Below are positions 1 through 64,000 of a DNA stretch of 64,000 nt, piece after piece. A model generated the notes under the pieces. It had not been told where the DNA came from. It worked only from the letters and a program-made list of their open reading frames with translations, and ran no database searches. The stretch spans positions 1 to 64,000 of the forward strand of contig CAJVGD010000019.1 of NCBI GenBank assembly GCA_910890315.1, read 5' to 3'. The DNA is from Serendipita indica DSM 11827. Lineage: Eukaryota > Basidiomycota > Agaricomycetes > Sebacinales > Serendipitaceae. Both the position numbers and the translations under genes were made by a program. Every line of letters starts with the position of its first letter. Position 1 is the stretch's first letter.

Positions 1-1055
1 TTTAGCGGCATGCATATATAGTAGGCAGATTGCATACTCGACAATCGGGTCAGTTCCGGAGGCAACGTCCAAAAATCCGAGGGAATCTATCTTCGAAGTA
101 GATTTCGAAGATGATGCTTTACTAATGTTTAAATCTGCGAGTAGATGGGGAGGATCGATATTGCCCGACGAAGAGGATGGATAGAGGATCTTCTTCCAGT
201 GCGAGCGAGTATCTGACATTTCTAACAACAGCAGGAGTTGAGAATAAGACAACCTTTATTTTTCGGGACGTTGGAAACTGGTCAACCGAAATATATAAAG
301 CCAAATAAGGTCCAGCCCGGCCTCGGCCATTGGTCGTTAGCTTTGGCCACGCGTAACAAACATAAGTAGGCCAGATCTTTCGGGACCTAGGGCTGCATGC
401 CTGATATCTGGAGTCAGCTATTATATGGCTCTGGATCGTGGACCACGGCTCCACCTGAGTTTGGCTGGAAGCCTACACTTGGTCTGGCTCCTTATCCTTT
501 TTATGAATCACTAGATCTTCTGGAGGCTAGCACTGGTCACCTTCTATGAGATCTTGCCTCAGACAATAAATTGTCGGAAATATGAGTTTTTCTTAGCAGG
601 CCAGAAAACGGCACCAGAAGGACGGAAAAGGCCTGGCAAGGCAATGCGTCCTTACAAGCTCGAACTTTGGAGTTGGCACCACCTCTGTCAAGCCTGCGTC
701 AGCCTTCGGGAGCCCGGGGCATGGCTTCCTTATATTTCCGACACCTTAAACCCAGATCAAAGCACACTCAATGGAGACCGGCCTCAATATTACTTGTGCT
801 ACGCCACGTTCAATCCAATAGCTGATGACTGCATGTTTTCTCGCATCACTCGCCGTGATACAGGAATGGTGGCAATCCAAAGGCGCATAATTCGGCGCAT
901 CCCATTCCAAGAGTCAAGACGGTTTCTCAGGTACACAAGGAATGCCGAAGCGTGCTTGAAGCTGCCTCCTCTTTGATTAGCACTGTGATCAAACGCCCAT
1001 ACTACAACTAGATATGAGATTTCATTGACATGCTCCTGATACTGCTATGGCTCCT
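1..1055. other. Left flank without a recognisable gene
   Basis: No open frame here resembles a known family. The frames at 554-976 (+) and 122-454 (-) have no domain, and the codon pattern looks random. The stretch is unique within the window and lies downstream of the NmrA-like gene that ends at 1056. Confidence 0.5.
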
Positions 1056-2239
1056 TCACTGGATCAAGCTAGCTCCTTCGGCATGGATGAATGACTTCAA
1101 CGTCGTCGCATCCGGGATTATTTCCCTCGTGAATTCGACGCTACGCCCATTTCCTTCTGGATAAAAAGTGTTGAAGTACTGTGTAAGCGTAAGTATCTTT
1201 CGGTTAGCATAGGCACATGAACGCCGCACCTCCATATTCAGCCACAGTTCTTCGAAGTTGGGCTATGCCCTGCTCGCTTTCCACTGCGCATCGTCAACCT
1301 CGTTGATGGTCACTTTCTCCCCGAGTTCCGACTCGATGGTCTTGGCGATATCACGAGGAGTTGCCCACTCAGTAACAATCTTGAAATCCTTGCCTGATGC
1401 CTTATGAGTACGATGCCATCGAATGAAAGGAGAGATATGCACCGATCCATTGCTGAGGATTCTTGAAAGCGACGAGGGCAGCCTTGCCAATGTCGCCTGC
1501 AAAGATCATAGGAATTTGACCGTCTGTCTTGAATGGCACGTCGAGAATGACTGTTCCATCTGCACTGCGGTTGATTTTGATCATTTGAGGGAACCGAATA
1601 TTCTCGAGGAAGAACGAAGTATACAGCCTGTTCCCAGAGGTGAATCACTGATGGTATGTGCTAAATAGATGCTTACGACGTGCGTGGAACTCCGCTCTCC
1701 TTGAGATAGTCGTCGACGTCGGCCTTGGTTTCAAAGTGGGTGACCTTGTAATCTGAGTGGTCGAGCGTCGTACAAACAAAGTGCTTAGTTCCACCTTTCT
1801 TAGCGGCGTCGACTAGGTCTTTTCCTTGCTTTTCTTCAGTATCAAAGGCCTGCCAGTCAATGAAAAGTTAGGCAACGGATTTGGGGTGATTGCTCAAGGA
1901 TGCTTACAGTCGGTGACACCAAAGACACCGTATGCACCACTGAGACTATTGAATTGTTAGAGTGTTATCAAGTGTTGGCAAGGTACGTACGCAGCTTCGA
2001 TACTTGCTGGCTCGGAAAGGTCACCCTTGACGACTTGAACACCTTTCGCCGCGAGAGCTAATAAGTATTAGAAAGATTAGGGCTATATAGCTCAGCATCA
2101 TACCCTTGGCAGCATCGCTCTCTGGATTCCTTGTCACTGCGCGAGCAGCGAACTGACCGTCCTTGAGGATGGCATTGATCATGCCACCACCTGTTCTTCC
2201 AGTAGCGGTGAATACAACAATGATTTGTTTGGAAGACAT
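1056..2239 (-). pseudogene. NmrA-like NAD(P)-binding protein, third copy with a premature stop
   Basis: This gene is paralogous to the arm genes at 21589 and 43226. It starts MSSKQIIVVFTATGRTGGG, a Rossmann glycine motif of the atypical short-chain dehydrogenase (NmrA/HSCARG) type. Members bind NAD(P) and act as redox sensors or as isoflavone-reductase-like enzymes. Several short introns occupy the same positions as in the arm copies. The stretches around MIKINRSADGTV and TEWATPRDIAKTIESELGEK are well conserved. At 1264-1266 the tryptophan codon of the arm copies (Ala-Trp-Pro) is TAG, which removes about the last 45 residues. Sequence homologous to the normal C-terminus, including the last intron, continues to a TGA at 1056. 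It is clearly more diverged from the two arm copies than they are from each other, so it predates the arm duplication. It is either a pseudogene or a shortened protein. Confidence 0.75.
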
Positions 2240-2611
2240 TGGAGGGAGAGGATGATGGGAGAGTGGATTGATATCTGCTGTCTGGTGGAGGCAATTGGTC
2301 GTCTATTTATACATTTGAGTGCTGGTGCAAGTAATATATTGTCTGATAAATATGCCTGCTTGTCAGCTGCATGTCCCATACCGCGACTCTATTCAAGGCG
2401 TCTCCTAGAATATGATCGGTGAGGACATCAGATAGCTACTCTATGACGAGCTCTTTAAGTGATTTCAGGACGTATGTAAGGCATTTTTCAGTCATAAGTT
2501 GAAGGCTCTAACTCCGACATCGGATTTGTTCATACTACCTGTGACTGCACCATTCTGCACGGGCCAAGGCAAATTTTCCTCGTAGAATTAGTTGCAGATA
2601 TGTCTGATGTG
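2240..2611. other. Upstream region of the third NmrA-like gene, up to the arm boundary
   Basis: No gene is seen. It is the likely promoter of the NmrA-like gene starting at 2239 and shares a CCG-N4-CGG element with the promoters of the two arm copies. The left arm begins at about 2612, only about 90 bp beyond that element. Confidence 0.5.
2513..2524. promoter_or_regulatory. CCG-N4-CGG element upstream of NmrA-like copy 3
   Basis: TCCGACATCGGA lies about 275 bp upstream of the start at 2239. CGG triplets in this arrangement with a 4 bp gap are the kind of site bound by Zn(II)2Cys6 regulators (Leu3-type spacing). The same element sits about 300 bp upstream of both arm copies, in otherwise diverged promoter DNA. 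Confidence 0.4.
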
Positions 2612-3298
2612 CCAAATGTCCGAAATTTACCAGCCCAAGCCTCGTCGGCGTCGGCCGCTGATGAGCACGACGCGTCGCATTCACCAGCAGGCCTTGAAGT
2701 TTCATATGCCTTCCAGCTAATGCGAAACTCAGGGAAAGATTGGAACCCCACAGAATAGTCTCCTTGTGCTGTCTGGTAGGGAGGGGCTAAAGACAATCTC
2801 TATCTCACGGGGGTCGTACTGTGAGGGGTTGTGAGGGGATCGTCCGGTTCGTATGGAAGATAATTTTTTCCCATGTTTTTTTTGGTTTGGTGTGTAGTGG
2901 TACCTCGACTTCTATAGTTTAGTCGGATTTTCAATCCAAACATCTAGATCAGGTCGTTGGTCCTGGGTAAATGCTCCGCCCTAGGTGGTTATACATCTAA
3001 GTGACACCTAGGTTTTTTTTTTTGGGTTATTAAAGGTTTAGTCACTTGTCCGTGAGATTGGGCCGCTCTATCATGTGGTGAGAACCTACTCGGTACCTCT
3101 CAAGGAGGCCAAGGGATGTTGTCGATCGCTCCGGGCCTGGAATCCCACTCCGAGAAAACGTATCAACGCTCAACAATGGTGCATGAAAGCTATAATTAGA
3201 AAGCTAAACTTGGAAGGGACGCATGCTCCTCGTGGGTCCCTCACTGCCGATGAGCGACCCTGCTTCTTGGAATCAACCACAACTCTTATCTCTTGTAA
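2612..3298. other. Outer end of left arm, upstream of GH9
   Basis: No gene is supported. The DNA aligns with 60661-61557 at roughly 90-93%, lower than the arm core, and lacks about 210 bp present on the right. The portion next to 3299 is the GH9 promoter and 5' UTR. It has long T runs near 2875 and 3010. Confidence 0.6.
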
Positions 3299-5269
3299 AT
3301 GAAGGCTGGCCTCTCCTGGCTGCAAGCAGCCCTCCAAGGAACGATTTTTCTTTCTCAGCTGTTGCCTGTGGTCGCCCAGGTGCCCCTGCCGACGCCCGCA
3401 TGGACTCCACCGCCTGCAAGTTCCGGCGCTGTCAGCAGCCCCAACGCCAATCGACCCAATAAACAGTGGTCAACTCTCCTCGGAGAACTTCTCTACTTTT
3501 ATGATGCTCAGAGGAGCGGGAAACTTGTTTCCAACAGGGTAGACTGGCGTAACGACAGTTTAACGGATGACGGAAAGGGATATACCGATCTCTCTGGAGG
3601 ATTCTACGATGCGGGAGGTAGGACTTCTTGTTGGATCTTCCTCCAAGATGTTCTGACCCATTGTTTGTACAGACTACATCAAGGCAACATTTCCTTTGGT
3701 CAGTTAAATAATCTCCATCTCTTTGCTCATGATTCTGACCATGAAATAGTCCTGGGCACTAACGTCTATTTGCTGGGGAGCACTCGAATTTGGCAATGGA
3801 TACAAAGACGCCAATCAGACCGCCTATCTCGACTCCACTCTCCGCTGGGGACTCGACTGGTTGATAAAGGCGCATCCGGAAATGAATACGCTCTATGTGC
3901 TTGTTGGAGATGATCAAAAGGACAACAACTATTGGGGCGGCGACCAAAACATCCCATCGCCTCGTCCAGCATATCAGGTCAATGACACACACCCAGGCAC
4001 AGATGTCGCCGCATCTGCATCTGCTGCTTTTTCTTCGTGTGCGCTCCTCTACGGCAATAAGACACTGTCGAGCTCCTCAACGCCCGCGGCACTCGTCAAT
4101 ACAACCTATGCCAAAACGCTGTTGACACATTCGCGACAGCTCCTCAACTTTGCCGTCAATTCGACGCACGGGATGAAGCAATATCAGGATTCCGTGCCGC
4201 AGATCCAGGATGCCTATCCGTCGTCGGGTTATTACGACGATCTCGCACTCGCGTCTATCTTTCTCGGAGCAGCAGATTCATCCCCGACACTTCTTCAGCT
4301 TGCCAAGACATATTGGGACAAAGGAAGTCTGTCCCATGGCGATATTGCTCTTGACTGGGACTCCAAAGTCGCAGCGATCCCGGTTCTCATGACCGAGGTA
4401 TTAGCTTCTCAGTCTAGTTTGTCATCCGCCCAAGATGCCAATGCCTGGAAGTCTGCTGCGGAGAGTATTTTGGACCAGATAGTGGCAGCCAATGGACCAG
4501 GCTACCTCACTGGAGGAGGATTGTTATATTTCGACGGCAGCTCTGACAGTGCAAGTCTTAATCCTGCTTTAAACTCGGCTATGCTACTTGTCAAGTACGC
4601 GCCGCTCGCGTCGAAAAGCTCCAAGTCCAATGATTACCTGGTGAGTACTCGACGTTCCGATTCGAATTCGGTTGACACTATATTAGGCATTTGCCAAACT
4701 TCAGTTAGACTATGTCCTCGGAAACAATCCTATGAGCAGTATGTATTCGATCCCACCTGGTACCTTGCTGATGTCTGGTAGTGCCATATGTTGTTGGCGT
4801 CAATCCTAATTCCCCGCAGAACCCACACAGTGCTCCAGCTTCTGGTGGTTCTGATATTGGTAATATCAATTCATCACCACCCACGGAAGCCCACATCCTT
4901 TACGGCGCAGTGGTTGGTGGCCCAACCAAAGGCGACGAGTTTTGGGACGAGCGACGTGACTGGGTACAGACAGAGGTTGCGATCGACTATAACGCGCCAC
5001 TCCTCACACTTGCGGCATGGAAAGTCGCGACGGACGGTAACGACCCGTTCTATACCCGCCTGCAGGATGGCGCGTACGCCGCAAACCGACCGCCTGGCAC
5101 ATCGCGTCCGTGCTCGAATCCTGACGTTCCTTGTGGATATGAATTCCCCTTCCCTCAAGACCGCCAGATTGTCGTTGGGGTCTTCCTGGGCCTGGGCGGT
5201 GCTATTGTGCTTGCGATGGCTGGTTGGTATGCGTATGAATGGAAAAAGGCATCAACCAAGGCTGCGTAA
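3299..5269 (+). CDS. Glycoside hydrolase family 9 endoglucanase, membrane-anchored
   Basis: This is an inverting beta-1,4-endoglucanase (cellulase) of family GH9. I place exons at 3299-3617, 3673-3698 (a 26 nt micro-exon), 3750-4640, 4687-4738 and 4782-5269, giving about 591 residues. There is an N-terminal signal peptide, then a Pro/Ser-rich linker. The exon 1/2 junction builds the GH9 DAGDY motif (catalytic base region). YVLGNNPMS and PHSAPASGG are the conserved C-terminal active-site segments, and the Glu in QTEVAIDYNA is the expected catalytic acid. The last ~45 residues form one hydrophobic segment (about IVVGVFLGLGGAIVLAMAGW) and a short basic tail, so the catalytic domain should face the wall or extracellular space while anchored. 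The gene is open in both arms. The left copy has one extra Leu codon near 4590 relative to the right copy. Confidence 0.92.
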
Positions 5270-5477
5270 AGGGGCCTGTTGCTCCTTGTGCTCGCGACTA
5301 TGGACGCTTCTACTATTATCCAGTAATTGTGCTATTATATCATGATAGAGCGTAGACGCATCATTGGTGCTATTGAATCATCGGAGAAGAGGCTGCGGCT
5401 TTTGTGAGTAGCCTGCTGAGTCGGCGTCTTTAGGACTTGGTTCCGACCATCTCGACCTTGGTCGTCCCACAAACACT

Positions 5478-8400
5478 ATGGCCAGTACCTCGACCGAAAG
5501 CAAGACTTTGAGACCGCCAGGAAACTATCTCGCCATTGGTGCGTCCAGATTTGAGACCAGGACCCGTGCTCACGCCGTGCTGCCGATCTAGATGGCGGCA
5601 TCAGCACGCTCTCTTCGCTCATCATCCTCGAAGAAATGTTTGAGCGGTTGAAGTTCGACCTTAACAGCTCAGAAGATCTTCGGCCAGCCCGATTTCTAGA
5701 CGCTATCATCGGTACAGGTACCGGGGGGTTCGTTTGAACATAATCTATACATTTCGATGACTTATCTTCTTCTAGAATCGCGGCTATACTCTTAGGAAAG
5801 TTGGGCATGACCGCTACAGAGGCTATCGATGCCTACAGCACGCTAGAGGGCGCAATGGCGAGGACCAAGGCAACTAATGACAGCGAAAGAGCCTCGAACA
5901 CTGCACGGTTCAGAGAAGCATTTGTGTCGATCCTTCGTGCCCACAAAATGGAAAACTTGTTCATGCATGACGAAAAGCCAAATACAGCGACGTGTAAGAC
6001 GTATGTGATTTATTTAATCTTAATTCCAGTGCTCACACTTTACACAGAATTGTTTGCGCCATGAACAAAGCCAATATGGCTGGCTGTCATCTGATCAGAT
6101 CGTAAGAGACTGGTTTCCAACCAGCTTATTTGATCGCTCATAGTCAACCAGTTATCAGTCTAGGGGATGACCTCCCAAAATGTAGCATCCTTGATGCTGC
6201 TTGTGCCAGTATCAATGATCCGGAGATGTATGATCCAGTTCTCCTTGGGGCAGGCCACAGCTCTGTAACATTGATCAATGCTATGATGGGTTATGCCAAT
6301 CCCATCAAGGAGCTGATGAGAGAAACTCAGACTGCCCCATTTGGCGGAGAATTCGCAAATCTCGACGGTCATCAGCTTAGGAGCAGGGAAGCACGGACCG
6401 CTAGAGGCCAGTAGACTCAGCGATGCCATACGGAACATCGCTGCAGGCGCCGAGCGTACACACCAAGAAATGCAAGGACGCTTACGCGTGGAGGGCATCT
6501 ACTTCCGCTTTAACGTTGACCAAGGCATTCAGCCTGATGACGATATCAGCACCGTGAACGGCAAAACACGAGCATATGTGGAGATACCCGACGTTAATAG
6601 CGCGATCGATAACTCCTTGACCTCCCTGCGACATCGAGAGGAGCGGCTGTCTGCGAAACAGATCAGTACGTATTTTGATCCTCGCTGGACCTGAGTCTGA
6701 CCGCTGTCTAGATACAATCAAGGTGGTTGAAGTAGGCTTTAAGCCGCGACCGGCGCTGGTCCCAAACTTCATCGGCCGCGAGGACATCCTTCAAGGACTG
6801 CGCAGGACGCACATCTCTCCGCATACTCCAATGTCTCCAGGTACACCGACCCTCAGCGTATTATATGGTCTTGGTGGAAGCGGAAAAACTTCGATAGCGC
6901 TCCGATTCTGTTTGGATTTTGAGCAAGCGTGCGCCATTTGAGCACCCTAATTTTCGTTTACTCATCTCACGCAGGAACCCTGAGGCCCGCGTATACTTCC
7001 TCGACGCCCGTTCGGAGTCCAAGCTCACTGCAGACTTGGAAGCCATCGCTCGCTCGTGCGGGTCGAAGTTCAAAGGGAAAGGATGGAGGAATGCCCTTGA
7101 ATACTTTGCCGGCCTACCACAATTCCTGATTATCATGGACAACGCCGACGATACGACACTTCGTATCTCTCAGTTTTTCCCACAATGCAGCCACGGCCAC
7201 ATCATCATCACCAGTCGTAATGCGACATATTCCCAGCTCGCCCGTACAAGCAACTGGGAAGTTCGAGACTTATCTCCGGAACAAGCCAGGGATCTGTTGC
7301 TGACAGACGCCGATTATGAAAAGACGGAGACCAATGTCGAAGACGCCAGTAAAATTGTCGAGGCTCTTGGATGCCTGCCGTTGGGTGTAGCGCATGCGGC
7401 AGCCTACATTCATACACACCGATGTCTCTCGACATATCTTCAGACCTATCAACAGAGCTCGAGGCAACTCCTTGCTTATACTCTGCCGCACGATTTGAAT
7501 GAATCGGTTGCCACGACCATCAACATGTCACTGGAGAAACTCCCTCAGGAATCCAAGGATATCCTACGCATCCTATCCTTCTTCTCTGTATCATCTATCG
7601 CCCACTCTATCCTCATCGACGCCCACGAACACCAGTTTCAACGACGTTCGCAAAGTGGGAAGAAACATTCCAGCTCTGTTAGAGCGAGTGTGGTTCTATC
7701 CTCTTTGCTCTGTCCCAATGAAGTATGGTCGGAGTATGACATCAATGCTCGGCTATTGCCGTGTATACAGCACTCACTGCTTCGTACCGTGACAAGCGCA
7801 AACAATACGAAATTCTATTCCATGCACGTTCTAGTGCAGTCATATCTCCAAACGGATACATCCCCAATTCACAACATTTCCCCCGAATCCCTTGCCATAC
7901 GTCTCTTGGATTCCTCCATCAAGTTCGGAGAGTGGCAGTCAGTGATGCAACCTCAACTATTACCACATGTCAAACTCGTACCAAAGGGCAAGACGCTCGA
8001 TCCTGGCGCACATGGAGATTTCGCCAAAGTTCTTCAGCAAGCTGGCGAATACCAAGCAGCGCTGATACAAGTACAAATCGCGGTCAAAGGCTGGGAGAAC
8101 AAACTCGGTGAAAGACATGGGCAGACGCTTGCCGCCATGCAGAACATGGCGTGCTTGCTCGATTTCTCGGGCCGTATCGAAGAGTCGCTTGAGCTGAATT
8201 GGAAAATTCTAGAGCTCAGGAAACGGCACTCTCCCCAAGATCACCCGAGTACTCTGCTTTGCATGAGCGCCATCTCGCAAGCACTCACAAATCTCGGAAG
8301 ACATGAGGAGGCGGCCAAGATGGCCGAAGAGGCACTCGAGGCACAGAAAAAGGTCTTGGGATTAACCCATGCCGAGACTCTGATGACCATGACCCGTTTG

Positions 8401-8940
8401 GGGTGGACCTACGATAACCTTGGTCATCATACACGAGCTCTGGATATCAAGATGGAAGCGCTGGAGACGAGTAAGCGCATGTACAGCGAAGATCACATTG
8501 CGACGCTCAAGGCCATGGGAGGCGTCGGCATTTCCCTTTGCAAGCTTGGTCGCTTTGAGGACGCGTACAAGTTGCAAAAACGGATCGTCGACCTGCGGGA
8601 GAGGAAGCTCGAATCGATCACCCCGATACGATTTCGTCCATGAGCAACTTGAGCACGACTTTACTTGATATGGGCCGGCGCGAAGAAGCGCTTGAAATGT
8701 AGCAAAGTCGTGTCGCTCAGTAAGAAGCATCTGGGTGAAACCCACCCGCGAACTTTGAGAGCGAGCTATCAGCTCCTCTTTGCATATGACAAGTTTCGGA
8801 TGGAGGACGAGATGCGCCGGTCGCTGGGACCTATATTGACGCTACACGAGAGTGTACATGGTCGTGATCATCGGCACACGATACAGATCCGTCGATGGGA
8901 GCAGAAAATGGCTGCGCGGAGCGCGGGACCGATTGACTAA
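5478..8940 (+). CDS. Patatin-like / NB-ARC / TPR NLR-like protein (left copy, interrupted)
   Basis: This has the three-part architecture of fungal NLR-like receptors. Exons: 5478-5538, 5592-5727, 5776-6000, 6048-6101, 6152-6665, 6712-6928 and 6975-8940, about 1,060 residues. The patatin-like domain covers the first ~330 residues. The usual DGGGxRG oxyanion motif is reduced to DGGIST. The GxSxG nucleophile motif reads GTGTG (Gly codon 5717-5719), and the usual DG(G/A) reads NAM (Asn codon 6277-6279), so the lipase site looks dead. The NB-ARC domain has P-loop GLGGSGKT (6867-6890), Walker B FLIIMDNADD (about 7122), sensor IIITSRN, and GCLPLGVAHAAA as the GLPL motif. From about residue 750 it is a run of 42-residue kinesin-light-chain-type TPRs. 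Compared with the right copy, this one lacks 1 nt in a G run and 1 nt in a C run near 6165-6175, 2 nt at 6350, 1 nt at 8612 and 2 nt at 8699, so the frame is broken in the patatin and TPR parts. Both arms carry the same active-site substitutions. Confidence 0.85.
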
Positions 8941-9226
8941 CACATCCATTGGACAAAATTATTTCGTGTCATTACTTATAAGTATCTACTTTATTTTTGA
9001 ACGGTGTATGTATTATCTCCTTGCTGTCTTAATGGAGGTCTTTCTTTGCACAGTGATGTCAGTCGATGGCTAACCTCCACCGCGTCGTTGGCCATCGTTG
9101 ATTGCCCCATCATCTATGCGCCGCACGGGAAGATTTGGACAGCAACCCATTTCTCTCCCGATACGAACTTCGACTCGACGGATATTGGCACTGTATTCAA
9201 AAGGATCTGAACATCACGTTCGAAAT

Positions 9227-10250
9227 ATGAGCCAGCAAGCTGAATCTGGACTTCTTTTGTACACTTGGGGTACTCCAAACGGCAAGAAGGTAAGAACCGC
9301 TGGCACCGTCCACTAGGCTAGGCTAATTCTGACGAAACGCATAGGTATCAGTCTATCTTGAGGAACTCAAGGCCGCATATGGGCTCAAATACTCGTATAA
9401 ACCAATTGATATTACGACTAACATTCAGAAAGAGGACTGGTACATCAAGGTGAGCATTCGGGCGATGCCACTTATGTACGCATGGCAGGTTCATGCCAGT
9501 ACCTAGATCAACCCGAACGGTCGAATTCCAGCACTGGTAGATTACAATCGTGGAGGGTTCAAGGTGTTTGAAAGTGCAGCCATCTTGCTGTACCTCGCGA
9601 CGCCCTACGATACCGACCGCAAGTTTTGGTTCCCTGTGGGAAGTGACGATGAGAGTGAGGGTCTGCAATGGATATTCTTCTCAGTGAGTGTGAATCTTGA
9701 TTTCTTGTGAGCCTTGATTCAACGGTTGTGTAGCATGGAGGGATCGGTCCCATGCAGGGTCAAGGTAAGAGCGGAATTCCAGACGAACTCCTCATTGACC
9801 TATTCTAGCCGATCATTTTGCAATATATGCCAAGGAAAAGATGTAAGTTATCCGCACTGAATGCCGAGTCGATGCTGACGTTTGGGAAGCCCATATGCGA
9901 TTGAGCGTACGCTACACTGTCCATCTTCGACTATGCACGAGACTGAGTAAATTCTTAGGTTACGTCAACGAAACAAAGCGTTTATACTCGGTGCTCGAGA
10001 TTCGTCTCAAAGACAGAGACTATCTGGCGGGTCCAGGACGTGGAACGTACTCTATCGCAGACATAAACTGCTTCCCATGGGTCGATATTCACGGCTTGAT
10101 CGACATTAAGACGCTCGACGAATGGCCTGGTGTAAAGGCATGTATCTTTATTCGCCTCTGTCCAAGGCTGAGTGTTGATAGGCATGGATGGAACGCATCA
10201 AAGTGCGTCCTCAAGCACAGGCGGGACTCGCGATCCCCAAGAAAGAGTAA
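9227..10250 (+). CDS. Ure2/YfcG-like glutathione transferase
   Basis: This is a cytosolic-type GST of the fungal Ure2p-like class, with a thioredoxin-like N-terminal domain and an all-alpha C-terminal domain. It starts [21 protein letters not shown]. The [12 protein letters not shown] segment (glutathione-binding cis-Pro), [11 protein letters not shown] and [10 protein letters not shown] are class signatures. The C-terminal domain includes [17 protein letters not shown], the N-capping Asp region. It has seven or so small exons and about 225 residues. One exon joins IERY to [12 protein letters not shown] across 9919-9958. The last intron seems to use a GC donor after the GVK codons near 10137. 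Thiol-transferase or detoxification activity is likely; the substrate cannot be told. It ends 79 bp from the convergent DnaJ gene. Both arm copies are open. Confidence 0.88.
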
Positions 10251-10329
10251 CGTTTTCCGAGTCCCGGATTGAAGAATCAATAAATCAGTGATTCAATATA
10301 CATCTGCAGAATAACTCATTGGTCCTGGC

Positions 10330-11780
10330 TCATAGCTCGTCCTTGCCTCGCCCTTTGCCAGTCTTGAATGCCTCCTGAAGCTCTGAACAAGGGTTAGCGA
10401 GTTGATGTGAAAAGAGAGAGAATGACGTACTCTTTCGCGTATCTTCTGATAATACGGTAGGTAGAACCACGTTGAATTCGACATAGAGATCACCGTGCCC
10501 GTGGCCCTCGTAGATGGGCATACCCTCATCCTTGACAACCATAGTGTATCCTGTAGGCTAATAAGTCTAAGGTGGGGGACGAGGGATCCTACTTGCCTGG
10601 TTGCGTGACTCCTGGTCTGGAAATTGTGACCTGATGGCCATCCAAGTGGGTAATATTTCTCTCAAAGCCAAGTAGGGCCTATAGCCTGTGAGAGCGGTTC
10701 ATAGAACACGGAAGGTCGTACCTCGGCAACAGAAATGGTCTCCTTCCAGTAGAGTGACGACTCCTTTCTTCGCCATCCACCAGCCACCTTCTGTGTTCGG
10801 ATACGCAAGACAACATCTCCAGCTTCCCACTCGGCCGATTGATCCCCCTCGCCCTCAAAGACGACTTCATGCCCCTCTGGCATGCCCTTTTCAACCTCGA
10901 GCGTATAATGACCCGTATGATCAATAACCTTTTCCCCATTACAATGCTTGCACGGACGTGCAATGACTTTGCCTTTACCACTACACTGTGGACACGTCGT
11001 CTGCGTTGTCGCGTACATGCCGGGGAAAATCTGCTGACGACCCGTCTTGACACCAGAGCCATTGCAGGTCGGACACGTCTTGATATCTCCGTCGGAATTG
11101 GCGCCCGTTCCACGGCAGTGGTCACAGAGAATCTTCTTCTTGATCATGAATTCGACGCTGTTGCCCGTGTACACGTCGGCGAGGTTGACTTCAAATTCGG
11201 ACATCATCGTTGGTCCACGACGGACGGATTCGTGGTGTGGATGTCCGCCGCCGAAAAAGTTGGAAAAGACGTCGAAGGGGTTCGAGTGTTGGCCGCCTTC
11301 GTGTGCTTGTAGGCCTTCTTCACCGTGGCGGTCATATATTTGCCGTTTCTGCAGGCCATGTGTCAGAATTCGGAACGTCAAGGTGGGAATGATAGCGTAC
11401 CTCAGGATCTGAGAGTGCCTCGTATGCTGTTTAGATTGTCAGTCGTTGCATTTATATGGATACGGATGCCAACGAACCCTGAGTAATCTCGACAAACTTT
11501 GCCTCTGCTCCTTCGTCCTTGTTCCTATCTGGATGAAACTTTCTGCTGAGGCGCTTGTATGCCTTCTTGATATCAGCATCCGAAGCGGAACGGTCCACTG
11601 CGATAAGAGATGTCGTTGCAGCGTTTTAAAGGGTCGATAGACGTGCATTAGCAAACTGAGTATACACAGACGGAGTATCTCAGACTCACAGTCCAGGATT
11701 TTGTAAAAGTTTCTTCCACCGAGGACGTAGAGAGCGCATGTGAGCAACACGAATAGCCTGCTGATTAAGATGACTGCCAT
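10330..11780 (-). CDS. SCJ1-like: ER-lumenal DnaJ (Hsp40) co-chaperone, Scj1/ERdj3-like
   Basis: This is a type I J-protein of the endoplasmic reticulum. It has a hydrophobic N-terminal signal sequence (about [20 protein letters not shown]), then a J domain split over three exons with the HPD motif in [11 protein letters not shown] Gly-rich stretch around [13 protein letters not shown] follows, then four zinc-binding CxxCxG-type motifs ([31 protein letters not shown]), the C-terminal client-binding domains, and a final KDEL retrieval signal. It is about 375 residues. The known role is stimulation of the BiP/Kar2 ATPase in folding and ER-associated degradation. This left copy is fully open; the right copy has two frame-changing indels. 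It shares a 332 bp divergent promoter with the checkpoint gene at 12113. Confidence 0.93.
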
Positions 11781-12112
11781 GGTTGGGAATGAAAAGCTCT
11801 AAATGACACGGCCTAGAAGTGTGGGTGTGCCAGGTGGCGGGGAGACGAGTGCTGCACGGCGGAGAGTGCTGGGAGCGGTTTTAAGACGCGAACAAGAGAA
11901 CGAGGGAATAATTAACAGAGCCTATGGGCGACAGCGCACCAAGAGACTTTTGTGGTTGGTAGCCAAATCTGAGGTCAACGTGGCACCCAGTCTGCATCTC
12001 CGACGACGGTTCAGAGATTTAGAATAACATTAGAAAGTATACTAAATCAACTCTGGAATATATTCTATTTATATGGATCCGCCGGGGGTTTAACAGTCTA
12101 ACAGTCTAACAG
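11781..12112. promoter_or_regulatory. Divergent promoter between DnaJ and checkpoint genes
   Basis: These 332 bp separate two start codons pointing apart, so they must hold both core promoters. The direct repeat AACAGTCT occurs just upstream of 12113. No clear TATA box or known factor site is assigned. Confidence 0.5.
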
Positions 12113-15100
12113 ATGTCACCCTTTGAACTCGACCTCGACTTTTGTCCTGAGTCTGGTGTGGGCGGCTGTATGCCGCGACAAAAGAAATCTCGCACAAATG
12201 AGCAATCTCGCTCAGCAGCTTCCCAGTGAGTCTCATAACATCCATTTCCAGGTTTGCCACCGACTTGTCCTTGCGAGTTTTGCACATTTTGTCTGCATCG
12301 CTGACGCGTTTGTACTCGAAAACAATCCACAGAATCATCAGTCCCGTCGCTCAGCGATTTCCGGACGCATTTGTGCACGAACCAATGGCCATGGACGACG
12401 TGCACTCGGCAGCTCATGCGAGCCTGACGAAATCTCCAGAGCCAGAAATACACAAACGACGACGATTACCCATACAAGACGACTCTACCATCGAGGATGC
12501 TTACAGAACTTCCCACCGCGGCGTAAGTTGAACAAAACAAAGCCTCCCAAGGCAAACCGATGCTAAACGTGTATGTAGCCGCCAGACTCTTTTACGACGA
12601 CCACAACGCGTCCTCCACCAAGTTCGACTACAGGAGCAACCCCTCCTCCCGATTCGTTAAGAAAGGACACGCTTTTGACCATGGACGAGGACAAAGCCCC
12701 GGCGCGTGGGCCGTCAGCGATGTCCATGCCAATTCCTAGAACACCTCCACGCTCCAGCCACCTCTCGCTTCACGCTACCATATCTGTTGCAAAGTCCCCA
12801 TCCCGCACTCAGTCCCTCCCTACTGTCTCACCAGAAAGACCAGCGCTTGCGGATGCGGCTGAAGAAGCCGGCGGTTCACTCCACCGTGTTAGTTCTGCCA
12901 TGGCAAAGCGTTCTGCTGGGCCGTCATCGGGTCGAAAACCTCAACCGGTCTCACTGTCTAGTCCCAAGAAGCCGTCCCCGATCAAGACGCGGAAGAATAC
13001 CATAGAGGAGAACGATGCAGACGACGAGGGTCCTAGTCAAGCATCCACAAATCCCATAAGCGCGACACAGTCGATGCCAGAACTCGGAGAGTCTCCTCAG
13101 CATAGGATATCTCCCATTACGCTCCTGCCCAAAGTCCTCCGTCACCAAAAGCCAACTCCACCGCAGCCCATCAACCACGAATCATCTACCCGTGGAGGTG
13201 ACGACACACAGTCCTCTGCTTCTTCGCGCGAGTTTCGTACCTTGTCGCGGTATATGCGAGACGACGAAAACAAGGTTTCTCGTCCTCTCACACAGTTTAT
13301 AGTCGGAGAGAATCCGCCTGGCATATTCATTCAATCGCAAACGCAAACGCAGACGCAGACGCAGTCACAGGTTGACCCCAGTCACGAGGCGGGCGAAAGC
13401 CTATCTCATGTTCCCAGGACGCTCGTCAGGGGTACGCCCTCTGAGACGTCGGAGACGTCGCAGCATGAGCGTGATTGGCGAGCGATCGAGCATGAAGAAC
13501 TTGTCCCGACGCAGATCCTTGAGTCCACCCAAGAGCTCTTGCCGACGCAGGATGCTACAGAGTTTGTCGAAACAGCTCTGGTAGACACGCAGGATGGGGC
13601 GCCCATGTACGAAGCGTCGCCTAGCAAACCGATCAAGACACTCAACATTTCCCCGGTCAAGAAGCGAGGAGGATACTTTTCGTCGTCATCTGCACAGAGT
13701 ATTCCTGGACTCTATCTACCTGGAGATGGCAAGAGTTCCGAGTCGCAGCAGTCGCAGCTCTCCGAGAAGAGTATCAATCAGCCCGCAGCGCCTCTTGCGA
13801 TGCCTAGGGTGCTTGCTGTCACTGCATCAGGGACAACCACAGGGACTCCTTCGTTGCAAAAGGAAGGGCCAGCTTCGACTTTGCGCCGTAATCCTATCAA
13901 GTCTTCGCGTCCAGGAGGTTACAGAGCGACGTCTGGTTCACAGAACGACAATCTTCCCCAAAATCCAAAGTCATCCGTCAATCATCCAGTCTCCTCTGCC
14001 GCGAACGGCCACGTACCCAAGCGGAACCCATTGGCCAGACGAAAGACGCCTGTCGATCTGAGTCAGTTGCTACAGGGTTTGGAGCAGCGGGAGCGCGTAG
14101 TTGTACCATCCAGTGACCCTTTCATGCCTATAGAGGCGGACCAGTCGTCTTTACCCGAGGAGACGATGCCGGTGAGCTTCCCTGTGGGTGAACAGGAAGC
14201 CATCGACGAGCCTCAAATCGAACAAGAGGATGAAATACTGGCTGAACGTGATTCATCAGAGCCGGCAAAATCTGAGATTATGGAGACGGATGATGAGCCT
14301 CAAGCTAGGCACGCTCTTGATACTCCCAGGCCGCTGCCTAAACATCAAGAGCACACTGTTGCTGTCCAAGACCCAGCAGTAGGTCTCTCAATGGAATTTC
14401 TACTTTATATCTCACACTTCTCTGTAGCAATACAGGTCTGATACCGACACGGAGGAGCTTCCGCCTCGCTCGATATCAACAACGAAAACGCCCGTATCGA
14501 AACAGTCGTCCAAGACTATCTCTTCTAGCCCTTCCAAAGGCTCTTCAAAGGTGACTGCGAAGCAGGGCTCTCCAATAAAAAGACCCCACGGAGAGTCTGT
14601 CGTTGAGAGGGAGCTTAGTGATCAGACGAGCAGCCCCGACGACGATGAATCTGATTATGTCCCTCAAACTCAAACTCAGAAGGACGATCTGGAAGGCGAG
14701 GCGGTGGAATCCTATCCAGGCGAGGATGCATGGGATGAGTCACAATCTCCTCGACGTCCGGGAAAACGATCTGCGAACGAGCAAGGTGGTCGTAAAGGCA
14801 AGCGAATCTGCCGACGGACGGCCAGTCCCAAAGTCGGCGTTGACGACGTCGAAGGGGAAGAAACGCCAAAAGGAAAGCAGGAGCAGGCACCACCAAAGCC
14901 TGCGAAACCGCGACTCGATTTAGGCGCGATGATGATGCCTCCACCAGGTCGACGTGCGACTCGTGCTATGGCCAACACGCGTACTCGTGGTATTTCTCTC
15001 AATACTCCCATCGTCCATAGCGGACACCTGGTCATGGCACACTTTCCGGAGAGCAAGCGTTTCTTTCCTGGATATGCAGTTGCCCGTACGGGTGTAAAAT

Positions 15101-16583
15101 GGCAGGTTAATCCTTGTGATGATTCCCCATCCGTCTTTGTGGAGCCCGGCTCTATGCGTCGCTGTGTGTTCCGAGAAGGAGACATTGTCACCATGACGCC
15201 AGATGGCAATGGAGAAAACTATGGTGATGCCATTGTCATCCTAGTGGACTCCAAATGGGATGAGGAGCTGGTGGTGAAGCTGCGCATTGGTGCGGATGAC
15301 GATGTCGAGGAAAGATATGTTCATGTCAGGCACATTTCGGTCCAAGATCAGCACATTACAAAGCAATGGGACACACGCAAGGTTTCGCATCGGGACCTAG
15401 AGACAGAGGAACCGGTCGCCGAGTCTCCTGTGCCCATGTCCGCAATTGGAAGAACGGGATCATTGATCATTACTCCTCCCCTGAAGGCAACTGCTCCAAG
15501 CAGTTTCCGTGGGCAGCCTGGAATCTCTGGGAAGATGTTTGCTGGCGTCGGGTTCATCATCAGCAGTTTCGACCGCGACACAAAGTTTTTAACCGACAAT
15601 GGTGGAATCATTTTCCCCTCGTGGTTAGACGCCTTTCGCTTTGATGGCGTGATCGAAAAGGTCAAAGGTGGCCCGACGCGGGCAAAACGATGGACTCGCG
15701 GGATGTCGACGGGCCGTGGTCGTAACAAGATGTCCCCATCTGCACCCGTGACGTGGATTGGTGGCGATTTTGACGTGACGGTACGGACGATGTTTGTCAT
15801 CGCTGGGAAGTGCGCTATGACGCCAAAGTACCTTATGGCACTTGCGTTGGGTATACCTATCGTTTCACCCAAATGGCTTGATGAATGCAAGGAAACGGTG
15901 CGTGTTAGTTACCGAATTGACATCTGTATTGAGTAGGACATAGAGCTCTCGTGTCAACTGGCTTCTTATCTCCTCCCGGCTCACCCACAAAACAGTCCGC
16001 TCAGCATCGTGTCGAGCTTGCCTTACCAAACACCAGATCCACTCTGGGGGTCACCTATGTATGATGCCAGTATCCTTCAGAACCTTCTCGCGCATGGACC
16101 TTTGCATCATCGGCGTATTCTGGCGGACAAGCCGAGCGTTTTATTCGTCGCTGCGGACTGTATTACCAAGATCGAGGCGGATTTGGACGCCATCAAGAAA
16201 GATGCGTATGAAGTGAGTGTTTCAGGAGCTCAAGAGCGTCATACTGAACTAGCTGGTAGCGCCCGAAGGATCCGTCCTGCGAATTTCCCTTTGTCTATTG
16301 TTGTCTGGCCATGGGCGCCCAGCAAATTGAGGCAGTGGAAAAGTATGATCACGCAACTGATCCGACGCTACTCAAGTATAATGTCGTTGTCCTGGCTGAC
16401 GAGCTACATGGGCCCAAAGCAAAGGAGAATATCCTGCTGGCCAGCCTGCCGAAGACGCTCGTCGAAGCGGCGAAGAGCGGTGTTCAAGTTCTCAATCAGA
16501 CCGACTTTAAGATGAGCCTTGCCTGCGGCAAGCTGCTTACCGTCTCTCATCGTCCAAACCATCACGTTTCGGCCACTATCTAG
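12113..16583 (+). CDS. Crb2/Rad9/53BP1-type DNA-damage checkpoint mediator
   Basis: This is a large (about 1,390 residue) nuclear adaptor. It has a long disordered, phosphosite-rich N-terminal half (12.1-15.0 kb), a tandem-Tudor-like domain (about 15031-15350, starting near HFPESKRFFPGYAVARTG) and two C-terminal BRCT domains (about 15535-15900, with the conserved Trp in SPKWLDECKE, and about 16080-16583). The N-terminal half has an SQ/TQ cluster including QTQTQTQTQSQ near 13340 and PTQIL, STQELL, PTQDA, DTQDG around 13510-13600. These are candidate Mec1/ATR and Tel1/ATM sites. The family binds methylated H4K20 and phospho-H2A through Tudor and BRCT and activates Chk kinases. The start at 12113 (MSPFELDLDF) is chosen by position and by the equal start in the right arm. 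The exact first intron is uncertain: splicing from 12226 to about 12331 restores the frame of the large exon. This copy is open. Confidence 0.85.
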
Positions 16584-16785
16584 TACCCCAATTCAAGTGT
16601 ATCACGTCATCAACACAATCTTGCTATCCAACTGTTGCTCTTCACATCTAGCTTTTGTAGTCCCTCAAGCCTTTTGTTGTGCACGAGCCACTCGACATTA
16701 GAGCACACTTTTTTGCATAGTACAGCTCTAGATAGTCAACACTGTACCATATTCAAAAAGATTGAAGTAAATTCTGCTTCTTCGT

Positions 16786-18306
16786 TTACAACTTGGAGTT
16801 TCCCCTGGATGAGACTTGTACCAACCTGTGAACAATATCAGAGTAACTCAATGTTCGAGACGGGAGGAGTACTTACAGCTTTCCAGTATTCTTGCCTTCA
16901 AAGAGATGATTTAGGTATTGAGGAGCACCCTCGAGTCCCTTTTCTATGTGGAATCGGCGCTTGAGTTTGCCGGCCGCGAGCCACTCTGCGAGTTTCTGAC
17001 GTGCTTCCCCGAAGCGGGCACCATAGTCCATGACGATGAAGCCTTGCATTTTAGCTCGTTGCCCGATTAGTGAGAGGTAGTTTTGAAGACCACGCGGTTT
17101 GGTGTCGTCTACGTATGCAGGTCAGCGGGTTCCTTCTGAACAAGTAGTTGCTCACTGTATGCAGAGATGGCGCCTGGTAGAGATTAGTATGAGGGATAGA
17201 ACGGATGTAATTCGACTCACCGCACATTACAATCCGTGCATTCTTGTTCAAGCGCGAGAGGCATAGATCGAGGATTTCGCCACCAACTGTTCGAAATTCG
17301 GTCCTCTCGCCCATTGTTCGATTCGACCAAACTCACCATTGTCAAAGTAGACGTCGAGATAGCCAACGGATTGCTTAAATTCCTTTGCGAAATCTGGGCT
17401 CTTGTAGTTGAGTGCCTTGTCGACGCCGACTTCTTGCTCGAGCCACTGGCATTTGTCGTCCGAGCCGGCAATGGCAATGACCTTGGCACCGATAATCTTG
17501 CCAATCTGACATACGACGGAACCTGTCGCACCGGCTGCACCGGATACGACGAGGGTTTCGCCTGCCTTGATTTCGCCAATCTCAGTGAGGCCCTGATCGC
17601 GGGGTGAGTTTACTCGTTTGCATAAGATGATATTTGACGCACAAAGTATGCGGTAAGACCTGCACATGGCCGTCAGAATGCTGGAGCCGGGCAAGAGTAA
17701 AAAAAACGCACCGGTCATACCGAGAACACCCATAAAGTCGAGAGGAACGCCACCTGTTGGAGCTCTAAAGTGATATTTAGATTGCGTTTTGCAGGAGTAT
17801 TGGGCCCATACTTGATGACTTGGAGAGATTTTGCGGGCAGTTTGGCTAGCTCGGTCCATCCTGTAATAACATAAGTAAATGTGGAGATAGGGCAAAACGT
17901 TATAGACTTACCTAGTCCCCCAGAGACAGAGTCTCCGACTTTAATGTCCGACACTTCACTGCCGACGGCGACGACAGTGCCCAAGCCGCCAGCACGCATG
18001 ACCTCTCCGATTTCAACCTGGAGACCATCGTCAGTCTTGGATCCAAGATTAATGGAGTCTACGAACGGGAGCAATGTAGGATCGCTCATTCTTGAGCCAG
18101 CCGCGCATTGCAGGATCGAGCGAGACATAGTCGACCGAGACGAGGACATCGGTGGGACCCATTGAGGCCTTGAGGTCCCCAGACTTGAGCGTTTCTTTCT
18201 TGAACGTCTCAGACGTGACGGGACCCTCTGGACGTTTGTCCAAGACGAGGCGAGTATAAGTTTCTGGGATTCCCGTAGACATTGATGATGATGAAGATGT
18301 GGTCAA
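16786..18306 (-). CDS. Medium-chain NADP-dependent reductase (LTB4DH/PTGR-like)
   Basis: This belongs to the zinc-independent MDR family (leukotriene B4 12-hydroxydehydrogenase / alkenal double-bond reductase). There is no zinc-binding Cys/His set. SLDPAMRGW and EIGEVMRAGGLGTV are typical of the family. The Rossmann motif is SGAAGATGSVVCQIGKI and the NADP 2'-phosphate contact region is GSDDKCQWL. It is about 345 residues with several short introns; one of about 50 nt joins YIAP to VEIGEV near 18040. The start is either 18306 or 18282 (MSTGIPETY); the eight extra residues are mostly serine. The likely role is NADPH-dependent reduction of reactive enones and aldehydes. It converges with the checkpoint gene, 202 bp apart. 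Both copies are open. Confidence 0.88.
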
Positions 18307-18977
18307 GTGAGCGTCACCGGTCGACCCTCCTTTTTACGTCGGTGGCGATCCCCACGACCGGCCAATGGATAGCCGGTGCCAGCGTGGTGCTCAGGTAGCC
18401 GAGCGAAAAATTCGCTCAGATCGTTAGTAAAATTGCTCACAATACAATGCGAGCGGGGCCGAAGGAACAAAGAGAGCATTCTCGAGTTTAGCCGCAGATG
18501 TTATCGTAGTCGGCGAATTGAGTGGCGCACAACTCTAATTCGTGAAGGTTACGCATCTGAAAAGCATATTAAAGTAGTGTTCTAGCCGGCTGGACTTTGC
18601 GGGTCGAGACGAAGTGACTTTGTATGGCCATTGGAGAACTTCGAAGGAAACCTAGGTCAGAATTAGCTCTATACAATCTCCTCGATAAATTTCCAACCTT
18701 TTCGATTGGGTTCTTGACCCGTGACCCATCCGACTTGTCTTGGCCTTGCTCCGCGACAACAATTTCCAGCCATTTGGTTGTGATCTTGATTTTTCATCGA
18801 ATCTTACTGCGTGAGAGGCTCGAGAATACAACTAGGAGGCAATATAGATGTATGTCGGAAAGATGGACCCTGCCATACACGGGGTTCGAACTTTATCTCA
18901 AGCAGCTCCTTTTATCTCGGTGCAAGAGTGGAGACATGGGCCTCGAAAATTGCGAATCAAGTTCATATAGCCACATC
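18307..18977. other. Upstream region of the reductase gene, interrupted by a transposon
   Basis: No gene is convincing. A frame at 18624 (+) is present in both arms but resembles no family and runs into the transposon on the left. Target-site sequence CACATC at 18972-18977 abuts the element. Confidence 0.45.
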
Positions 18978-20998
18978 TATGAGCGGCCACGGTGGACAAA
19001 ATTGACTCGACTTATGGATTCGCGCACCCAGAACAAAGCAAGAGGCAGGATGGAGCGGGCTGGGACAGGATAAGGCGGGCTGGGGAGTGATGGGACGGGA
19101 TAAGCGAATAATCTAGCGGGCGGTGATGGGCTAGGGCAGGCCAGGATGGGCTGACGGCTGACGGGACGGGCCAAGGTATCTAATCAAAAGTATACGTCTT
19201 ATTCGCTTAACCTGCTAGAGCCTGGCCCGTCCTAGCCTGTCACCGTAAGTTCACAGGAGGGACAGGACGGGCTGGGACAGGACAAGGCGGGCATGGGTAT
19301 GACCAGGACAAAGTAAGCTGCATCCGCTTATCCTACCCCATCACTCCCCAAGCTGTCCCAGTCCGTCCCATCCTAGCCTGTTCTGTTACTATCTAGATGT
19401 ACTCAACAATTTACATGGAATGTCATTGCACCTCAATCCCAAGCTCTTCATGAATTAATGGAGTCTAGCGCCCAAGCTCGTTCTGAAGCACGTATGGGAG
19501 CCTTAGTGGCTTTGACAAGGGACATAGGACAATCCATACGAGTGCATAGTCATGATGCACAGCGTCTCAGAGTTCATTTTGCGCCAAATCGTCGACTATT
19601 TGAAGACATGAGGAGTGCCGCTACCTATTTGACACTCTCAACAAGTTACTTGAGCTCCTTCATCGGATGATCAGCAATGCAACCGACCAGCCGGACGCAA
19701 CGGTCCCACTAGTTGATGTACTTGTCAAACATACCAAAGGGCGTCGAGGTCACCCAAGAATCGACATCCACCCTAGCTTCCTGCGGACTGCCTGCGAATT
19801 ACGAACACCCTCCCAGATTGGGCCACCTTTGTTGAACTCAAGTGCTCGTACAGTAGCAAGACATGCCATTGGGCTAGGCATTCGACCTCAATAGCCACCA
19901 GTGTTCAGCTTTACAACCAATGTCAATTGTACTAGAATGCAAACTCGAACAAATGCGCGTAATAGTACGCACCTTCCTCGTCGAATCAATACCTGTGTTT
20001 CATCATCATGGCGATAGCGAGGGTGTTGATATCTAGGAACCACCTGAGCCGGTCCTGAATCTTGGATACTGTTCATTTGGTGGCTAGATGCAGCTAGTGT
20101 AGGTCCAACGTGTGATTTCTTGGCCCAAGTAACGAGATTCACACCGGTCGTATAGTACTTACTCTGCCTGACAAGTGCCAGGCAAAAGTGCAAACATTGT
20201 ATGAGGATACAAAAACTGAAGGGCTCTCCGGGCGGACCCTGACCTTTATCTCCTTTTGGGCTCGACGATTTATCGCGAAATATACGTTATACATACAACT
20301 CGCGTGAGACCCCTTAGACGCTCGCAATGAACAGGGAGGGGGGTGTGAACGAAATAGGAGATTTCATCAGAGACCTAAATGACAAACAAAAGCAATCGTG
20401 CCATCTGGATCCAGGAGAAGACAGAGCACGCAGGCGGAGATTGTGAGGGGCACTAAGACTATAGGCCCGAGCCTTCAGTCCTCTTTCCCTTGATCTGCTG
20501 GAGCTCGCGCTCAGGTGCATAAGAGTAAGCTGTTCGACAAAAGAACGTAAAGTTTCAGCTGGTGATGCACTCACAATACTCAAGGAAGTAACGTCTCTCC
20601 TTGGAACAACAGATGCGTGCAAATTCAACGGATAACAAGTGGCATAAACGTCTCTGACGGATGAAACGGAACGCAGAGGCTCGTGTCAGTACATCCATAG
20701 TGATAGGGAGAACGCACTGGTTTACGTGCAGACATTTCAATTACTGTGTCTGGTAAAGGCTTGTGAGACCTTTCCCTCCACTTCATTACGGTCAGGGGAT
20801 TTAATCATTGACGGCTAAATTTTACAATCACAATCATTCAGAATTAACCGACGCAGGCTGACGAACTTGTGGCGTGACGGGCTGGGACGGGCGGGAACCA
20901 GGATGATTATTTGTGAGCCCGCCTCAGCCCGCTCCATCCTGCCTCTTGCTTTGTTCTCAAGAATCTTGAATGATTTTTGTCCACCGTGGCCGCTCATA
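18978..20998. mobile_element. DNA transposon, 2,021 bp, with TIRs and 6 bp target duplication
   Basis: The termini are inverted repeats. The left end begins TATGAGCGGCCACGGTGGAC and the right end is its reverse complement, perfect for about 24 bp. After a mismatched stretch, similarity resumes for about 40 bp (AACAAAGCAAGAGGCAGGAT). CACATC flanks both sides (18972-18977 and 20999-21004), and the right arm has a single CACATC with no element (RC of 44993-44998). Subterminal DNA is full of GGGACGGG/GGCTGGG motifs in both orientations. It has short remnants of a coding region but no complete transposase, so it looks non-autonomous. The 6 bp duplication argues against hAT (8 bp) and Mutator (9-10 bp); the superfamily is unassigned. 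Confidence 0.9.
19458..19894 (+). pseudogene. Transposase-like coding remnant inside the transposon
   Basis: Two frames (19458-19670 and 19667-19894) overlap by 4 bp. The second contains GRRGHPRIDIHPSFLRTACEL followed by a segment ending SSARTVARHAIGLGI. That looks like the helix-turn-helix region that precedes the DDE integrase-like domain in many basidiomycete transposase-like proteins. No catalytic domain follows. The family link is from recall and is tentative. Confidence 0.35.
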
Positions 20999-21588
20999 CA
21001 CATCGTCTGGTCTACAAAAGTGAAGAGTGGAGCTGGGATCAAAGAGCCATCAAGATTTCTTCACAGAGCGTAGTTAGTGACTGCATTAGACGGGGCAATC
21101 AAGCTCCAAGGTTTGATGCCTGACGAGTCGCGTCGAGTTGACGGCCGCGAGCTTGATATTCCCTACTTGCGAAGCTATTTAGGCGCTTCGCGGATCTAGG
21201 TAGCATTTACTGGCTTTATGAAATAGAAGTAAGCTGACAAAACCCTGGGTAGAGCAATCACGAAATCCATGGATAAATCCGACATCGGAGTTAAAGTATC
21301 CATGGCAGGCTGACGCATACCTCCTTGTTTACTCTCCGAATCTTATACCCCCATGGAATGAAGTGAGGTAATTCGAGGTTTCAACCAATCCGGTGATTCA
21401 GGACAAGGGACTCTGATTACCGCCGCGGTGTGTCATCGATGTATGGTATCGGACATGCGCCCTTCCAACAATCATTAATCAGAGTGTTGCTTGGCTAAGC
21501 CTTGGTACTACTCTAAGCATATAAAGGAGGTTGATTGTCGCCTTCTCTTTGGCCAACATCAATCTACTCGTCTCACATCTTTCAATCA
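20999..21588. other. NmrA-like promoter region (left arm)
   Basis: No gene. It contains a CCG-N4-CGG element at 21278-21289 and a pyrimidine-rich leader before the start at 21589. The part next to 20999 is the continuation of the target site of the transposon. Confidence 0.5.
21278..21289. promoter_or_regulatory. CCG-N4-CGG element upstream of NmrA-like copy 1
   Basis: TCCGACATCGGA lies 300 bp upstream of the start at 21589. It is the same element, at the same distance, as in the right arm, and nearly the same as upstream of the third copy. Confidence 0.4.
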
Positions 21589-22767
21589 ATGTCTTCAAAG
21601 CAAGTCATCGTCGTCTTCACTGCTACTGGCAAAACTGGTGGCGGTATGATCGATGCCATCCTCAACGACGGTCAATTCGCCGCTCGCGCAGTGACAAGGA
21701 ACCCAGAGAGCGATGCTGCTAAAGGTATGAGGCTTTTGCCTGTGACTTGGTTTTTCTAACTCTTATCCAGCCCTCGCTGCAAAGGGAGTTCAGGTTGTCA
21801 AGGGTGACCTTTCCGACCCCGCAAGTATTGAAGCTGCGTACGTACTTTGCCAACACCTTGATAACACTCTAACAATTCAATAGTCTCAGTGGTGCATACG
21901 GTGTCTTCGGTGTTACCGACTGTAAGCATACTTTTAGCAATCACCCCGAAGCCGTTAGCTAACTGTTCATAGACTGGCAGGCCTTTGGAAATGAAGAGAA
22001 GCAAGGAAAAGACCTCGTCGACGCTGCTAAGAGAGCTGGAATCAAGCACTTTGTTTGGACGACGCTCGACCATTCAGATCTCAAGGTCACCCACTTTGAA
22101 ACCAAGGCCAACGTCGACGACTATCTCAAGGAGAGTGGAGTTCCACGCACATCGTAAGTACTCATTCGTCCCGTACCATCAGAGTGACTGACGTCTGGGG
22201 CTAGCCTGTACACTTCGTTCTTCCTCGAGAATCTTCGGTTCCCTCAAATGATCAAGATCAACCGCAGCGCAGATGGAACAGTCGTTTTCGATGTGCCGTT
22301 CAAGACGGACAGTCCACTTCCTATGATCTTCGCTGGCGACATTGGCAAGGCCGCACTCGTCGCATTCAAGAATCCTGAGCAATGGATCGGTACGTATTAT
22401 CCCTCATTTTAATATTGCAATTCTGATAAGATACCAGGCAAGGATCTGAAGATTGTGACCGAGTGGGCAACTCCTCGGGATATTGCCAAGACCATCGAGT
22501 CTGAACTCGGAGAGAAAGTGACGGTAAAGGAGGTCGACGATGCTCAATGGAAAGCAAGCAGGGCATGGCCCTTTTGAAGAGCTATGGCTGAACATCGAGG
22601 TGCGGCATTCGTCCATTCATACTGGAAGAAACTCATGATTACGCAGTACTTTAACACTTTCTATCCAGAAGGAAATGGGCGTAGCGTCGAGCTCACGAGG
22701 AAATCATCCCAATGCGACGACATTGAAGTCGTTCATCCAGGCCGAAGGAAAGAGTTTGATCCAGTAG
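21589..22767 (+). CDS. NmrA-like NAD(P)-binding protein (left arm, frameshifted)
   Basis: It starts MSSKQVIVVFTATGKTGGG. The exons encode the NAD(P)-binding N-domain, the IKHFVWTTLDHSDLKVTHFE segment, LRFPQMIKINRSADGTV and TEWATPRDIAKTIESELGEK. Members of this family have usually lost the active-site Tyr-Lys of classical short-chain dehydrogenases and act as redox sensors or reductases. About 300 residues are expected. Relative to the right copy it lacks 2 nt near 22569 (after the Ala-Trp-Pro codons) and single bases in a G run and a C run near 22700-22713, so the last ~45 residues are out of frame. The rest is intact. Confidence 0.82.
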
Positions 22768-23161
22768 GAAAGCGTAGTAATATCAAGTAGCTTCAATAGA
22801 TACGAATATTAATTGATACGGTGTCACTATTCATAGTGCGAGCCGCGTTCAAGTCCCTCAGAGAACAACTGAAACCCAGCTCACACAGGGTCTGAGATCG
22901 ACCCAATACCAGCAAGAAGAGTTTGCGATCCATCTCAAATGAACATAAACCAATCTAAGACAGGCGGGAATCAATTCAAGAACGGGTGGGTGTCACCCCA
23001 GGCGATGGAACGAGTATGCTCATCAGTCGGGTTTCTCTACTCAGCTCTCGAACAAAGTAGGTCTCAACCAGTTAATTCAGGGAGACGAACATTTTCAGAC
23101 ATATAATCGAGACATGAGACAAAATCAGAGGTATCCCTCGATTAGGAGGGAGAGACCACAC
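22768..23161. other. Intergenic region between NmrA-like and membrane-protein genes (left)
   Basis: No gene is seen. It is about 98% identical to 42833-43225 in reverse complement despite lacking coding constraint, which supports a recent duplication or conversion of the arms. Confidence 0.5.
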
Positions 23162-23529
23162 GGTCTACTTTGAACGAAAACGATGAACGAGTAACCAATG
23201 CCAGTGACCAGTTAAATCCAACTTGAAAAACTTGACGCCTCTCCTACACCCGCCAACCTTGCGATGGCTGGCGAGATGCAGAGGTCTACTTTGAGCGAAA
23301 ACGATCAACGAGTAACCAATACCAGTGACCAGTTAAATCCAACTTGAAAAGCTTGACGCTTCTCCTACACCCGCCAACCTTGCGATGGCTGGCGAGATGC
23401 AGAGGTCTACTTTGAACGAAAACGGTGAACAATTGACCAATACCAGTGACCAGTGACCAGTTAAATCCAACTTGAAAACTTGACGCCTTTCCCACACCTG
23501 CCAACCTTGCGATGGCTGGCGAGATGCAG
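23162..23529. repeat. Tandem repeat, three copies of ~122 bp (left arm)
   Basis: Three imperfect units run head to tail. Each begins near GGTCTACTTTGAACGAAAAC and ends near GGCTGGCGAGATGCAG. The third unit has an extra GACCAGT duplication. The array sits just past the stop codon of the membrane-protein gene at 23549, so it probably lies in its 3' UTR. The right arm also has three units. Confidence 0.88.
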
Positions 23530-23548
23530 ACCGCGATGGCCTCTTCGG

Positions 23549-24800
23549 TTAGAAGAAGCCCGAGCGCAGAGGAGAGGGCTTGACCGGTGCGGTCGTCTTT
23601 CCAGGCATACCTACACCCGGCAGTCAGCTCGTTCAGATGGTGGAGGCCCCGCTACTTACCAGACTTTCCGGGGCGTCCGCCGCTCATAGCAGGCTTCGGG
23701 ACCGTGATGTCGGGGACAAATGCAGGATAACGTCCCGTATCCTTCCAAGGCGCATATAGATCAAATGTTGCCATATCAAATCCGGGAATCGTTGGTGCCA
23801 GGGTGCTGGGCGTAGAGGCCACTGTCGTTTGGGATGCCGCAGACGGTGGATACGTCAACGGACCACGCGGGGGAAGCGGGATGAAAATATTGGGAGACCC
23901 GTTGGTTTTTCCAGTCGCCGACTCTTCGTCCGCCTTGAGGCTGCGGCGATAGCCCATGTACCATTTGACAGTGTAATATGCACAGAGGAGAACCAGGGCT
24001 GCACCCATAAATGTGACACCTACTATTGCTGGCATAGCATCTTTCCCATTATCCCATTCACTATCATCCTGCGAGGGTTGATGGTTTGCAGAGGCGGCCA
24101 AAGATGGGACGATGGTGGGAGCGGTAGATGAGATCGCAAAATCGACATGAGACGTGGGAGCGACAAGGGTTTGACCCACGAAGACAGCTGTGGGAGGGAC
24201 TGGGTCCCACATCGGAGCCGTGGAGCTGATCACGTCAGCAACGGAAGCCGCGACGGAAGCCTGTTTGGTAGTTGTAAAGTTAGCCACCGGAGTAAGATCA
24301 ACTGTGTTATTTCCATAGGCCGAAGTGGACTCAGACGGGGCGAATGCCACCAGTGTCTCACCGACGCTGGTCATGTCGAACGCGGAAGAGGTAGACTCGC
24401 TAATATCGCCAGTGAGACCTGTTGATAGAATTGGAGAGATTCATTCGAGATATCAACTACTGACCGGCAGAAAAGGAAAGAGCTATGTTACGACCGTGAT
24501 GGGCTCCACAAGAGGGATCGTAGACACTGCAGAACACGTGGAAAGCTTCTGAGACGAAAATGACGCGTGAGCGCTGACCCTCTCTGTGTATGGTCGCGAA
24601 CACTGACCTGCATCTAATTCAGGAGTGTAGCGCGATACGACGGGAAGATGATGGACTGCAAGCAGACCAGTATTCTCGAATGAGAGGAAAGATACAAATG
24701 AGATGGTGTGGCCGATTGGTATGGGCACAGCGGCGACTCCAGCGAGGTGCTGGAGCGCTGCAACCAAGGCGCACAAGAAGATTGCGCGGATAAAGAACAT
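23549..24800 (-). CDS. Orphan single-pass membrane protein with Ser/Thr-rich ectodomain (left arm)
   Basis: I do not recognise a family. The start at 24800 gives a signal peptide (MFFIRAIFLCALVAALQHLA). Small exons follow, one encoding a Cys-containing stretch around FHVFCSVYDPSCGAHH. Then comes a Ser/Thr/Ala/Pro-rich segment of about 110 residues likely to be O-glycosylated, one transmembrane helix (about AIVGVTFMGAALVLLCAYYT), and a cytoplasmic tail of about 130 residues. The tail is basic next to the membrane, Pro/Thr-rich in the middle, and ends PSPLRSGFF. The topology is like fungal cell-wall sensors or mating/adhesion receptors, but no WSC or other sensor domain is visible. This copy is open throughout; the right copy has a 1 nt deletion in the ectodomain. 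Confidence 0.7.
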
Positions 24801-25247
24801 ATTTAGATACTAGCTGAGGATAATAGAATCCACACAGCAGGAAATAATTTTACTTGTTTTTTTCCAGACGGCTACGTGTGTGGTCCGGGACAAGATGCGT
24901 TTGGTGTTTGCTCACCACCGTTTGTCGTTTACATAGATCCACACTGATCGCTTTGAGTCGTAAAGAGAGACAGAATGTACCGCTGAGCTGATCCTGAAGG
25001 ACTGCCCTATTCCCTCCGTGTACTCGCCGCGCAGCAGTCTCATCGCGCGATCAGAAGCGATCGTCTGCCGTGAGAGAGGGCCCCTGAGATCACTTTCATA
25101 GCCCGAGTTTTGCTTCAATGTCTCGTCTATGCTCTAGCCACCCGTCGATAGCCCAAGTCCGACAAATGTCGTTTTATCACGTCGCTGACCGCAAAACATC
25201 CAAATCCAAGGGAAAAAGGCTGTTATACCATATTGGTCACTTTATCT
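24801..25247. other. Upstream of the orphan membrane-protein gene (left)
   Basis: Probably promoter. A 68-codon frame at 24912-25118 (-) is conserved in both arms but has no recognisable domain, and it may be conserved only because the arms are recent. Confidence 0.35.
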
Positions 25248-27031
25248 TCATATCAAAAGCACCCCTCCTTCCTTTTGACGTTGAGCAAAAGTTGTGGCAA
25301 GGCCAATGAGAGTCCAGCCAGAAGACCAGTAGACTATATGAATGTACTCAAATCGTTGAGAATTGCCAACCTCGAGAGCCTCTGCAAATGCGCCCAGTTG
25401 AGTTCGCCGCAGATCCAATTCGTATCGTACAGGCTTCAAACCTGTCTGATCGTAATAAAAAGGACCGTAAGCTGCTCTTCAAATATCGTCCCTCACTTAG
25501 CCTGAATGTAAGAGACTCCGCAGGTCGAGTGAATTGATCGACTTCTCGCATAGAGACGGGAATAAGCGGAGATAAGCACCCTTGAAATGCGTCCAAAGAA
25601 TTGTCGAGCTCGTGCGTTCGTCGCAAGGTTGAGCGCTGGGCTCTCCAGGAATTGTCCATCGACTATGGCTTGATTATCGCAAAAGAAGGCTCATTTGAGA
25701 CGTCCAATAGCACTGTCATCAAGGGTCATATCGCACGTGGTACGCTGGGATCAATCTACTAGCCCATGAGCGTCCCAGCATCATGGAAGCGCTGTCTACG
25801 ATACCTGTGGACTCCAAGAACCAGTAAGATCGTATCCTAGAGCCAGGGACGTGTCAGTGAACGGCAGCTGACCAAGGCAAACCTTGTTACATACAGGAGC
25901 AACGGCAGTGCCTAGGGATGTGAATGTGTGAAGTATACTCCATAGGTAGTTATGGGAGTCATGGTGTATACCGGATATCGCTGTGGTGCGCTGCCGACTC
26001 CCAGGTTGGCATATCCCGGCGGGAAATTTCATGGAATGGCCAAACGTAGGGGGAGAGATGTAGCCAGGTGACTGCAGTTTGAGGCTATCTTTGACGGATA
26101 GGATCTGTATTGCACATTGTCTGCATGCGCAAGCATCAGACTGCTCTTGCGGTGACCAACAGGAAGACGCAGGGCCGTTAGCACCATAGTCAAGACATAT
26201 CAGAGACAAAGGAGGCCAATGGTGACGAAGGATAGTAGAATAATAGTGTCGAGGGAGCGAATCAAACGGGAATCGACCTACCCTACGACCGGATCGAGCG
26301 AGACTGCCTTCGGTGATGAAATGACGACGAGAACGAAGGATAATGTACGGTAAGAGAATAGAAATGTTCAGTAAGCAAGATAATGCGCACTAGCAGAGAC
26401 GCACACTTCGTTCTGAGAAGGGTGCGACGATCGGCCAAGTATCGTCAGGTCGCACTTTCTATGAATTCCATAGCAGATACCGACGAACATAGGATGCTGA
26501 GTGGCTGACCTTAATGTCAGAACAGTCAGAGAAGGAGAGCAACCTACGCAGTTTACGAACACGAACTATATAAGATGTAGTGGAAGCGTTGGTGTTAATC
26601 AAGAACGGGTATAACATACGTACTCACCCACTCAGCGACCTTCCGCGAAGTGATCCGCCCATGAAGAGAGTGGGAATTATAAGGGGCGAAAGTCGCCAGC
26701 TGGGCATATGAAGATCGAAGTAGAGCAACGTAATAGGTGACACTGGGTCTCAACGTCATTGTACAGCGTTGTTCACCTGCGTTTCCCATTGAACAAGTCA
26801 ACGAGTCACGCCACGCGAACATCAGTGCCGACTGCGGGATTGGTCACACGTCCTGGAAAGATAAGAGTACGGTCGCGATCTAGAGTCGAGATAGTGAGTA
26901 TGTCTAGTGTATGCAATAAGCAACACTCACGGGTCGTGGCTTGAAGCTGGGTCGGTAGGCAAATATGAGATTGATCCAGCGGAGTTCGGAATACCAGTGC
27001 TCAATTGACAAGGAAGTGATGAGATTCGGAA
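25248..27031 (-). CDS. Unidentified multi-exon gene at inner end of left arm
   Basis: Splice-like junctions and coding-like segments support a minus-strand gene of several small exons. Visible segments: an upstream exon with RLGLALRERSRLPNLITSL and EHWYSELRWINLIFAYRPSF (ending at a GTGAGT donor near 26940); an exon with TYYVALLRSSYAQLATFAPY and TSRKVAEW (GTGAGT donor near 26630); a segment with ARARQFFGRISRVLISAYSR; and a last segment with VRYELDLRRTQLGAFAEAL and QKEGGVLLI before the stop at 25248. No family is recognised. The exact exon chain cannot be fixed by eye. In exon 2 the left copy has TGA where the right copy has TGG. The gene straddles the inner edge of arm homology, and its 5' end continues into left-specific DNA. 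Confidence 0.35.
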
Positions 27032-27676
27032 GTCTAGATCGCTCCCTCAAGGCGAGACCGAGCCGCCGTTTGTAGAGCAAGAGATCGTAAGGAGAATTGT
27101 ACTACACTACAAGGATAGGGTGTGATAATAAAAGCAAGCTTGAGAGGGTCCATGACTAGCACTACGCCGTTGTGAGGATTAGCTTACTTCGAGATCTGAG
27201 CTCGAAGTGACTCTGAGCTATGATAGCATAAAACGGTGATATGGCGCGCAAATCACGCATTGAAGTGTCTCCTGTACTTTAAAGACCCATACAGATGAAG
27301 GTGGCCCCATACTCAGCCAAGTATGTCCGCGGTTTGTCGGCAGGCGGAATATGTCGCTTCACTCGCACGCAAATAAAAGATATTAGATCTGAGAAACTGT
27401 GCCCAGTGGCTTTCCTTGTCAAAGACAGCACACGCAGACGCTGGATGGAGTCGAGTCGAAAATGGCAAGCTCGACCAAACAATTCAAACCACCTTGAGCT
27501 TTGCCACGCAGACGCTTTCAGACTTATACACTACTGAGGGCCAACTTCCTACTTGTAAGTCCTTTAGCCTCTCAGATTGCTGTTTGCTCATAGTGATTGG
27601 AAAGAATCTCCGCTCCGAGCCTCTTGTCTCAGTGCGACGAGATCAGGTCCATGCGAATTATCTCACTCTCTACGCA
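27032..27676. other. Start of single-copy spacer, upstream of first F-box gene
   Basis: No gene is supported. An open frame runs in phase into the F-box gene from 27416, but its first ~87 codons have no counterpart in the paralog at 31395, so I treat it as untranslated. Confidence 0.45.
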
Positions 27677-29099
27677 ATGCAATACATTCATGTCTCCCCT
27701 GACGCTCCTCTCGAGATCCAGCACACGGTTTCTCGAATGAACGCGTGTCGTCAGCAGATAGAAGACCTCACGAATCGACTCAAGGCCGCAGAATCTCTTT
27801 GGGGCTCGCTTAGAGACGAGATCGCCGGATATATTCAGAACCCAGGGCAAAACGCCGCTGTTGCTACCCGTCCTGTCCAATCTTCGCTCAACCTATTGCC
27901 TGACGAGCTGTTATGCGACATCTTTCAACGATTGCGATTCCAGCGGAACGCCAACCTTGGACCCCTGCTTCTTGTGAACAAACGTATTCATTGCTTGGTG
28001 ATGAATACTCCATCACTCTGGACTCGTATCGAGTTCCATGTCGTCGGTGACCTGATTGAGGAAGCACTTTTGCATCGTTCCTACGTCGAGGCATGTATGG
28101 AGCGTAGTCAGAATGTCTGCCTAGATATCGACATCAAACTCGATTGGGACACAAAGCAAAGGATCCTTACGCGAGCCGCGACCGATGCGGTTATGGGTCT
28201 GGTGGACGACGAAGAAGAAGCGGTCTGGTCGGCATTTGACACTATGGATATGGATTTTAACTTCTCCGTATACGAAGAAGAAGAGGAGTCATTGTTCGAA
28301 GTCCTTGATGCGATCGTCGGTGCTGAAGGTTGCAACATGCCTCGGTGGAAGTCACTTGTCCTCTCGCTTCCCCGCGACGACTCACAGCAAGTCTCGATTC
28401 TTGAACGACTTATCGGAGACACTCCGAATCTTCGCGATTTGAACCTACAGAATGCATTTCTTCTCGATGCGGATGACGAAATCGCCTGGGAGGGAGTTCT
28501 ACCAAATCTTTCCGCCCTATGCAATTTCCAGAGCGATGGTCCCACTCCTTCGGCGTCCTCATTGAACCCCTTCGTCTTGCAGGAAATTGGGATTCACATT
28601 GGGCATCCTTCGGGCGTCAACAAACTTTCTTCATACCAAGCCCTTCAATACTTGAGTATTGTTTGCTTTGAGGGAGGCCCTTCGGGAGATCCGATCATAT
28701 CTCTCCCACAGTTGCGCAGCCTGCATCTAGGGGGTTCATTCAACTACTTCATAGGTCGTCTCCGCACCTCCTCTCAATTTGCTCTCAATCGCATCACACG
28801 ACATCTCCTTGGACTATAAATTACCCAGCGCGTCAGCCGTCGAGTGGACTTTATTTGGGGATTCAGAGCGGGACGTTGAGGGCACTATCAAGCTCTTACT
28901 GGATATATTTTCAGGCTTAAGAGGCACGCAAAAGCTTTCTCTCTTTGGGTTCGCCAAGGAAATGCTGCTTATTGCCATCCAAGTCTTCAAGGGACCGAGT
29001 CCGTTCATAGAGAACCTTCAAACCATTGATCTGAGACAATTTCGTAGCGCACCGGGCCCTCCTTTACTCGAACTTGGACGCAGAGACTTTGTTGAATAG
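27677..29099 (+). CDS. F-box protein 1 (frame change near 28,770)
   Basis: A short coiled coil (about residues 20-55) is followed by an F-box at about residues 71-118 (LNLLPDELLCDIFQRL then LVNKRIHCLVMNTPSLWTRI). The C-terminal half is leucine-rich and LRR-like. F-box proteins link substrates to Skp1-Cullin-F-box ubiquitin ligases. The start at 27677 (MQYIHVSPDAPLEIQH) matches the start of the paralog at 31395. Near 28770, the 7 nt between the Arg-Leu-Arg codons and the CTCAAT codons correspond to 9 nt in the paralog, so the frame shifts and the last ~100 codons continue in another phase to 29099. This means a 2 nt deletion in this copy or a sequence error; no good intron fits. Confidence 0.78.
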
Positions 29100-29398
29100 G
29101 GCGATTATGTAAATAGCAGTCATTCTTTCTGCAGTCTGCTTTAGCCCACCAGAAACCAACTGAAAAGCTGGTGGAACCCTGTAGAGTTCAACAGTGATCC
29201 TCACCATCTCTCCGTTTTGAGAGCTCACACGACCTTTCAGGCCAGAGAGGTTCATCATTTTTCCCTAAGCGAAGATTTCTTTGAAGACCAGCCTTTGACG
29301 AGACCAACGAGCACGGGCTAGATTGCCGCGTGGCGAACGTCAGGAGACATTGACCCTGTAATACTCCATTCGCTGCATTTTACCTCTAAAATAGTCTT

Positions 29399-30844
29399 AT
29401 GGAGTCACTAGAAGAGCATCTGCGTAACTTGAGGCAGGCCGTAACGATACAGGTCACACAGTTGTCGTTGGAACAGTGGCAGCGAGAAGCCGACCGGCTT
29501 GAACAACAATGGCTGCATGCGAAAGCGCAATGCGCGTTTTTTTCTCAGGAGCTACAATCATATACGCTCCAAAGGTGGCATTTGACGGGACAATATCGGA
29601 CTCCTAGGCCCAAGACCTCACTCCTCGACCTTCCTGACGAGCTACTATGCGAAATAATTGAATATACTACACACCTGCTACATCCCTTTATTCGGTCGCT
29701 TTTGCTCGTATGCAAGCGCTTCCATCGAATCATCATGGGCACGTCCTCGTTATGGGCGCGTATAGAGCTCATATTCCCTGAAGACCTTATGGATATGTTC
29801 CTTCCCACAAAAGAGTATATCGACGCGTGCTTGGAACGTAGCCGAGGGCGCCTACTTGATGTCATTGTCAAGTTCCCTCGATATACCACCACCACGGACT
29901 ATGCGCTGGACCAAATCTTGACTAAAATGACGCCAGTTCTAGGTCCAGATGGGGCCGTAGACCTGCAATCGGCACTCTACGAGGTGGACTGGGAGTGTGA
30001 TAGCTCTGTGGTGAGGGATAGAATCACCCAGATGGAGAATCTGGTTAAGATTCTCGTGGGATCTACCGGAGAAAATATGCTACGGTGGGGATCACTCCAC
30101 GTGACGCTTTCAGAGGAGCGGTGGGGAGGCATCCTACTCTGGAAAATGGAAGATAACCCAGCACCGAACCTCCACAGCCTAGAAATCATGAATATGCATT
30201 TCTTGGCCGATTGGTTTCACGAGGAAGATGCTTCCATCGCTGAGATGCCACAGCTCCGCTCTCTGAAGACGGACCGCCTGTGTCTACACTGGTTTGTCTC
30301 TCTTCCAACAACGCTCACTCTTCTAGACACTACATACGAAGATGGACTAATTTTCGATCATCTCTGCAGCTTGCAACAACTTCAGCATCTTTGCATTCGG
30401 GACGCCACGGCTTCTTCGTCCTACAAAGAGGATCCTATTACCCTTTCACACCTATCCGAACTCCACATCTACGGCAATGTCGATCGAATTCTTGCCATTC
30501 TCGTGACACCACGACTTGAAGTCTTGTATATCTGGTCATCACAGGCCAGAATGACGCAACGTCTACCCTCCGTCCCGGTAATCGAGTGGAATTTCGAAGG
30601 AATAAAGGTGGAGGAAACGCTTGGACTATCTCAGCGCATTGCATTGACGTCTATATTCGAAAACATTAGCAAGACGCGTCGCTTATGCTTACAGGGGTTC
30701 AGAGTGGAGCTGATAGATGAGATTGGAAACAGGCTCAAGCGCGAACGAGGTTTCTCGGAGAGTCTCAAAGTGGTCGAAGCGCGCACAGGTAACGCAAGGG
30801 CGACCATCTGTGAGTGGGACGAGATGGGCTCTATGACGTTGTAG
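29399..30844 (+). CDS. F-box protein 2
   Basis: A single-exon gene of 481 residues. A predicted coiled coil occupies about residues 1-60, rich in Glu/Gln/Leu. The F-box (LLDLPDELLCEIIEYTTHLL, then LVCKRFHRIIMGTSSLWARI) lies at about residues 76-125, followed by a long LRR-like domain. It is a diverged paralog of the neighbours at 27677 and 31395. It probably acts as a substrate receptor of an SCF ubiquitin ligase; the substrate is unknown. The frame is intact. Confidence 0.85.
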   Translation: MESLEEHLRNLRQAVTIQVTQLSLEQWQREADRLEQQWLHAKAQCAFFSQELQSYTLQRWHLTGQYRTPRPKTSLLDLPDELLCEIIEYTTHLLHPFIRSLLLVCKRFHRIIMGTSSLWARIELIFPEDLMDMFLPTKEYIDACLERSRGRLLDVIVKFPRYTTTTDYALDQILTKMTPVLGPDGAVDLQSALYEVDWECDSSVVRDRITQMENLVKILVGSTGENMLRWGSLHVTLSEERWGGILLWKMEDNPAPNLHSLEIMNMHFLADWFHEEDASIAEMPQLRSLKTDRLCLHWFVSLPTTLTLLDTTYEDGLIFDHLCSLQQLQHLCIRDATASSSYKEDPITLSHLSELHIYGNVDRILAILVTPRLEVLYIWSSQARMTQRLPSVPVIEWNFEGIKVEETLGLSQRIALTSIFENISKTRRLCLQGFRVELIDEIGNRLKRERGFSESLKVVEARTGNARATICEWDEMGSMTL

Positions 30845-31394
30845 GAGTAAATATTGATGCAATGCCACTCTTAAGTATCCCGATACGCTGCAGCTCGAGC
30901 TGGACCCAGAAGTGAGCGAGAAGAAGATGCCATCTGGGATTATAGTATGGTATAATACCCGCATGGCTACCAGAGGCTATAATGTCCAATGCGAAGCTGC
31001 TGGTCACGACAGCGATAAGAGATGAGCTATCCTAGAAGTATATCAAACAGGGATGAGGCGCACAAACTAGAGGCGTCTTTTTTGACAATGTACATACATT
31101 CCCTCTTCCTCAGTGGCGCAAATATGAAAAGCTTTCAAGTGCAACTTCCAAGGTCTAGTGTTACACATCCACTGAACACGTATTGTCGAGTCTTGATCTC
31201 TATCACGTCGACCTTTCAGATTGGCCAACCCTCACAAGCCAACACTGGACGTGTATGTCTGCTATTCCATGTATATCTTTTTTTGCTTACCACGAACTGG
31301 ATAGTTGATCAGCTCTCAGGTTTGTCACGCGTGACGTAGTCAAAATCGCCTCTGAACATATATCATAAAGTCAAGAAACCTCAGCTTGTGCACA
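30845..31394. other. Intergenic between F-box genes 2 and 3
   Basis: No gene or repeat is recognised. It is AT-richer than its neighbours and presumably holds the promoter of the F-box gene at 31395. Confidence 0.4.
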
Positions 31395-32837
31395 ATGGAA
31401 CACGTCAATGTGTCCCTCGATGCTCCTACCGAGATCCAGCACAAGGCTTCTCAGATGAACGGGTGCCGCGAGGAGATAGAAGACCTCTTGATTCGACTGA
31501 AGGCTGCAGAGTCTCGTTGGAACTCACTCCGAGACGATGTCGCTCCGTATATTCAGAAAGCAGACCAGAAAGCCGCCGTCGCTACTCGTTCCGTCAAGGT
31601 GTCGCTCAACCGCTTGCCTGACGAGCTACTATACGACATTTTTCGACGACTACGATTTCACTGGAACTCTAATCTTGGACCTTTGCTTCTCGTGAACAAG
31701 CGTATTCATCATTTCGTCATGAAAACTCCGTCCCTTTGGACTCGTATTGGGTTTCATGCTGACTTTGATCTGCTCTATACAAGATTTCCAAAGCAATCCT
31801 ACATCGAGGCGTGCATCGAGCGCAGTCATGGAGTAGGTTTAGACATCGAGATCAACGTCGAAGTGGGAACGAAGGAAGACTTTCTTAAACAAGCAGCGGT
31901 TGGTGCAGTGCTATCTCTTGTGGATGAACCTCATAATGCAGATATATTTTCAATTTTCGACAACGTGGACATGGACCTCAACTGTTCTAAATATGAGGAG
32001 AAGTGCAAAGAGCTCGTCCAAGTCATTGATATGATCATTGGGATCAACGGTTGCAATATGCCCCTGTGGAGGTCACTACACCTTGTGCTACCATATGACT
32101 ACATATTACACATATCAGTTCTTGAACGATTTATCGGCTACACCCCAAACCTTCGCGAGCTGCACCTAGAGAACACATGGCTTCTCGATGATGATGATGA
32201 TAGTCAATATATCTGGGAGCAAGTTCTTCCGGAGCTTTCCGACCTGCGTAGCTTCGGGAGTGATCATTGCCTTCCGTGGGCGTTCTCCACACTGAATCCC
32301 GCGATGCTCAAGGAGCTTAACTTCAGTCCAAAGATACCTTCCAATTTCGATAAGCTTTCTCTATACCAAGCGCTTCAACACTTGGTCATTGCCTGGGGCG
32401 GTATTGACGTGCCTAACGACTCGACTATATTTCTACCGAACTTGTGCACATTGAGCATAACAGGGGGTTTCGAGTATGTCATAGCTCGTCTTCGCCTACC
32501 CACTCTCAATAAGTTCTCAGTCAGGTCATTCAAGACCTGTCTGAGTCGTTCATTACCGATTGCGATGGCTGTAGAGTGGTATTTCACAGGAAATTCAGAC
32601 GAGGCGGACATCGAAGGGGGTGCTCTCCAGCTCCTGCAGGGTATACTCTCAGGTCTGAGAGGGACAAAAACGGTCTTTCTCTCTGGATTCACCAAGGAAG
32701 TGCTACTTAATGCGATTCGACCATTCAAACAGTCGAGTTCATTCTCAGAGGAGCTTCAAATGATCGAACTTCGACAACATCCTAATGCACATGGACCTCC
32801 TTTACTTGAGCTGGGACGCAGTGACCTTGCCGATTAA
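31395..32837 (+). CDS. F-box protein 3
   Basis: A single-exon gene of 480 residues starting MEHVNVSLDAPTEIQH. It has the same layout as F-box protein 1 and is its closest relative here: N-terminal coiled coil, F-box (LNRLPDELLYDIFRRLRF, then LVNKRIHHFVMKTPSLWTRI), an acidic stretch with DDDDD around 32190-32210, and a C-terminal end PPLLELGRSDLAD that matches PPLLELGRRDFVE of protein 1. The frame is intact. It is likely an SCF ubiquitin-ligase substrate receptor. Confidence 0.86.
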   Translation: MEHVNVSLDAPTEIQHKASQMNGCREEIEDLLIRLKAAESRWNSLRDDVAPYIQKADQKAAVATRSVKVSLNRLPDELLYDIFRRLRFHWNSNLGPLLLVNKRIHHFVMKTPSLWTRIGFHADFDLLYTRFPKQSYIEACIERSHGVGLDIEINVEVGTKEDFLKQAAVGAVLSLVDEPHNADIFSIFDNVDMDLNCSKYEEKCKELVQVIDMIIGINGCNMPLWRSLHLVLPYDYILHISVLERFIGYTPNLRELHLENTWLLDDDDDSQYIWEQVLPELSDLRSFGSDHCLPWAFSTLNPAMLKELNFSPKIPSNFDKLSLYQALQHLVIAWGGIDVPNDSTIFLPNLCTLSITGGFEYVIARLRLPTLNKFSVRSFKTCLSRSLPIAMAVEWYFTGNSDEADIEGGALQLLQGILSGLRGTKTVFLSGFTKEVLLNAIRPFKQSSSFSEELQMIELRQHPNAHGPPLLELGRSDLAD

Positions 32838-33208
32838 GGCACTGATGTACATGATATTAATCCAATCTTTATTTACACTCTTCATTATGCCAAGTATTGA
32901 GGACCGATATTTGCGAAAGCGGCGGACCGCAATAGTGTCCCTTAACTCTAGCACGAGTGTGGAAGCCGTTTCACTGTGAAAGTGCGTGACTGTTCAAACT
33001 TGTGAAGAAAACACGAGGAACGCCATCCGAGTGGGTGATACTCAAGTAACAAAAGTCTGGGAGGCCAAGAAAACCTTCGTATCGGTCTAGGTGATGCAGG
33101 ATGAACTTTAGATGAAGTCTCAGTAGCGTCTTCTTGCACCGAAATCAACGGCAGTCAACCAAGCGTCAGGCCCTCCGGCTACTTTCGACCCGGCCTCATC
33201 TCGATTTC
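32838..33208. other. Intergenic upstream of MaoC-type hydratase
   Basis: No gene is seen. It should hold the promoter of the gene at 33209. Confidence 0.4.
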
Positions 33209-34580
33209 ATGGCGTACGACCTCTCCAAAGCCATCGGGCACTCTGTTGGAAGCAAAGCGGTAAGTATTTTGATTTGTAAACCTAAATTCAGGCCCTTACA
33301 TTGCGGTAGACTCGATGGAACAGACGAGACTTGCTCCTATACGCCGTCGGCATCGGCGCAAAGGCAACCGACTTGAATATTGTATATGGTAAGTTGGTTA
33401 AATTATGATCTCACGCATATTCTTACCACCTCTTGACGTAGAGTTGGGTAATGATCTAGGCTTTGCTCTAGGACTGGGCTTATTCGCCGACAGACAAAGA
33501 ATTCAAGCCTTTTCCAACGTTCCCTGTAGTCTTGAACTTTAGAGGTCAGTGAAATTGTCCTTCAACGTTCATGACTTACTGACCGGTGTCTCAGGTGACA
33601 GTCAAGATGTTATCGACTTTAACAAGTCATTCAAGTCGGCTCCAATCCCTGGTTTGCCGCCGCTGGATCCCAGCAGAGTAGTGAGTCGCTGCTATCACAC
33701 TATTTGACTGTCTAATTTGATCTAGGTACACGCAACCATGTCGACAGAGATCCTGCGGGACATTCCCGAGGACTCTGGAGATGGATGGCGGCTGACGAAC
33801 CGGGTAATTGGTATCCATGAGAACAGTTGAGTCTAAGCTTCCAATTTCTAACTAAATGCTCACGATTCTAGAGTCTGGCATCATCGTAGAAAATGAGCTG
33901 CTCCTCGTAGACAAGGATGGAACACCATACACTCGCATGATCGTACGCGTCATCATTATACTGCCCCTATTTCCGACCACGATTGTAGACTGGCTCGTTC
34001 AACCTCGGCGCCAAGGCGACCGGCCAACCATATTCAAAGGCGATTCTGCGCGCACCTCAGGCGAAACCAATCCCCAAAGACAAGAGACCCGACTATACGT
34101 ACAGAGAGACGACGACGCTCGAGCAAGCGATTGTCTACCGTCTCAGTGGGGACTATAACCCGCTCCACATTGGTCTGTCTCTTCCTCGCCTTATGACTCG
34201 AACAAACCGCTGAGTCACCTCTAGACCCTAGCATTGGCAAGCGAGCAGGATTCGGTGGGACCATTCTCCACGGTCTCGCGACGTATGGCTTTGCAGCTCG
34301 ACATATCATCGCCAAAATTGGTCTTGGAGACCCGTCGACTCTCCGCGCGATCTCCGGACGATTCACGAGTCCCGTCAAGCCAGGAGGTATGCCAATTTCT
34401 TCGTCAATAGTGTTTGGCTTAGAATGTGTAGACGAGCTCGAGACGATGATCTGGGAAGTTGGGCCCGGACCAAATGATACCGTTGAGGTGTCTTTTGTCT
34501 GCAAGAACGTGACTTCAGGAAAGCTTGCCATCTCCAACGGAGTCGCCCATGTCCGCAGAAGGGCGCCTAGCAGGCTCTAA
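33209..34580 (+). CDS. Peroxisomal enoyl-CoA hydratase 2 (MaoC-like)
   Basis: A hot-dog-fold (R)-specific 2-enoyl-CoA hydratase, equivalent to the hydratase 2 part of peroxisomal multifunctional enzyme type 2. It catalyses hydration of trans-2-enoyl-CoA to (3R)-hydroxyacyl-CoA in beta-oxidation. The N-terminal hot-dog half starts MAYDLSKAIGHSVGSKA. The C-terminal half has the catalytic motif YRLSGDYNPLHIDPSIGKRA (Asp and His) and FGGTILHGLATYGFAAR. The protein ends APSRL; SRL is an accepted type 1 peroxisomal targeting signal. I see at least six short introns and about 330 residues. It is converging with the zinc-finger gene 125 bp away. As a stand-alone hydratase it differs from the fused fungal Fox2 protein. 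Confidence 0.9.
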
Positions 34581-34705
34581 GTGCGAGCTTAGGTACTCAG
34601 AGGATGTTATAAATGCTTGCTTGATGATTGCTCGAATGATATACCTCTACAAGAAACTTCTGACCTACCATACCTACCCAAGATAGCGTTGCCTCGCCGC
34701 TGCGT

Positions 34706-35942
34706 CTACGCGACTCGGGTCGCCTCGTCGTAGGTGGCTTCATCCTCCGAGATGATAATCATATCCTCACCGTAAACACCTTGACTAGCCGACCGACTAT
34801 TCTCTCCATCGGGGATGAGATTGCCGTGCTGAGCTTGAGCCGAGCTTTGACAATCCGCCGAGAATGGCCTGTGAGGTCAAAGTAAGTAGGTGACAAAGTC
34901 CAGATGAGTGACCATACCCCAGGCCGTGCACCTTCGACTGGTGATCCTTCAGTCCAGATCTTCTAGTAAAGGCTCTCGGGCAACCGGGATAATCACACTT
35001 GTACCGAAAATGATTCAAACCATGAGTCCGTCGATGGCGGGTTAGTGCAGACACATCTCCAAACGAGGTTGTGCATCCAGGGTACTCGCATTTATAAGGT
35101 TTCTCGCGCGTATGAACTCGCATGTGGACGACCAAAGCTGATTTCTGTGGCCGGATTCAGAAAATGAACCAGGTAATGGACAAATGAGGCTCACCTGAAC
35201 GAATCCCTTTCCGCATCCCTCGAACGTGCAGACAAAAGGTTTCTCCCCGGTATGTGATCGCATGTGGCGAGCCATATCATAGGATTTAGCAAACGTCTTG
35301 CTACAAATATCACACACGAATTGCTTTTTGGGTGTTGCTTCTCCGGTTCCAGGTTGGGTGGTGCCATCGGCAAAAGACGGTGGAAACTGCACAGATTCCG
35401 TGTTTTGAACAAGGTGACTAGTTGTGGATTGCATTGGAGTCGGTTGATTGCTGATGACGGGACTCAGCAGGGAAGGATGGATCGTAGCGGTGGATGGCGA
35501 GAGAGATTCAGCAGTACTGAGTGGTGTACTCTTGCTCCATGGCATGGAAGATCTCTGTGAGAGGGATTAAAGTCAGCGATCATACATGTAGTCAAAGAAA
35601 AGGTCTGACGCTCACTGCCTGGGACGTTCTGGCGGCACTCAGAATAGCTGTTAGACCAAGAAGCCGCTCCGAGACGGCGGGTTCAGAGCTTTGAAGTTCC
35701 CATGCGGCTGTAGCGAGTGTGTCAAGCGAGGCCGAGACGCTTTCTGGATTCAGCAGAGGAGCAACGCGCTTTCCAATGATTGTTGCGCGATCTTCAATCT
35801 GCCTTCGTGTCGCTGGAGATTCGTGCAGACGCGACGTCGAGGCCTGTGTCCCCGCCATGGGACTTGGACGGAACCAAGGGCTCTGAGCCACCGTCACCCA
35901 CTCTACTTTCGGAATCATTTCACAATTATATTCGATATCCAC
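34706..35942 (-). CDS. C2H2 zinc-finger protein with four fingers
   Basis: A likely sequence-specific DNA-binding regulator. The N-terminal exon (35942 to about 35615) encodes a helical segment around TRRQIEDRATIIGKRVAPLL. A Ser/Thr/Pro-rich linker leads to four C2H2 fingers: FVCDICSKTFAKSYDMARH, FVCTFEGCGKGF (split by an intron), YKCEYPGCTTSFGDVSAL and YKCDYPGCPRAFTRRSGL. The TGEKPF linker between the first two is typical of DNA-binding tandem fingers. The acidic C-terminus (IIISEDEATYDEATRVA) ends at 34706. The start codon lies only 32 bp past the stop of the upstream gene, so a downstream Met (35918) is possible. Confidence 0.85.
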
Positions 35943-35974
35943 TTTGATTCACTGATGAATTCATTAGACGCTCG

Positions 35975-36445
35975 CTAGTAGAGCAGAGGGAGTATATACG
36001 TATTCACCCAGCCCTCTGGCAGCTGAGCGTCTTCTAAGCCAGCCTTCATTCTCCCAATATACTCTTCCTTTGGCCGTCCTTCCTCCAATCTGGGATCTAT
36101 ATAGACCAATGCACTCCTCTTGACTGGATTATCACGGTTCGATATGTAATCATCGTACATGATGACTTCGAGCTCGAATTTGTCGTAGCAGCCGATAGCG
36201 ACGCCCTCCATCCTGTCTAGATATTTTTCGTCTTTAGCACTGAGTGTATATAAGACTCCATATATGACGTGTTCATCGCTCTGGTAGATATTCGCGTATC
36301 CTCTGCACGAGATTCCCCAGCGGTATTGTGGGAGGACAGCGATGCCGAGCTTGGAAGAGTCTGGACATCGTTTCTCCATCTGTTTGAGTGATAAATTGGA
36401 GCCATAGGCGAAATACAGGCGCAGGTCATTTCCACTGTCGGTCAT
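35975..36445 (-). CDS. Gamma-glutamylcyclotransferase-like protein
   Basis: A single-exon protein of 156 residues with the GGCT/AIG2 fold. LYFAYGSNLSLKQM is the substrate-binding YGSN loop, and the Glu in YLDRMEGVAIGCYDK is the expected catalytic acid/base. The family releases 5-oxoproline from gamma-glutamyl amino acids or degrades glutathione-derived peptides. The start at 36445 (MTDSGNDL) places YGSN at the usual distance from the N-terminus; an upstream in-frame Met at 36526 adds an unconserved leader. It is divergent from the F-box-like gene at about 36537. Confidence 0.87.
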   Translation of the reverse strand: MTDSGNDLRLYFAYGSNLSLKQMEKRCPDSSKLGIAVLPQYRWGISCRGYANIYQSDEHVIYGVLYTLSAKDEKYLDRMEGVAIGCYDKFELEVIMYDDYISNRDNPVKRSALVYIDPRLEEGRPKEEYIGRMKAGLEDAQLPEGWVNTYILPLLY

Positions 36446-36536
36446 CGCGCGACAGCCCAAAGTGGTGGACACCTCCAAACTTGGAGGCCACCTCTTCTTT
36501 GCTCTACAGCTGGGCTCGGCCACCACGCCACGACTT

Positions 36537-38378
36537 ATGTCAAAGCCATCTCAAATTGAACATCAATCAATACGCATCACAGCTGCTGGCCACGGTTCAG
36601 TGAATGAACGCGTGTTACAGCCACGCAACATCAAAGAGGAGGCCCCTGGCTTTTCATTCAACGATAATCAGGATATATCAGATATGAATGCAGAACCGAG
36701 GCATGACGAGGTACGTCTGACCACTTTGTCAGCCAAGTCCCTCCCTAACATCCACCAGCCAGCTAGATTTCTTGATAATTCTTCCTTCCTCGTGATAGCC
36801 CCTAGTCGACAGGAGATTGAAGAGGCAAAAGTAGCTATCGATAGCCAGGTGGCCCTTTGCGTCTCGCTAAAGGAAGAACGCGACACCCGTCAACGCGAGC
36901 TCGTCGAGTTGGAAGAAAGAATCCAGGCAGAAGAAGCGATACTGGTCAATAGACGTGCGAAAATCTCAGTTGCACGTCGCGTGCCTCTCGAGATCCTCTC
37001 CATGATCATCACGGCCTATGTAGAGGACAACGCTGGTTCAGCATTGGTCGCCATGCTTGTTTCGCGAGCATGGCATCAGGCTACCCTTCTCGCCCGAGAG
37101 ATCTGGTCGTCCATTTCTATCATTACTCCTGACGACGACACTTCCAGCGACGGCAGCGACCAGGAGGTCGAAACGTTCCGACAATGCGCATCCGAACCGC
37201 ACCTGAGATACATGTTGAAGATGGCCGACAGATTCCCTTTGAAACTTAGAATCATCTGCAATGAGGGTCACTTTGCCTCCGACCTCGGTCCTTCCGGAGA
37301 GCACGACTGCCAAGTCCACAGACTTCTCGAGTTATTCAACAAGATTTCAAAGAAGCCTCGCATTCGCTCTATAGAAATACAAGAGTGTCATCTGGCACAC
37401 AACACGTTCGACACTTGGGACTTCTCGCCATTGATAACCCTCAGCGTCTTTGGAGATCATCGCAGACTCCTTGAAAGAATCGGAAAAGAGGCTCTCAATC
37501 TTGATACGGTCGATGTATCAGGAGAAAATTTCATGTCTTTCAAAAGACCGGCATCATTGCTCCGCCTAAATCGCTTGACCCTTAGAGGCAGCGTCCAGCC
37601 GTTGGCTCAGCAACATCTCGTGACGTTTGGGTCTATCACGACGCTTTCTCTTGAGCGCACGAAATTCCATGGTCCGACCAGGATACTCCTCTCTCAGCTC
37701 CAGAATTTGACTTTGGACCACGTCTCGCCCTTCTGGCCCCTCGACTGCCCAAATTTGACGAAATTGACCATTAAATCTGAAGAGGGCTGTGACTATGACG
37801 AAGTCTTACAGCTTCCTCGCTTGAAGGGGCTCATCTGCGTCGACGCGGTCAAGCCATTATTCCTCCGTAACTTCGAAGCTCCTTCTCTTGACATACTAGA
37901 AATTGCAACTGGCTGCAACAAAGGAACGACATACGAACTTCTAAACTTGATCTGGCCTACCAAAGCAGGTTCGAACCTAAAGCGCACTCCCATCGAAGAT
38001 TTGCGACAAAAACTTGATCCCAAAATTCTCAAAATACATTACTTCTCTGCTAATCACAAAGATGCGGCCCGTATTTTCGGCCGTCTTACACGCTGTGTCC
38101 ACCTTCATCTCATCAATCCATACGGCATCTCCACCGACCTCTTCGAGTCGATCAGTCCCAAGTCGAGAGGCCGAATCTGCCTTCCCGACCTCAAGGTCTT
38201 TGTTATCAGGAGCTATGGCGGAAAGCTAGAACCGTTTGTCGAAGCAGCGAAGGCATTCTTGAAGCGTAGACGCGAGGCCGGTGCACCGTTGACTCGTTTC
38301 GCTTTTCTCCACGATGATGAGCTCCGCCTTCCATCTGGTCAAAGAGTCCGCAGCTTGGTGATCACCGATGACAAGTGA
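36537..38378 (+). CDS. F-box-like/LRR protein 4
   Basis: A single-exon protein of about 613 residues from 36537, or about 565 from MNAEPRHDEV at 36684; the start is uncertain. A coiled coil (about EVAL to EERIQAEEAILV, 36810-36945) precedes an F-box-like motif (VPLEILSMIITAYVED, then LVSRAWHQATLLAREIWSSI), then a leucine-rich C-terminal half. This layout is common in Agaricomycete F-box-like expansions. It is only distantly related to the three tandem F-box genes. Confidence 0.8.
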   Translation: MSKPSQIEHQSIRITAAGHGSVNERVLQPRNIKEEAPGFSFNDNQDISDMNAEPRHDEVRLTTLSAKSLPNIHQPARFLDNSSFLVIAPSRQEIEEAKVAIDSQVALCVSLKEERDTRQRELVELEERIQAEEAILVNRRAKISVARRVPLEILSMIITAYVEDNAGSALVAMLVSRAWHQATLLAREIWSSISIITPDDDTSSDGSDQEVETFRQCASEPHLRYMLKMADRFPLKLRIICNEGHFASDLGPSGEHDCQVHRLLELFNKISKKPRIRSIEIQECHLAHNTFDTWDFSPLITLSVFGDHRRLLERIGKEALNLDTVDVSGENFMSFKRPASLLRLNRLTLRGSVQPLAQQHLVTFGSITTLSLERTKFHGPTRILLSQLQNLTLDHVSPFWPLDCPNLTKLTIKSEEGCDYDEVLQLPRLKGLICVDAVKPLFLRNFEAPSLDILEIATGCNKGTTYELLNLIWPTKAGSNLKRTPIEDLRQKLDPKILKIHYFSANHKDAARIFGRLTRCVHLHLINPYGISTDLFESISPKSRGRICLPDLKVFVIRSYGGKLEPFVEAAKAFLKRRREAGAPLTRFAFLHDDELRLPSGQRVRSLVITDDK

Positions 38379-38949
38379 CGCCTATTGGTACCGAGGGCTC
38401 CCGTTTCTGATTCTTTGTAGAAGATATACCTTCTATTTGAATGACATTCGTCGAACATGGCTCGTTTCCTCTCTCTTGCTCTCCGCATTTGCTTATGCAT
38501 CATGTGTCGTTTTAGCATAGAGAATGTAATCACAGTAACTCCTTTCATTGCAGATAGTGACCATTCCGTGAGGCAACATGCATGGCCGCCAAACTTTGAC
38601 CAAACCTACCAGGACTGATTAGAGTCACACGCCTCGTTATGCGATAACTAGAATAATAAATGGACGCAAAGGCATTCACTTCGGCGATATACCCCAATTT
38701 CGTCGTTGATTGAAATCGCCATAGAAGAGCGACGGCGACAACCCACGAACATGCGTCACTAATTCGCCATGAGATGTTATCAGGCGTTGAAATGACTTGA
38801 ATGCGGACTTTGCGCACAATCTCACGCGTTGTATGTCGGCATTGCTCCCATTTGCCCAGAACTACTCTGAATCTGATCTTCACAACGGCATAGCCTAGTT
38901 ATAGACGGTCTCGAGCTTTCCTTCATCGTCAAGGTCTATCCTTCCAGTG
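38379..38949. other. End of spacer, no gene recognised
   Basis: No supported gene. It probably contains the 3' UTR of the F-box-like gene and right-specific 5' sequence of the unidentified gene at the inner arm end. Confidence 0.4.
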
Positions 38950-38964
38950 TGGTACCTTCAACTT

Positions 38965-40747
38965 CCCAGTCTCATCGCAACTTTGTCAATTGAGCACTGG
39001 TACTTTGAACTACGCTGGATCACTCTCATATTTGTCTACCGACCCGGCTTCAAGTCACGACGCGTGAGTGTTGCTTATTGCATACACTAGATATACTCAT
39101 TGACTTGACTCTAGATCACTATCGTACTCTTATCTTTCCAGGACGTGTGGCCAATCCCGCAGTCGGCACTGATGTTCGCGTAGGTTTACTCGTTGACTTG
39201 TTCAATGGGAAGCGCAGGTGTAATAACGCTGTACAGTGACGTTGCAGCCCCGTATCACCTATTACGTTGCTCTACTTCGATCTTCATATGCCCAGCTGGC
39301 GACTTTCGCCCCTTACAATTCTCACTCTCTTTATGGGCGGAACACTTCGCGGAAGGTCGCTGAGTGGGTGAGTACTTATGTTATACCCGTTCTTGATTAA
39401 CACCAACGCTTCCACTACATCTTATATAGTTCGTGTTCGTAAACTGCGTAGGTTGCTCTCCTTCTCTGACTGTTCTGACATTAAGGTCAGCCACTCAGCA
39501 TCCTATGTTCGTCGGTATCTGCTATGGAATTCATAGAAAGTGCGACCTGACGATACTTGGCCGATCGTCGCACCCTTCTCAGAACGAAGTGTGCGTCTCT
39601 GCTAGTGCGCATTATCTTGCTTACTGAACATTTCTATTCTCTTACCGTACATCATCCTTCGTTCTCGTCGTTATTTCATCACCGAAGGCAGTCTCGCTCG
39701 ATCCGGTCGTAGGGTAGGTCGATTCCCGTTTGATTCGCTCCCTCGACACTATTATTCTACTATCCTTCGTCACCATTGGCCTCCTTTGTCTCTGATATGT
39801 CTTGACTATGGTGCTAACGGCCCTGCGTCTTCCTGTTGGTCACCGCAAGAGCAGTCTGATGCTTGCGCATGCAGACAATGTGCAATACAGATCCTATCCG
39901 TCAAAGATAGCCTCAAACTGCAGTCACCGGGCTACATCTCTCCCCCTACGTTTGGCCATTCCATGAAATTTCCCGCCGGGATATGCCAACCTGGGAGTCG
40001 GCAGCAGACCACAGCGATATCCGGTATACACCATGACTCCCATAACTACCTATGGAGTATACTTCACACATTCACATCCCTAGGCACTGCCGTTGCTCCT
40101 GTATGTAACAAGGTTTGCCTTGGTCAGCTGCCGTTCACTGACACGTCCCTGGCTCTAGGATACGATCTTACTGGTTCTTGGAGTCCACAGGTATCGTAGA
40201 CAGCGCTTCCATGATGCTGGTACGCTCATGGGCTAGTAGATTGATCCCAGCGTACCACGTGCGATATGACCCTTGATGACAGTGCTATTGGACGTCTCAA
40301 ATGAGCCTTCTTTTGCGATAATCAAGCCATAGTCGATGGACAATTCCTGGAGAGCCCAGCGCTCAACCTTGCGACGAACGCACGAGCTCGACAATTCTTT
40401 GGACGCATTTCAAGGGTGCTTATCTCCGCTTATTCCCGTCTCTATGCGAGAAGTCGATCAATTCACTCGACCTGCGGAGTCTCTTACATTCAGGCTAAGT
40501 GAGGGACGATATTTGAAGAGCAGCTTACGGTCCTTTTTATTACGATCAGACAGGTTTGAAGCCTGTACGATACGAATTGGATCTGCGGCGAACTCAGCTG
40601 GGCGCATTTGCAGAGGCTCTCGATGTTGGCAATTCTCAACGATTTGAGTACATTCATATAGTCTACTGGTCTTCTGGCTGGACTCTCATCGGCCTTGCCA
40701 CAACTTTTGCTCAACGTCAAAAGGAAGGAGGAGTGCTTTTGATATGA
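38965..40747 (+). CDS. Unidentified multi-exon gene at inner end of right arm
   Basis: Mirror of 25248-27031. Segments seen: QLPSLIATLSIEHWYFELRW ending at a GTGAGT donor near 39064, DVWPIPQSALMFA after the next acceptor (TGG here, TGA in the left copy), TYYVALLRSSYAQLATFAPY, and the C-terminal QKEGGVLLI before the stop at 40747. Similarity to the left copy falls from about 98% at 39430 and beyond to about 80% near 39000-39120. The family is unknown and the exon chain uncertain. Confidence 0.35.
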
Positions 40748-41194
40748 AGATAAAGTGACCAATATGGTATAACAGCCTTTTTCCCTTGGATTTGGATGTT
40801 TTGCGGTCAGCGACGTGATAAAACGACATTTGTCGGACTTGGGCTATCGACGGGTGGCTAGAGCATAGACGAGACATTGAAGCAAAACTCGGGCTATGAA
40901 AGTGATCTCAGGGGCCCTCTCTCACGGCAGACGATCGCTTCTGATCGCGCGATGAGACTGCTGCGCGGCGAGTACACGGAGGGAATCGGGCAGTCCTTCA
41001 GGATCAGCTCAGCGGTACATTCTGTCTCTCTTTACGACTCAAAGCGATCAGTGTGGGTCTATGTAAACGACAAACGGTGGTGAGCAAACACCAAACGCAT
41101 CTTGTCCCGGACCACACACGTAGCCGTCTGGAAAAAAACAAGTAAAATTATTTCCTGCTGTGTGGATTCTATTATCCTCAGCTAGTATCTAAAT
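40748..41194. other. Upstream of orphan membrane-protein gene (right)
   Basis: Mirror of 24801-25247. No gene beyond the same small conserved frame (40877-41083). Confidence 0.35.
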
Positions 41195-42445
41195 ATGTTC
41201 TTTATCCGCGCAATCTTCTTGTGCGCCTTGGTTGCAGCGCTCCAGCACCTCGCTGGAGTCGCCGCTGTGCCCATACCAATCGGCCACACCATCTCATTTG
41301 TATCTTTCCTCTCATTCGAGAATACTGGTCTGCTTGCAGCCCATCATCTTCCCGTCGTATCGCGCTACACTCCTGAATTAGATGCAGGTCAGTGTTCGCG
41401 ACCATACAGAGAGAGGGTCAACGCTCACGCGTCATTTTCGTCTCAGAAGCTTTCCACGTGTTCTGCAGTGTCTACGATCCCTCTTGTGGAGCCCATCACG
41501 GTCGGAACATAGCTCTTTCCTTTTCTGCCGGTCAGTAGTTGATATCTCGAATGAATCTCTCCAATTCTATCAACAGGTCTCACTGGCGATATTAGCGAGT
41601 CTACCTCTTCCGCGTTCGACATGACCAGCGTCGGTGAGACACTGGTGGCGTTCGCCCCGTCTGAGTCCACTTCGGCCTATGGAGATAACGCAGTTGATCT
41701 TACTCCGGTGGCTAACTTTACAACTACCAAACAGGCTTCCGTCGCGGCTCCCGTTGCTGACGTGATCAGCTCCATGGCTCCGATGTGGGACCCAGTCCCT
41801 CCCACAGCTGTCTTCGTGGGTCAAACCCTTGTCGCTCCCACGTCTCATGTCGATTTTGCGATCTCATCTACCGCTCCCACCATCGTCCCTCTTTGGCCGC
41901 CTCTGCAAACCATCAACCCTCGCAGGATGATAGTGAATGGGATAATGGGAAAGATGCTATGCCAGCAATAGTAGGTGTCTCATTTTTGGGTGCAGCCCTG
42001 GTTCTCCTCTGTGCATATTACACTGTCAAATGGTACATGGGCTATCGCCGCAGCCTCAAGGCGGACGAAGAGTCGGCGACTGGAAAAACCAACGGGTCTC
42101 CCAATATTGTCATCCCGCTTCCCCCGCGTGGTCCGTTGACGTATCCACCGTCTGCGGCATCCCAAACGACAGTGGCCTCTACGCCCAGCACCCTGGCACC
42201 AACGATTCCCGGATTTGATATGGCAACATTTGATCTATATGCGCCTTGGAAGGATACGGGACGTTATCCTGCATTTGTCCCCGACATCACGGTCCCGAAG
42301 CCTGCTATGAGCGGCGGACGCCCCGGAAAGTCTGGTAAGTAGCGGGGCCTCCACCATCTGAACGAGCTGACTGCCGGGTGTAGGTATGCCTGGAAAGACG
42401 ACCGCACCGGTCAAACCCTCTCCTCTGCGCTCGGGCTTCTTCTAA
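41195..42445 (+). CDS. Orphan single-pass membrane protein (right arm, frameshifted)
   Basis: Mirror of 23549-24800, with the same signal peptide, Ser/Thr-rich region, transmembrane helix and tail ending RSGFF. One base is missing near 41888 (CCCATCTTTGG on the left, CCCTCTTTGG here), so the ectodomain runs out of frame to a stop at 41971, and the transmembrane part is readable only in another phase. A handful of substitutions (for example Asn to Asp near 41684) separate the copies. Confidence 0.7.
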
Positions 42446-42464
42446 CCGAAGAGGCCATCGCGGT

Positions 42465-42832
42465 CTGCATCTCGCCAGCCATCGCAAGGTTGGCAGGTGT
42501 GGGAAAGGCGTCAAGTTTTCAAGTTGGATTTAACTGGTCACTGGTCACTGGTATTGGTCAATTGTTCACCGTTTTCGTTCAAAGTAGACCTCTGCATCTC
42601 GCCAGCCATTGCAAGGTTGGCGGGTGTAGGAGAGGCGTCAAGTTTTTCAAGTTGGATTGAACTGGTCACTGGTATTGGTTACTCGTTCATCGTTTTCGTT
42701 CAAAGTAGACCTCTGCATCTCGCCAGCCATCGCAAGGTTGGCGGGTGTAGGAGAGGCGTCAAGTTTTTCAAGTTGGATTTAACTGGTCACTGGCATTGGT
42801 TACTCGTTCATCGTTTTCGTTCAAAGTAGACC
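42465..42832. repeat. Tandem repeat, three copies of ~122 bp (right arm)
   Basis: Mirror of the array at 23162-23529, with the same unit and the same copy number. Unit-by-unit differences from the left array are few. Confidence 0.88.
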
Positions 42833-43225
42833 GTGTGGTCTCTCCCTCCTAATCGAGGGATACCTCTGATTTTGTCTCATGTCTCGATTATGTCTGAAAA
42901 TGTTCGTCTCCCTGAATTAACTGGTTGAGACCTGCTTTGTTCGAGAGCTGAGTAGAGAAACCCGACTGATGAGCATACTCGTTCCATCGCCTGGGGTGAC
43001 ACCCACCCCGTTCTTAAATTGATTCCCGCCTGTCTTAGATTGTTTTATGTTCATTTGAGATGGATCGCAAACTCTTCTTGCTGGTATTGGGTCGATCTCA
43101 GACCCTGTGTGAGCTGGGTTTCAGTTGTTCTCTGAGGGACTTGAACGCGGCTCGCACTATGAATAGTGACACCGTATCAATTAATATTCGTATCTATTGA
43201 AGCTACTTGATATTACTACGCTTTC
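42833..43225. other. Intergenic between membrane-protein and NmrA-like genes (right)
   Basis: No gene. Mirror of 22768-23161 with about 98% identity. Confidence 0.5.
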
Positions 43226-44408
43226 CTACTGGATCAAACTCTTTCCTTCGGCCTGGATGAACGACTTCAATGTCGTCGCATTGGGGATGATTTCCCTCGT
43301 GAGCTCGACGCTACGCCCATTTCCTTCTGGATAGAAAGTGTTAAAGTACTGCGTAATCATGAGTTTCTTCCAGTATGAATGGACGAATGCCGCACCTCGA
43401 TGTTCAGCCATAGCTCTTCAAAGTTGGGCCATGCCCTGCTTGCTTTCCATTGAGCATCGTCGACCTCCTTTACCGTCACTTTCTCTCCGAGTTCAGACTC
43501 GATGGTCTTGGCAATATCCCGAGGAGTTGCCCACTCGGTCACAATCTTCAGATCCTTGCCTGGTATCTTATCAGAATTGCAATATTAAAATGAGGGATAA
43601 TACGTACCGATCCATTGCTCAGGGTTCTTGAATGCGACGAGTGCGGCCTTGCCAATGTCGCCAGCGAAGATCATAGGAAGTGGACTGTCCGTCTTGAACG
43701 GCACATCGAAAACGACTGTTCCATCTGCGCTGCGGTTGATCTTGATCATTTGAGGGAACCGAAGATTCTCGAGGAAGAACGAAGTGTACAGGCTAGCCCC
43801 AGACGTCAGTCACTCTGATGGTACGGGACGAATGAGTACTTACGATGTGCGTGGAACTCCACTCTCCTTGAGATAGTCGTCGACGTTGGCCTTGGTTTCA
43901 AAGTGGGTGACCTTGAGATCTGAATGGTCGAGCGTCGTCCAAACAAAGTGCTTGATTCCAGCTTTCTTAGCAGCGTCGACGAGGTCTTTTCCTTGCTTCT
44001 CTTCATTTCCAAAGGCCTGCCAGTCTATGAACAGTTAGCTAACGGCTTCGGGGTGATTGCTAAAAGTATGCTTACAGTCGGTAACACCGAAGACACCGTA
44101 TGCACCACTGAGACTATTGAATTGTTAGAGTGTTATCAAGGTGTTGGCAAAGTACGTACGCAGCTTCAATACTTGCGGGGTCGGAAAGGTCACCCTTGAC
44201 AACCTGAACTCCCTTTGCAGCGAGGGCTGGATAAGAGTTAGAAAAACCAAGTCACAGGCAAAAGCCTCATACCTTTAGCAGCATCGCTCTCTGGGTTCCT
44301 TGTCACTGCGCGAGCGGCGAATTGACCGTCGTTGAGGATGGCGTCGATCATACCGCCACCAGTTTTGCCAGTAGCAGTGAAGACGACGATGAGTTGCTTT
44401 GAAGACAT
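43226..44408 (-). CDS. NmrA-like NAD(P)-binding protein (right arm, intact)
   Basis: This is the only one of the three NmrA-like genes with a full frame. It starts MSSKQLIVVFTATGKTGGG and ends FIQAEGKSLIQ. It keeps the Trp-Pro-Asn-Phe-Glu-Glu codons at 43429-43446 that are shifted in the left copy and replaced by a stop just upstream in the third copy. Short introns interrupt it at 44275, about 44160, about 44050, 43840, 43590 and 43395. It is about 300 residues, with a Rossmann-type NAD(P)-binding domain; it could be a redox sensor or a reductase of the isoflavone-reductase-like kind. Confidence 0.88.
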
Positions 44409-45664
44409 TGATTGAAAGATATGAGACGAGTAGATTGATGTTGGCCAAAGAGAAGGCGACAATCAACCTCCTTTATATGCTTAGAGTAGTACCAAGGCTT
44501 AGCCAAGCAATACCCTGATTAATGATTGTTGGAAGGGCGCATGTCCGATACCATATATCGATGACACACCGCGGCGGTAATCAGAGTCCCTTGTTCTGAA
44601 TCACCGGATTGGTTGAAACCTCGAATTACCTCACTTCATTCCATGGGGGTATAAGATTCGGAGAGTAAACAAGGAGGTATGCGTCAGCCTGCCATGGATA
44701 CTTTAACTCCGATGTCGGATTTATCCATGGATTTCGTGATTGCTCTACCCAGCGTTTTGTCAGCTTACTTCTATTTCATAAAGCCAGTAAATGCTACCTA
44801 GATCCGCGAAGCGCCTAAATAGCTTCGCAAGTAGGGAATATCAAGCTCGCGGCCGTCAACTCGACGCGACTCGTCAGGCATCAAACCTTGGAGCTTGATT
44901 GTCCCGTCTTATGCAGTCAATAATTACGCTCTGTGAAGAAATCTCGATGGCTCTTTGATCCCAGCTCCACTCTTCATGTTTGTAGACCTGACGATGTGGC
45001 TAGTTGAACTTGATTCGCAATTTTCGAGGCCCATGTCTCCACTCTTGCACCGAGATAAAAGGAGCTGCTTGAGATAAAGTTCGAACCCCGTGTATGGCAG
45101 GGTCCATCTTTCCGACATACATCTATATTGCCTCCTAGTTGTATTCTCGAGCCTCTCATGCAGTAAGATTCGATGAAAAATCAAGATCACAACCAAATGG
45201 CTGGAAATTGTTGTCGCGGAGCAAGGCCAAGACAAGTCGGATGGGTCACGGGTCAAGAACCCAATCGAAAAGGTTGAAAATTTATCGAGGAGATTGTATA
45301 GAACTAATTCTGACCTAGGTTTCCTTCGAAGTTCTCCAATGGCCATACAAAGTCACTTCGTCTCGACCCGCAAAGTCCAGCCGGCTAGAACACTACTTTA
45401 ATATGCTTTTCAGATGCGTAACCTTCACGAATTAGAGTTGTGCGCCACTCAATTCGCCGACTACGATAACATCTGCGGCTAAACTCGAGAATGCTCTCTT
45501 TGTTCCTTCGGCCCCGCTCGCATTGTATTGTGAGCAATTTTACTAACGATCTGAGCGAATTTTTCGCTCGGCTACCTGAGCACCACGCTGGTACCGGCTA
45601 TCCATTGGCCGGTCGTGGGGGATCGCCACCGACGTAAAAAGGAGGGTCGACCGGTGACGCTCAC
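44409..45664. other. Divergent upstream region of NmrA-like and reductase genes (right), with empty transposon site
   Basis: These 1.26 kb hold both promoters. The single GATGTG at 44993-44998 is the unoccupied target of the transposon found at 18978. A frame at 44924-45346 (-) mirrors the one at 18624 but shows no domain. No other gene is seen. Confidence 0.6.
44708..44719. promoter_or_regulatory. CCG-N4-CGG element upstream of NmrA-like copy 2
   Basis: TCCGATGTCGGA (reverse complement of the left-arm element) lies 300 bp upstream of the start at 44408. Confidence 0.4.
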
Positions 45665-47185
45665 TTGACCACATCTTCATCATCATCAATGTCTACGGGA
45701 ATCCCAGAAACTTATACTCGCCTCGTCTTGGACAAACGTCCAGAGGGTCCCGTCACGTCTGAGACGTTCAAGAAAGAAACGCTCAAGTCTGGGGACCTCA
45801 AGGCCTCAATGGGTCCCACCGATGTCCTCGTTTCGGTCGACTATGTCTCGCTCGATCCTGCAATGCGCGGCTGGCTCAAGAATGAGCGATCCTACATTGC
45901 TCCCGTTCGTAGACTCCATTAATCTTGGATCCAAGACTGACGATGGTCTCCAGGTTGAAATCGGAGAGGTCATGCGTGCTGGCGGCTTAGGCACTGTCGT
46001 CGCCGTCGGCAGTGAAGTGTCGGACATTAAAGTCGGAGACTCTGTCTCTGGGGGACTAGGTAAGTCTATAACGTTTTGCCCTATCTCCACATTTACTTAT
46101 GTTATTACAGGATGGACCGAGCTAGCCAAACTGCCCGCAAAATCTCTCCAAGTCATCAAGTATGAGTCCAATACTCCTGCAAAACGTAATCTAAATATCA
46201 CTTTAGAGCTCCAACAGGTGGCGTTCCTCTCGACTTTATGGGTGTTCTCGGTATGACCGGTGCGTTTTTTATACTCTTGCCCGGCTCCAGCATTCTGACG
46301 GCCATATGCAGGTCTTACCGCATACTTTGTGCGTCAAATATCATCTTATGCAAACGAGTAAACTCACCCCGCGATCAGGGCCTCACTGAGATTGGCGAAA
46401 TCAAGGCAGGCGAAACCCTCGTCGTGTCCGGTGCAGCCGGTGCGACAGGCTCCGTCGTATGTCAAATTGGCAAGATTATTGGTGCCAAGGTCATTGCCAT
46501 TGCCGGCTCGGACGACAAATGCCAGTGGCTCGAGCAAGAAGTCGGCGTCGACAAGGCACTCAACTACAAGAGCCCAGATTTCGCAAAGGAATTTAAGCAA
46601 TCCGTTGGCTATCTCGACGTCTACTTTGACAATGGTGAGTTTGGTCGAATGGAACAATGGGCGAGAGGACCGAATTTCGAACAGTTGGTGGCGAAATCCT
46701 CGATCTATGCCTCTCGCGCTTGAACAAGAATGCACGGATTGTAATGTGCGGTGAGTCGAATCACATCCGTTCTATCCCTCATACTAATCTCTACCAGGCG
46801 CCATCTCTGCATACAGTGAGCAACGACTTGTTCAGAAGGAACCCGCTGACCTGCATACGTAGACGACACCAAACCGCGTGGTCTTCAAAACTACCTCTCA
46901 CTGATCGGACAACGAGCTAAAATGCAAGGCTTCATCGTCATGGACTATGGTGCCCGCTTTGGGGAAGCACGTCAGAAACTCGCAGAGTGGCTCGCGGCCG
47001 GCAAACTCAAGCGCCGATTCCACATAGAAAAGGGACTCGAGGGTGCTCCTCAATACCTAAATCATCTCTTTGAAGGCAAGAATACTGGAAAGCTGTAAGT
47101 ACTCCTCCCGTCTCGAACATTGAGTTACTCTGATATTGTTCACAGGTTGGTACAAGTCTCATCCAGGGGAAACTCCAAGTTGTAA
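45665..47185 (+). CDS. Medium-chain NADP-dependent reductase (right arm)
   Basis: Mirror of 16786-18306 and open. The motifs and introns are the same, including the ~50 nt intron that joins YIAP to VEIGEV near 45905. It ends VSSRGNSKL. Substitutions relative to the left copy are few (for example Pro to Ser in an intron-flanking region near 46168). The start is 45665 or 45689. Confidence 0.87.
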
Positions 47186-47386
47186 ACGAAGAAGCAGAAT
47201 TTACTTCAATCTTTTTGAATATGGTACAGTGTTGACTATCTAGAGCTGTACTATGCAAAAAAAGTGTGCTCTAATGTCAGTGGCTCGTGCACAACAAAAG
47301 GCTTGAGGACTACAAAAGCTAGATGTGAAGAGCAACAGTTGGATAGCAAGATTGTGTTGATGACGTGATACACTTGAATTGGGGTA

Positions 47387-50300
47387 CTAGATAGTGGCCG
47401 AAACGTGATGGTTTGGACGACGAGAGACGGTAAGCAGCTTGCCGCAGGCAAGGCTCATCTTAAAGTCGGTCTGATTGAGAACTTGAACACCGCTCTTCGC
47501 CGCTTCGACGAGCGTCTTCGGCAGGCTGGCCAGCAGGATATTCTCCTTTGCTTTGGGCCCATGAAGCTCGTCAGCCAGGACAACGACATTATACTTGAGT
47601 AGCGTCGGATCAGTTGCGTGATCATACTTTTCCACTGCCTCGATTTGCTGAGCGCCCATGGCCAGACAACAATAGACAAAGGGAAATTCGCAGGACGGAT
47701 CCTTCGGGCGCTACCAGCTAGTTCAGTATGACGGTCTTGAGCTCCTGAAACACTCACTTCGTACGCATCTTTCTTGATGGCGTCCAAATCCGCCTCGATC
47801 TTGGTAATACAGTCCGCAGCGACGAATAAAACGCTCGGCTTGTCCGCCAGAATACGCCGATGATGCAAAGGTCCATGCGCGAGAAGGTTCTGAAGGATAC
47901 TGGCATCATACATAGGTGACCCCCAGAGTGGATCTGGTGTTTGGTAAGGCAAGCTCGACACGATGCTGAGCGGACTGTTTTGTGGGTGAGCCGGGAGGAG
48001 ATAAGGAAGCCAGTTGACACGAGAGCTCTATGTCCTACTCAATACAGATGTCAATTCGGTAACTAACACGCACCGTTTCCTTGCATTCATCAAGCCATTT
48101 GGGTGAAACGATAGGTATACCCAACGCAAGTGCCATAAGGTACTTTGGCGTCATAGCGCACTTCCCAGCGATGACAAACATCGTCCGTACCGTCACGTCA
48201 AAATCGCCACCAATCCACGTCACGGGTGCAGATGGGGACATCTTGTTACGACCACGGCCCGTCGACATCCCGCGAGTCCATCGTTTTGCCCGCGTCGGGC
48301 CACCTTTGACCTTTTCGATCACGCCATCAAAGCGAAAGGCGTCTAACCACGAGGGGAAAATGATTCCACCATTGTCGGTTAAAAACTTTGTGTCGCGGTC
48401 GAAACTGCTGATGATGAACCCGACGCCAGCAAACATCTTCCCAGAGATTCCAGGCTGCCCACGGAAACTGCTTGGGCAGTTGCCTTCAGGGAGGAGTAAT
48501 GATCAATGATCCCGTTCTTCCATTGCGGACATGGGCACAGGAGACTCGGCGACCGGTTCCTCCGTCTCTAGGTCCCGATGCGAAACCTTGCGTGTGTCCC
48601 ATTGCTTTGTAATGTGCTGATCTTGGACCGAAATGTGCCTGACATGAACATATCTTTCCTCGACATCGTCATCCGCACCAATGCGCAGCTTCACCACAAG
48701 CTCCTCATCCCATTTGGAGTCCACTAGGATGACAATGGCATCACCATAGTTTTCTCCATTGCCATCTGGCGTCATGGTGACAATGTCTCCTTCTCGGAAC
48801 ACACAGCGACGCATAGAGCCGGGCTCCACAAAGACGGATGGGGAATCATCACAAGGATTAACCTGCCATTTTACACCCGTACGGGCAACCGCATATCCAG
48901 GAAAGAAACGCTTGCTCTCCGGAAAGTGTGCCATGACCAGGTGTCCGCTATGGACGATGGGAGTGTTGAGAGAAATACCACGAGTACGCGTGTTGGCCGT
49001 AGCGCGAGTCGCACGTCGACCTGGTGGAGGCATCATCGCGCTTAAATCGAGTCGCGGTTTCGCAGGCTTTGGTGGTGCCTGCTCCTGCTTTCCTTTTGGC
49101 ATTTCTTCCCCTTCGACGTCGTCAACGCCGACTTTGGGACTGGCCGTCCGTCGGCAGATTCGCTTGCCTTTACGACCACCTTGCTCGTTCGCAGATCGTT
49201 TTCCCGGACGTCGAGGAGATTGTGACTCATCCCATGCATCCTCGCCTGGATAGGATTCCACCACCTCGCCTTCCAGATCGTCCTTCTGAGTTTGAGTTTG
49301 AGGGACATAATCAGATTCATCGTCCCCGGGGCTGCTCGTCTGATCACTGAGCTCCCTCTCAACGACAGACTCTCCGTGGGGTCTTTTTATTGGAGAGCCC
49401 TGCTTCGTAGTCACCTTTGAAGAGCCTTTGGAAGGGCTAGAAGAGATAGTCTTGGACGACTGTTTCGATACGGGCGTTTTCGTTGTTGATATCGAGCGAG
49501 GCGGACGCTCCTCCGTGTCGGTATCAGACCTGTATTGCTACAGAGAAGTGTGAGATATAAAGTAGAAATTCCATTGAGAGACCTACTGCTGGGTCTTGGA
49601 CAGCAACAGTGTGCTCTTGATGTTTAGGCAGCGGCCTGGGAGTATCAAGAGCGTGCATAGCTTGAGGCTCATCATCCGTCTCCATAATCTCAGATTTTGC
49701 CGGCTCTGATGAATCACGTTCAGCCAGTATTTCATCCTCTTGTTCGATTTGAGGCTCATCGATGGCTTCCTGTTCACCCACAGGGAAGCTCACCGGCATC
49801 GTCTCCTCGGGTAAAGTCGACTGGTCCGCCTCTATAGGCATGAAAGGGTCACTGGATGGTACAACTACGCGCTCCCGCTGCTCCAAACCCTGTAGCAACT
49901 GACTCAGATCGACAGGCGTCTTTCGTCTGGCCAATGGGTTCCGCTTAGGTACGTGGCCGTTCGCGGCAGAGGAGACTGGATGATTGACAGATGACTTTGG
50001 ATTTTGGGGAAGGTTGTCGTTCTGTGAACCAGACGTCGTTCTGTAACCTCCTGGACGCGAAGACTTGATAGGATTACGGCGCAAAGTCGAAGCTGGCCCT
50101 TCCTTTTGCAACGAAGGAGTCCCTGTGGTTGCCCCTGATGCAGTGACAGCAAACACCCTAGGCATCGCAAGAGGCGCTGCGGGCTGATTGATACTCTTCT
50201 CGGAGAGCTGCGACTGCTGCGACTCGGAACTCTTGCCATCTCCAGGTAAGTAGAGTCCAGGAATACTCTGTGCAGATGACGACGAAAAGTATCCTCCTCG

Positions 50301-51846
50301 CTTCTTGACCGGGGAAATGTTGAGTGTCTTGATCGGTTTGCTAGGCGACGCTTCGTACATGGGCGCCCCATCCTGCGTGTCTACCAGAGCTGTTTCGACA
50401 AACTCTGTAGCATCCTGCGTCGGCAAGAGCTCTTGGGTGGACGCAAGGATCTGCGTCGGGACAAGTTCTTCATGCTCGATCGCTCGCCAATCACGCTCAT
50501 GCTGCGACGTCTCCGACGTCTCAGAGGGCGTACCCCTGACGAGCGTCCTGGGAACATGAGATAGGCTTTCGCCCGCCTCGTGACTGGGGTCAACCTGTGA
50601 CTGCGTCTGCGTCTGCGTTTGCGATTGAATGAATATGCCAGGCGGATTCTCTCCGACTATAAACTGTGTGAGAGGACGAGAAACCTTGTTTGCGTCGTCT
50701 CGCATATACCGCGACAAGGTACGAAACTCGCGCGAAGAAGCAGAGGACTGTGTGTCGTCACCTCCACGGGTAGATGATTCGTGGTTGATGGGCTGCGGTG
50801 GAGTTGGCTTTTGGTGACGGAGGACTTTGGGCAGGAGCGTAATGGGAGATATCCTATGCTGAGGAGACTCTCCGAGTTCTGGCATCGACTGTGTCGCGCT
50901 TATGGGATTTGTGGATGCTTGACTAGGACCCTCGTCGTCTGCATCGTTCTCCTCTATGGTATTCTTCCGCGTCTTGATCGGGGACGGCTTCTTGGGACTA
51001 GACAGTGAGACCGGTTGAGGTTTTCGACCCGATGACGGCCCAGCAGAACGCTTTGCCATGGCAGAACTAACACGGTGGAGTGAACCGCCAGCTTCTTCAG
51101 CCGCATCCGCAAGCGCTGGTCTTTCTGGTGAGACAGTAGGGAGGGACTGAGTGCGGGATGGGGACTTTGCAACAGATATGGTAGCGTGAAGCGAGAGGTG
51201 GCTGGAGCGTGGAGGTGTTCTAGGAATTGGCATGGACATCGCTGACGGCCCACGCGCCGGGGCTTTGTCCTCGTCCATGGTCAAAAGCGTGTCCTTTCTT
51301 AACGAATCGGGAGGAGGGGTTGCTCCTGTAGTCGAACTTGGTGGAGGACGCGTTGTGGTCGTCGTAAAAGAGTCTGGCGGCTACATACACGTTTAGCATC
51401 GGTTTGCCTTGGGAGGCTTTGTTTTGTTCAACTTACGCCGCGGTGGGAAGTTCTGTAAGCATCCTCGATGGTAGAGTCGTCTTGTATGGGTAATCGTCGT
51501 CGTTTGTGTATTTCTGGCTCTGGAGATTTCGTCAGGCTCGCATGAGCTGCCGAGTGCACGTCGTCCATGGCCATTGGTTCGTGCACAAATGCGTCCGGAA
51601 ATCGCTGAGCGACGGGACTGATGATTCTGTGGATTGTTTTCGAGTACAAACGCGTCAGCGATGCAGACAAAATGTGCAAAACTCGCAAGGACAAGTCGGT
51701 GGCAAACCTGGAAATGGATGTTATGAGACTCACTGGGAAGCTGCTGAGCGAGATTGCTCATTTGTGCGAGATTTCTTTTGTCGCGGCATACAGCCGCCCA
51801 CACCAGACTCAGGACAAAAGTCGAGGTCGAGTTCAAAGGGTGACAT
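47387..51846 (-). CDS. Crb2/Rad9/53BP1-type checkpoint mediator (right arm, frameshifted)
   Basis: Mirror of 12113-16583. The Gln-Thr run near 50620 is two residues shorter than on the left (one fewer ACGCAG unit), and one Met codon is missing before the Tudor-like region. Two single-base deletions lie between the Tudor-like and first BRCT domains (about 48519 and 48475), so the BRCT repeats are out of frame with the rest unless these are sequence errors. The left copy is intact there. Confidence 0.82.
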
Positions 51847-52178
51847 CTGTTAGACTGTTAGACTGTTAAACCCCCGGCGGATCCATATAAATAGAATATA
51901 TTCCAGAGTTGATTTAGTATACTTTCTAATGTTATTCTAAATCTCTGAACCGTCGTCGGAGATGCAGACTGGGTGCCACGTTGACCTCAGATTTGGCTAC
52001 CAACCACAAAAGTCTCTTGGTGCGCTGTCGCCCACAGGCTCTGTTAATTATTCCCTCGTTCTCTTGTTCGCGTCTTAAAACCACTCCCAGCACTCTCCGC
52101 CGTGCAGCACTCGTCTCCCCGCCACCTGGCACACCCACACTTCTAGGCCGTGTCATTTAGAGCTTTTCATTCCCAACC
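51847..52178. promoter_or_regulatory. Divergent promoter between checkpoint and DnaJ genes (right)
   Basis: Mirror of 11781-12112, nearly identical. No other feature. Confidence 0.45.
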
Positions 52179-53628
52179 ATGGCAGTCATCTTAATCAGCA
52201 GGCTATTCGTGTTGCTCACATGCGCTCTCTACGTCCTCGGTGGAAGAAACTTTTACAAAATCCTGGACTGTGAGTCTGAGATACTCCGTCTGTGTATACT
52301 CTGTTTGCTAATGCACGTCTATCGACCCTTTAAAACGCTGCAACGACATCTCTTATCGCAGTGGACCGTTCCGCTTCGGATGCTGATATCAAGAAGGCAT
52401 ACAAGCGCCTCAGCAGAAAGTTTCATCCAGATAGGAACAAGGACGAAGGAGCAGAGGCAAAGTTTGTCGAGATTACTCAGGGTTCGTTGGCGTCCGTACC
52501 CATATAAATGCAACGACTGACAATCTAAACAGCATACGAGGCACTCTCAGATCCTGAGGTACGCTATCATTCCCACCTTGATGTTCCGAATTCTGACACA
52601 TGGCCTGCAGAAACGGCAAATATATGACCGCCACGGTGAAGAAGGCCTACAAGCACACGAAGGCGGCCAACACTCGAACCCCTTCGACGTCTTTTCCAAC
52701 TTTTTCGGCGGCGGACATCCACCACGAATCCGTCCGTCGTGGACCAACGATGATGTCCGAATTTGAAGTCAACCTCGCCGACGTGTACACGGGCAACAGC
52801 GTCGAATTCATGATCAAGAAGAAGATTCTCTGTGACCACTGCCGTGGAACGGGCGCCAATTCCGACGGAGATATCAAGACGTGTCCGACCTGCAATGGCT
52901 CTGGTGTCAAGACGGGTCGTCAGCAGATTTTCCCCGGCATGTACGCGACAACGCAGACGACGTGTCCACAGTGTGAGTGGTAAAGGCAAAGTCATTGCAC
53001 GTCCGTGCAAGCATTGTAATGGGGAAAAGGTTATTGATCATACGGGTCATTATACGCTCGAGGTTGAAAAGGGCATGCCAGAGGGGCATGAAGTCGTCTT
53101 TGAGGGCGAGGGGGATCAATCGGCCGAGTGGGAAGCTGGAGATGTTGTCTTGCGTATCCGAACACAGAAGGTGGCTGGTGGATGGCGAAGAAAGGAGTCG
53201 TCACTCTACTGGAAGGAGACCATTTCTGTTGCCGAGGTACGACCTTCCGTGTTCTATGAACCGCTCTCACAGGCTATAGGCCCTACTTGGCTTTGAGAGA
53301 AATATTACCCACTTGGATGGCCATCAGGTCACAATTTCCAGACCAGGAGTCACGCAACCAGGCAAGTAGGATCCCTCGTCCCCCACCTTAGACTTATTAG
53401 CCTACAGGATACACTATGGTTGTCAAGGATGAGGGTATGCCCATCTACGAGGGCCACGGGCACGGTGATCTCTATGTCGAATTCAACGTGGTTCTACCTA
53501 CCGTATTATCAGAAGATACGCGAAAGAGTACGTCATTCTCTCTCTTTTCACATCAACTCGCTAACCCTTGTTCAGAGCTTCAGGAGGCATTCAAGACTGG
53601 CAAAGGGCGAGGCAAGGACGAGCTATGA
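52179..53628 (+). CDS. SCJ1-like: ER-lumenal DnaJ co-chaperone (right arm, frameshifted)
   Basis: Mirror of 10330-11780 with signal peptide, HPDRN J domain, zinc motifs and KDEL end. Relative to the left copy, 2 nt are missing in the CACA run of the Gly-rich region (about 52720) and one G is added after the third zinc motif (about 52974), which puts a stop right after CPQC. The left copy is the better representative. Confidence 0.85.
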
Positions 53629-53707
53629 GCCAGGACCAATGAGTTATTCTGCAGATGTATATTGAATCACTGATTTATTGATTCTTCAATCCGGGACTCG
53701 AAAAACG

Positions 53708-54731
53708 TTACTCTTTCTTGGGGATCGCGAGTCCCGCCTGTGCTTGAGGACGCGCTTTGATGCGTTCCATCCATGCCTATCAACACTCAGCCTTGGACAG
53801 AGGCGAATAAGGATACATGCCTTTACACCAGGCCATTCGTCGAGCGTCTTAATGTCGATCAAGCCGTGAATATCGACCCATGGGAAGCAGTTTATGTCTG
53901 CGATAGAGTACGTTCCACGTCCTGGACCCGCCAGATAGTCTCTGTCTTTGAGACGAATCTCGAGCACCGAGTATAAACGCTTTGTTTCGTTGACGTAACC
54001 TAAGAATTTACTCAGTCTCGTGCATAGTCGAAGATGGACAGTGTAGCGTACGCTCAATCGCATATGGGCTTCCCAAACGTCAGCATCGACTCGGCATTCA
54101 GTGCGGATAACTTACATCTTTTCCTTGGCATATATTGCAAAATGATCGGCTAGAATAGGTCAATGAGGAGTTCGTCTGGAATTCCGCTATTACCTTGACC
54201 CTGCATGGGACCGATCCCTCCATGCTACACAACCGTTGAATCAAGGCTCACAAGAAATCAAGATTCACACTCACTGAGAAGAATATCCATTGCAGACCCT
54301 CACTCTCATCGTCACTTCCCACAGGGAACCAAAACTTGCGGTCGGTATCGTAGTGCGTCGCGAGATATAGCAAGATGGCCGCACTTTCAAACACCTTGAA
54401 CCCTCCACGATTGTAATCTACCAGTGCTGGAATTCGACCGTTCGGGTTGATCTAGGTACTGGCATGAACCTGCCATGCGTACATAAGTGGCATCGCCTGA
54501 ATGCTCACCTTGATGTACCAGTCCTCTTTCTGAATGTTAGTCGTAATATCAATTGGTTTATACGAGTATTTGAGCCCATATGCGGCCTTGAGTTCCTCAA
54601 GATAGACTGATACCTATGCGTTTCGTCAGAATTAGCCTAGCCTAGTGGACGGTGCCAGCGGTTCTTACCTTCTTGCCATTTGGAGTACCCCAAGTGTACA
54701 AAAGAAGTCCAGATTCAGCTTGCTGGCTCAT
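53708..54731 (-). CDS. Ure2/YfcG-like glutathione transferase (right arm)
   Basis: Mirror of 9227-10250 and open, starting [10 protein letters not shown] and ending LAIPKKE. It has the same exon pattern, including the GC-type donor near 53822. Only a few substitutions separate it from the left copy. Confidence 0.87.
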
Positions 54732-55017
54732 ATTTCGAACGTGATGTTCAGATCCTTTTGAATACAGTGCCAATATCCGTCGAGTCGAAGTTCGTATCGG
54801 GAGAGAAATGGGTTGCTGTCCAAATATTCTTGTGCGGCGCATAGATGATGGGGCAATCAACGATGGCCAACCACGCGGTGGAGGTTAGCCATCGACTGAC
54901 ATCACTGTGCAAAGAAAGACCTCCATTAAGACAGCAAGGAGATAATACATACACCGTTCAAAAATAAAGTAGATACTTATAAGTAATGACACGAAATAAT
55001 TTTGTCCAATGGATGTG

Positions 55018-58000
55018 TTAGTCAATCGGTCCCGCGCTCCGCGCAGCCATTTTCTGCTCCCATCGACGGATCTGTATCGTGTGCCGATGATCACGACCAT
55101 GTACACTCTCGTGTAGCGTCAATATAGGTCCCAGCGACCGGCGCATCTCGTCCTCCATCCGAAACTTGTCATATGCAAAGAGGAGCTGATAGCTCGCTCT
55201 CAAAGTTCGCGGGTGGGTTTCACCCAGATGCTTCTTACTGAGCGACACGACTTTGCTACACATTTCAAGCGCTTCTTCGCGCCGGCCCATGTCAAGTAAA
55301 GTCGTGCTCAAGTTGCTCATGGACGAAATCGTATCGGGGTGATCGATTCGGAGCTTCCTCTCCCGCAGGTCGACGATCCGTTTTTGCAACTTGTACGCGT
55401 CCTCAAAGCGACCAAGCTTGCAAAGGGAAATGCCGACGCCTCCCATGGCCTTGAGCGTCGCAATGTGATCTTCGCTGTACATGCGCTTACTCGTCTCCAG
55501 CGCTTCCATCTTGATATCCAGAGCTCGTGTATGATGACCAAGGTTATCGTAGGTCCACCCCAAACGGGTCATGGTCATCAGAGTCTCGGCATGGGTTAAT
55601 CCCAAGACCTTTTTCTGTGCCTCGAGTGCCTCTTCGGCCATCTTCGCCGCCTCCTCATGTCTTCCGAGATTTGTGAGTGCTTGCGAGATGGCGCTCATGC
55701 AAAGCAGAGTACTCGGGTGATCTTGGGGAGAGTGCCGTTTCCTGAGCTCTAGAATTTTCCAATTCAGCTCAAGCGACTCTTCGATACGGCCCGAGAAATC
55801 GAGCAAGCACGCCATGTTCTGCATGGCGGCAAGCGTCTGCCCATGTCTTTCACCGAGTTTGTTCTCCCAGCCTTTGACCGCGATTTGTACTTGTATCAGC
55901 GCTGCTTGGTATTCGCCAGCTTGCTGAAGAACTTTGGCGAAATCTCCATGTGCGCCAGGATCGAGCGTCTTGCCCTTTGGTACGAGTTTGACATGTGGTA
56001 ATAGTTGAGGTTGCATCACTGACTGCCACTCTCCGAACTTGATGGAGGAATCCAAGAGACGTATGGCAAGGGATTCGGGGGAAATGTTGTGAATTGGGGA
56101 TGTATCCGTTTGGAGATATGACTGCACTAGAACGTGCATGGAATAGAATTTCGTATTGTTTGCGCTTGTCACGGTACGAAGCAGTGAGTGCTGTATACAC
56201 GGCAATAGCCGAGCATTGATGTCATACTCCGACCATACTTCATTGGGACAGAGCAAAGAGGATAGAACCACACTCGCTCTAACAGAGCTGGAATGTTTCT
56301 TCCCACTTTGCGAACGTCGTTGAAACTGGTGTTCGTGGGCGTCGATGAGGATAGAGTGGGCGATAGATGATACAGAGAAGAAGGATAGGATGCGTAGGAT
56401 ATCCTGGATTCCTGAGGAGTTTCTCCAGTGACATGTTGATGGTCGTGGCAACCGATTCATTCAAATCGTGCGGCAGAGTATAAGCAAGGAGTTGCCTCGA
56501 GCTCTGTTGATAGGTCTGAAGATATGTCGAGAGACATCGGTGTGTATGAATGTAGGCTGCCGCATGCGCTACACCCAACGGCAGGCATCCAAGAGCCTCG
56601 ACAATTTTACTGGCGTCTTCGACATTGGTCTCCGTCTTTTCATAATCGGCGTCTGTCAGCAACAGATCCCTGGCTTGTTCCGGAGATAAGTCTCGAACTT
56701 CCCAGTTGCTTGTACGGGCGAGCTGGGAATATGTCGCATTACGACTGGTGATGATGATGTGGCCGTGGCTGCATTGTGGGAAAAACTGAGAGATACGAAG
56801 TGTCGTATCGTCGGCGTTGTCCATGATAATCAGGAATTGTGGTAGGCCGGCAAAGTATTCAAGGGCATTCTCCATCCTTTCCTTTGAACTTCGACCCGCA
56901 CGAGCGAGCGATGGCTTCAAGTCTGCAGTGAGCTTGGACTCCGAACGGGCGTCGAGGAAGTATACGCGGGCCTCAGGGTTCCTGCGTGAGATGAGTAAAC
57001 GAAAATTAGGGTGCTCAAATGGCGCACGCTTGCTCAAAATCCAAACAGAATCGGAGCGCTATCGAAGTTTTCCGCTTCCACCAAGACCATATAATACGCT
57101 GAGGGTCGGTGTACCTGGAGACATTGGAGTATGCGGAGAGATGTGCGTCCTGCGCAGTCCTTGAAGGATGTCCTCGCGGCCGATGAAGTTTGGGACCAGC
57201 GCCGGTCGCGGCTTAAAGCCTACTTCAACCACCTTGATTGTATCTAGACAGCGGTCAGACTCAGGTCCAGCGAGGATCAAAATACGTACTGATCTGTTTC
57301 GCAGACAGCCGCTCCTCTCGATGTCGCAGGGAGGTCAAGGAGTTATCGATCGCGCTATTAACGTCGGGTATCTCCACATATGCTCGTGTTTTGCCGTTCA
57401 CGGTGCTGATATCGTCATCAGGCTGAATGCCTTGGTCAACGTTAAAGCGGAAGTAGATGCCCTCCACGCGTAAGCGTCCTTGCATTTCTTGGTGTGTACG
57501 CTCGGCGCCTGCAGCGATGTTCCGTATGGCATCGCTGAGTCTACTGGCCTCTAGCGGTCCGTGCTTCCCTGCTCCTAAGCTGATGACCGTCGAGATTTGC
57601 GAATTCTCTCCGCCAAATGGGGCAGTCTGAGTTTCTCTCATCAGCTCCTTGATGGGATTGGCATAACCCATCATAGCATTGATCAATGTTACAGAGCTGT
57701 GGCCTGCCCCAAGGAGAACTGGATCATACATCTCCGGATCATTGATACTGGCACAAGCAGCATCAAGGATGCTACATTTTGGGGAGGTCATCCCCCTAGA
57801 CTGATAACTGGTTGACTATGAGCGATCAAATAAGCTAGTTGGAAACCAGTCTCTTACGATCTGATCAGATGACAGCCAGCCATATTGGCTTTGTTCATGG
57901 CGCAAACAATTCTGTGTAAAGTGTGAGCACTGGAATTAAGATTAAATAAATCACATACGTCTTACACGTCGCTGTATTTGGCTTTTCGTCATGCATGAAC

Positions 58001-58481
58001 AAGTTTTCCATTTTGTGGGCACGAAGGATCGACACAAATGCTTCTCTGAACCGTGCAGTGTTCGAGGCTCTTTCGCTGTCATTAGTTGCCTTGGTCCTCG
58101 CCATTGCGCCCTCTAGCGTGCTGTAGGCATCGATAGCCTCTGTAGCGGTCATGCCCAACTTTCCTAAGAGTATAGCCGCGATTCTAGAAGAAGATAAGTC
58201 ATCGAAATGTATAGATTATGTTCAAACGAACCCCCCGGTACCTGTACCGATGATAGCGTCTAGAAATCGGGCTGGCCGAAGATCTTCTGAGCTGTTAAGG
58301 TCGAACTTCAACCGCTCAAACATTTCTTCGAGGATGATGAGCGAAGAGAGCGTGCTGATGCCGCCATCTAGATCGGCAGCACGGCGTGAGCACGGGTCCT
58401 GGTCTCAAATCTGGACGCACCAATGGCGAGATAGTTTCCTGGCGGTCTCAAAGTCTTGCTTTCGGTCGAGGTACTGGCCAT
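55018..58481 (-). CDS. Patatin-like / NB-ARC / TPR NLR-like protein (right copy, interrupted)
   Basis: Mirror of 5478-8940. The patatin part and the whole TPR part are open here, where the left copy is broken. The active-site substitutions are shared: GTGTG at about 58235-58250 and Asn at 57678-57680. The breaks lie in the NB-ARC region: one A is lost in the A run of the P-loop (about 57068), and two single bases are lost near 56402-56416 after the GLPL-type motif. Three more single-base losses at 56864-56925 cancel each other but change about 20 residues. All are in homopolymer runs. If both sets are sequence errors, the locus encodes two nearly identical NLRs of about 1,060 residues. Confidence 0.85.
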
Positions 58482-58692
58482 AGTGCTTTGTGGGACGACC
58501 AAGGTCGAGATGGTCGGAACCAAGTCCTAAAGACGCCGACTCAGCAGGCTACTCACAAAGAAGCCGCAGCCTCTTCTCCGATGATTCAATAGCACCAATG
58601 ATGCGTCTACGCTCTATCATGATATAATAGCACAATTACTGGATAATAGTAGAAGCGTCCATAGTCGCGAGCACAAGGAGCAACAGGCCCCT

Positions 58693-60660
58693 TTACGCAG
58701 CCTTGGTTGATGCCTTTTTCCATTCATACGCATACCAACCAGCCATCGCAAGCACAATAGCACCGCCCAGGCCCAGGAAGACCCCAACGACAATCTGGCG
58801 GTCTTGAGGGAAGGGGAATTCATATCCACAAGGAACGTCAGGATTCGAGCACGGACGCGATGTGCCAGGCGGTCGGTTTGCGGCGTACGCGCCATCCTGC
58901 AGGCGGGTATAGAACGGGTCGTTACCGTCCGTCGCGACTTTCCATGCCGCAAGTGTGAGGAGTGGCGCGTTATAGTCGATCGCAACCTCTGTCTGTACCC
59001 AGTCACGTCGCTCGTCCCAAAACTCGTCGCCTTTGGTTGGGCCACCAACCACTGCGCCGTAAAGGATGTGGGCTTCCGTGGGTGGTGATGAATTGATATT
59101 ACCAATATCAGAACCACCAGAAGCTGGAGCACTGTGTGGGTTCTGCGGGGAATTAGGATTGACGCCAACAACATATGGCACTACCAGACATCAGCAAGGT
59201 ACCAGGTGGGATCGAATACATACTGCTCATAGGATTGTTTCCGAGGACATAGTCTAACTGAAGTTTGGCAAATGCCTAATATAGTGTCAACCGAATTCGA
59301 ATCGGAACGTCGAGTACTCACCAGGTAATCATTGGACTTGGAGCTTTTCGACGCGAGCGGCGCGTACTTGACAAGTATAGCCGAGTTTAAAGCAGGATTA
59401 AGACTTGCACTGTCAGAGCTGCCGTCGAAATATAACAATCCTCCTCCAGTGAGGTAGCCTGGTCCATTGGCTGCCACTATCTGGTCCAAAATACTCTCCG
59501 CAGCAGACTTCCAGGCATTGGCATCTTGGGCGGATGACAAACTAGACTGAGAAGCTAATACCTCGGTCATGAGAACCGGGATCGCTGCGACTTTGGAGTC
59601 CCAGTCAAGAGCAATATCGCCATGGGACAGACTTCCTTTGTCCCAATATGTCTTGGCAAGCTGAAGAAGTGTCGGAGATGAATCTGCTGCTCCGAGAAAG
59701 ATAGACGCGAGTGCGAGATCGTCGTAATAACCCGACGACGGATAGGCATCCTGGATCTGCGGCACGGAATCCTGATATTGCTTCATCCCGTGCGTCGAAT
59801 TGACGGCAAAGTTGAGGAGCTGTCGCGAATGTGTCAACAGCGTTCTGGCATAGGTTGTATTGACGAGTGCCGCGGGCGTTGAGGAGCTCGACAGTGTCTT
59901 ATTGCCGTAGAGGAGCGCACACGAAGAAAAAGCAGCAGATGCAGATGCGGCGACATCTGTGCCTGGGTGTGTGTCATTGACCTGATATGCTGGACGAGGC
60001 GATGGGATGTTTTGGTCGCCGCCCCAATAGTTGTTGTCCTTTTGATCATCTCCAACAAGCACATAGAGCGTATTCATTTCCGGATGCGCCTTTATCAACC
60101 AGTCGAGTCCCCAGCGGAGAGTGGAGTCGAGATAGGCGGTCTGATTGGCGTCTTTGTATCCATTGCCAAACTCGAGTGCTCCCCAGCAAATAGACGTTAG
60201 TGCCCAAGACTATTTCATGGTCAGAATCATGAGCAAAGAGATGGAGATTATTTAACTGACCAAAGGAAATGTTGCCTTGATGTAGTCTGTACAAATAATG
60301 GGTCAGAACATCTTGGAGGAAGATCCAACAAGAAGTCCTACCTCCCGCATCGTAGAATCCTCCAGAGAGATCGGTATATCCCTTTCCGTCATCCGTTAAA
60401 CTGTCGTTACGCCAGTCTACCCTGTTGGAAACAAGTTTCCCGCTCCTCTGAGCATCATAAAAGTAGAGAAGTTCTCCGAGGAGAGTTGACCACTGTTTAT
60501 TGGGTCGATTGGCGTTGGGGCTGCTGACAGCGCCGGAACTTGCAGGCGGTGGAGTCCATGCGGGCGTCGGCAGGGGCACCTGGGCGACCACAGGCAACAG
60601 CTGAGAAAGAAAAACCGTTCCTTGGAGGGCTGCTTGCAGCCAGGAGAGGCCAGCCTTCAT
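58693..60660 (-). CDS. GH9 endoglucanase, membrane-anchored (right arm)
   Basis: Mirror of 3299-5269 and open: signal peptide, DAGDY, YVLGNNPMS, PHSAPASGG, catalytic Glu in TEVAIDYNA, and C-terminal transmembrane anchor are all present. It has one codon less near 59372 (NSAILVKYA against NSAMLLVKYA). It starts at 60660 with the same 26 nt second exon. Confidence 0.91.
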
Positions 60661-61557
60661 TTACAAGAGATAAGAGTTGTGGTTGATTCCAAGAAGCAGG
60701 GTCGCTCATCGGCAGTGAGGGACCCACGAGGAGCATGCTTCCCTTCCAAGTTTAGCTTTCTAATTATAGCTTTCATGCACCATTGTTGAGCGTTGATACG
60801 TTTTCTCGGAGTGGGATTCCAGGCGCGGAGCGATAGACAATATCCCTTGGCCTCCTTGAGAGATAATAAAATAAACCACAGCCTGTGATTGGTGACCAGG
60901 GCATTCAAGTGAGTATTAGGCAAGTTCTGGCCCAGCTCATCAGGGCTGAGAGTACACTCCCATGTAGAGGCAACTTACCCTCTTTGATTCCGAATGCGCT
61001 TGAAACGAATAGTTGCATCTCACCCTTTGTTCCTTGTATTGAGCTGGCAGGTTATGAGGTTGGATATAAAACTCGTCGACGAGTATGTTCTCACCACATG
61101 ATAGAGCGGCCCAATCTCAAGGACAAGTGACTAAACCTTTAATAACCCAAAAAACCTAGGTGTCACTTAGATGTATAACCATCTAGGGCGAAGCAATTAC
61201 CCATGACCGACGACCTGATCTAGATGTTTTGATTGAACATCCGGCTAAACTATAGAAGTCGAGGTATCACTACACACCAAACCCAAAAAAAAACATGGGA
61301 ACAAATTACCTTCGATACGAACCGGACGATCCCCTCACAACCCCTCACAGTACGACCCCCGTGAGATAGAGATTGTCTTTAGCCCCTCCCTACCAGACAG
61401 CACAAGGAAACTATTCTGTGGGGTTCCAATCTTTCCCTGAGTTTCGCATCAGCTGGAAGGCATATGAAACTTCAAGGCCTGCTGGTGAATGCGACGCGTC
61501 GTGCTCATCAGCGGCCGACGCCGACGAGGCTTGGGCTGGTAAATTTCGGACATTTGG
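60661..61557. other. Outer end of right arm
   Basis: Aligns with 2612-3298 at about 90-93%. About 210 bp near 60863-61080 have no counterpart on the left. This segment has neither inverted ends nor a clear target duplication, so a deletion on the left is as likely as an insertion here. No gene is seen. Confidence 0.5.
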
Positions 61558-62360
61558 ACAACCTCGCAACCACTCTCCGGATGCGCGGTCAGTTGAACGA
61601 GGCAGAACAGATGCAACGAGATACACTTTCTCTGCGACTTGACGTCCTTGGACAGCGACATCCAGATACCATCTCGGCAATGTCCAACCTCGCAAATACT
61701 CTGAAAATGCGCGGTCAGCTGGATGAGGCGGAAAAGATGCATCGAACTGTACTGGCCATGAGGCTTAAAATCCTCGGGCTACGGCACCCAGATACTATCT
61801 CCGCAATGAGTGACCTCGCAGACACTCTGCGGATGTGTGGTCAGTTGGACGAGGCGGAGCAGATGCAACGAGAGGTTCTTGCTCTGCGGCTCAAGATCCT
61901 CGGAGAGAAACATGCAGACACTGTAAATGCAATGAACAACCTCGCGGCCACTCTACAGACGCGTGGCCAGTTGGATGAGGCGGAAAGTATTCAACGAGAT
62001 GTGCTTGCTCTACAGCTTGAGATTCTTGGACAACGGCATCCAGATACTATTGTTGCACTAAGCAATCTCGCAGCCACCCTAGTGGAACGTGGTCAACTGG
62101 GCGAGGCAGAGACTATGCAGCGTGATGCACTTGCCCTGCGGCTTGCTCTCCTGGGACAACGGCATCCACACACTCTCAGTGCTACATATAATCTCTCACG
62201 GACACTATGTATACGCCACCAATTTGGGGAGGCAATACAACTTCTCCAACCGACCATGCAACTGCGTGTCCAGGTCTTAGGTGAAGGTCATCCTCGTACT
62301 CGGAACTCAGAGAAACTCCTCAAATATGCCATTTCTATGCAATCTTGTAGTAATTCATAG
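61464..62360 (+). CDS. TPR protein fragment at the right arm boundary
   Basis: This is an open frame of 298 codons. The first 31 residues (61464-61557) come from arm sequence and resemble nothing. From 61558 there are six consecutive 42-residue TPRs of kinesin-light-chain type, each with the pattern around DTISAMSNLANTLKMRGQLD then EAEKMHR and LGLRHP. These repeats are alike at DNA level too, so concerted evolution is likely. Such repeats normally form the C-terminal sensor of NB-ARC or NACHT NLRs. Here no nucleotide-binding domain precedes them, and the TPR coding begins within a few bases of the end of arm homology. The gene therefore looks decapitated, with an accidental new N-terminus. 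It stops at 62360, and may be unexpressed. Confidence 0.75.
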   Translation: MKLQGLLVNATRRAHQRPTPTRLGLVNFGHLDNLATTLRMRGQLNEAEQMQRDTLSLRLDVLGQRHPDTISAMSNLANTLKMRGQLDEAEKMHRTVLAMRLKILGLRHPDTISAMSDLADTLRMCGQLDEAEQMQREVLALRLKILGEKHADTVNAMNNLAATLQTRGQLDEAESIQRDVLALQLEILGQRHPDTIVALSNLAATLVERGQLGEAETMQRDALALRLALLGQRHPHTLSATYNLSRTLCIRHQFGEAIQLLQPTMQLRVQVLGEGHPRTRNSEKLLKYAISMQSCSNS

Positions 62361-62819
62361 GAAAATCCGGAGTCAAATATTGTATTGTCTCGTGAAAACA
62401 TATTTCAAAAAGACACTTATAGCTGGAGCTCATTGTTATCAGCCCTTCTTCAATGGAGTATAGTACCCCTGGGTTGCATCAACCCATTCACGGATTAAAC
62501 AGAGTCTCTAAAGTCACCAGGCAGCAACGACTGCAATCTTAGTTCCCCTTTTGAACAGGCATTTATGTCGCAAACCCCAAAAGTCTCTTACCCCTCTGTT
62601 GGAAGAGTTACTTCGGGCAAGCTAGCTGCTGGATCAATGTCAACGCGCTAGATATCAGAATTTGGAGACCTCTCTTCACTGTTTTAGTGGCTTTAGTACA
62701 GCGAAACTAGTCAAGATTGACTGAAGCGACGAGATTCTGTTGATGTTTAGCCCAAGGCGCCGAGTAGCACATCCGTCCGCGCCGGTTTGTATAGTAGAAG
62801 CTTACATATCCGAAGCAGA
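62361..62819. other. Intergenic between TPR fragment and third GST
   Basis: Convergent gene ends; no gene or repeat recognised. Confidence 0.4.
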
Positions 62820-63833
62820 TTATAATCTTTGTGTTGCCGAGCTTTTGGGAACAGCGATACCCGCTTGTACTTGTTCTCTCGCTTGAATACGTGCCACCCA
62901 AGCCTATGTAATACAATAGTCAGTCACCCTCCTCCCATAATAGAATAAGGCACGTACTTTTACTCCAGGCCAAGCGTCCAGCGACTCGATTCCTGTGAAT
63001 GCGTGTCCATTCACCCACGGGAACGCGTTGATATCAGCAATCGAATATGTTCCCTTTCCTGGGCCAGCTAGGAATTCTCGGTCGTTCAGCCGAATCTCAA
63101 GTACAGAATAGAGGCGTTTTGTCTCTTCGATATACCCTATAAATGCATCAGCTATTGCGGGGTCGAAAAGGAAAGGCATTGACGATTGATAGCGTACGGG
63201 CTAGAAAGCCATGTTAGTCGTAGTAAGAAGCTTATAGGAGTACATACATCTTTTCAGGCGCGTATCTCACGAAATGATTCGCTAGAATGTCTCAGCAAGA
63301 GTCATACTAGACCATATAGGGGTACCTTGGCCTTGCATGGGTCCAACGCCTCCATGCTATCCCATGTCAATATGAGAACTAGGCCGGGGATTCGACTTAC
63401 AGTGAAGAATATCCACTGCAACGCCTCGCTTTCGTCGTTGCTCCCGACGTCAAACGAAAACTTGCGATCCTTGTCGTATCTTGATGCTAAGTATAGAAGA
63501 ATAGCGGCGGATTCAAATACTTTAAAGCCGTCATTCTGGTTATCGACAATAGCGGGAATTCGTCCGTTTGGGTTAATCTACCAAATAGATCAGAGATAAT
63601 CTTTGAGAGAAAACGCCTTACTCGAATGAACCAATCCTCTTTTTGCTCATTCTTGCTGAGTGTGATAGGTCGGACGGCGTACTGGAGACCATATGCAGTT
63701 TTGAGTTCCTCAAGGAAGATTGAAGCCTAGAAATGATCAGGTGGAATCTCCAGAGGCACGACACCCGAACCTTTCGTCCGTTTGGGGTCGACGACGTGTA
63801 GAGGACAATTTGTTCAGGAGCACTACTGCTCAT
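62820..63833 (-). CDS. Ure2-like glutathione transferase, third paralog
   Basis: It has the same class signatures as the arm GSTs ([63 protein letters not shown]) but is clearly diverged. Exons join at the same places; for example INR joins [13 protein letters not shown] across an intron at about 63137-63183, and the donor after GVK is an ordinary GT. It ends [10 protein letters not shown] at 62820. The Met at 63833 ([12 protein letters not shown]) matches the arm genes' start. However, the frame is open upstream to 63962 and adds a basic, serine- and alanine-rich leader (MSFVARHTALSRLNALKKSL from 63932) that looks like a mitochondrial presequence, so an organellar form is possible. Confidence 0.85.
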
Positions 63834-64000
63834 ATTTCGTTGAAAGTGTAGATGCCTAGAAGAAGGGTCTGCCAAAGATTTTTTAAGAGCGTTGAGTCGG
63901 CTCAGTGCGGTGTGTCGGGCGACAAAAGACATGGTCGTCGTCAGTATTGATATAATGAACAATTACAAAGCAAGAAACAGATATTTGTCAAATAGAGCCG

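Follow-up and report, generated by a model that had tools for sequence, protein, structure and literature searches.

The 64,000-nucleotide stretch of Serendipita indica DSM 11827 DNA analysed here (the window) carries a block of roughly ten genes twice, as mirror images on either side of a spacer. We consider this arrangement to be probably a real and fairly recent inverted segmental duplication, in all likelihood on a nuclear chromosome of the fungus, which would have started as a fold-back at an older inverted repeat.

Self-BLAST of the window resolved the block into three inverted matches: 2612-3092 against 61557-61080 (95.2%), 3094-18977 against 60865-44993 (99.2%) and 20999-27033 against 44998-38961 (98.3%). 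A mirrored block had already been proposed in a preliminary description, and its edges lie at most 18 bp from ours; the unique spacer of about 12 kb that it reported was also recovered, as 11.9 kb of DNA that is single-copy within the 64 kb window. The left arm is longer mainly because of a 2,021-bp insert and one 6-bp copy of its target duplication, partly offset by a 213-bp stretch present in the right arm only. No tRNA genes were found, and Rfam gave no match at the gathering threshold. The structural elements are as follows.

2612-27033, forward strand: left arm, 24.4 kb with the 2.0 kb left-only insert counted in
27034-38960: spacer, 11.9 kb
38961-61557, reverse strand: right arm, 22.6 kb, inverted copy of the left arm
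4284-8315 (partner 55646-59675): tract almost free of mismatches (1 among 4,023 aligned bases), into which 11 of the 30 indels of 1-2 bp fall
18978-20998: transposon-like insert, left arm only, 2,021 bp; its ends are inverted repeats of 24 bp, and CACATC is duplicated at the target (18972-18977 and 20999-21004)
60867-61079: stretch of 213 bp, right arm only; left position 3092
26653-27033 (partner 38961-39342): inner-edge segment; of 381 aligned bases 40 mismatch (10.5%), compared with 0.8% for the adjoining core segment
27099-27266: older inverted homology at the left spacer end, 68% to 38795-38955 on the opposite strand over 169 columns
38795-38955: older inverted homology at the right spacer end, partner of 27099-27266

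At the inner edge, a clean breakpoint is ruled out by the gradual decay of homology between the arms. Moving into the spacer from left-arm position 26653, divergence steps up from 0.8% to 10.5% and then to about 32%, and the inverted homology of the two spacer ends lies well above the controls (E 3.7e-8; local score 71, where 300 shuffles reached no more than 32 and the same-strand control 20). Since this homology runs on into both ends of the spacer, positions 27033 and 38961 have the look of evolved joins rather than of assembler seams. Inside the spacer, blastn (word size 7, E up to 10) yielded, besides the 68% edge pair, only inverted matches of 20-23 bp, at E of 0.42 or worse. With no close inverted repeat there, the spacer offers no obvious mediator for a fold-back made by the assembler.

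The outer edges of the arms are sharp. The flanks had been described as different, and indeed no homology was detected between their visible parts: the inner 1 kb of each scored 20 (maximum 30 in 200 shuffles), and the full flanks, of which 2.4-2.6 kb is visible, reached a local score of 24 in both orientations. On the right, the arm edge falls where the repeats of a TPR gene begin, and what lies beyond is apparently the 3' portion of that gene, lacking its 5' portion. Both flanks contain paralogues of arm genes:

1058-2272, reverse strand: NmrA-like paralogue in the left flank, outside the arm, 84% identical to 21558-22765
61558-62360, forward strand: TPR repeats in the right flank, the array beginning at the arm edge
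62892-63962, reverse strand: GST paralogue in the right flank, 64-68% identical at the DNA level to the GST of the arm where the two align

The presence of NmrA-like sequence on the left and of GST and TPR sequence on the right points to a duplication-prone neighbourhood. F-box and TPR/NLR genes belong to fast-changing families.

Between the arms, the core (left-arm positions 2612-26620) shows 162 substitutions in 21,949 aligned bases, or 0.74% with indels set aside, and the whole arm (2612-27033) 202 in 22,362, or 0.90%. The arms are thus more than 99% identical over most of their length, judged on core substitutions without indels, and the 1-2% divergence (98-99% identity) given in the preliminary description was too high. 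Divergence is very uneven, ranging from a single mismatch in the 4.0 kb tract to 10.5% at the inner edge, and the mismatches are clustered far beyond random placement (variance-to-mean ratio 4.18, against a maximum of 1.84 in 2,000 simulations). It is raised beside both large indels: the 275 aligned bases surrounding the 213-bp stretch differ by 6.9%, and about 90 bp next to the 2 kb insert contain 8 mismatches. Such patchiness could equally arise between alleles and by itself is no proof of gene conversion. At 80 sites the left arm has G or C where the right has A or T, and at 60 the reverse, counts that carry no direction without an outgroup. Repeat-induced point mutation was considered and rejected, the C-to-T type changes having no CpA bias (25 CA, 24 CT, 29 CC and 32 CG). 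With ORF limits that ignore introns, the BRCT ORFs contain 13 silent and 15 changing differences and a 262-aa ORF 1 silent and 7 changing; ORF 25796-26389, taken as a non-coding control, has 3 silent and 2 changing and offers no contrast with either. Taken from the sequence, these counts are mixed and leave the question of selection undecided.

The left-only insert is transposon-like: it has the structure of a DNA transposon with terminal inverted repeats, and its empty site is present in the right arm near 44999. Its ORFs 19888-20286 and 20314-20685 matched no Pfam family at E 0.01, and with no transposase match in these two frames the element is at most non-autonomous.

The gene families of arms and spacer agree broadly with the preliminary description, on an ORF basis that makes its count of ten genes approximate:

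3299-5345, forward strand: GH9 glycosyl hydrolase gene, left arm (limits approximate; last ORF, 4782-5345, without Pfam match)
6898-8643, forward strand: main ORF of the NB-ARC/TPR (NLR-type) gene, left arm, covering NB-ARC profile positions 101-247 of 248
55018-56460 and 56279-57058, reverse strand: NB-ARC/TPR (NLR-type) ORFs, right arm
9212-10272, forward strand: GST gene, left arm (limits approximate)
10293-11798, reverse strand: ER-type DnaJ chaperone gene with a hydrophobic start, J-like stretch, zinc-finger domain and KDEL end (exon limits approximate)
12102-16515, forward strand: BRCT-domain gene (limits approximate), the BRCT lying within ORF 14428-15936
17248-18302, reverse strand: zinc-binding alcohol dehydrogenase-like gene
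21558-22765, forward strand: NmrA-like gene, left arm, 84% identical to the flank copy, on which alone Pfam was run
27377-29099 (one frame break), 29390-30844 and 31356-32837, forward strand: three F-box genes, spacer
around 34197-34577, forward strand: MaoC, spacer
34797-35566, reverse strand: C2H2 zinc finger, spacer
35975-36550, reverse strand: GGACT/AIG2-like, spacer
36408-38378, forward strand: 656-aa ORF with sub-threshold F-box similarity, spacer

Further ORFs in the arms have no family assignment. PDB searches returned distant relatives only, for the BRCT gene a single weak match to fission yeast Mdb1 (E 0.023). Doubled dosage had been suggested for an NLR, a checkpoint mediator and an ER chaperone in the arms, but that suggestion is weaker than stated, as both assembled copies of the NLR lack one continuous open frame. 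The BRCT and DnaJ frames differ in length between the arms; these differences and the broken NLR frames most likely arise from consensus errors.

Of the 36 core gaps, 30 are only 1-2 bp long. Their ratio to mismatches is 11:1 in tract 4284-8315 and 19:161 elsewhere (Fisher p 2.4e-9), a test biased by the selection of that tract for its few mismatches; indel density alone, a fairer measure, gives a weaker result, 11 of the 30 falling within 18% of the length (p 0.016). Single-base indels fall in runs of at least two identical bases in 18 of 23 cases, such runs making up 42% of arm bases. The number of these indels and their placement in base runs point to a long-read assembly with incomplete correction, and the thirty are likely to be largely consensus errors. 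The split of indels and mismatches by tract led us to set aside the decay of one NLR copy into a pseudogene as the chief source of the frame breaks. A crude check found the stop-to-stop frame shorter in the arm lacking bases at 21 of the 30 sites and longer at 9. By eye, 14 of the 30 were judged broken in that arm (NLR 8, BRCT 3, NmrA-like 3), a call that the crude check contradicts at 4 of the 14. Given this mixed outcome, consensus error is likely though short of proven. The frame break in the first F-box gene of the spacer indicates that errors are not confined to the arms. Nanopore reads are described, in the available text of one report, as missing bases in inverted duplicates (PMC7229812); by analogy, base loss of this type might be the source of errors in both arms, the platform here being unspecified.

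These observations lead to the hypothesis of a homology-primed fold-back. Mechanistically, the spacer would already have been bordered by an inverted repeat, older and diverged and about 0.4-0.65 kb long (left 26653-27266, right 38795-39342). A broken end at the right-hand copy of this repeat would have paired with the left-hand one, whether by folding back or by strand invasion, and been extended by copying outwards through the left arm, after which the new end would have joined the TPR gene on the right without detectable homology. A mirror-image copy would thereby have been laid down, leaving the spacer itself unchanged. Later, the arms would have diverged by about 0.8%, the transposon-like element would have inserted into the left arm alone, and gene conversion from arm to arm would have re-homogenised at least one tract, some 4 kb long. 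We infer the mechanism and direction of copying, the gene conversion and the correctness of the contig join itself. The jump in divergence and the 68% homology reaching into the spacer are expected of a homology-primed fold-back, and not of an assembler seam at the arm edge.

A rather unlikely alternative is that the arms are two alleles of one heterokaryon or dikaryon locus, joined head to head by the assembler inside the spacer. A one-sided transposon and a core divergence of 0.74% are ordinary for alleles, and the divergence of 0.7% and the identical tracts are equally expected of two alleles, which weighs against the fold-back. An allelic block of high divergence might have its edge in the 10.5% and 32% zones, and both edges lie at F-box and TPR/NLR families, where two haplotypes can also lose synteny. 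The thirty short indels hint at imperfect long-read correction, and large haplotype differences do occur in dikaryotic fungi, the available text on stripe rust giving haplotypes that are 78.8% syntenic (PMC12129025). However, the homology of both inner edges extends into the spacer, so the seam would have to sit in the spacer interior, where no inverted match beyond 23 bp besides the edge pair could mediate it, although a chimeric read could still do so. Allelic homology would also have to be lost on both sides at once, the spacer halves sharing just the 68% patch and the outer flanks nothing, and one haplotype would presumably lack the MaoC and GGACT genes at their expected place. The lean towards a real structure over a haplotype join in the preliminary description is therefore strengthened by the spacer-end homology, the unlike outer flanks and the want of a mediator in the spacer, while still falling short of proof.

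Two further readings were weighed. One, which we think unlikely, is an old inverted pair whose arms have been homogenised repeatedly, as in mammalian sex-chromosome palindromes. Its age would be read from the 32% divergent segment, and the gradient from 0.8% through 10.5% to about 32%, the 4 kb tract at 0.02% and the raised divergence beside both large indels would fit; the old segment, however, extends over just about 0.17 kb at 68%, and what it records may simply be a small, earlier repeat from which a young duplication grew. Recombining alleles could yield an equal mosaic. The other, highly improbable in our view, is a chimera of true paralogues from separate genome sites wrongly joined via the spacer. 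The flanks do carry more paralogues of arm genes (NmrA-like at 84% on the left, GST and TPR on the right), but the spacer ends are inversely homologous to each other, which is unexpected for a random chimera.

The favoured fold-back duplication can be set beside known systems, each from the available parts of the published accounts. Human inverted duplications enclose a normal-copy (disomic) spacer whose boundary carries inverted homology (Hermetz et al. 2014, PMC3907307), and diverged repeats of about 300 bp occur at 3 of 21 sequenced junctions (PMC3907307). Likewise, within the window a single-copy spacer lies between inverted copies, with inverted homology at its boundary with the arms; unlike the human cases, which lie next to terminal deletions, translocations or rings, both flanks are present here and the arms are 0.7% diverged. 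In a yeast telomere-uncapping mutant, inverted repeats recombine with spacers of up to 30 kb and divergence of up to 25% (PMC10164571); repeat-driven rearrangement drops off at 75% identity in the mutant, and long spacers strongly cut the wild-type rate (PMC10164571). That 68% lies below this fall-off and long spacers are costly in the wild type counts against the fold-back, whose seed would have to be the better-conserved part of the older repeat.

Among fungi, Candida albicans long inverted repeats are linked to copy-number change and a dicentric intermediate (PMC6591007, PMC7371428). Its repeat 124 measures about 3.2 kb at 99.5% and 11.3 kb apart in a figure legend, and about 1.7 kb and 11.5 kb apart in the text (PMC6591007). 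These repeats resemble the present structure in being fungal and nuclear, in spanning several ORFs and in having a similar spacer; the present arms, however, have about seven times the length of repeat 124, and no rearrangement activity is known at this locus. Gene-converted palindromes of mammalian sex chromosomes have arms above 99% identity (PMC8981503, PMC3723533), as do the arms here on core substitutions in the single genome compared. Inverted repeats of C. elegans keep their structure while their sequence changes (PMC1803023), with far shorter arms and spacers. No fungal nuclear inverted duplication of comparable size was found in the literature searched.

Should the join prove to be an assembly artefact, the locus would be a warning, its pattern of small indels illustrating that uncorrected arms can mimic diverging gene copies and broken NLR genes. 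If real, its arm-spacer-arm structure far exceeds in length the nuclear examples from fungi compared here, as far as their available text goes (PMC6591007, PMC7371428), with the seed repeat visible at the inner edge. Flipping of the spacer by recombination between the arms is a reasonable prediction. An unlikely extension is that a long-lived, gene-converted palindrome, with arms of 22-24 kb and about ten genes each, an NLR-type gene included, sits on an ordinary fungal nuclear chromosome and can flip its 12 kb F-box/MaoC spacer, giving an inversion polymorphism between nuclei. A real structure would be a natural record of the birth and homogenisation of a mirror duplication in a fungus, and a site of possible spacer flipping between nuclei.

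Comparison of the window with itself returned three inverted matches, pairing 2612-3092 with 61557-61080 (95.2% identity), 3094-18977 with 60865-44993 (99.2%) and 20999-27033 with 44998-38961 (98.3%), which places the arm edges within 18 bp of those in the preliminary description. The match between the arms is far above chance level. Global alignment joined them as one inverted pair, collinear apart from two large gaps: the right arm lacks 2,027 bp, comprising the insert and one copy of its target duplication, while the left arm lacks 213 bp.

Parts of the mirrored structure
2612-27033 (+), left arm, with the core at 2612-26620
27034-38960, spacer, 11.9 kb
38961-61557 (-), right arm
18978-20998, insert, left arm only, 2,021 bp
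60867-61079, right arm only, 213 bp

Over the core, 162 of 21,949 aligned bases are mismatched (0.74%; 110 transitions), and 202 of 22,362 over the entire left arm. These mismatches cluster strongly: in 500-bp bins their variance/mean is 4.18, whereas 2,000 random placements never exceeded 1.84. The two longest mismatch-free runs reach 2,188 and 1,836 bp, compared with 1,698 for the longest in 5,000 simulations. A three-state segmentation, whose limits are approximate since the state rates were hand-picked, divides the left arm as follows; eight mismatches also fall within ~90 bp adjoining the insert.

Divergence between arms by segment (left-arm coordinates)
2612-2854, 0.82%
2855-3134, surrounding the 213-bp indel, 6.9%
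3135-4283, 0.61%
4284-8315, 0.02%
8316-26652, 0.82%
26653-27033, 10.5%

The insert begins TATGAGCGGCCACGGTGGAC and its far end is the reverse complement of TATGAGCGGCCACGGTGGAC, a motif found once per strand within the window. CACATC borders it on either side, and the right arm carries a single CACATC without the insert. Neither of the two insert ORFs tested had a Pfam match. By structure, the insert is a predicted non-autonomous DNA transposon, and its insertion postdates the separation of the two arms, or alleles.

Gene content of arms and spacer
Arms: GH9
Arms: NB-ARC/TPR (NLR-type)
Arms: GST
Arms: DnaJ, with hydrophobic start and KDEL end, supporting the ER chaperone proposed earlier
Arms: BRCT protein; only PDB match at E 0.1, fission yeast Mdb1 (E 0.023)
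Arms: zinc ADH
Arms: NmrA-like gene (Pfam on the flank copy only)
Arms: ORFs 23652-24440 and 25796-26389, no family match
Spacer: three consecutive F-box genes, same strand, 27377-32837; first and third 67% identical in DNA
Spacer: GGACT
Spacer: C2H2 zinc finger
Spacer: MaoC
Spacer: ORF 36408-38378, 656 aa, sub-threshold F-box match (E 0.056)

Both arms also carry a 121-bp tandem repeat in three copies (23162-23530 and 42464-42832), adjoining a gene of no assigned family.

Gaps of 1-2 bp make up 30 of the 36 core gaps, and stand at 11 against 1 mismatch in 4284-8315 and 19 against 161 elsewhere (Fisher p 2.4e-9); because this tract was selected for few mismatches, the fairer test considers only the density of indels, 11 of the 30 falling in 4,032 of 21,949 bases (p 0.016). 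Single-base gaps lie in runs of at least two identical bases in 18 of 23 cases (such runs hold 42% of arm bases) and of at least three in 12 (~15% of arm bases), and are split almost evenly, 12 missing from the right arm and 11 from the left. Of the 30 sites, 21 show a shorter stop-to-stop frame in the arm that is missing bases, and nine show a longer one there. This pattern suits the indel behaviour of an uncorrected long-read consensus, a minority of sites being ambiguous. Three larger gaps, at left-arm positions 4582 (3 bp), 13336 (6 bp) and 14928 (3 bp), look real, since they lie within ORFs and keep the frame.

Reading frames also differ between the arms. As assembled, the left NLR ORF (581 aa) matches NB-ARC profile positions 101-247 and has three TPR_10 stretches, while the right-arm ORF 55018-56460 (480 aa), the one scanned there, has five and gave no NB-ARC match; a further ORF, 56279-57058, lies upstream of it. 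The BRCT ORF spans 502 aa on the left versus 344 + 155 aa on the right, and the DnaJ frames are unequal. Such a break also occurs in the spacer, where the first F-box gene has one near 28766 relative to the third.

At the inner edge, homology extends past 27033 and 38961 into the spacer: 27099-27266 and 38955-38795, on opposite strands, are 68% identical over 169 columns (E 3.7e-8), and the 1-kb spacer ends reach a local score of 71 (300 shuffles: mean 22, maximum 32; same strand 20). The spacer ends are thus related to each other, and both joins between arm and spacer resemble evolved sequence. Unlike the inner edge, the outer one is abrupt. No homology was seen between the flanks, either over the inner 1 kb (score 20; 200-shuffle maximum 30; same strand 23) or over the full visible 2.4-2.6 kb per side (24 in either orientation). 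The right-flank TPR array starts at 61558, at the arm edge, so that a TPR gene seems to be missing its 5' part at this point.

Directly outside the left edge, an NmrA-like gene (1058-2272), oriented as the right-arm copy, represents a third copy, 84% identical to the arm gene and near-equally close to 21558-22765 and 43228-44439 (83.7% and 84.0%). On the right flank, TPR repeats at 61558-62360 are related to the arms' NLR-type gene, and a GST (62892-63962) to the arm GST; the neighbourhood is therefore duplicated in several layers.

Taken globally, a real mirrored duplication of recent fold-back form is probable, though not strongly so. Its inner joins continue as decayed homology, the visible outer flanks are mutually unrelated, and no close mediator repeat was found in the spacer. 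An older palindrome with gene-converted arms, which shares evidence with the fold-back form and does not exclude it, is unlikely. That the arms are alleles joined by the assembly is about as unlikely: such a join would make MaoC and GGACT, spacer genes of conserved type, nucleus-specific, which would count for a real structure. An artefact would nevertheless agree with the allele-like divergence of the arms, the imperfect assembly quality and arm edges falling at fast-changing gene families; a chimera joining separate copies is very improbable. These weights are judgements rather than computed values, and total slightly over one because the fold-back and palindrome readings overlap.

The recent duplication could have arisen by fold-back copying primed at a diverged inverted repeat, which the inner edge fits; we infer every step from the anatomy. 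In Hermetz et al. (PMC3907307), human cases show a normal-copy spacer with inverted homology at the boundary, including diverged ~300 bp repeats at 3 of 21 sequenced junctions. In yeast (PMC10164571), repeats in a telomere-uncapping mutant that has long single-stranded DNA interact across spacers of up to 30 kb and at up to 25% divergence, while in the wild type the rate is strongly lowered by long spacers. The inner 10.5% segment lies within the mutant's 25% divergence limit, whereas the 68% segment lies beyond it. In Candida albicans, a natural inverted repeat, given in a figure legend as 3.2 kb, 99.5% identical and 11.3 kb apart, participates in rearrangements (PMC6591007, PMC7371428).
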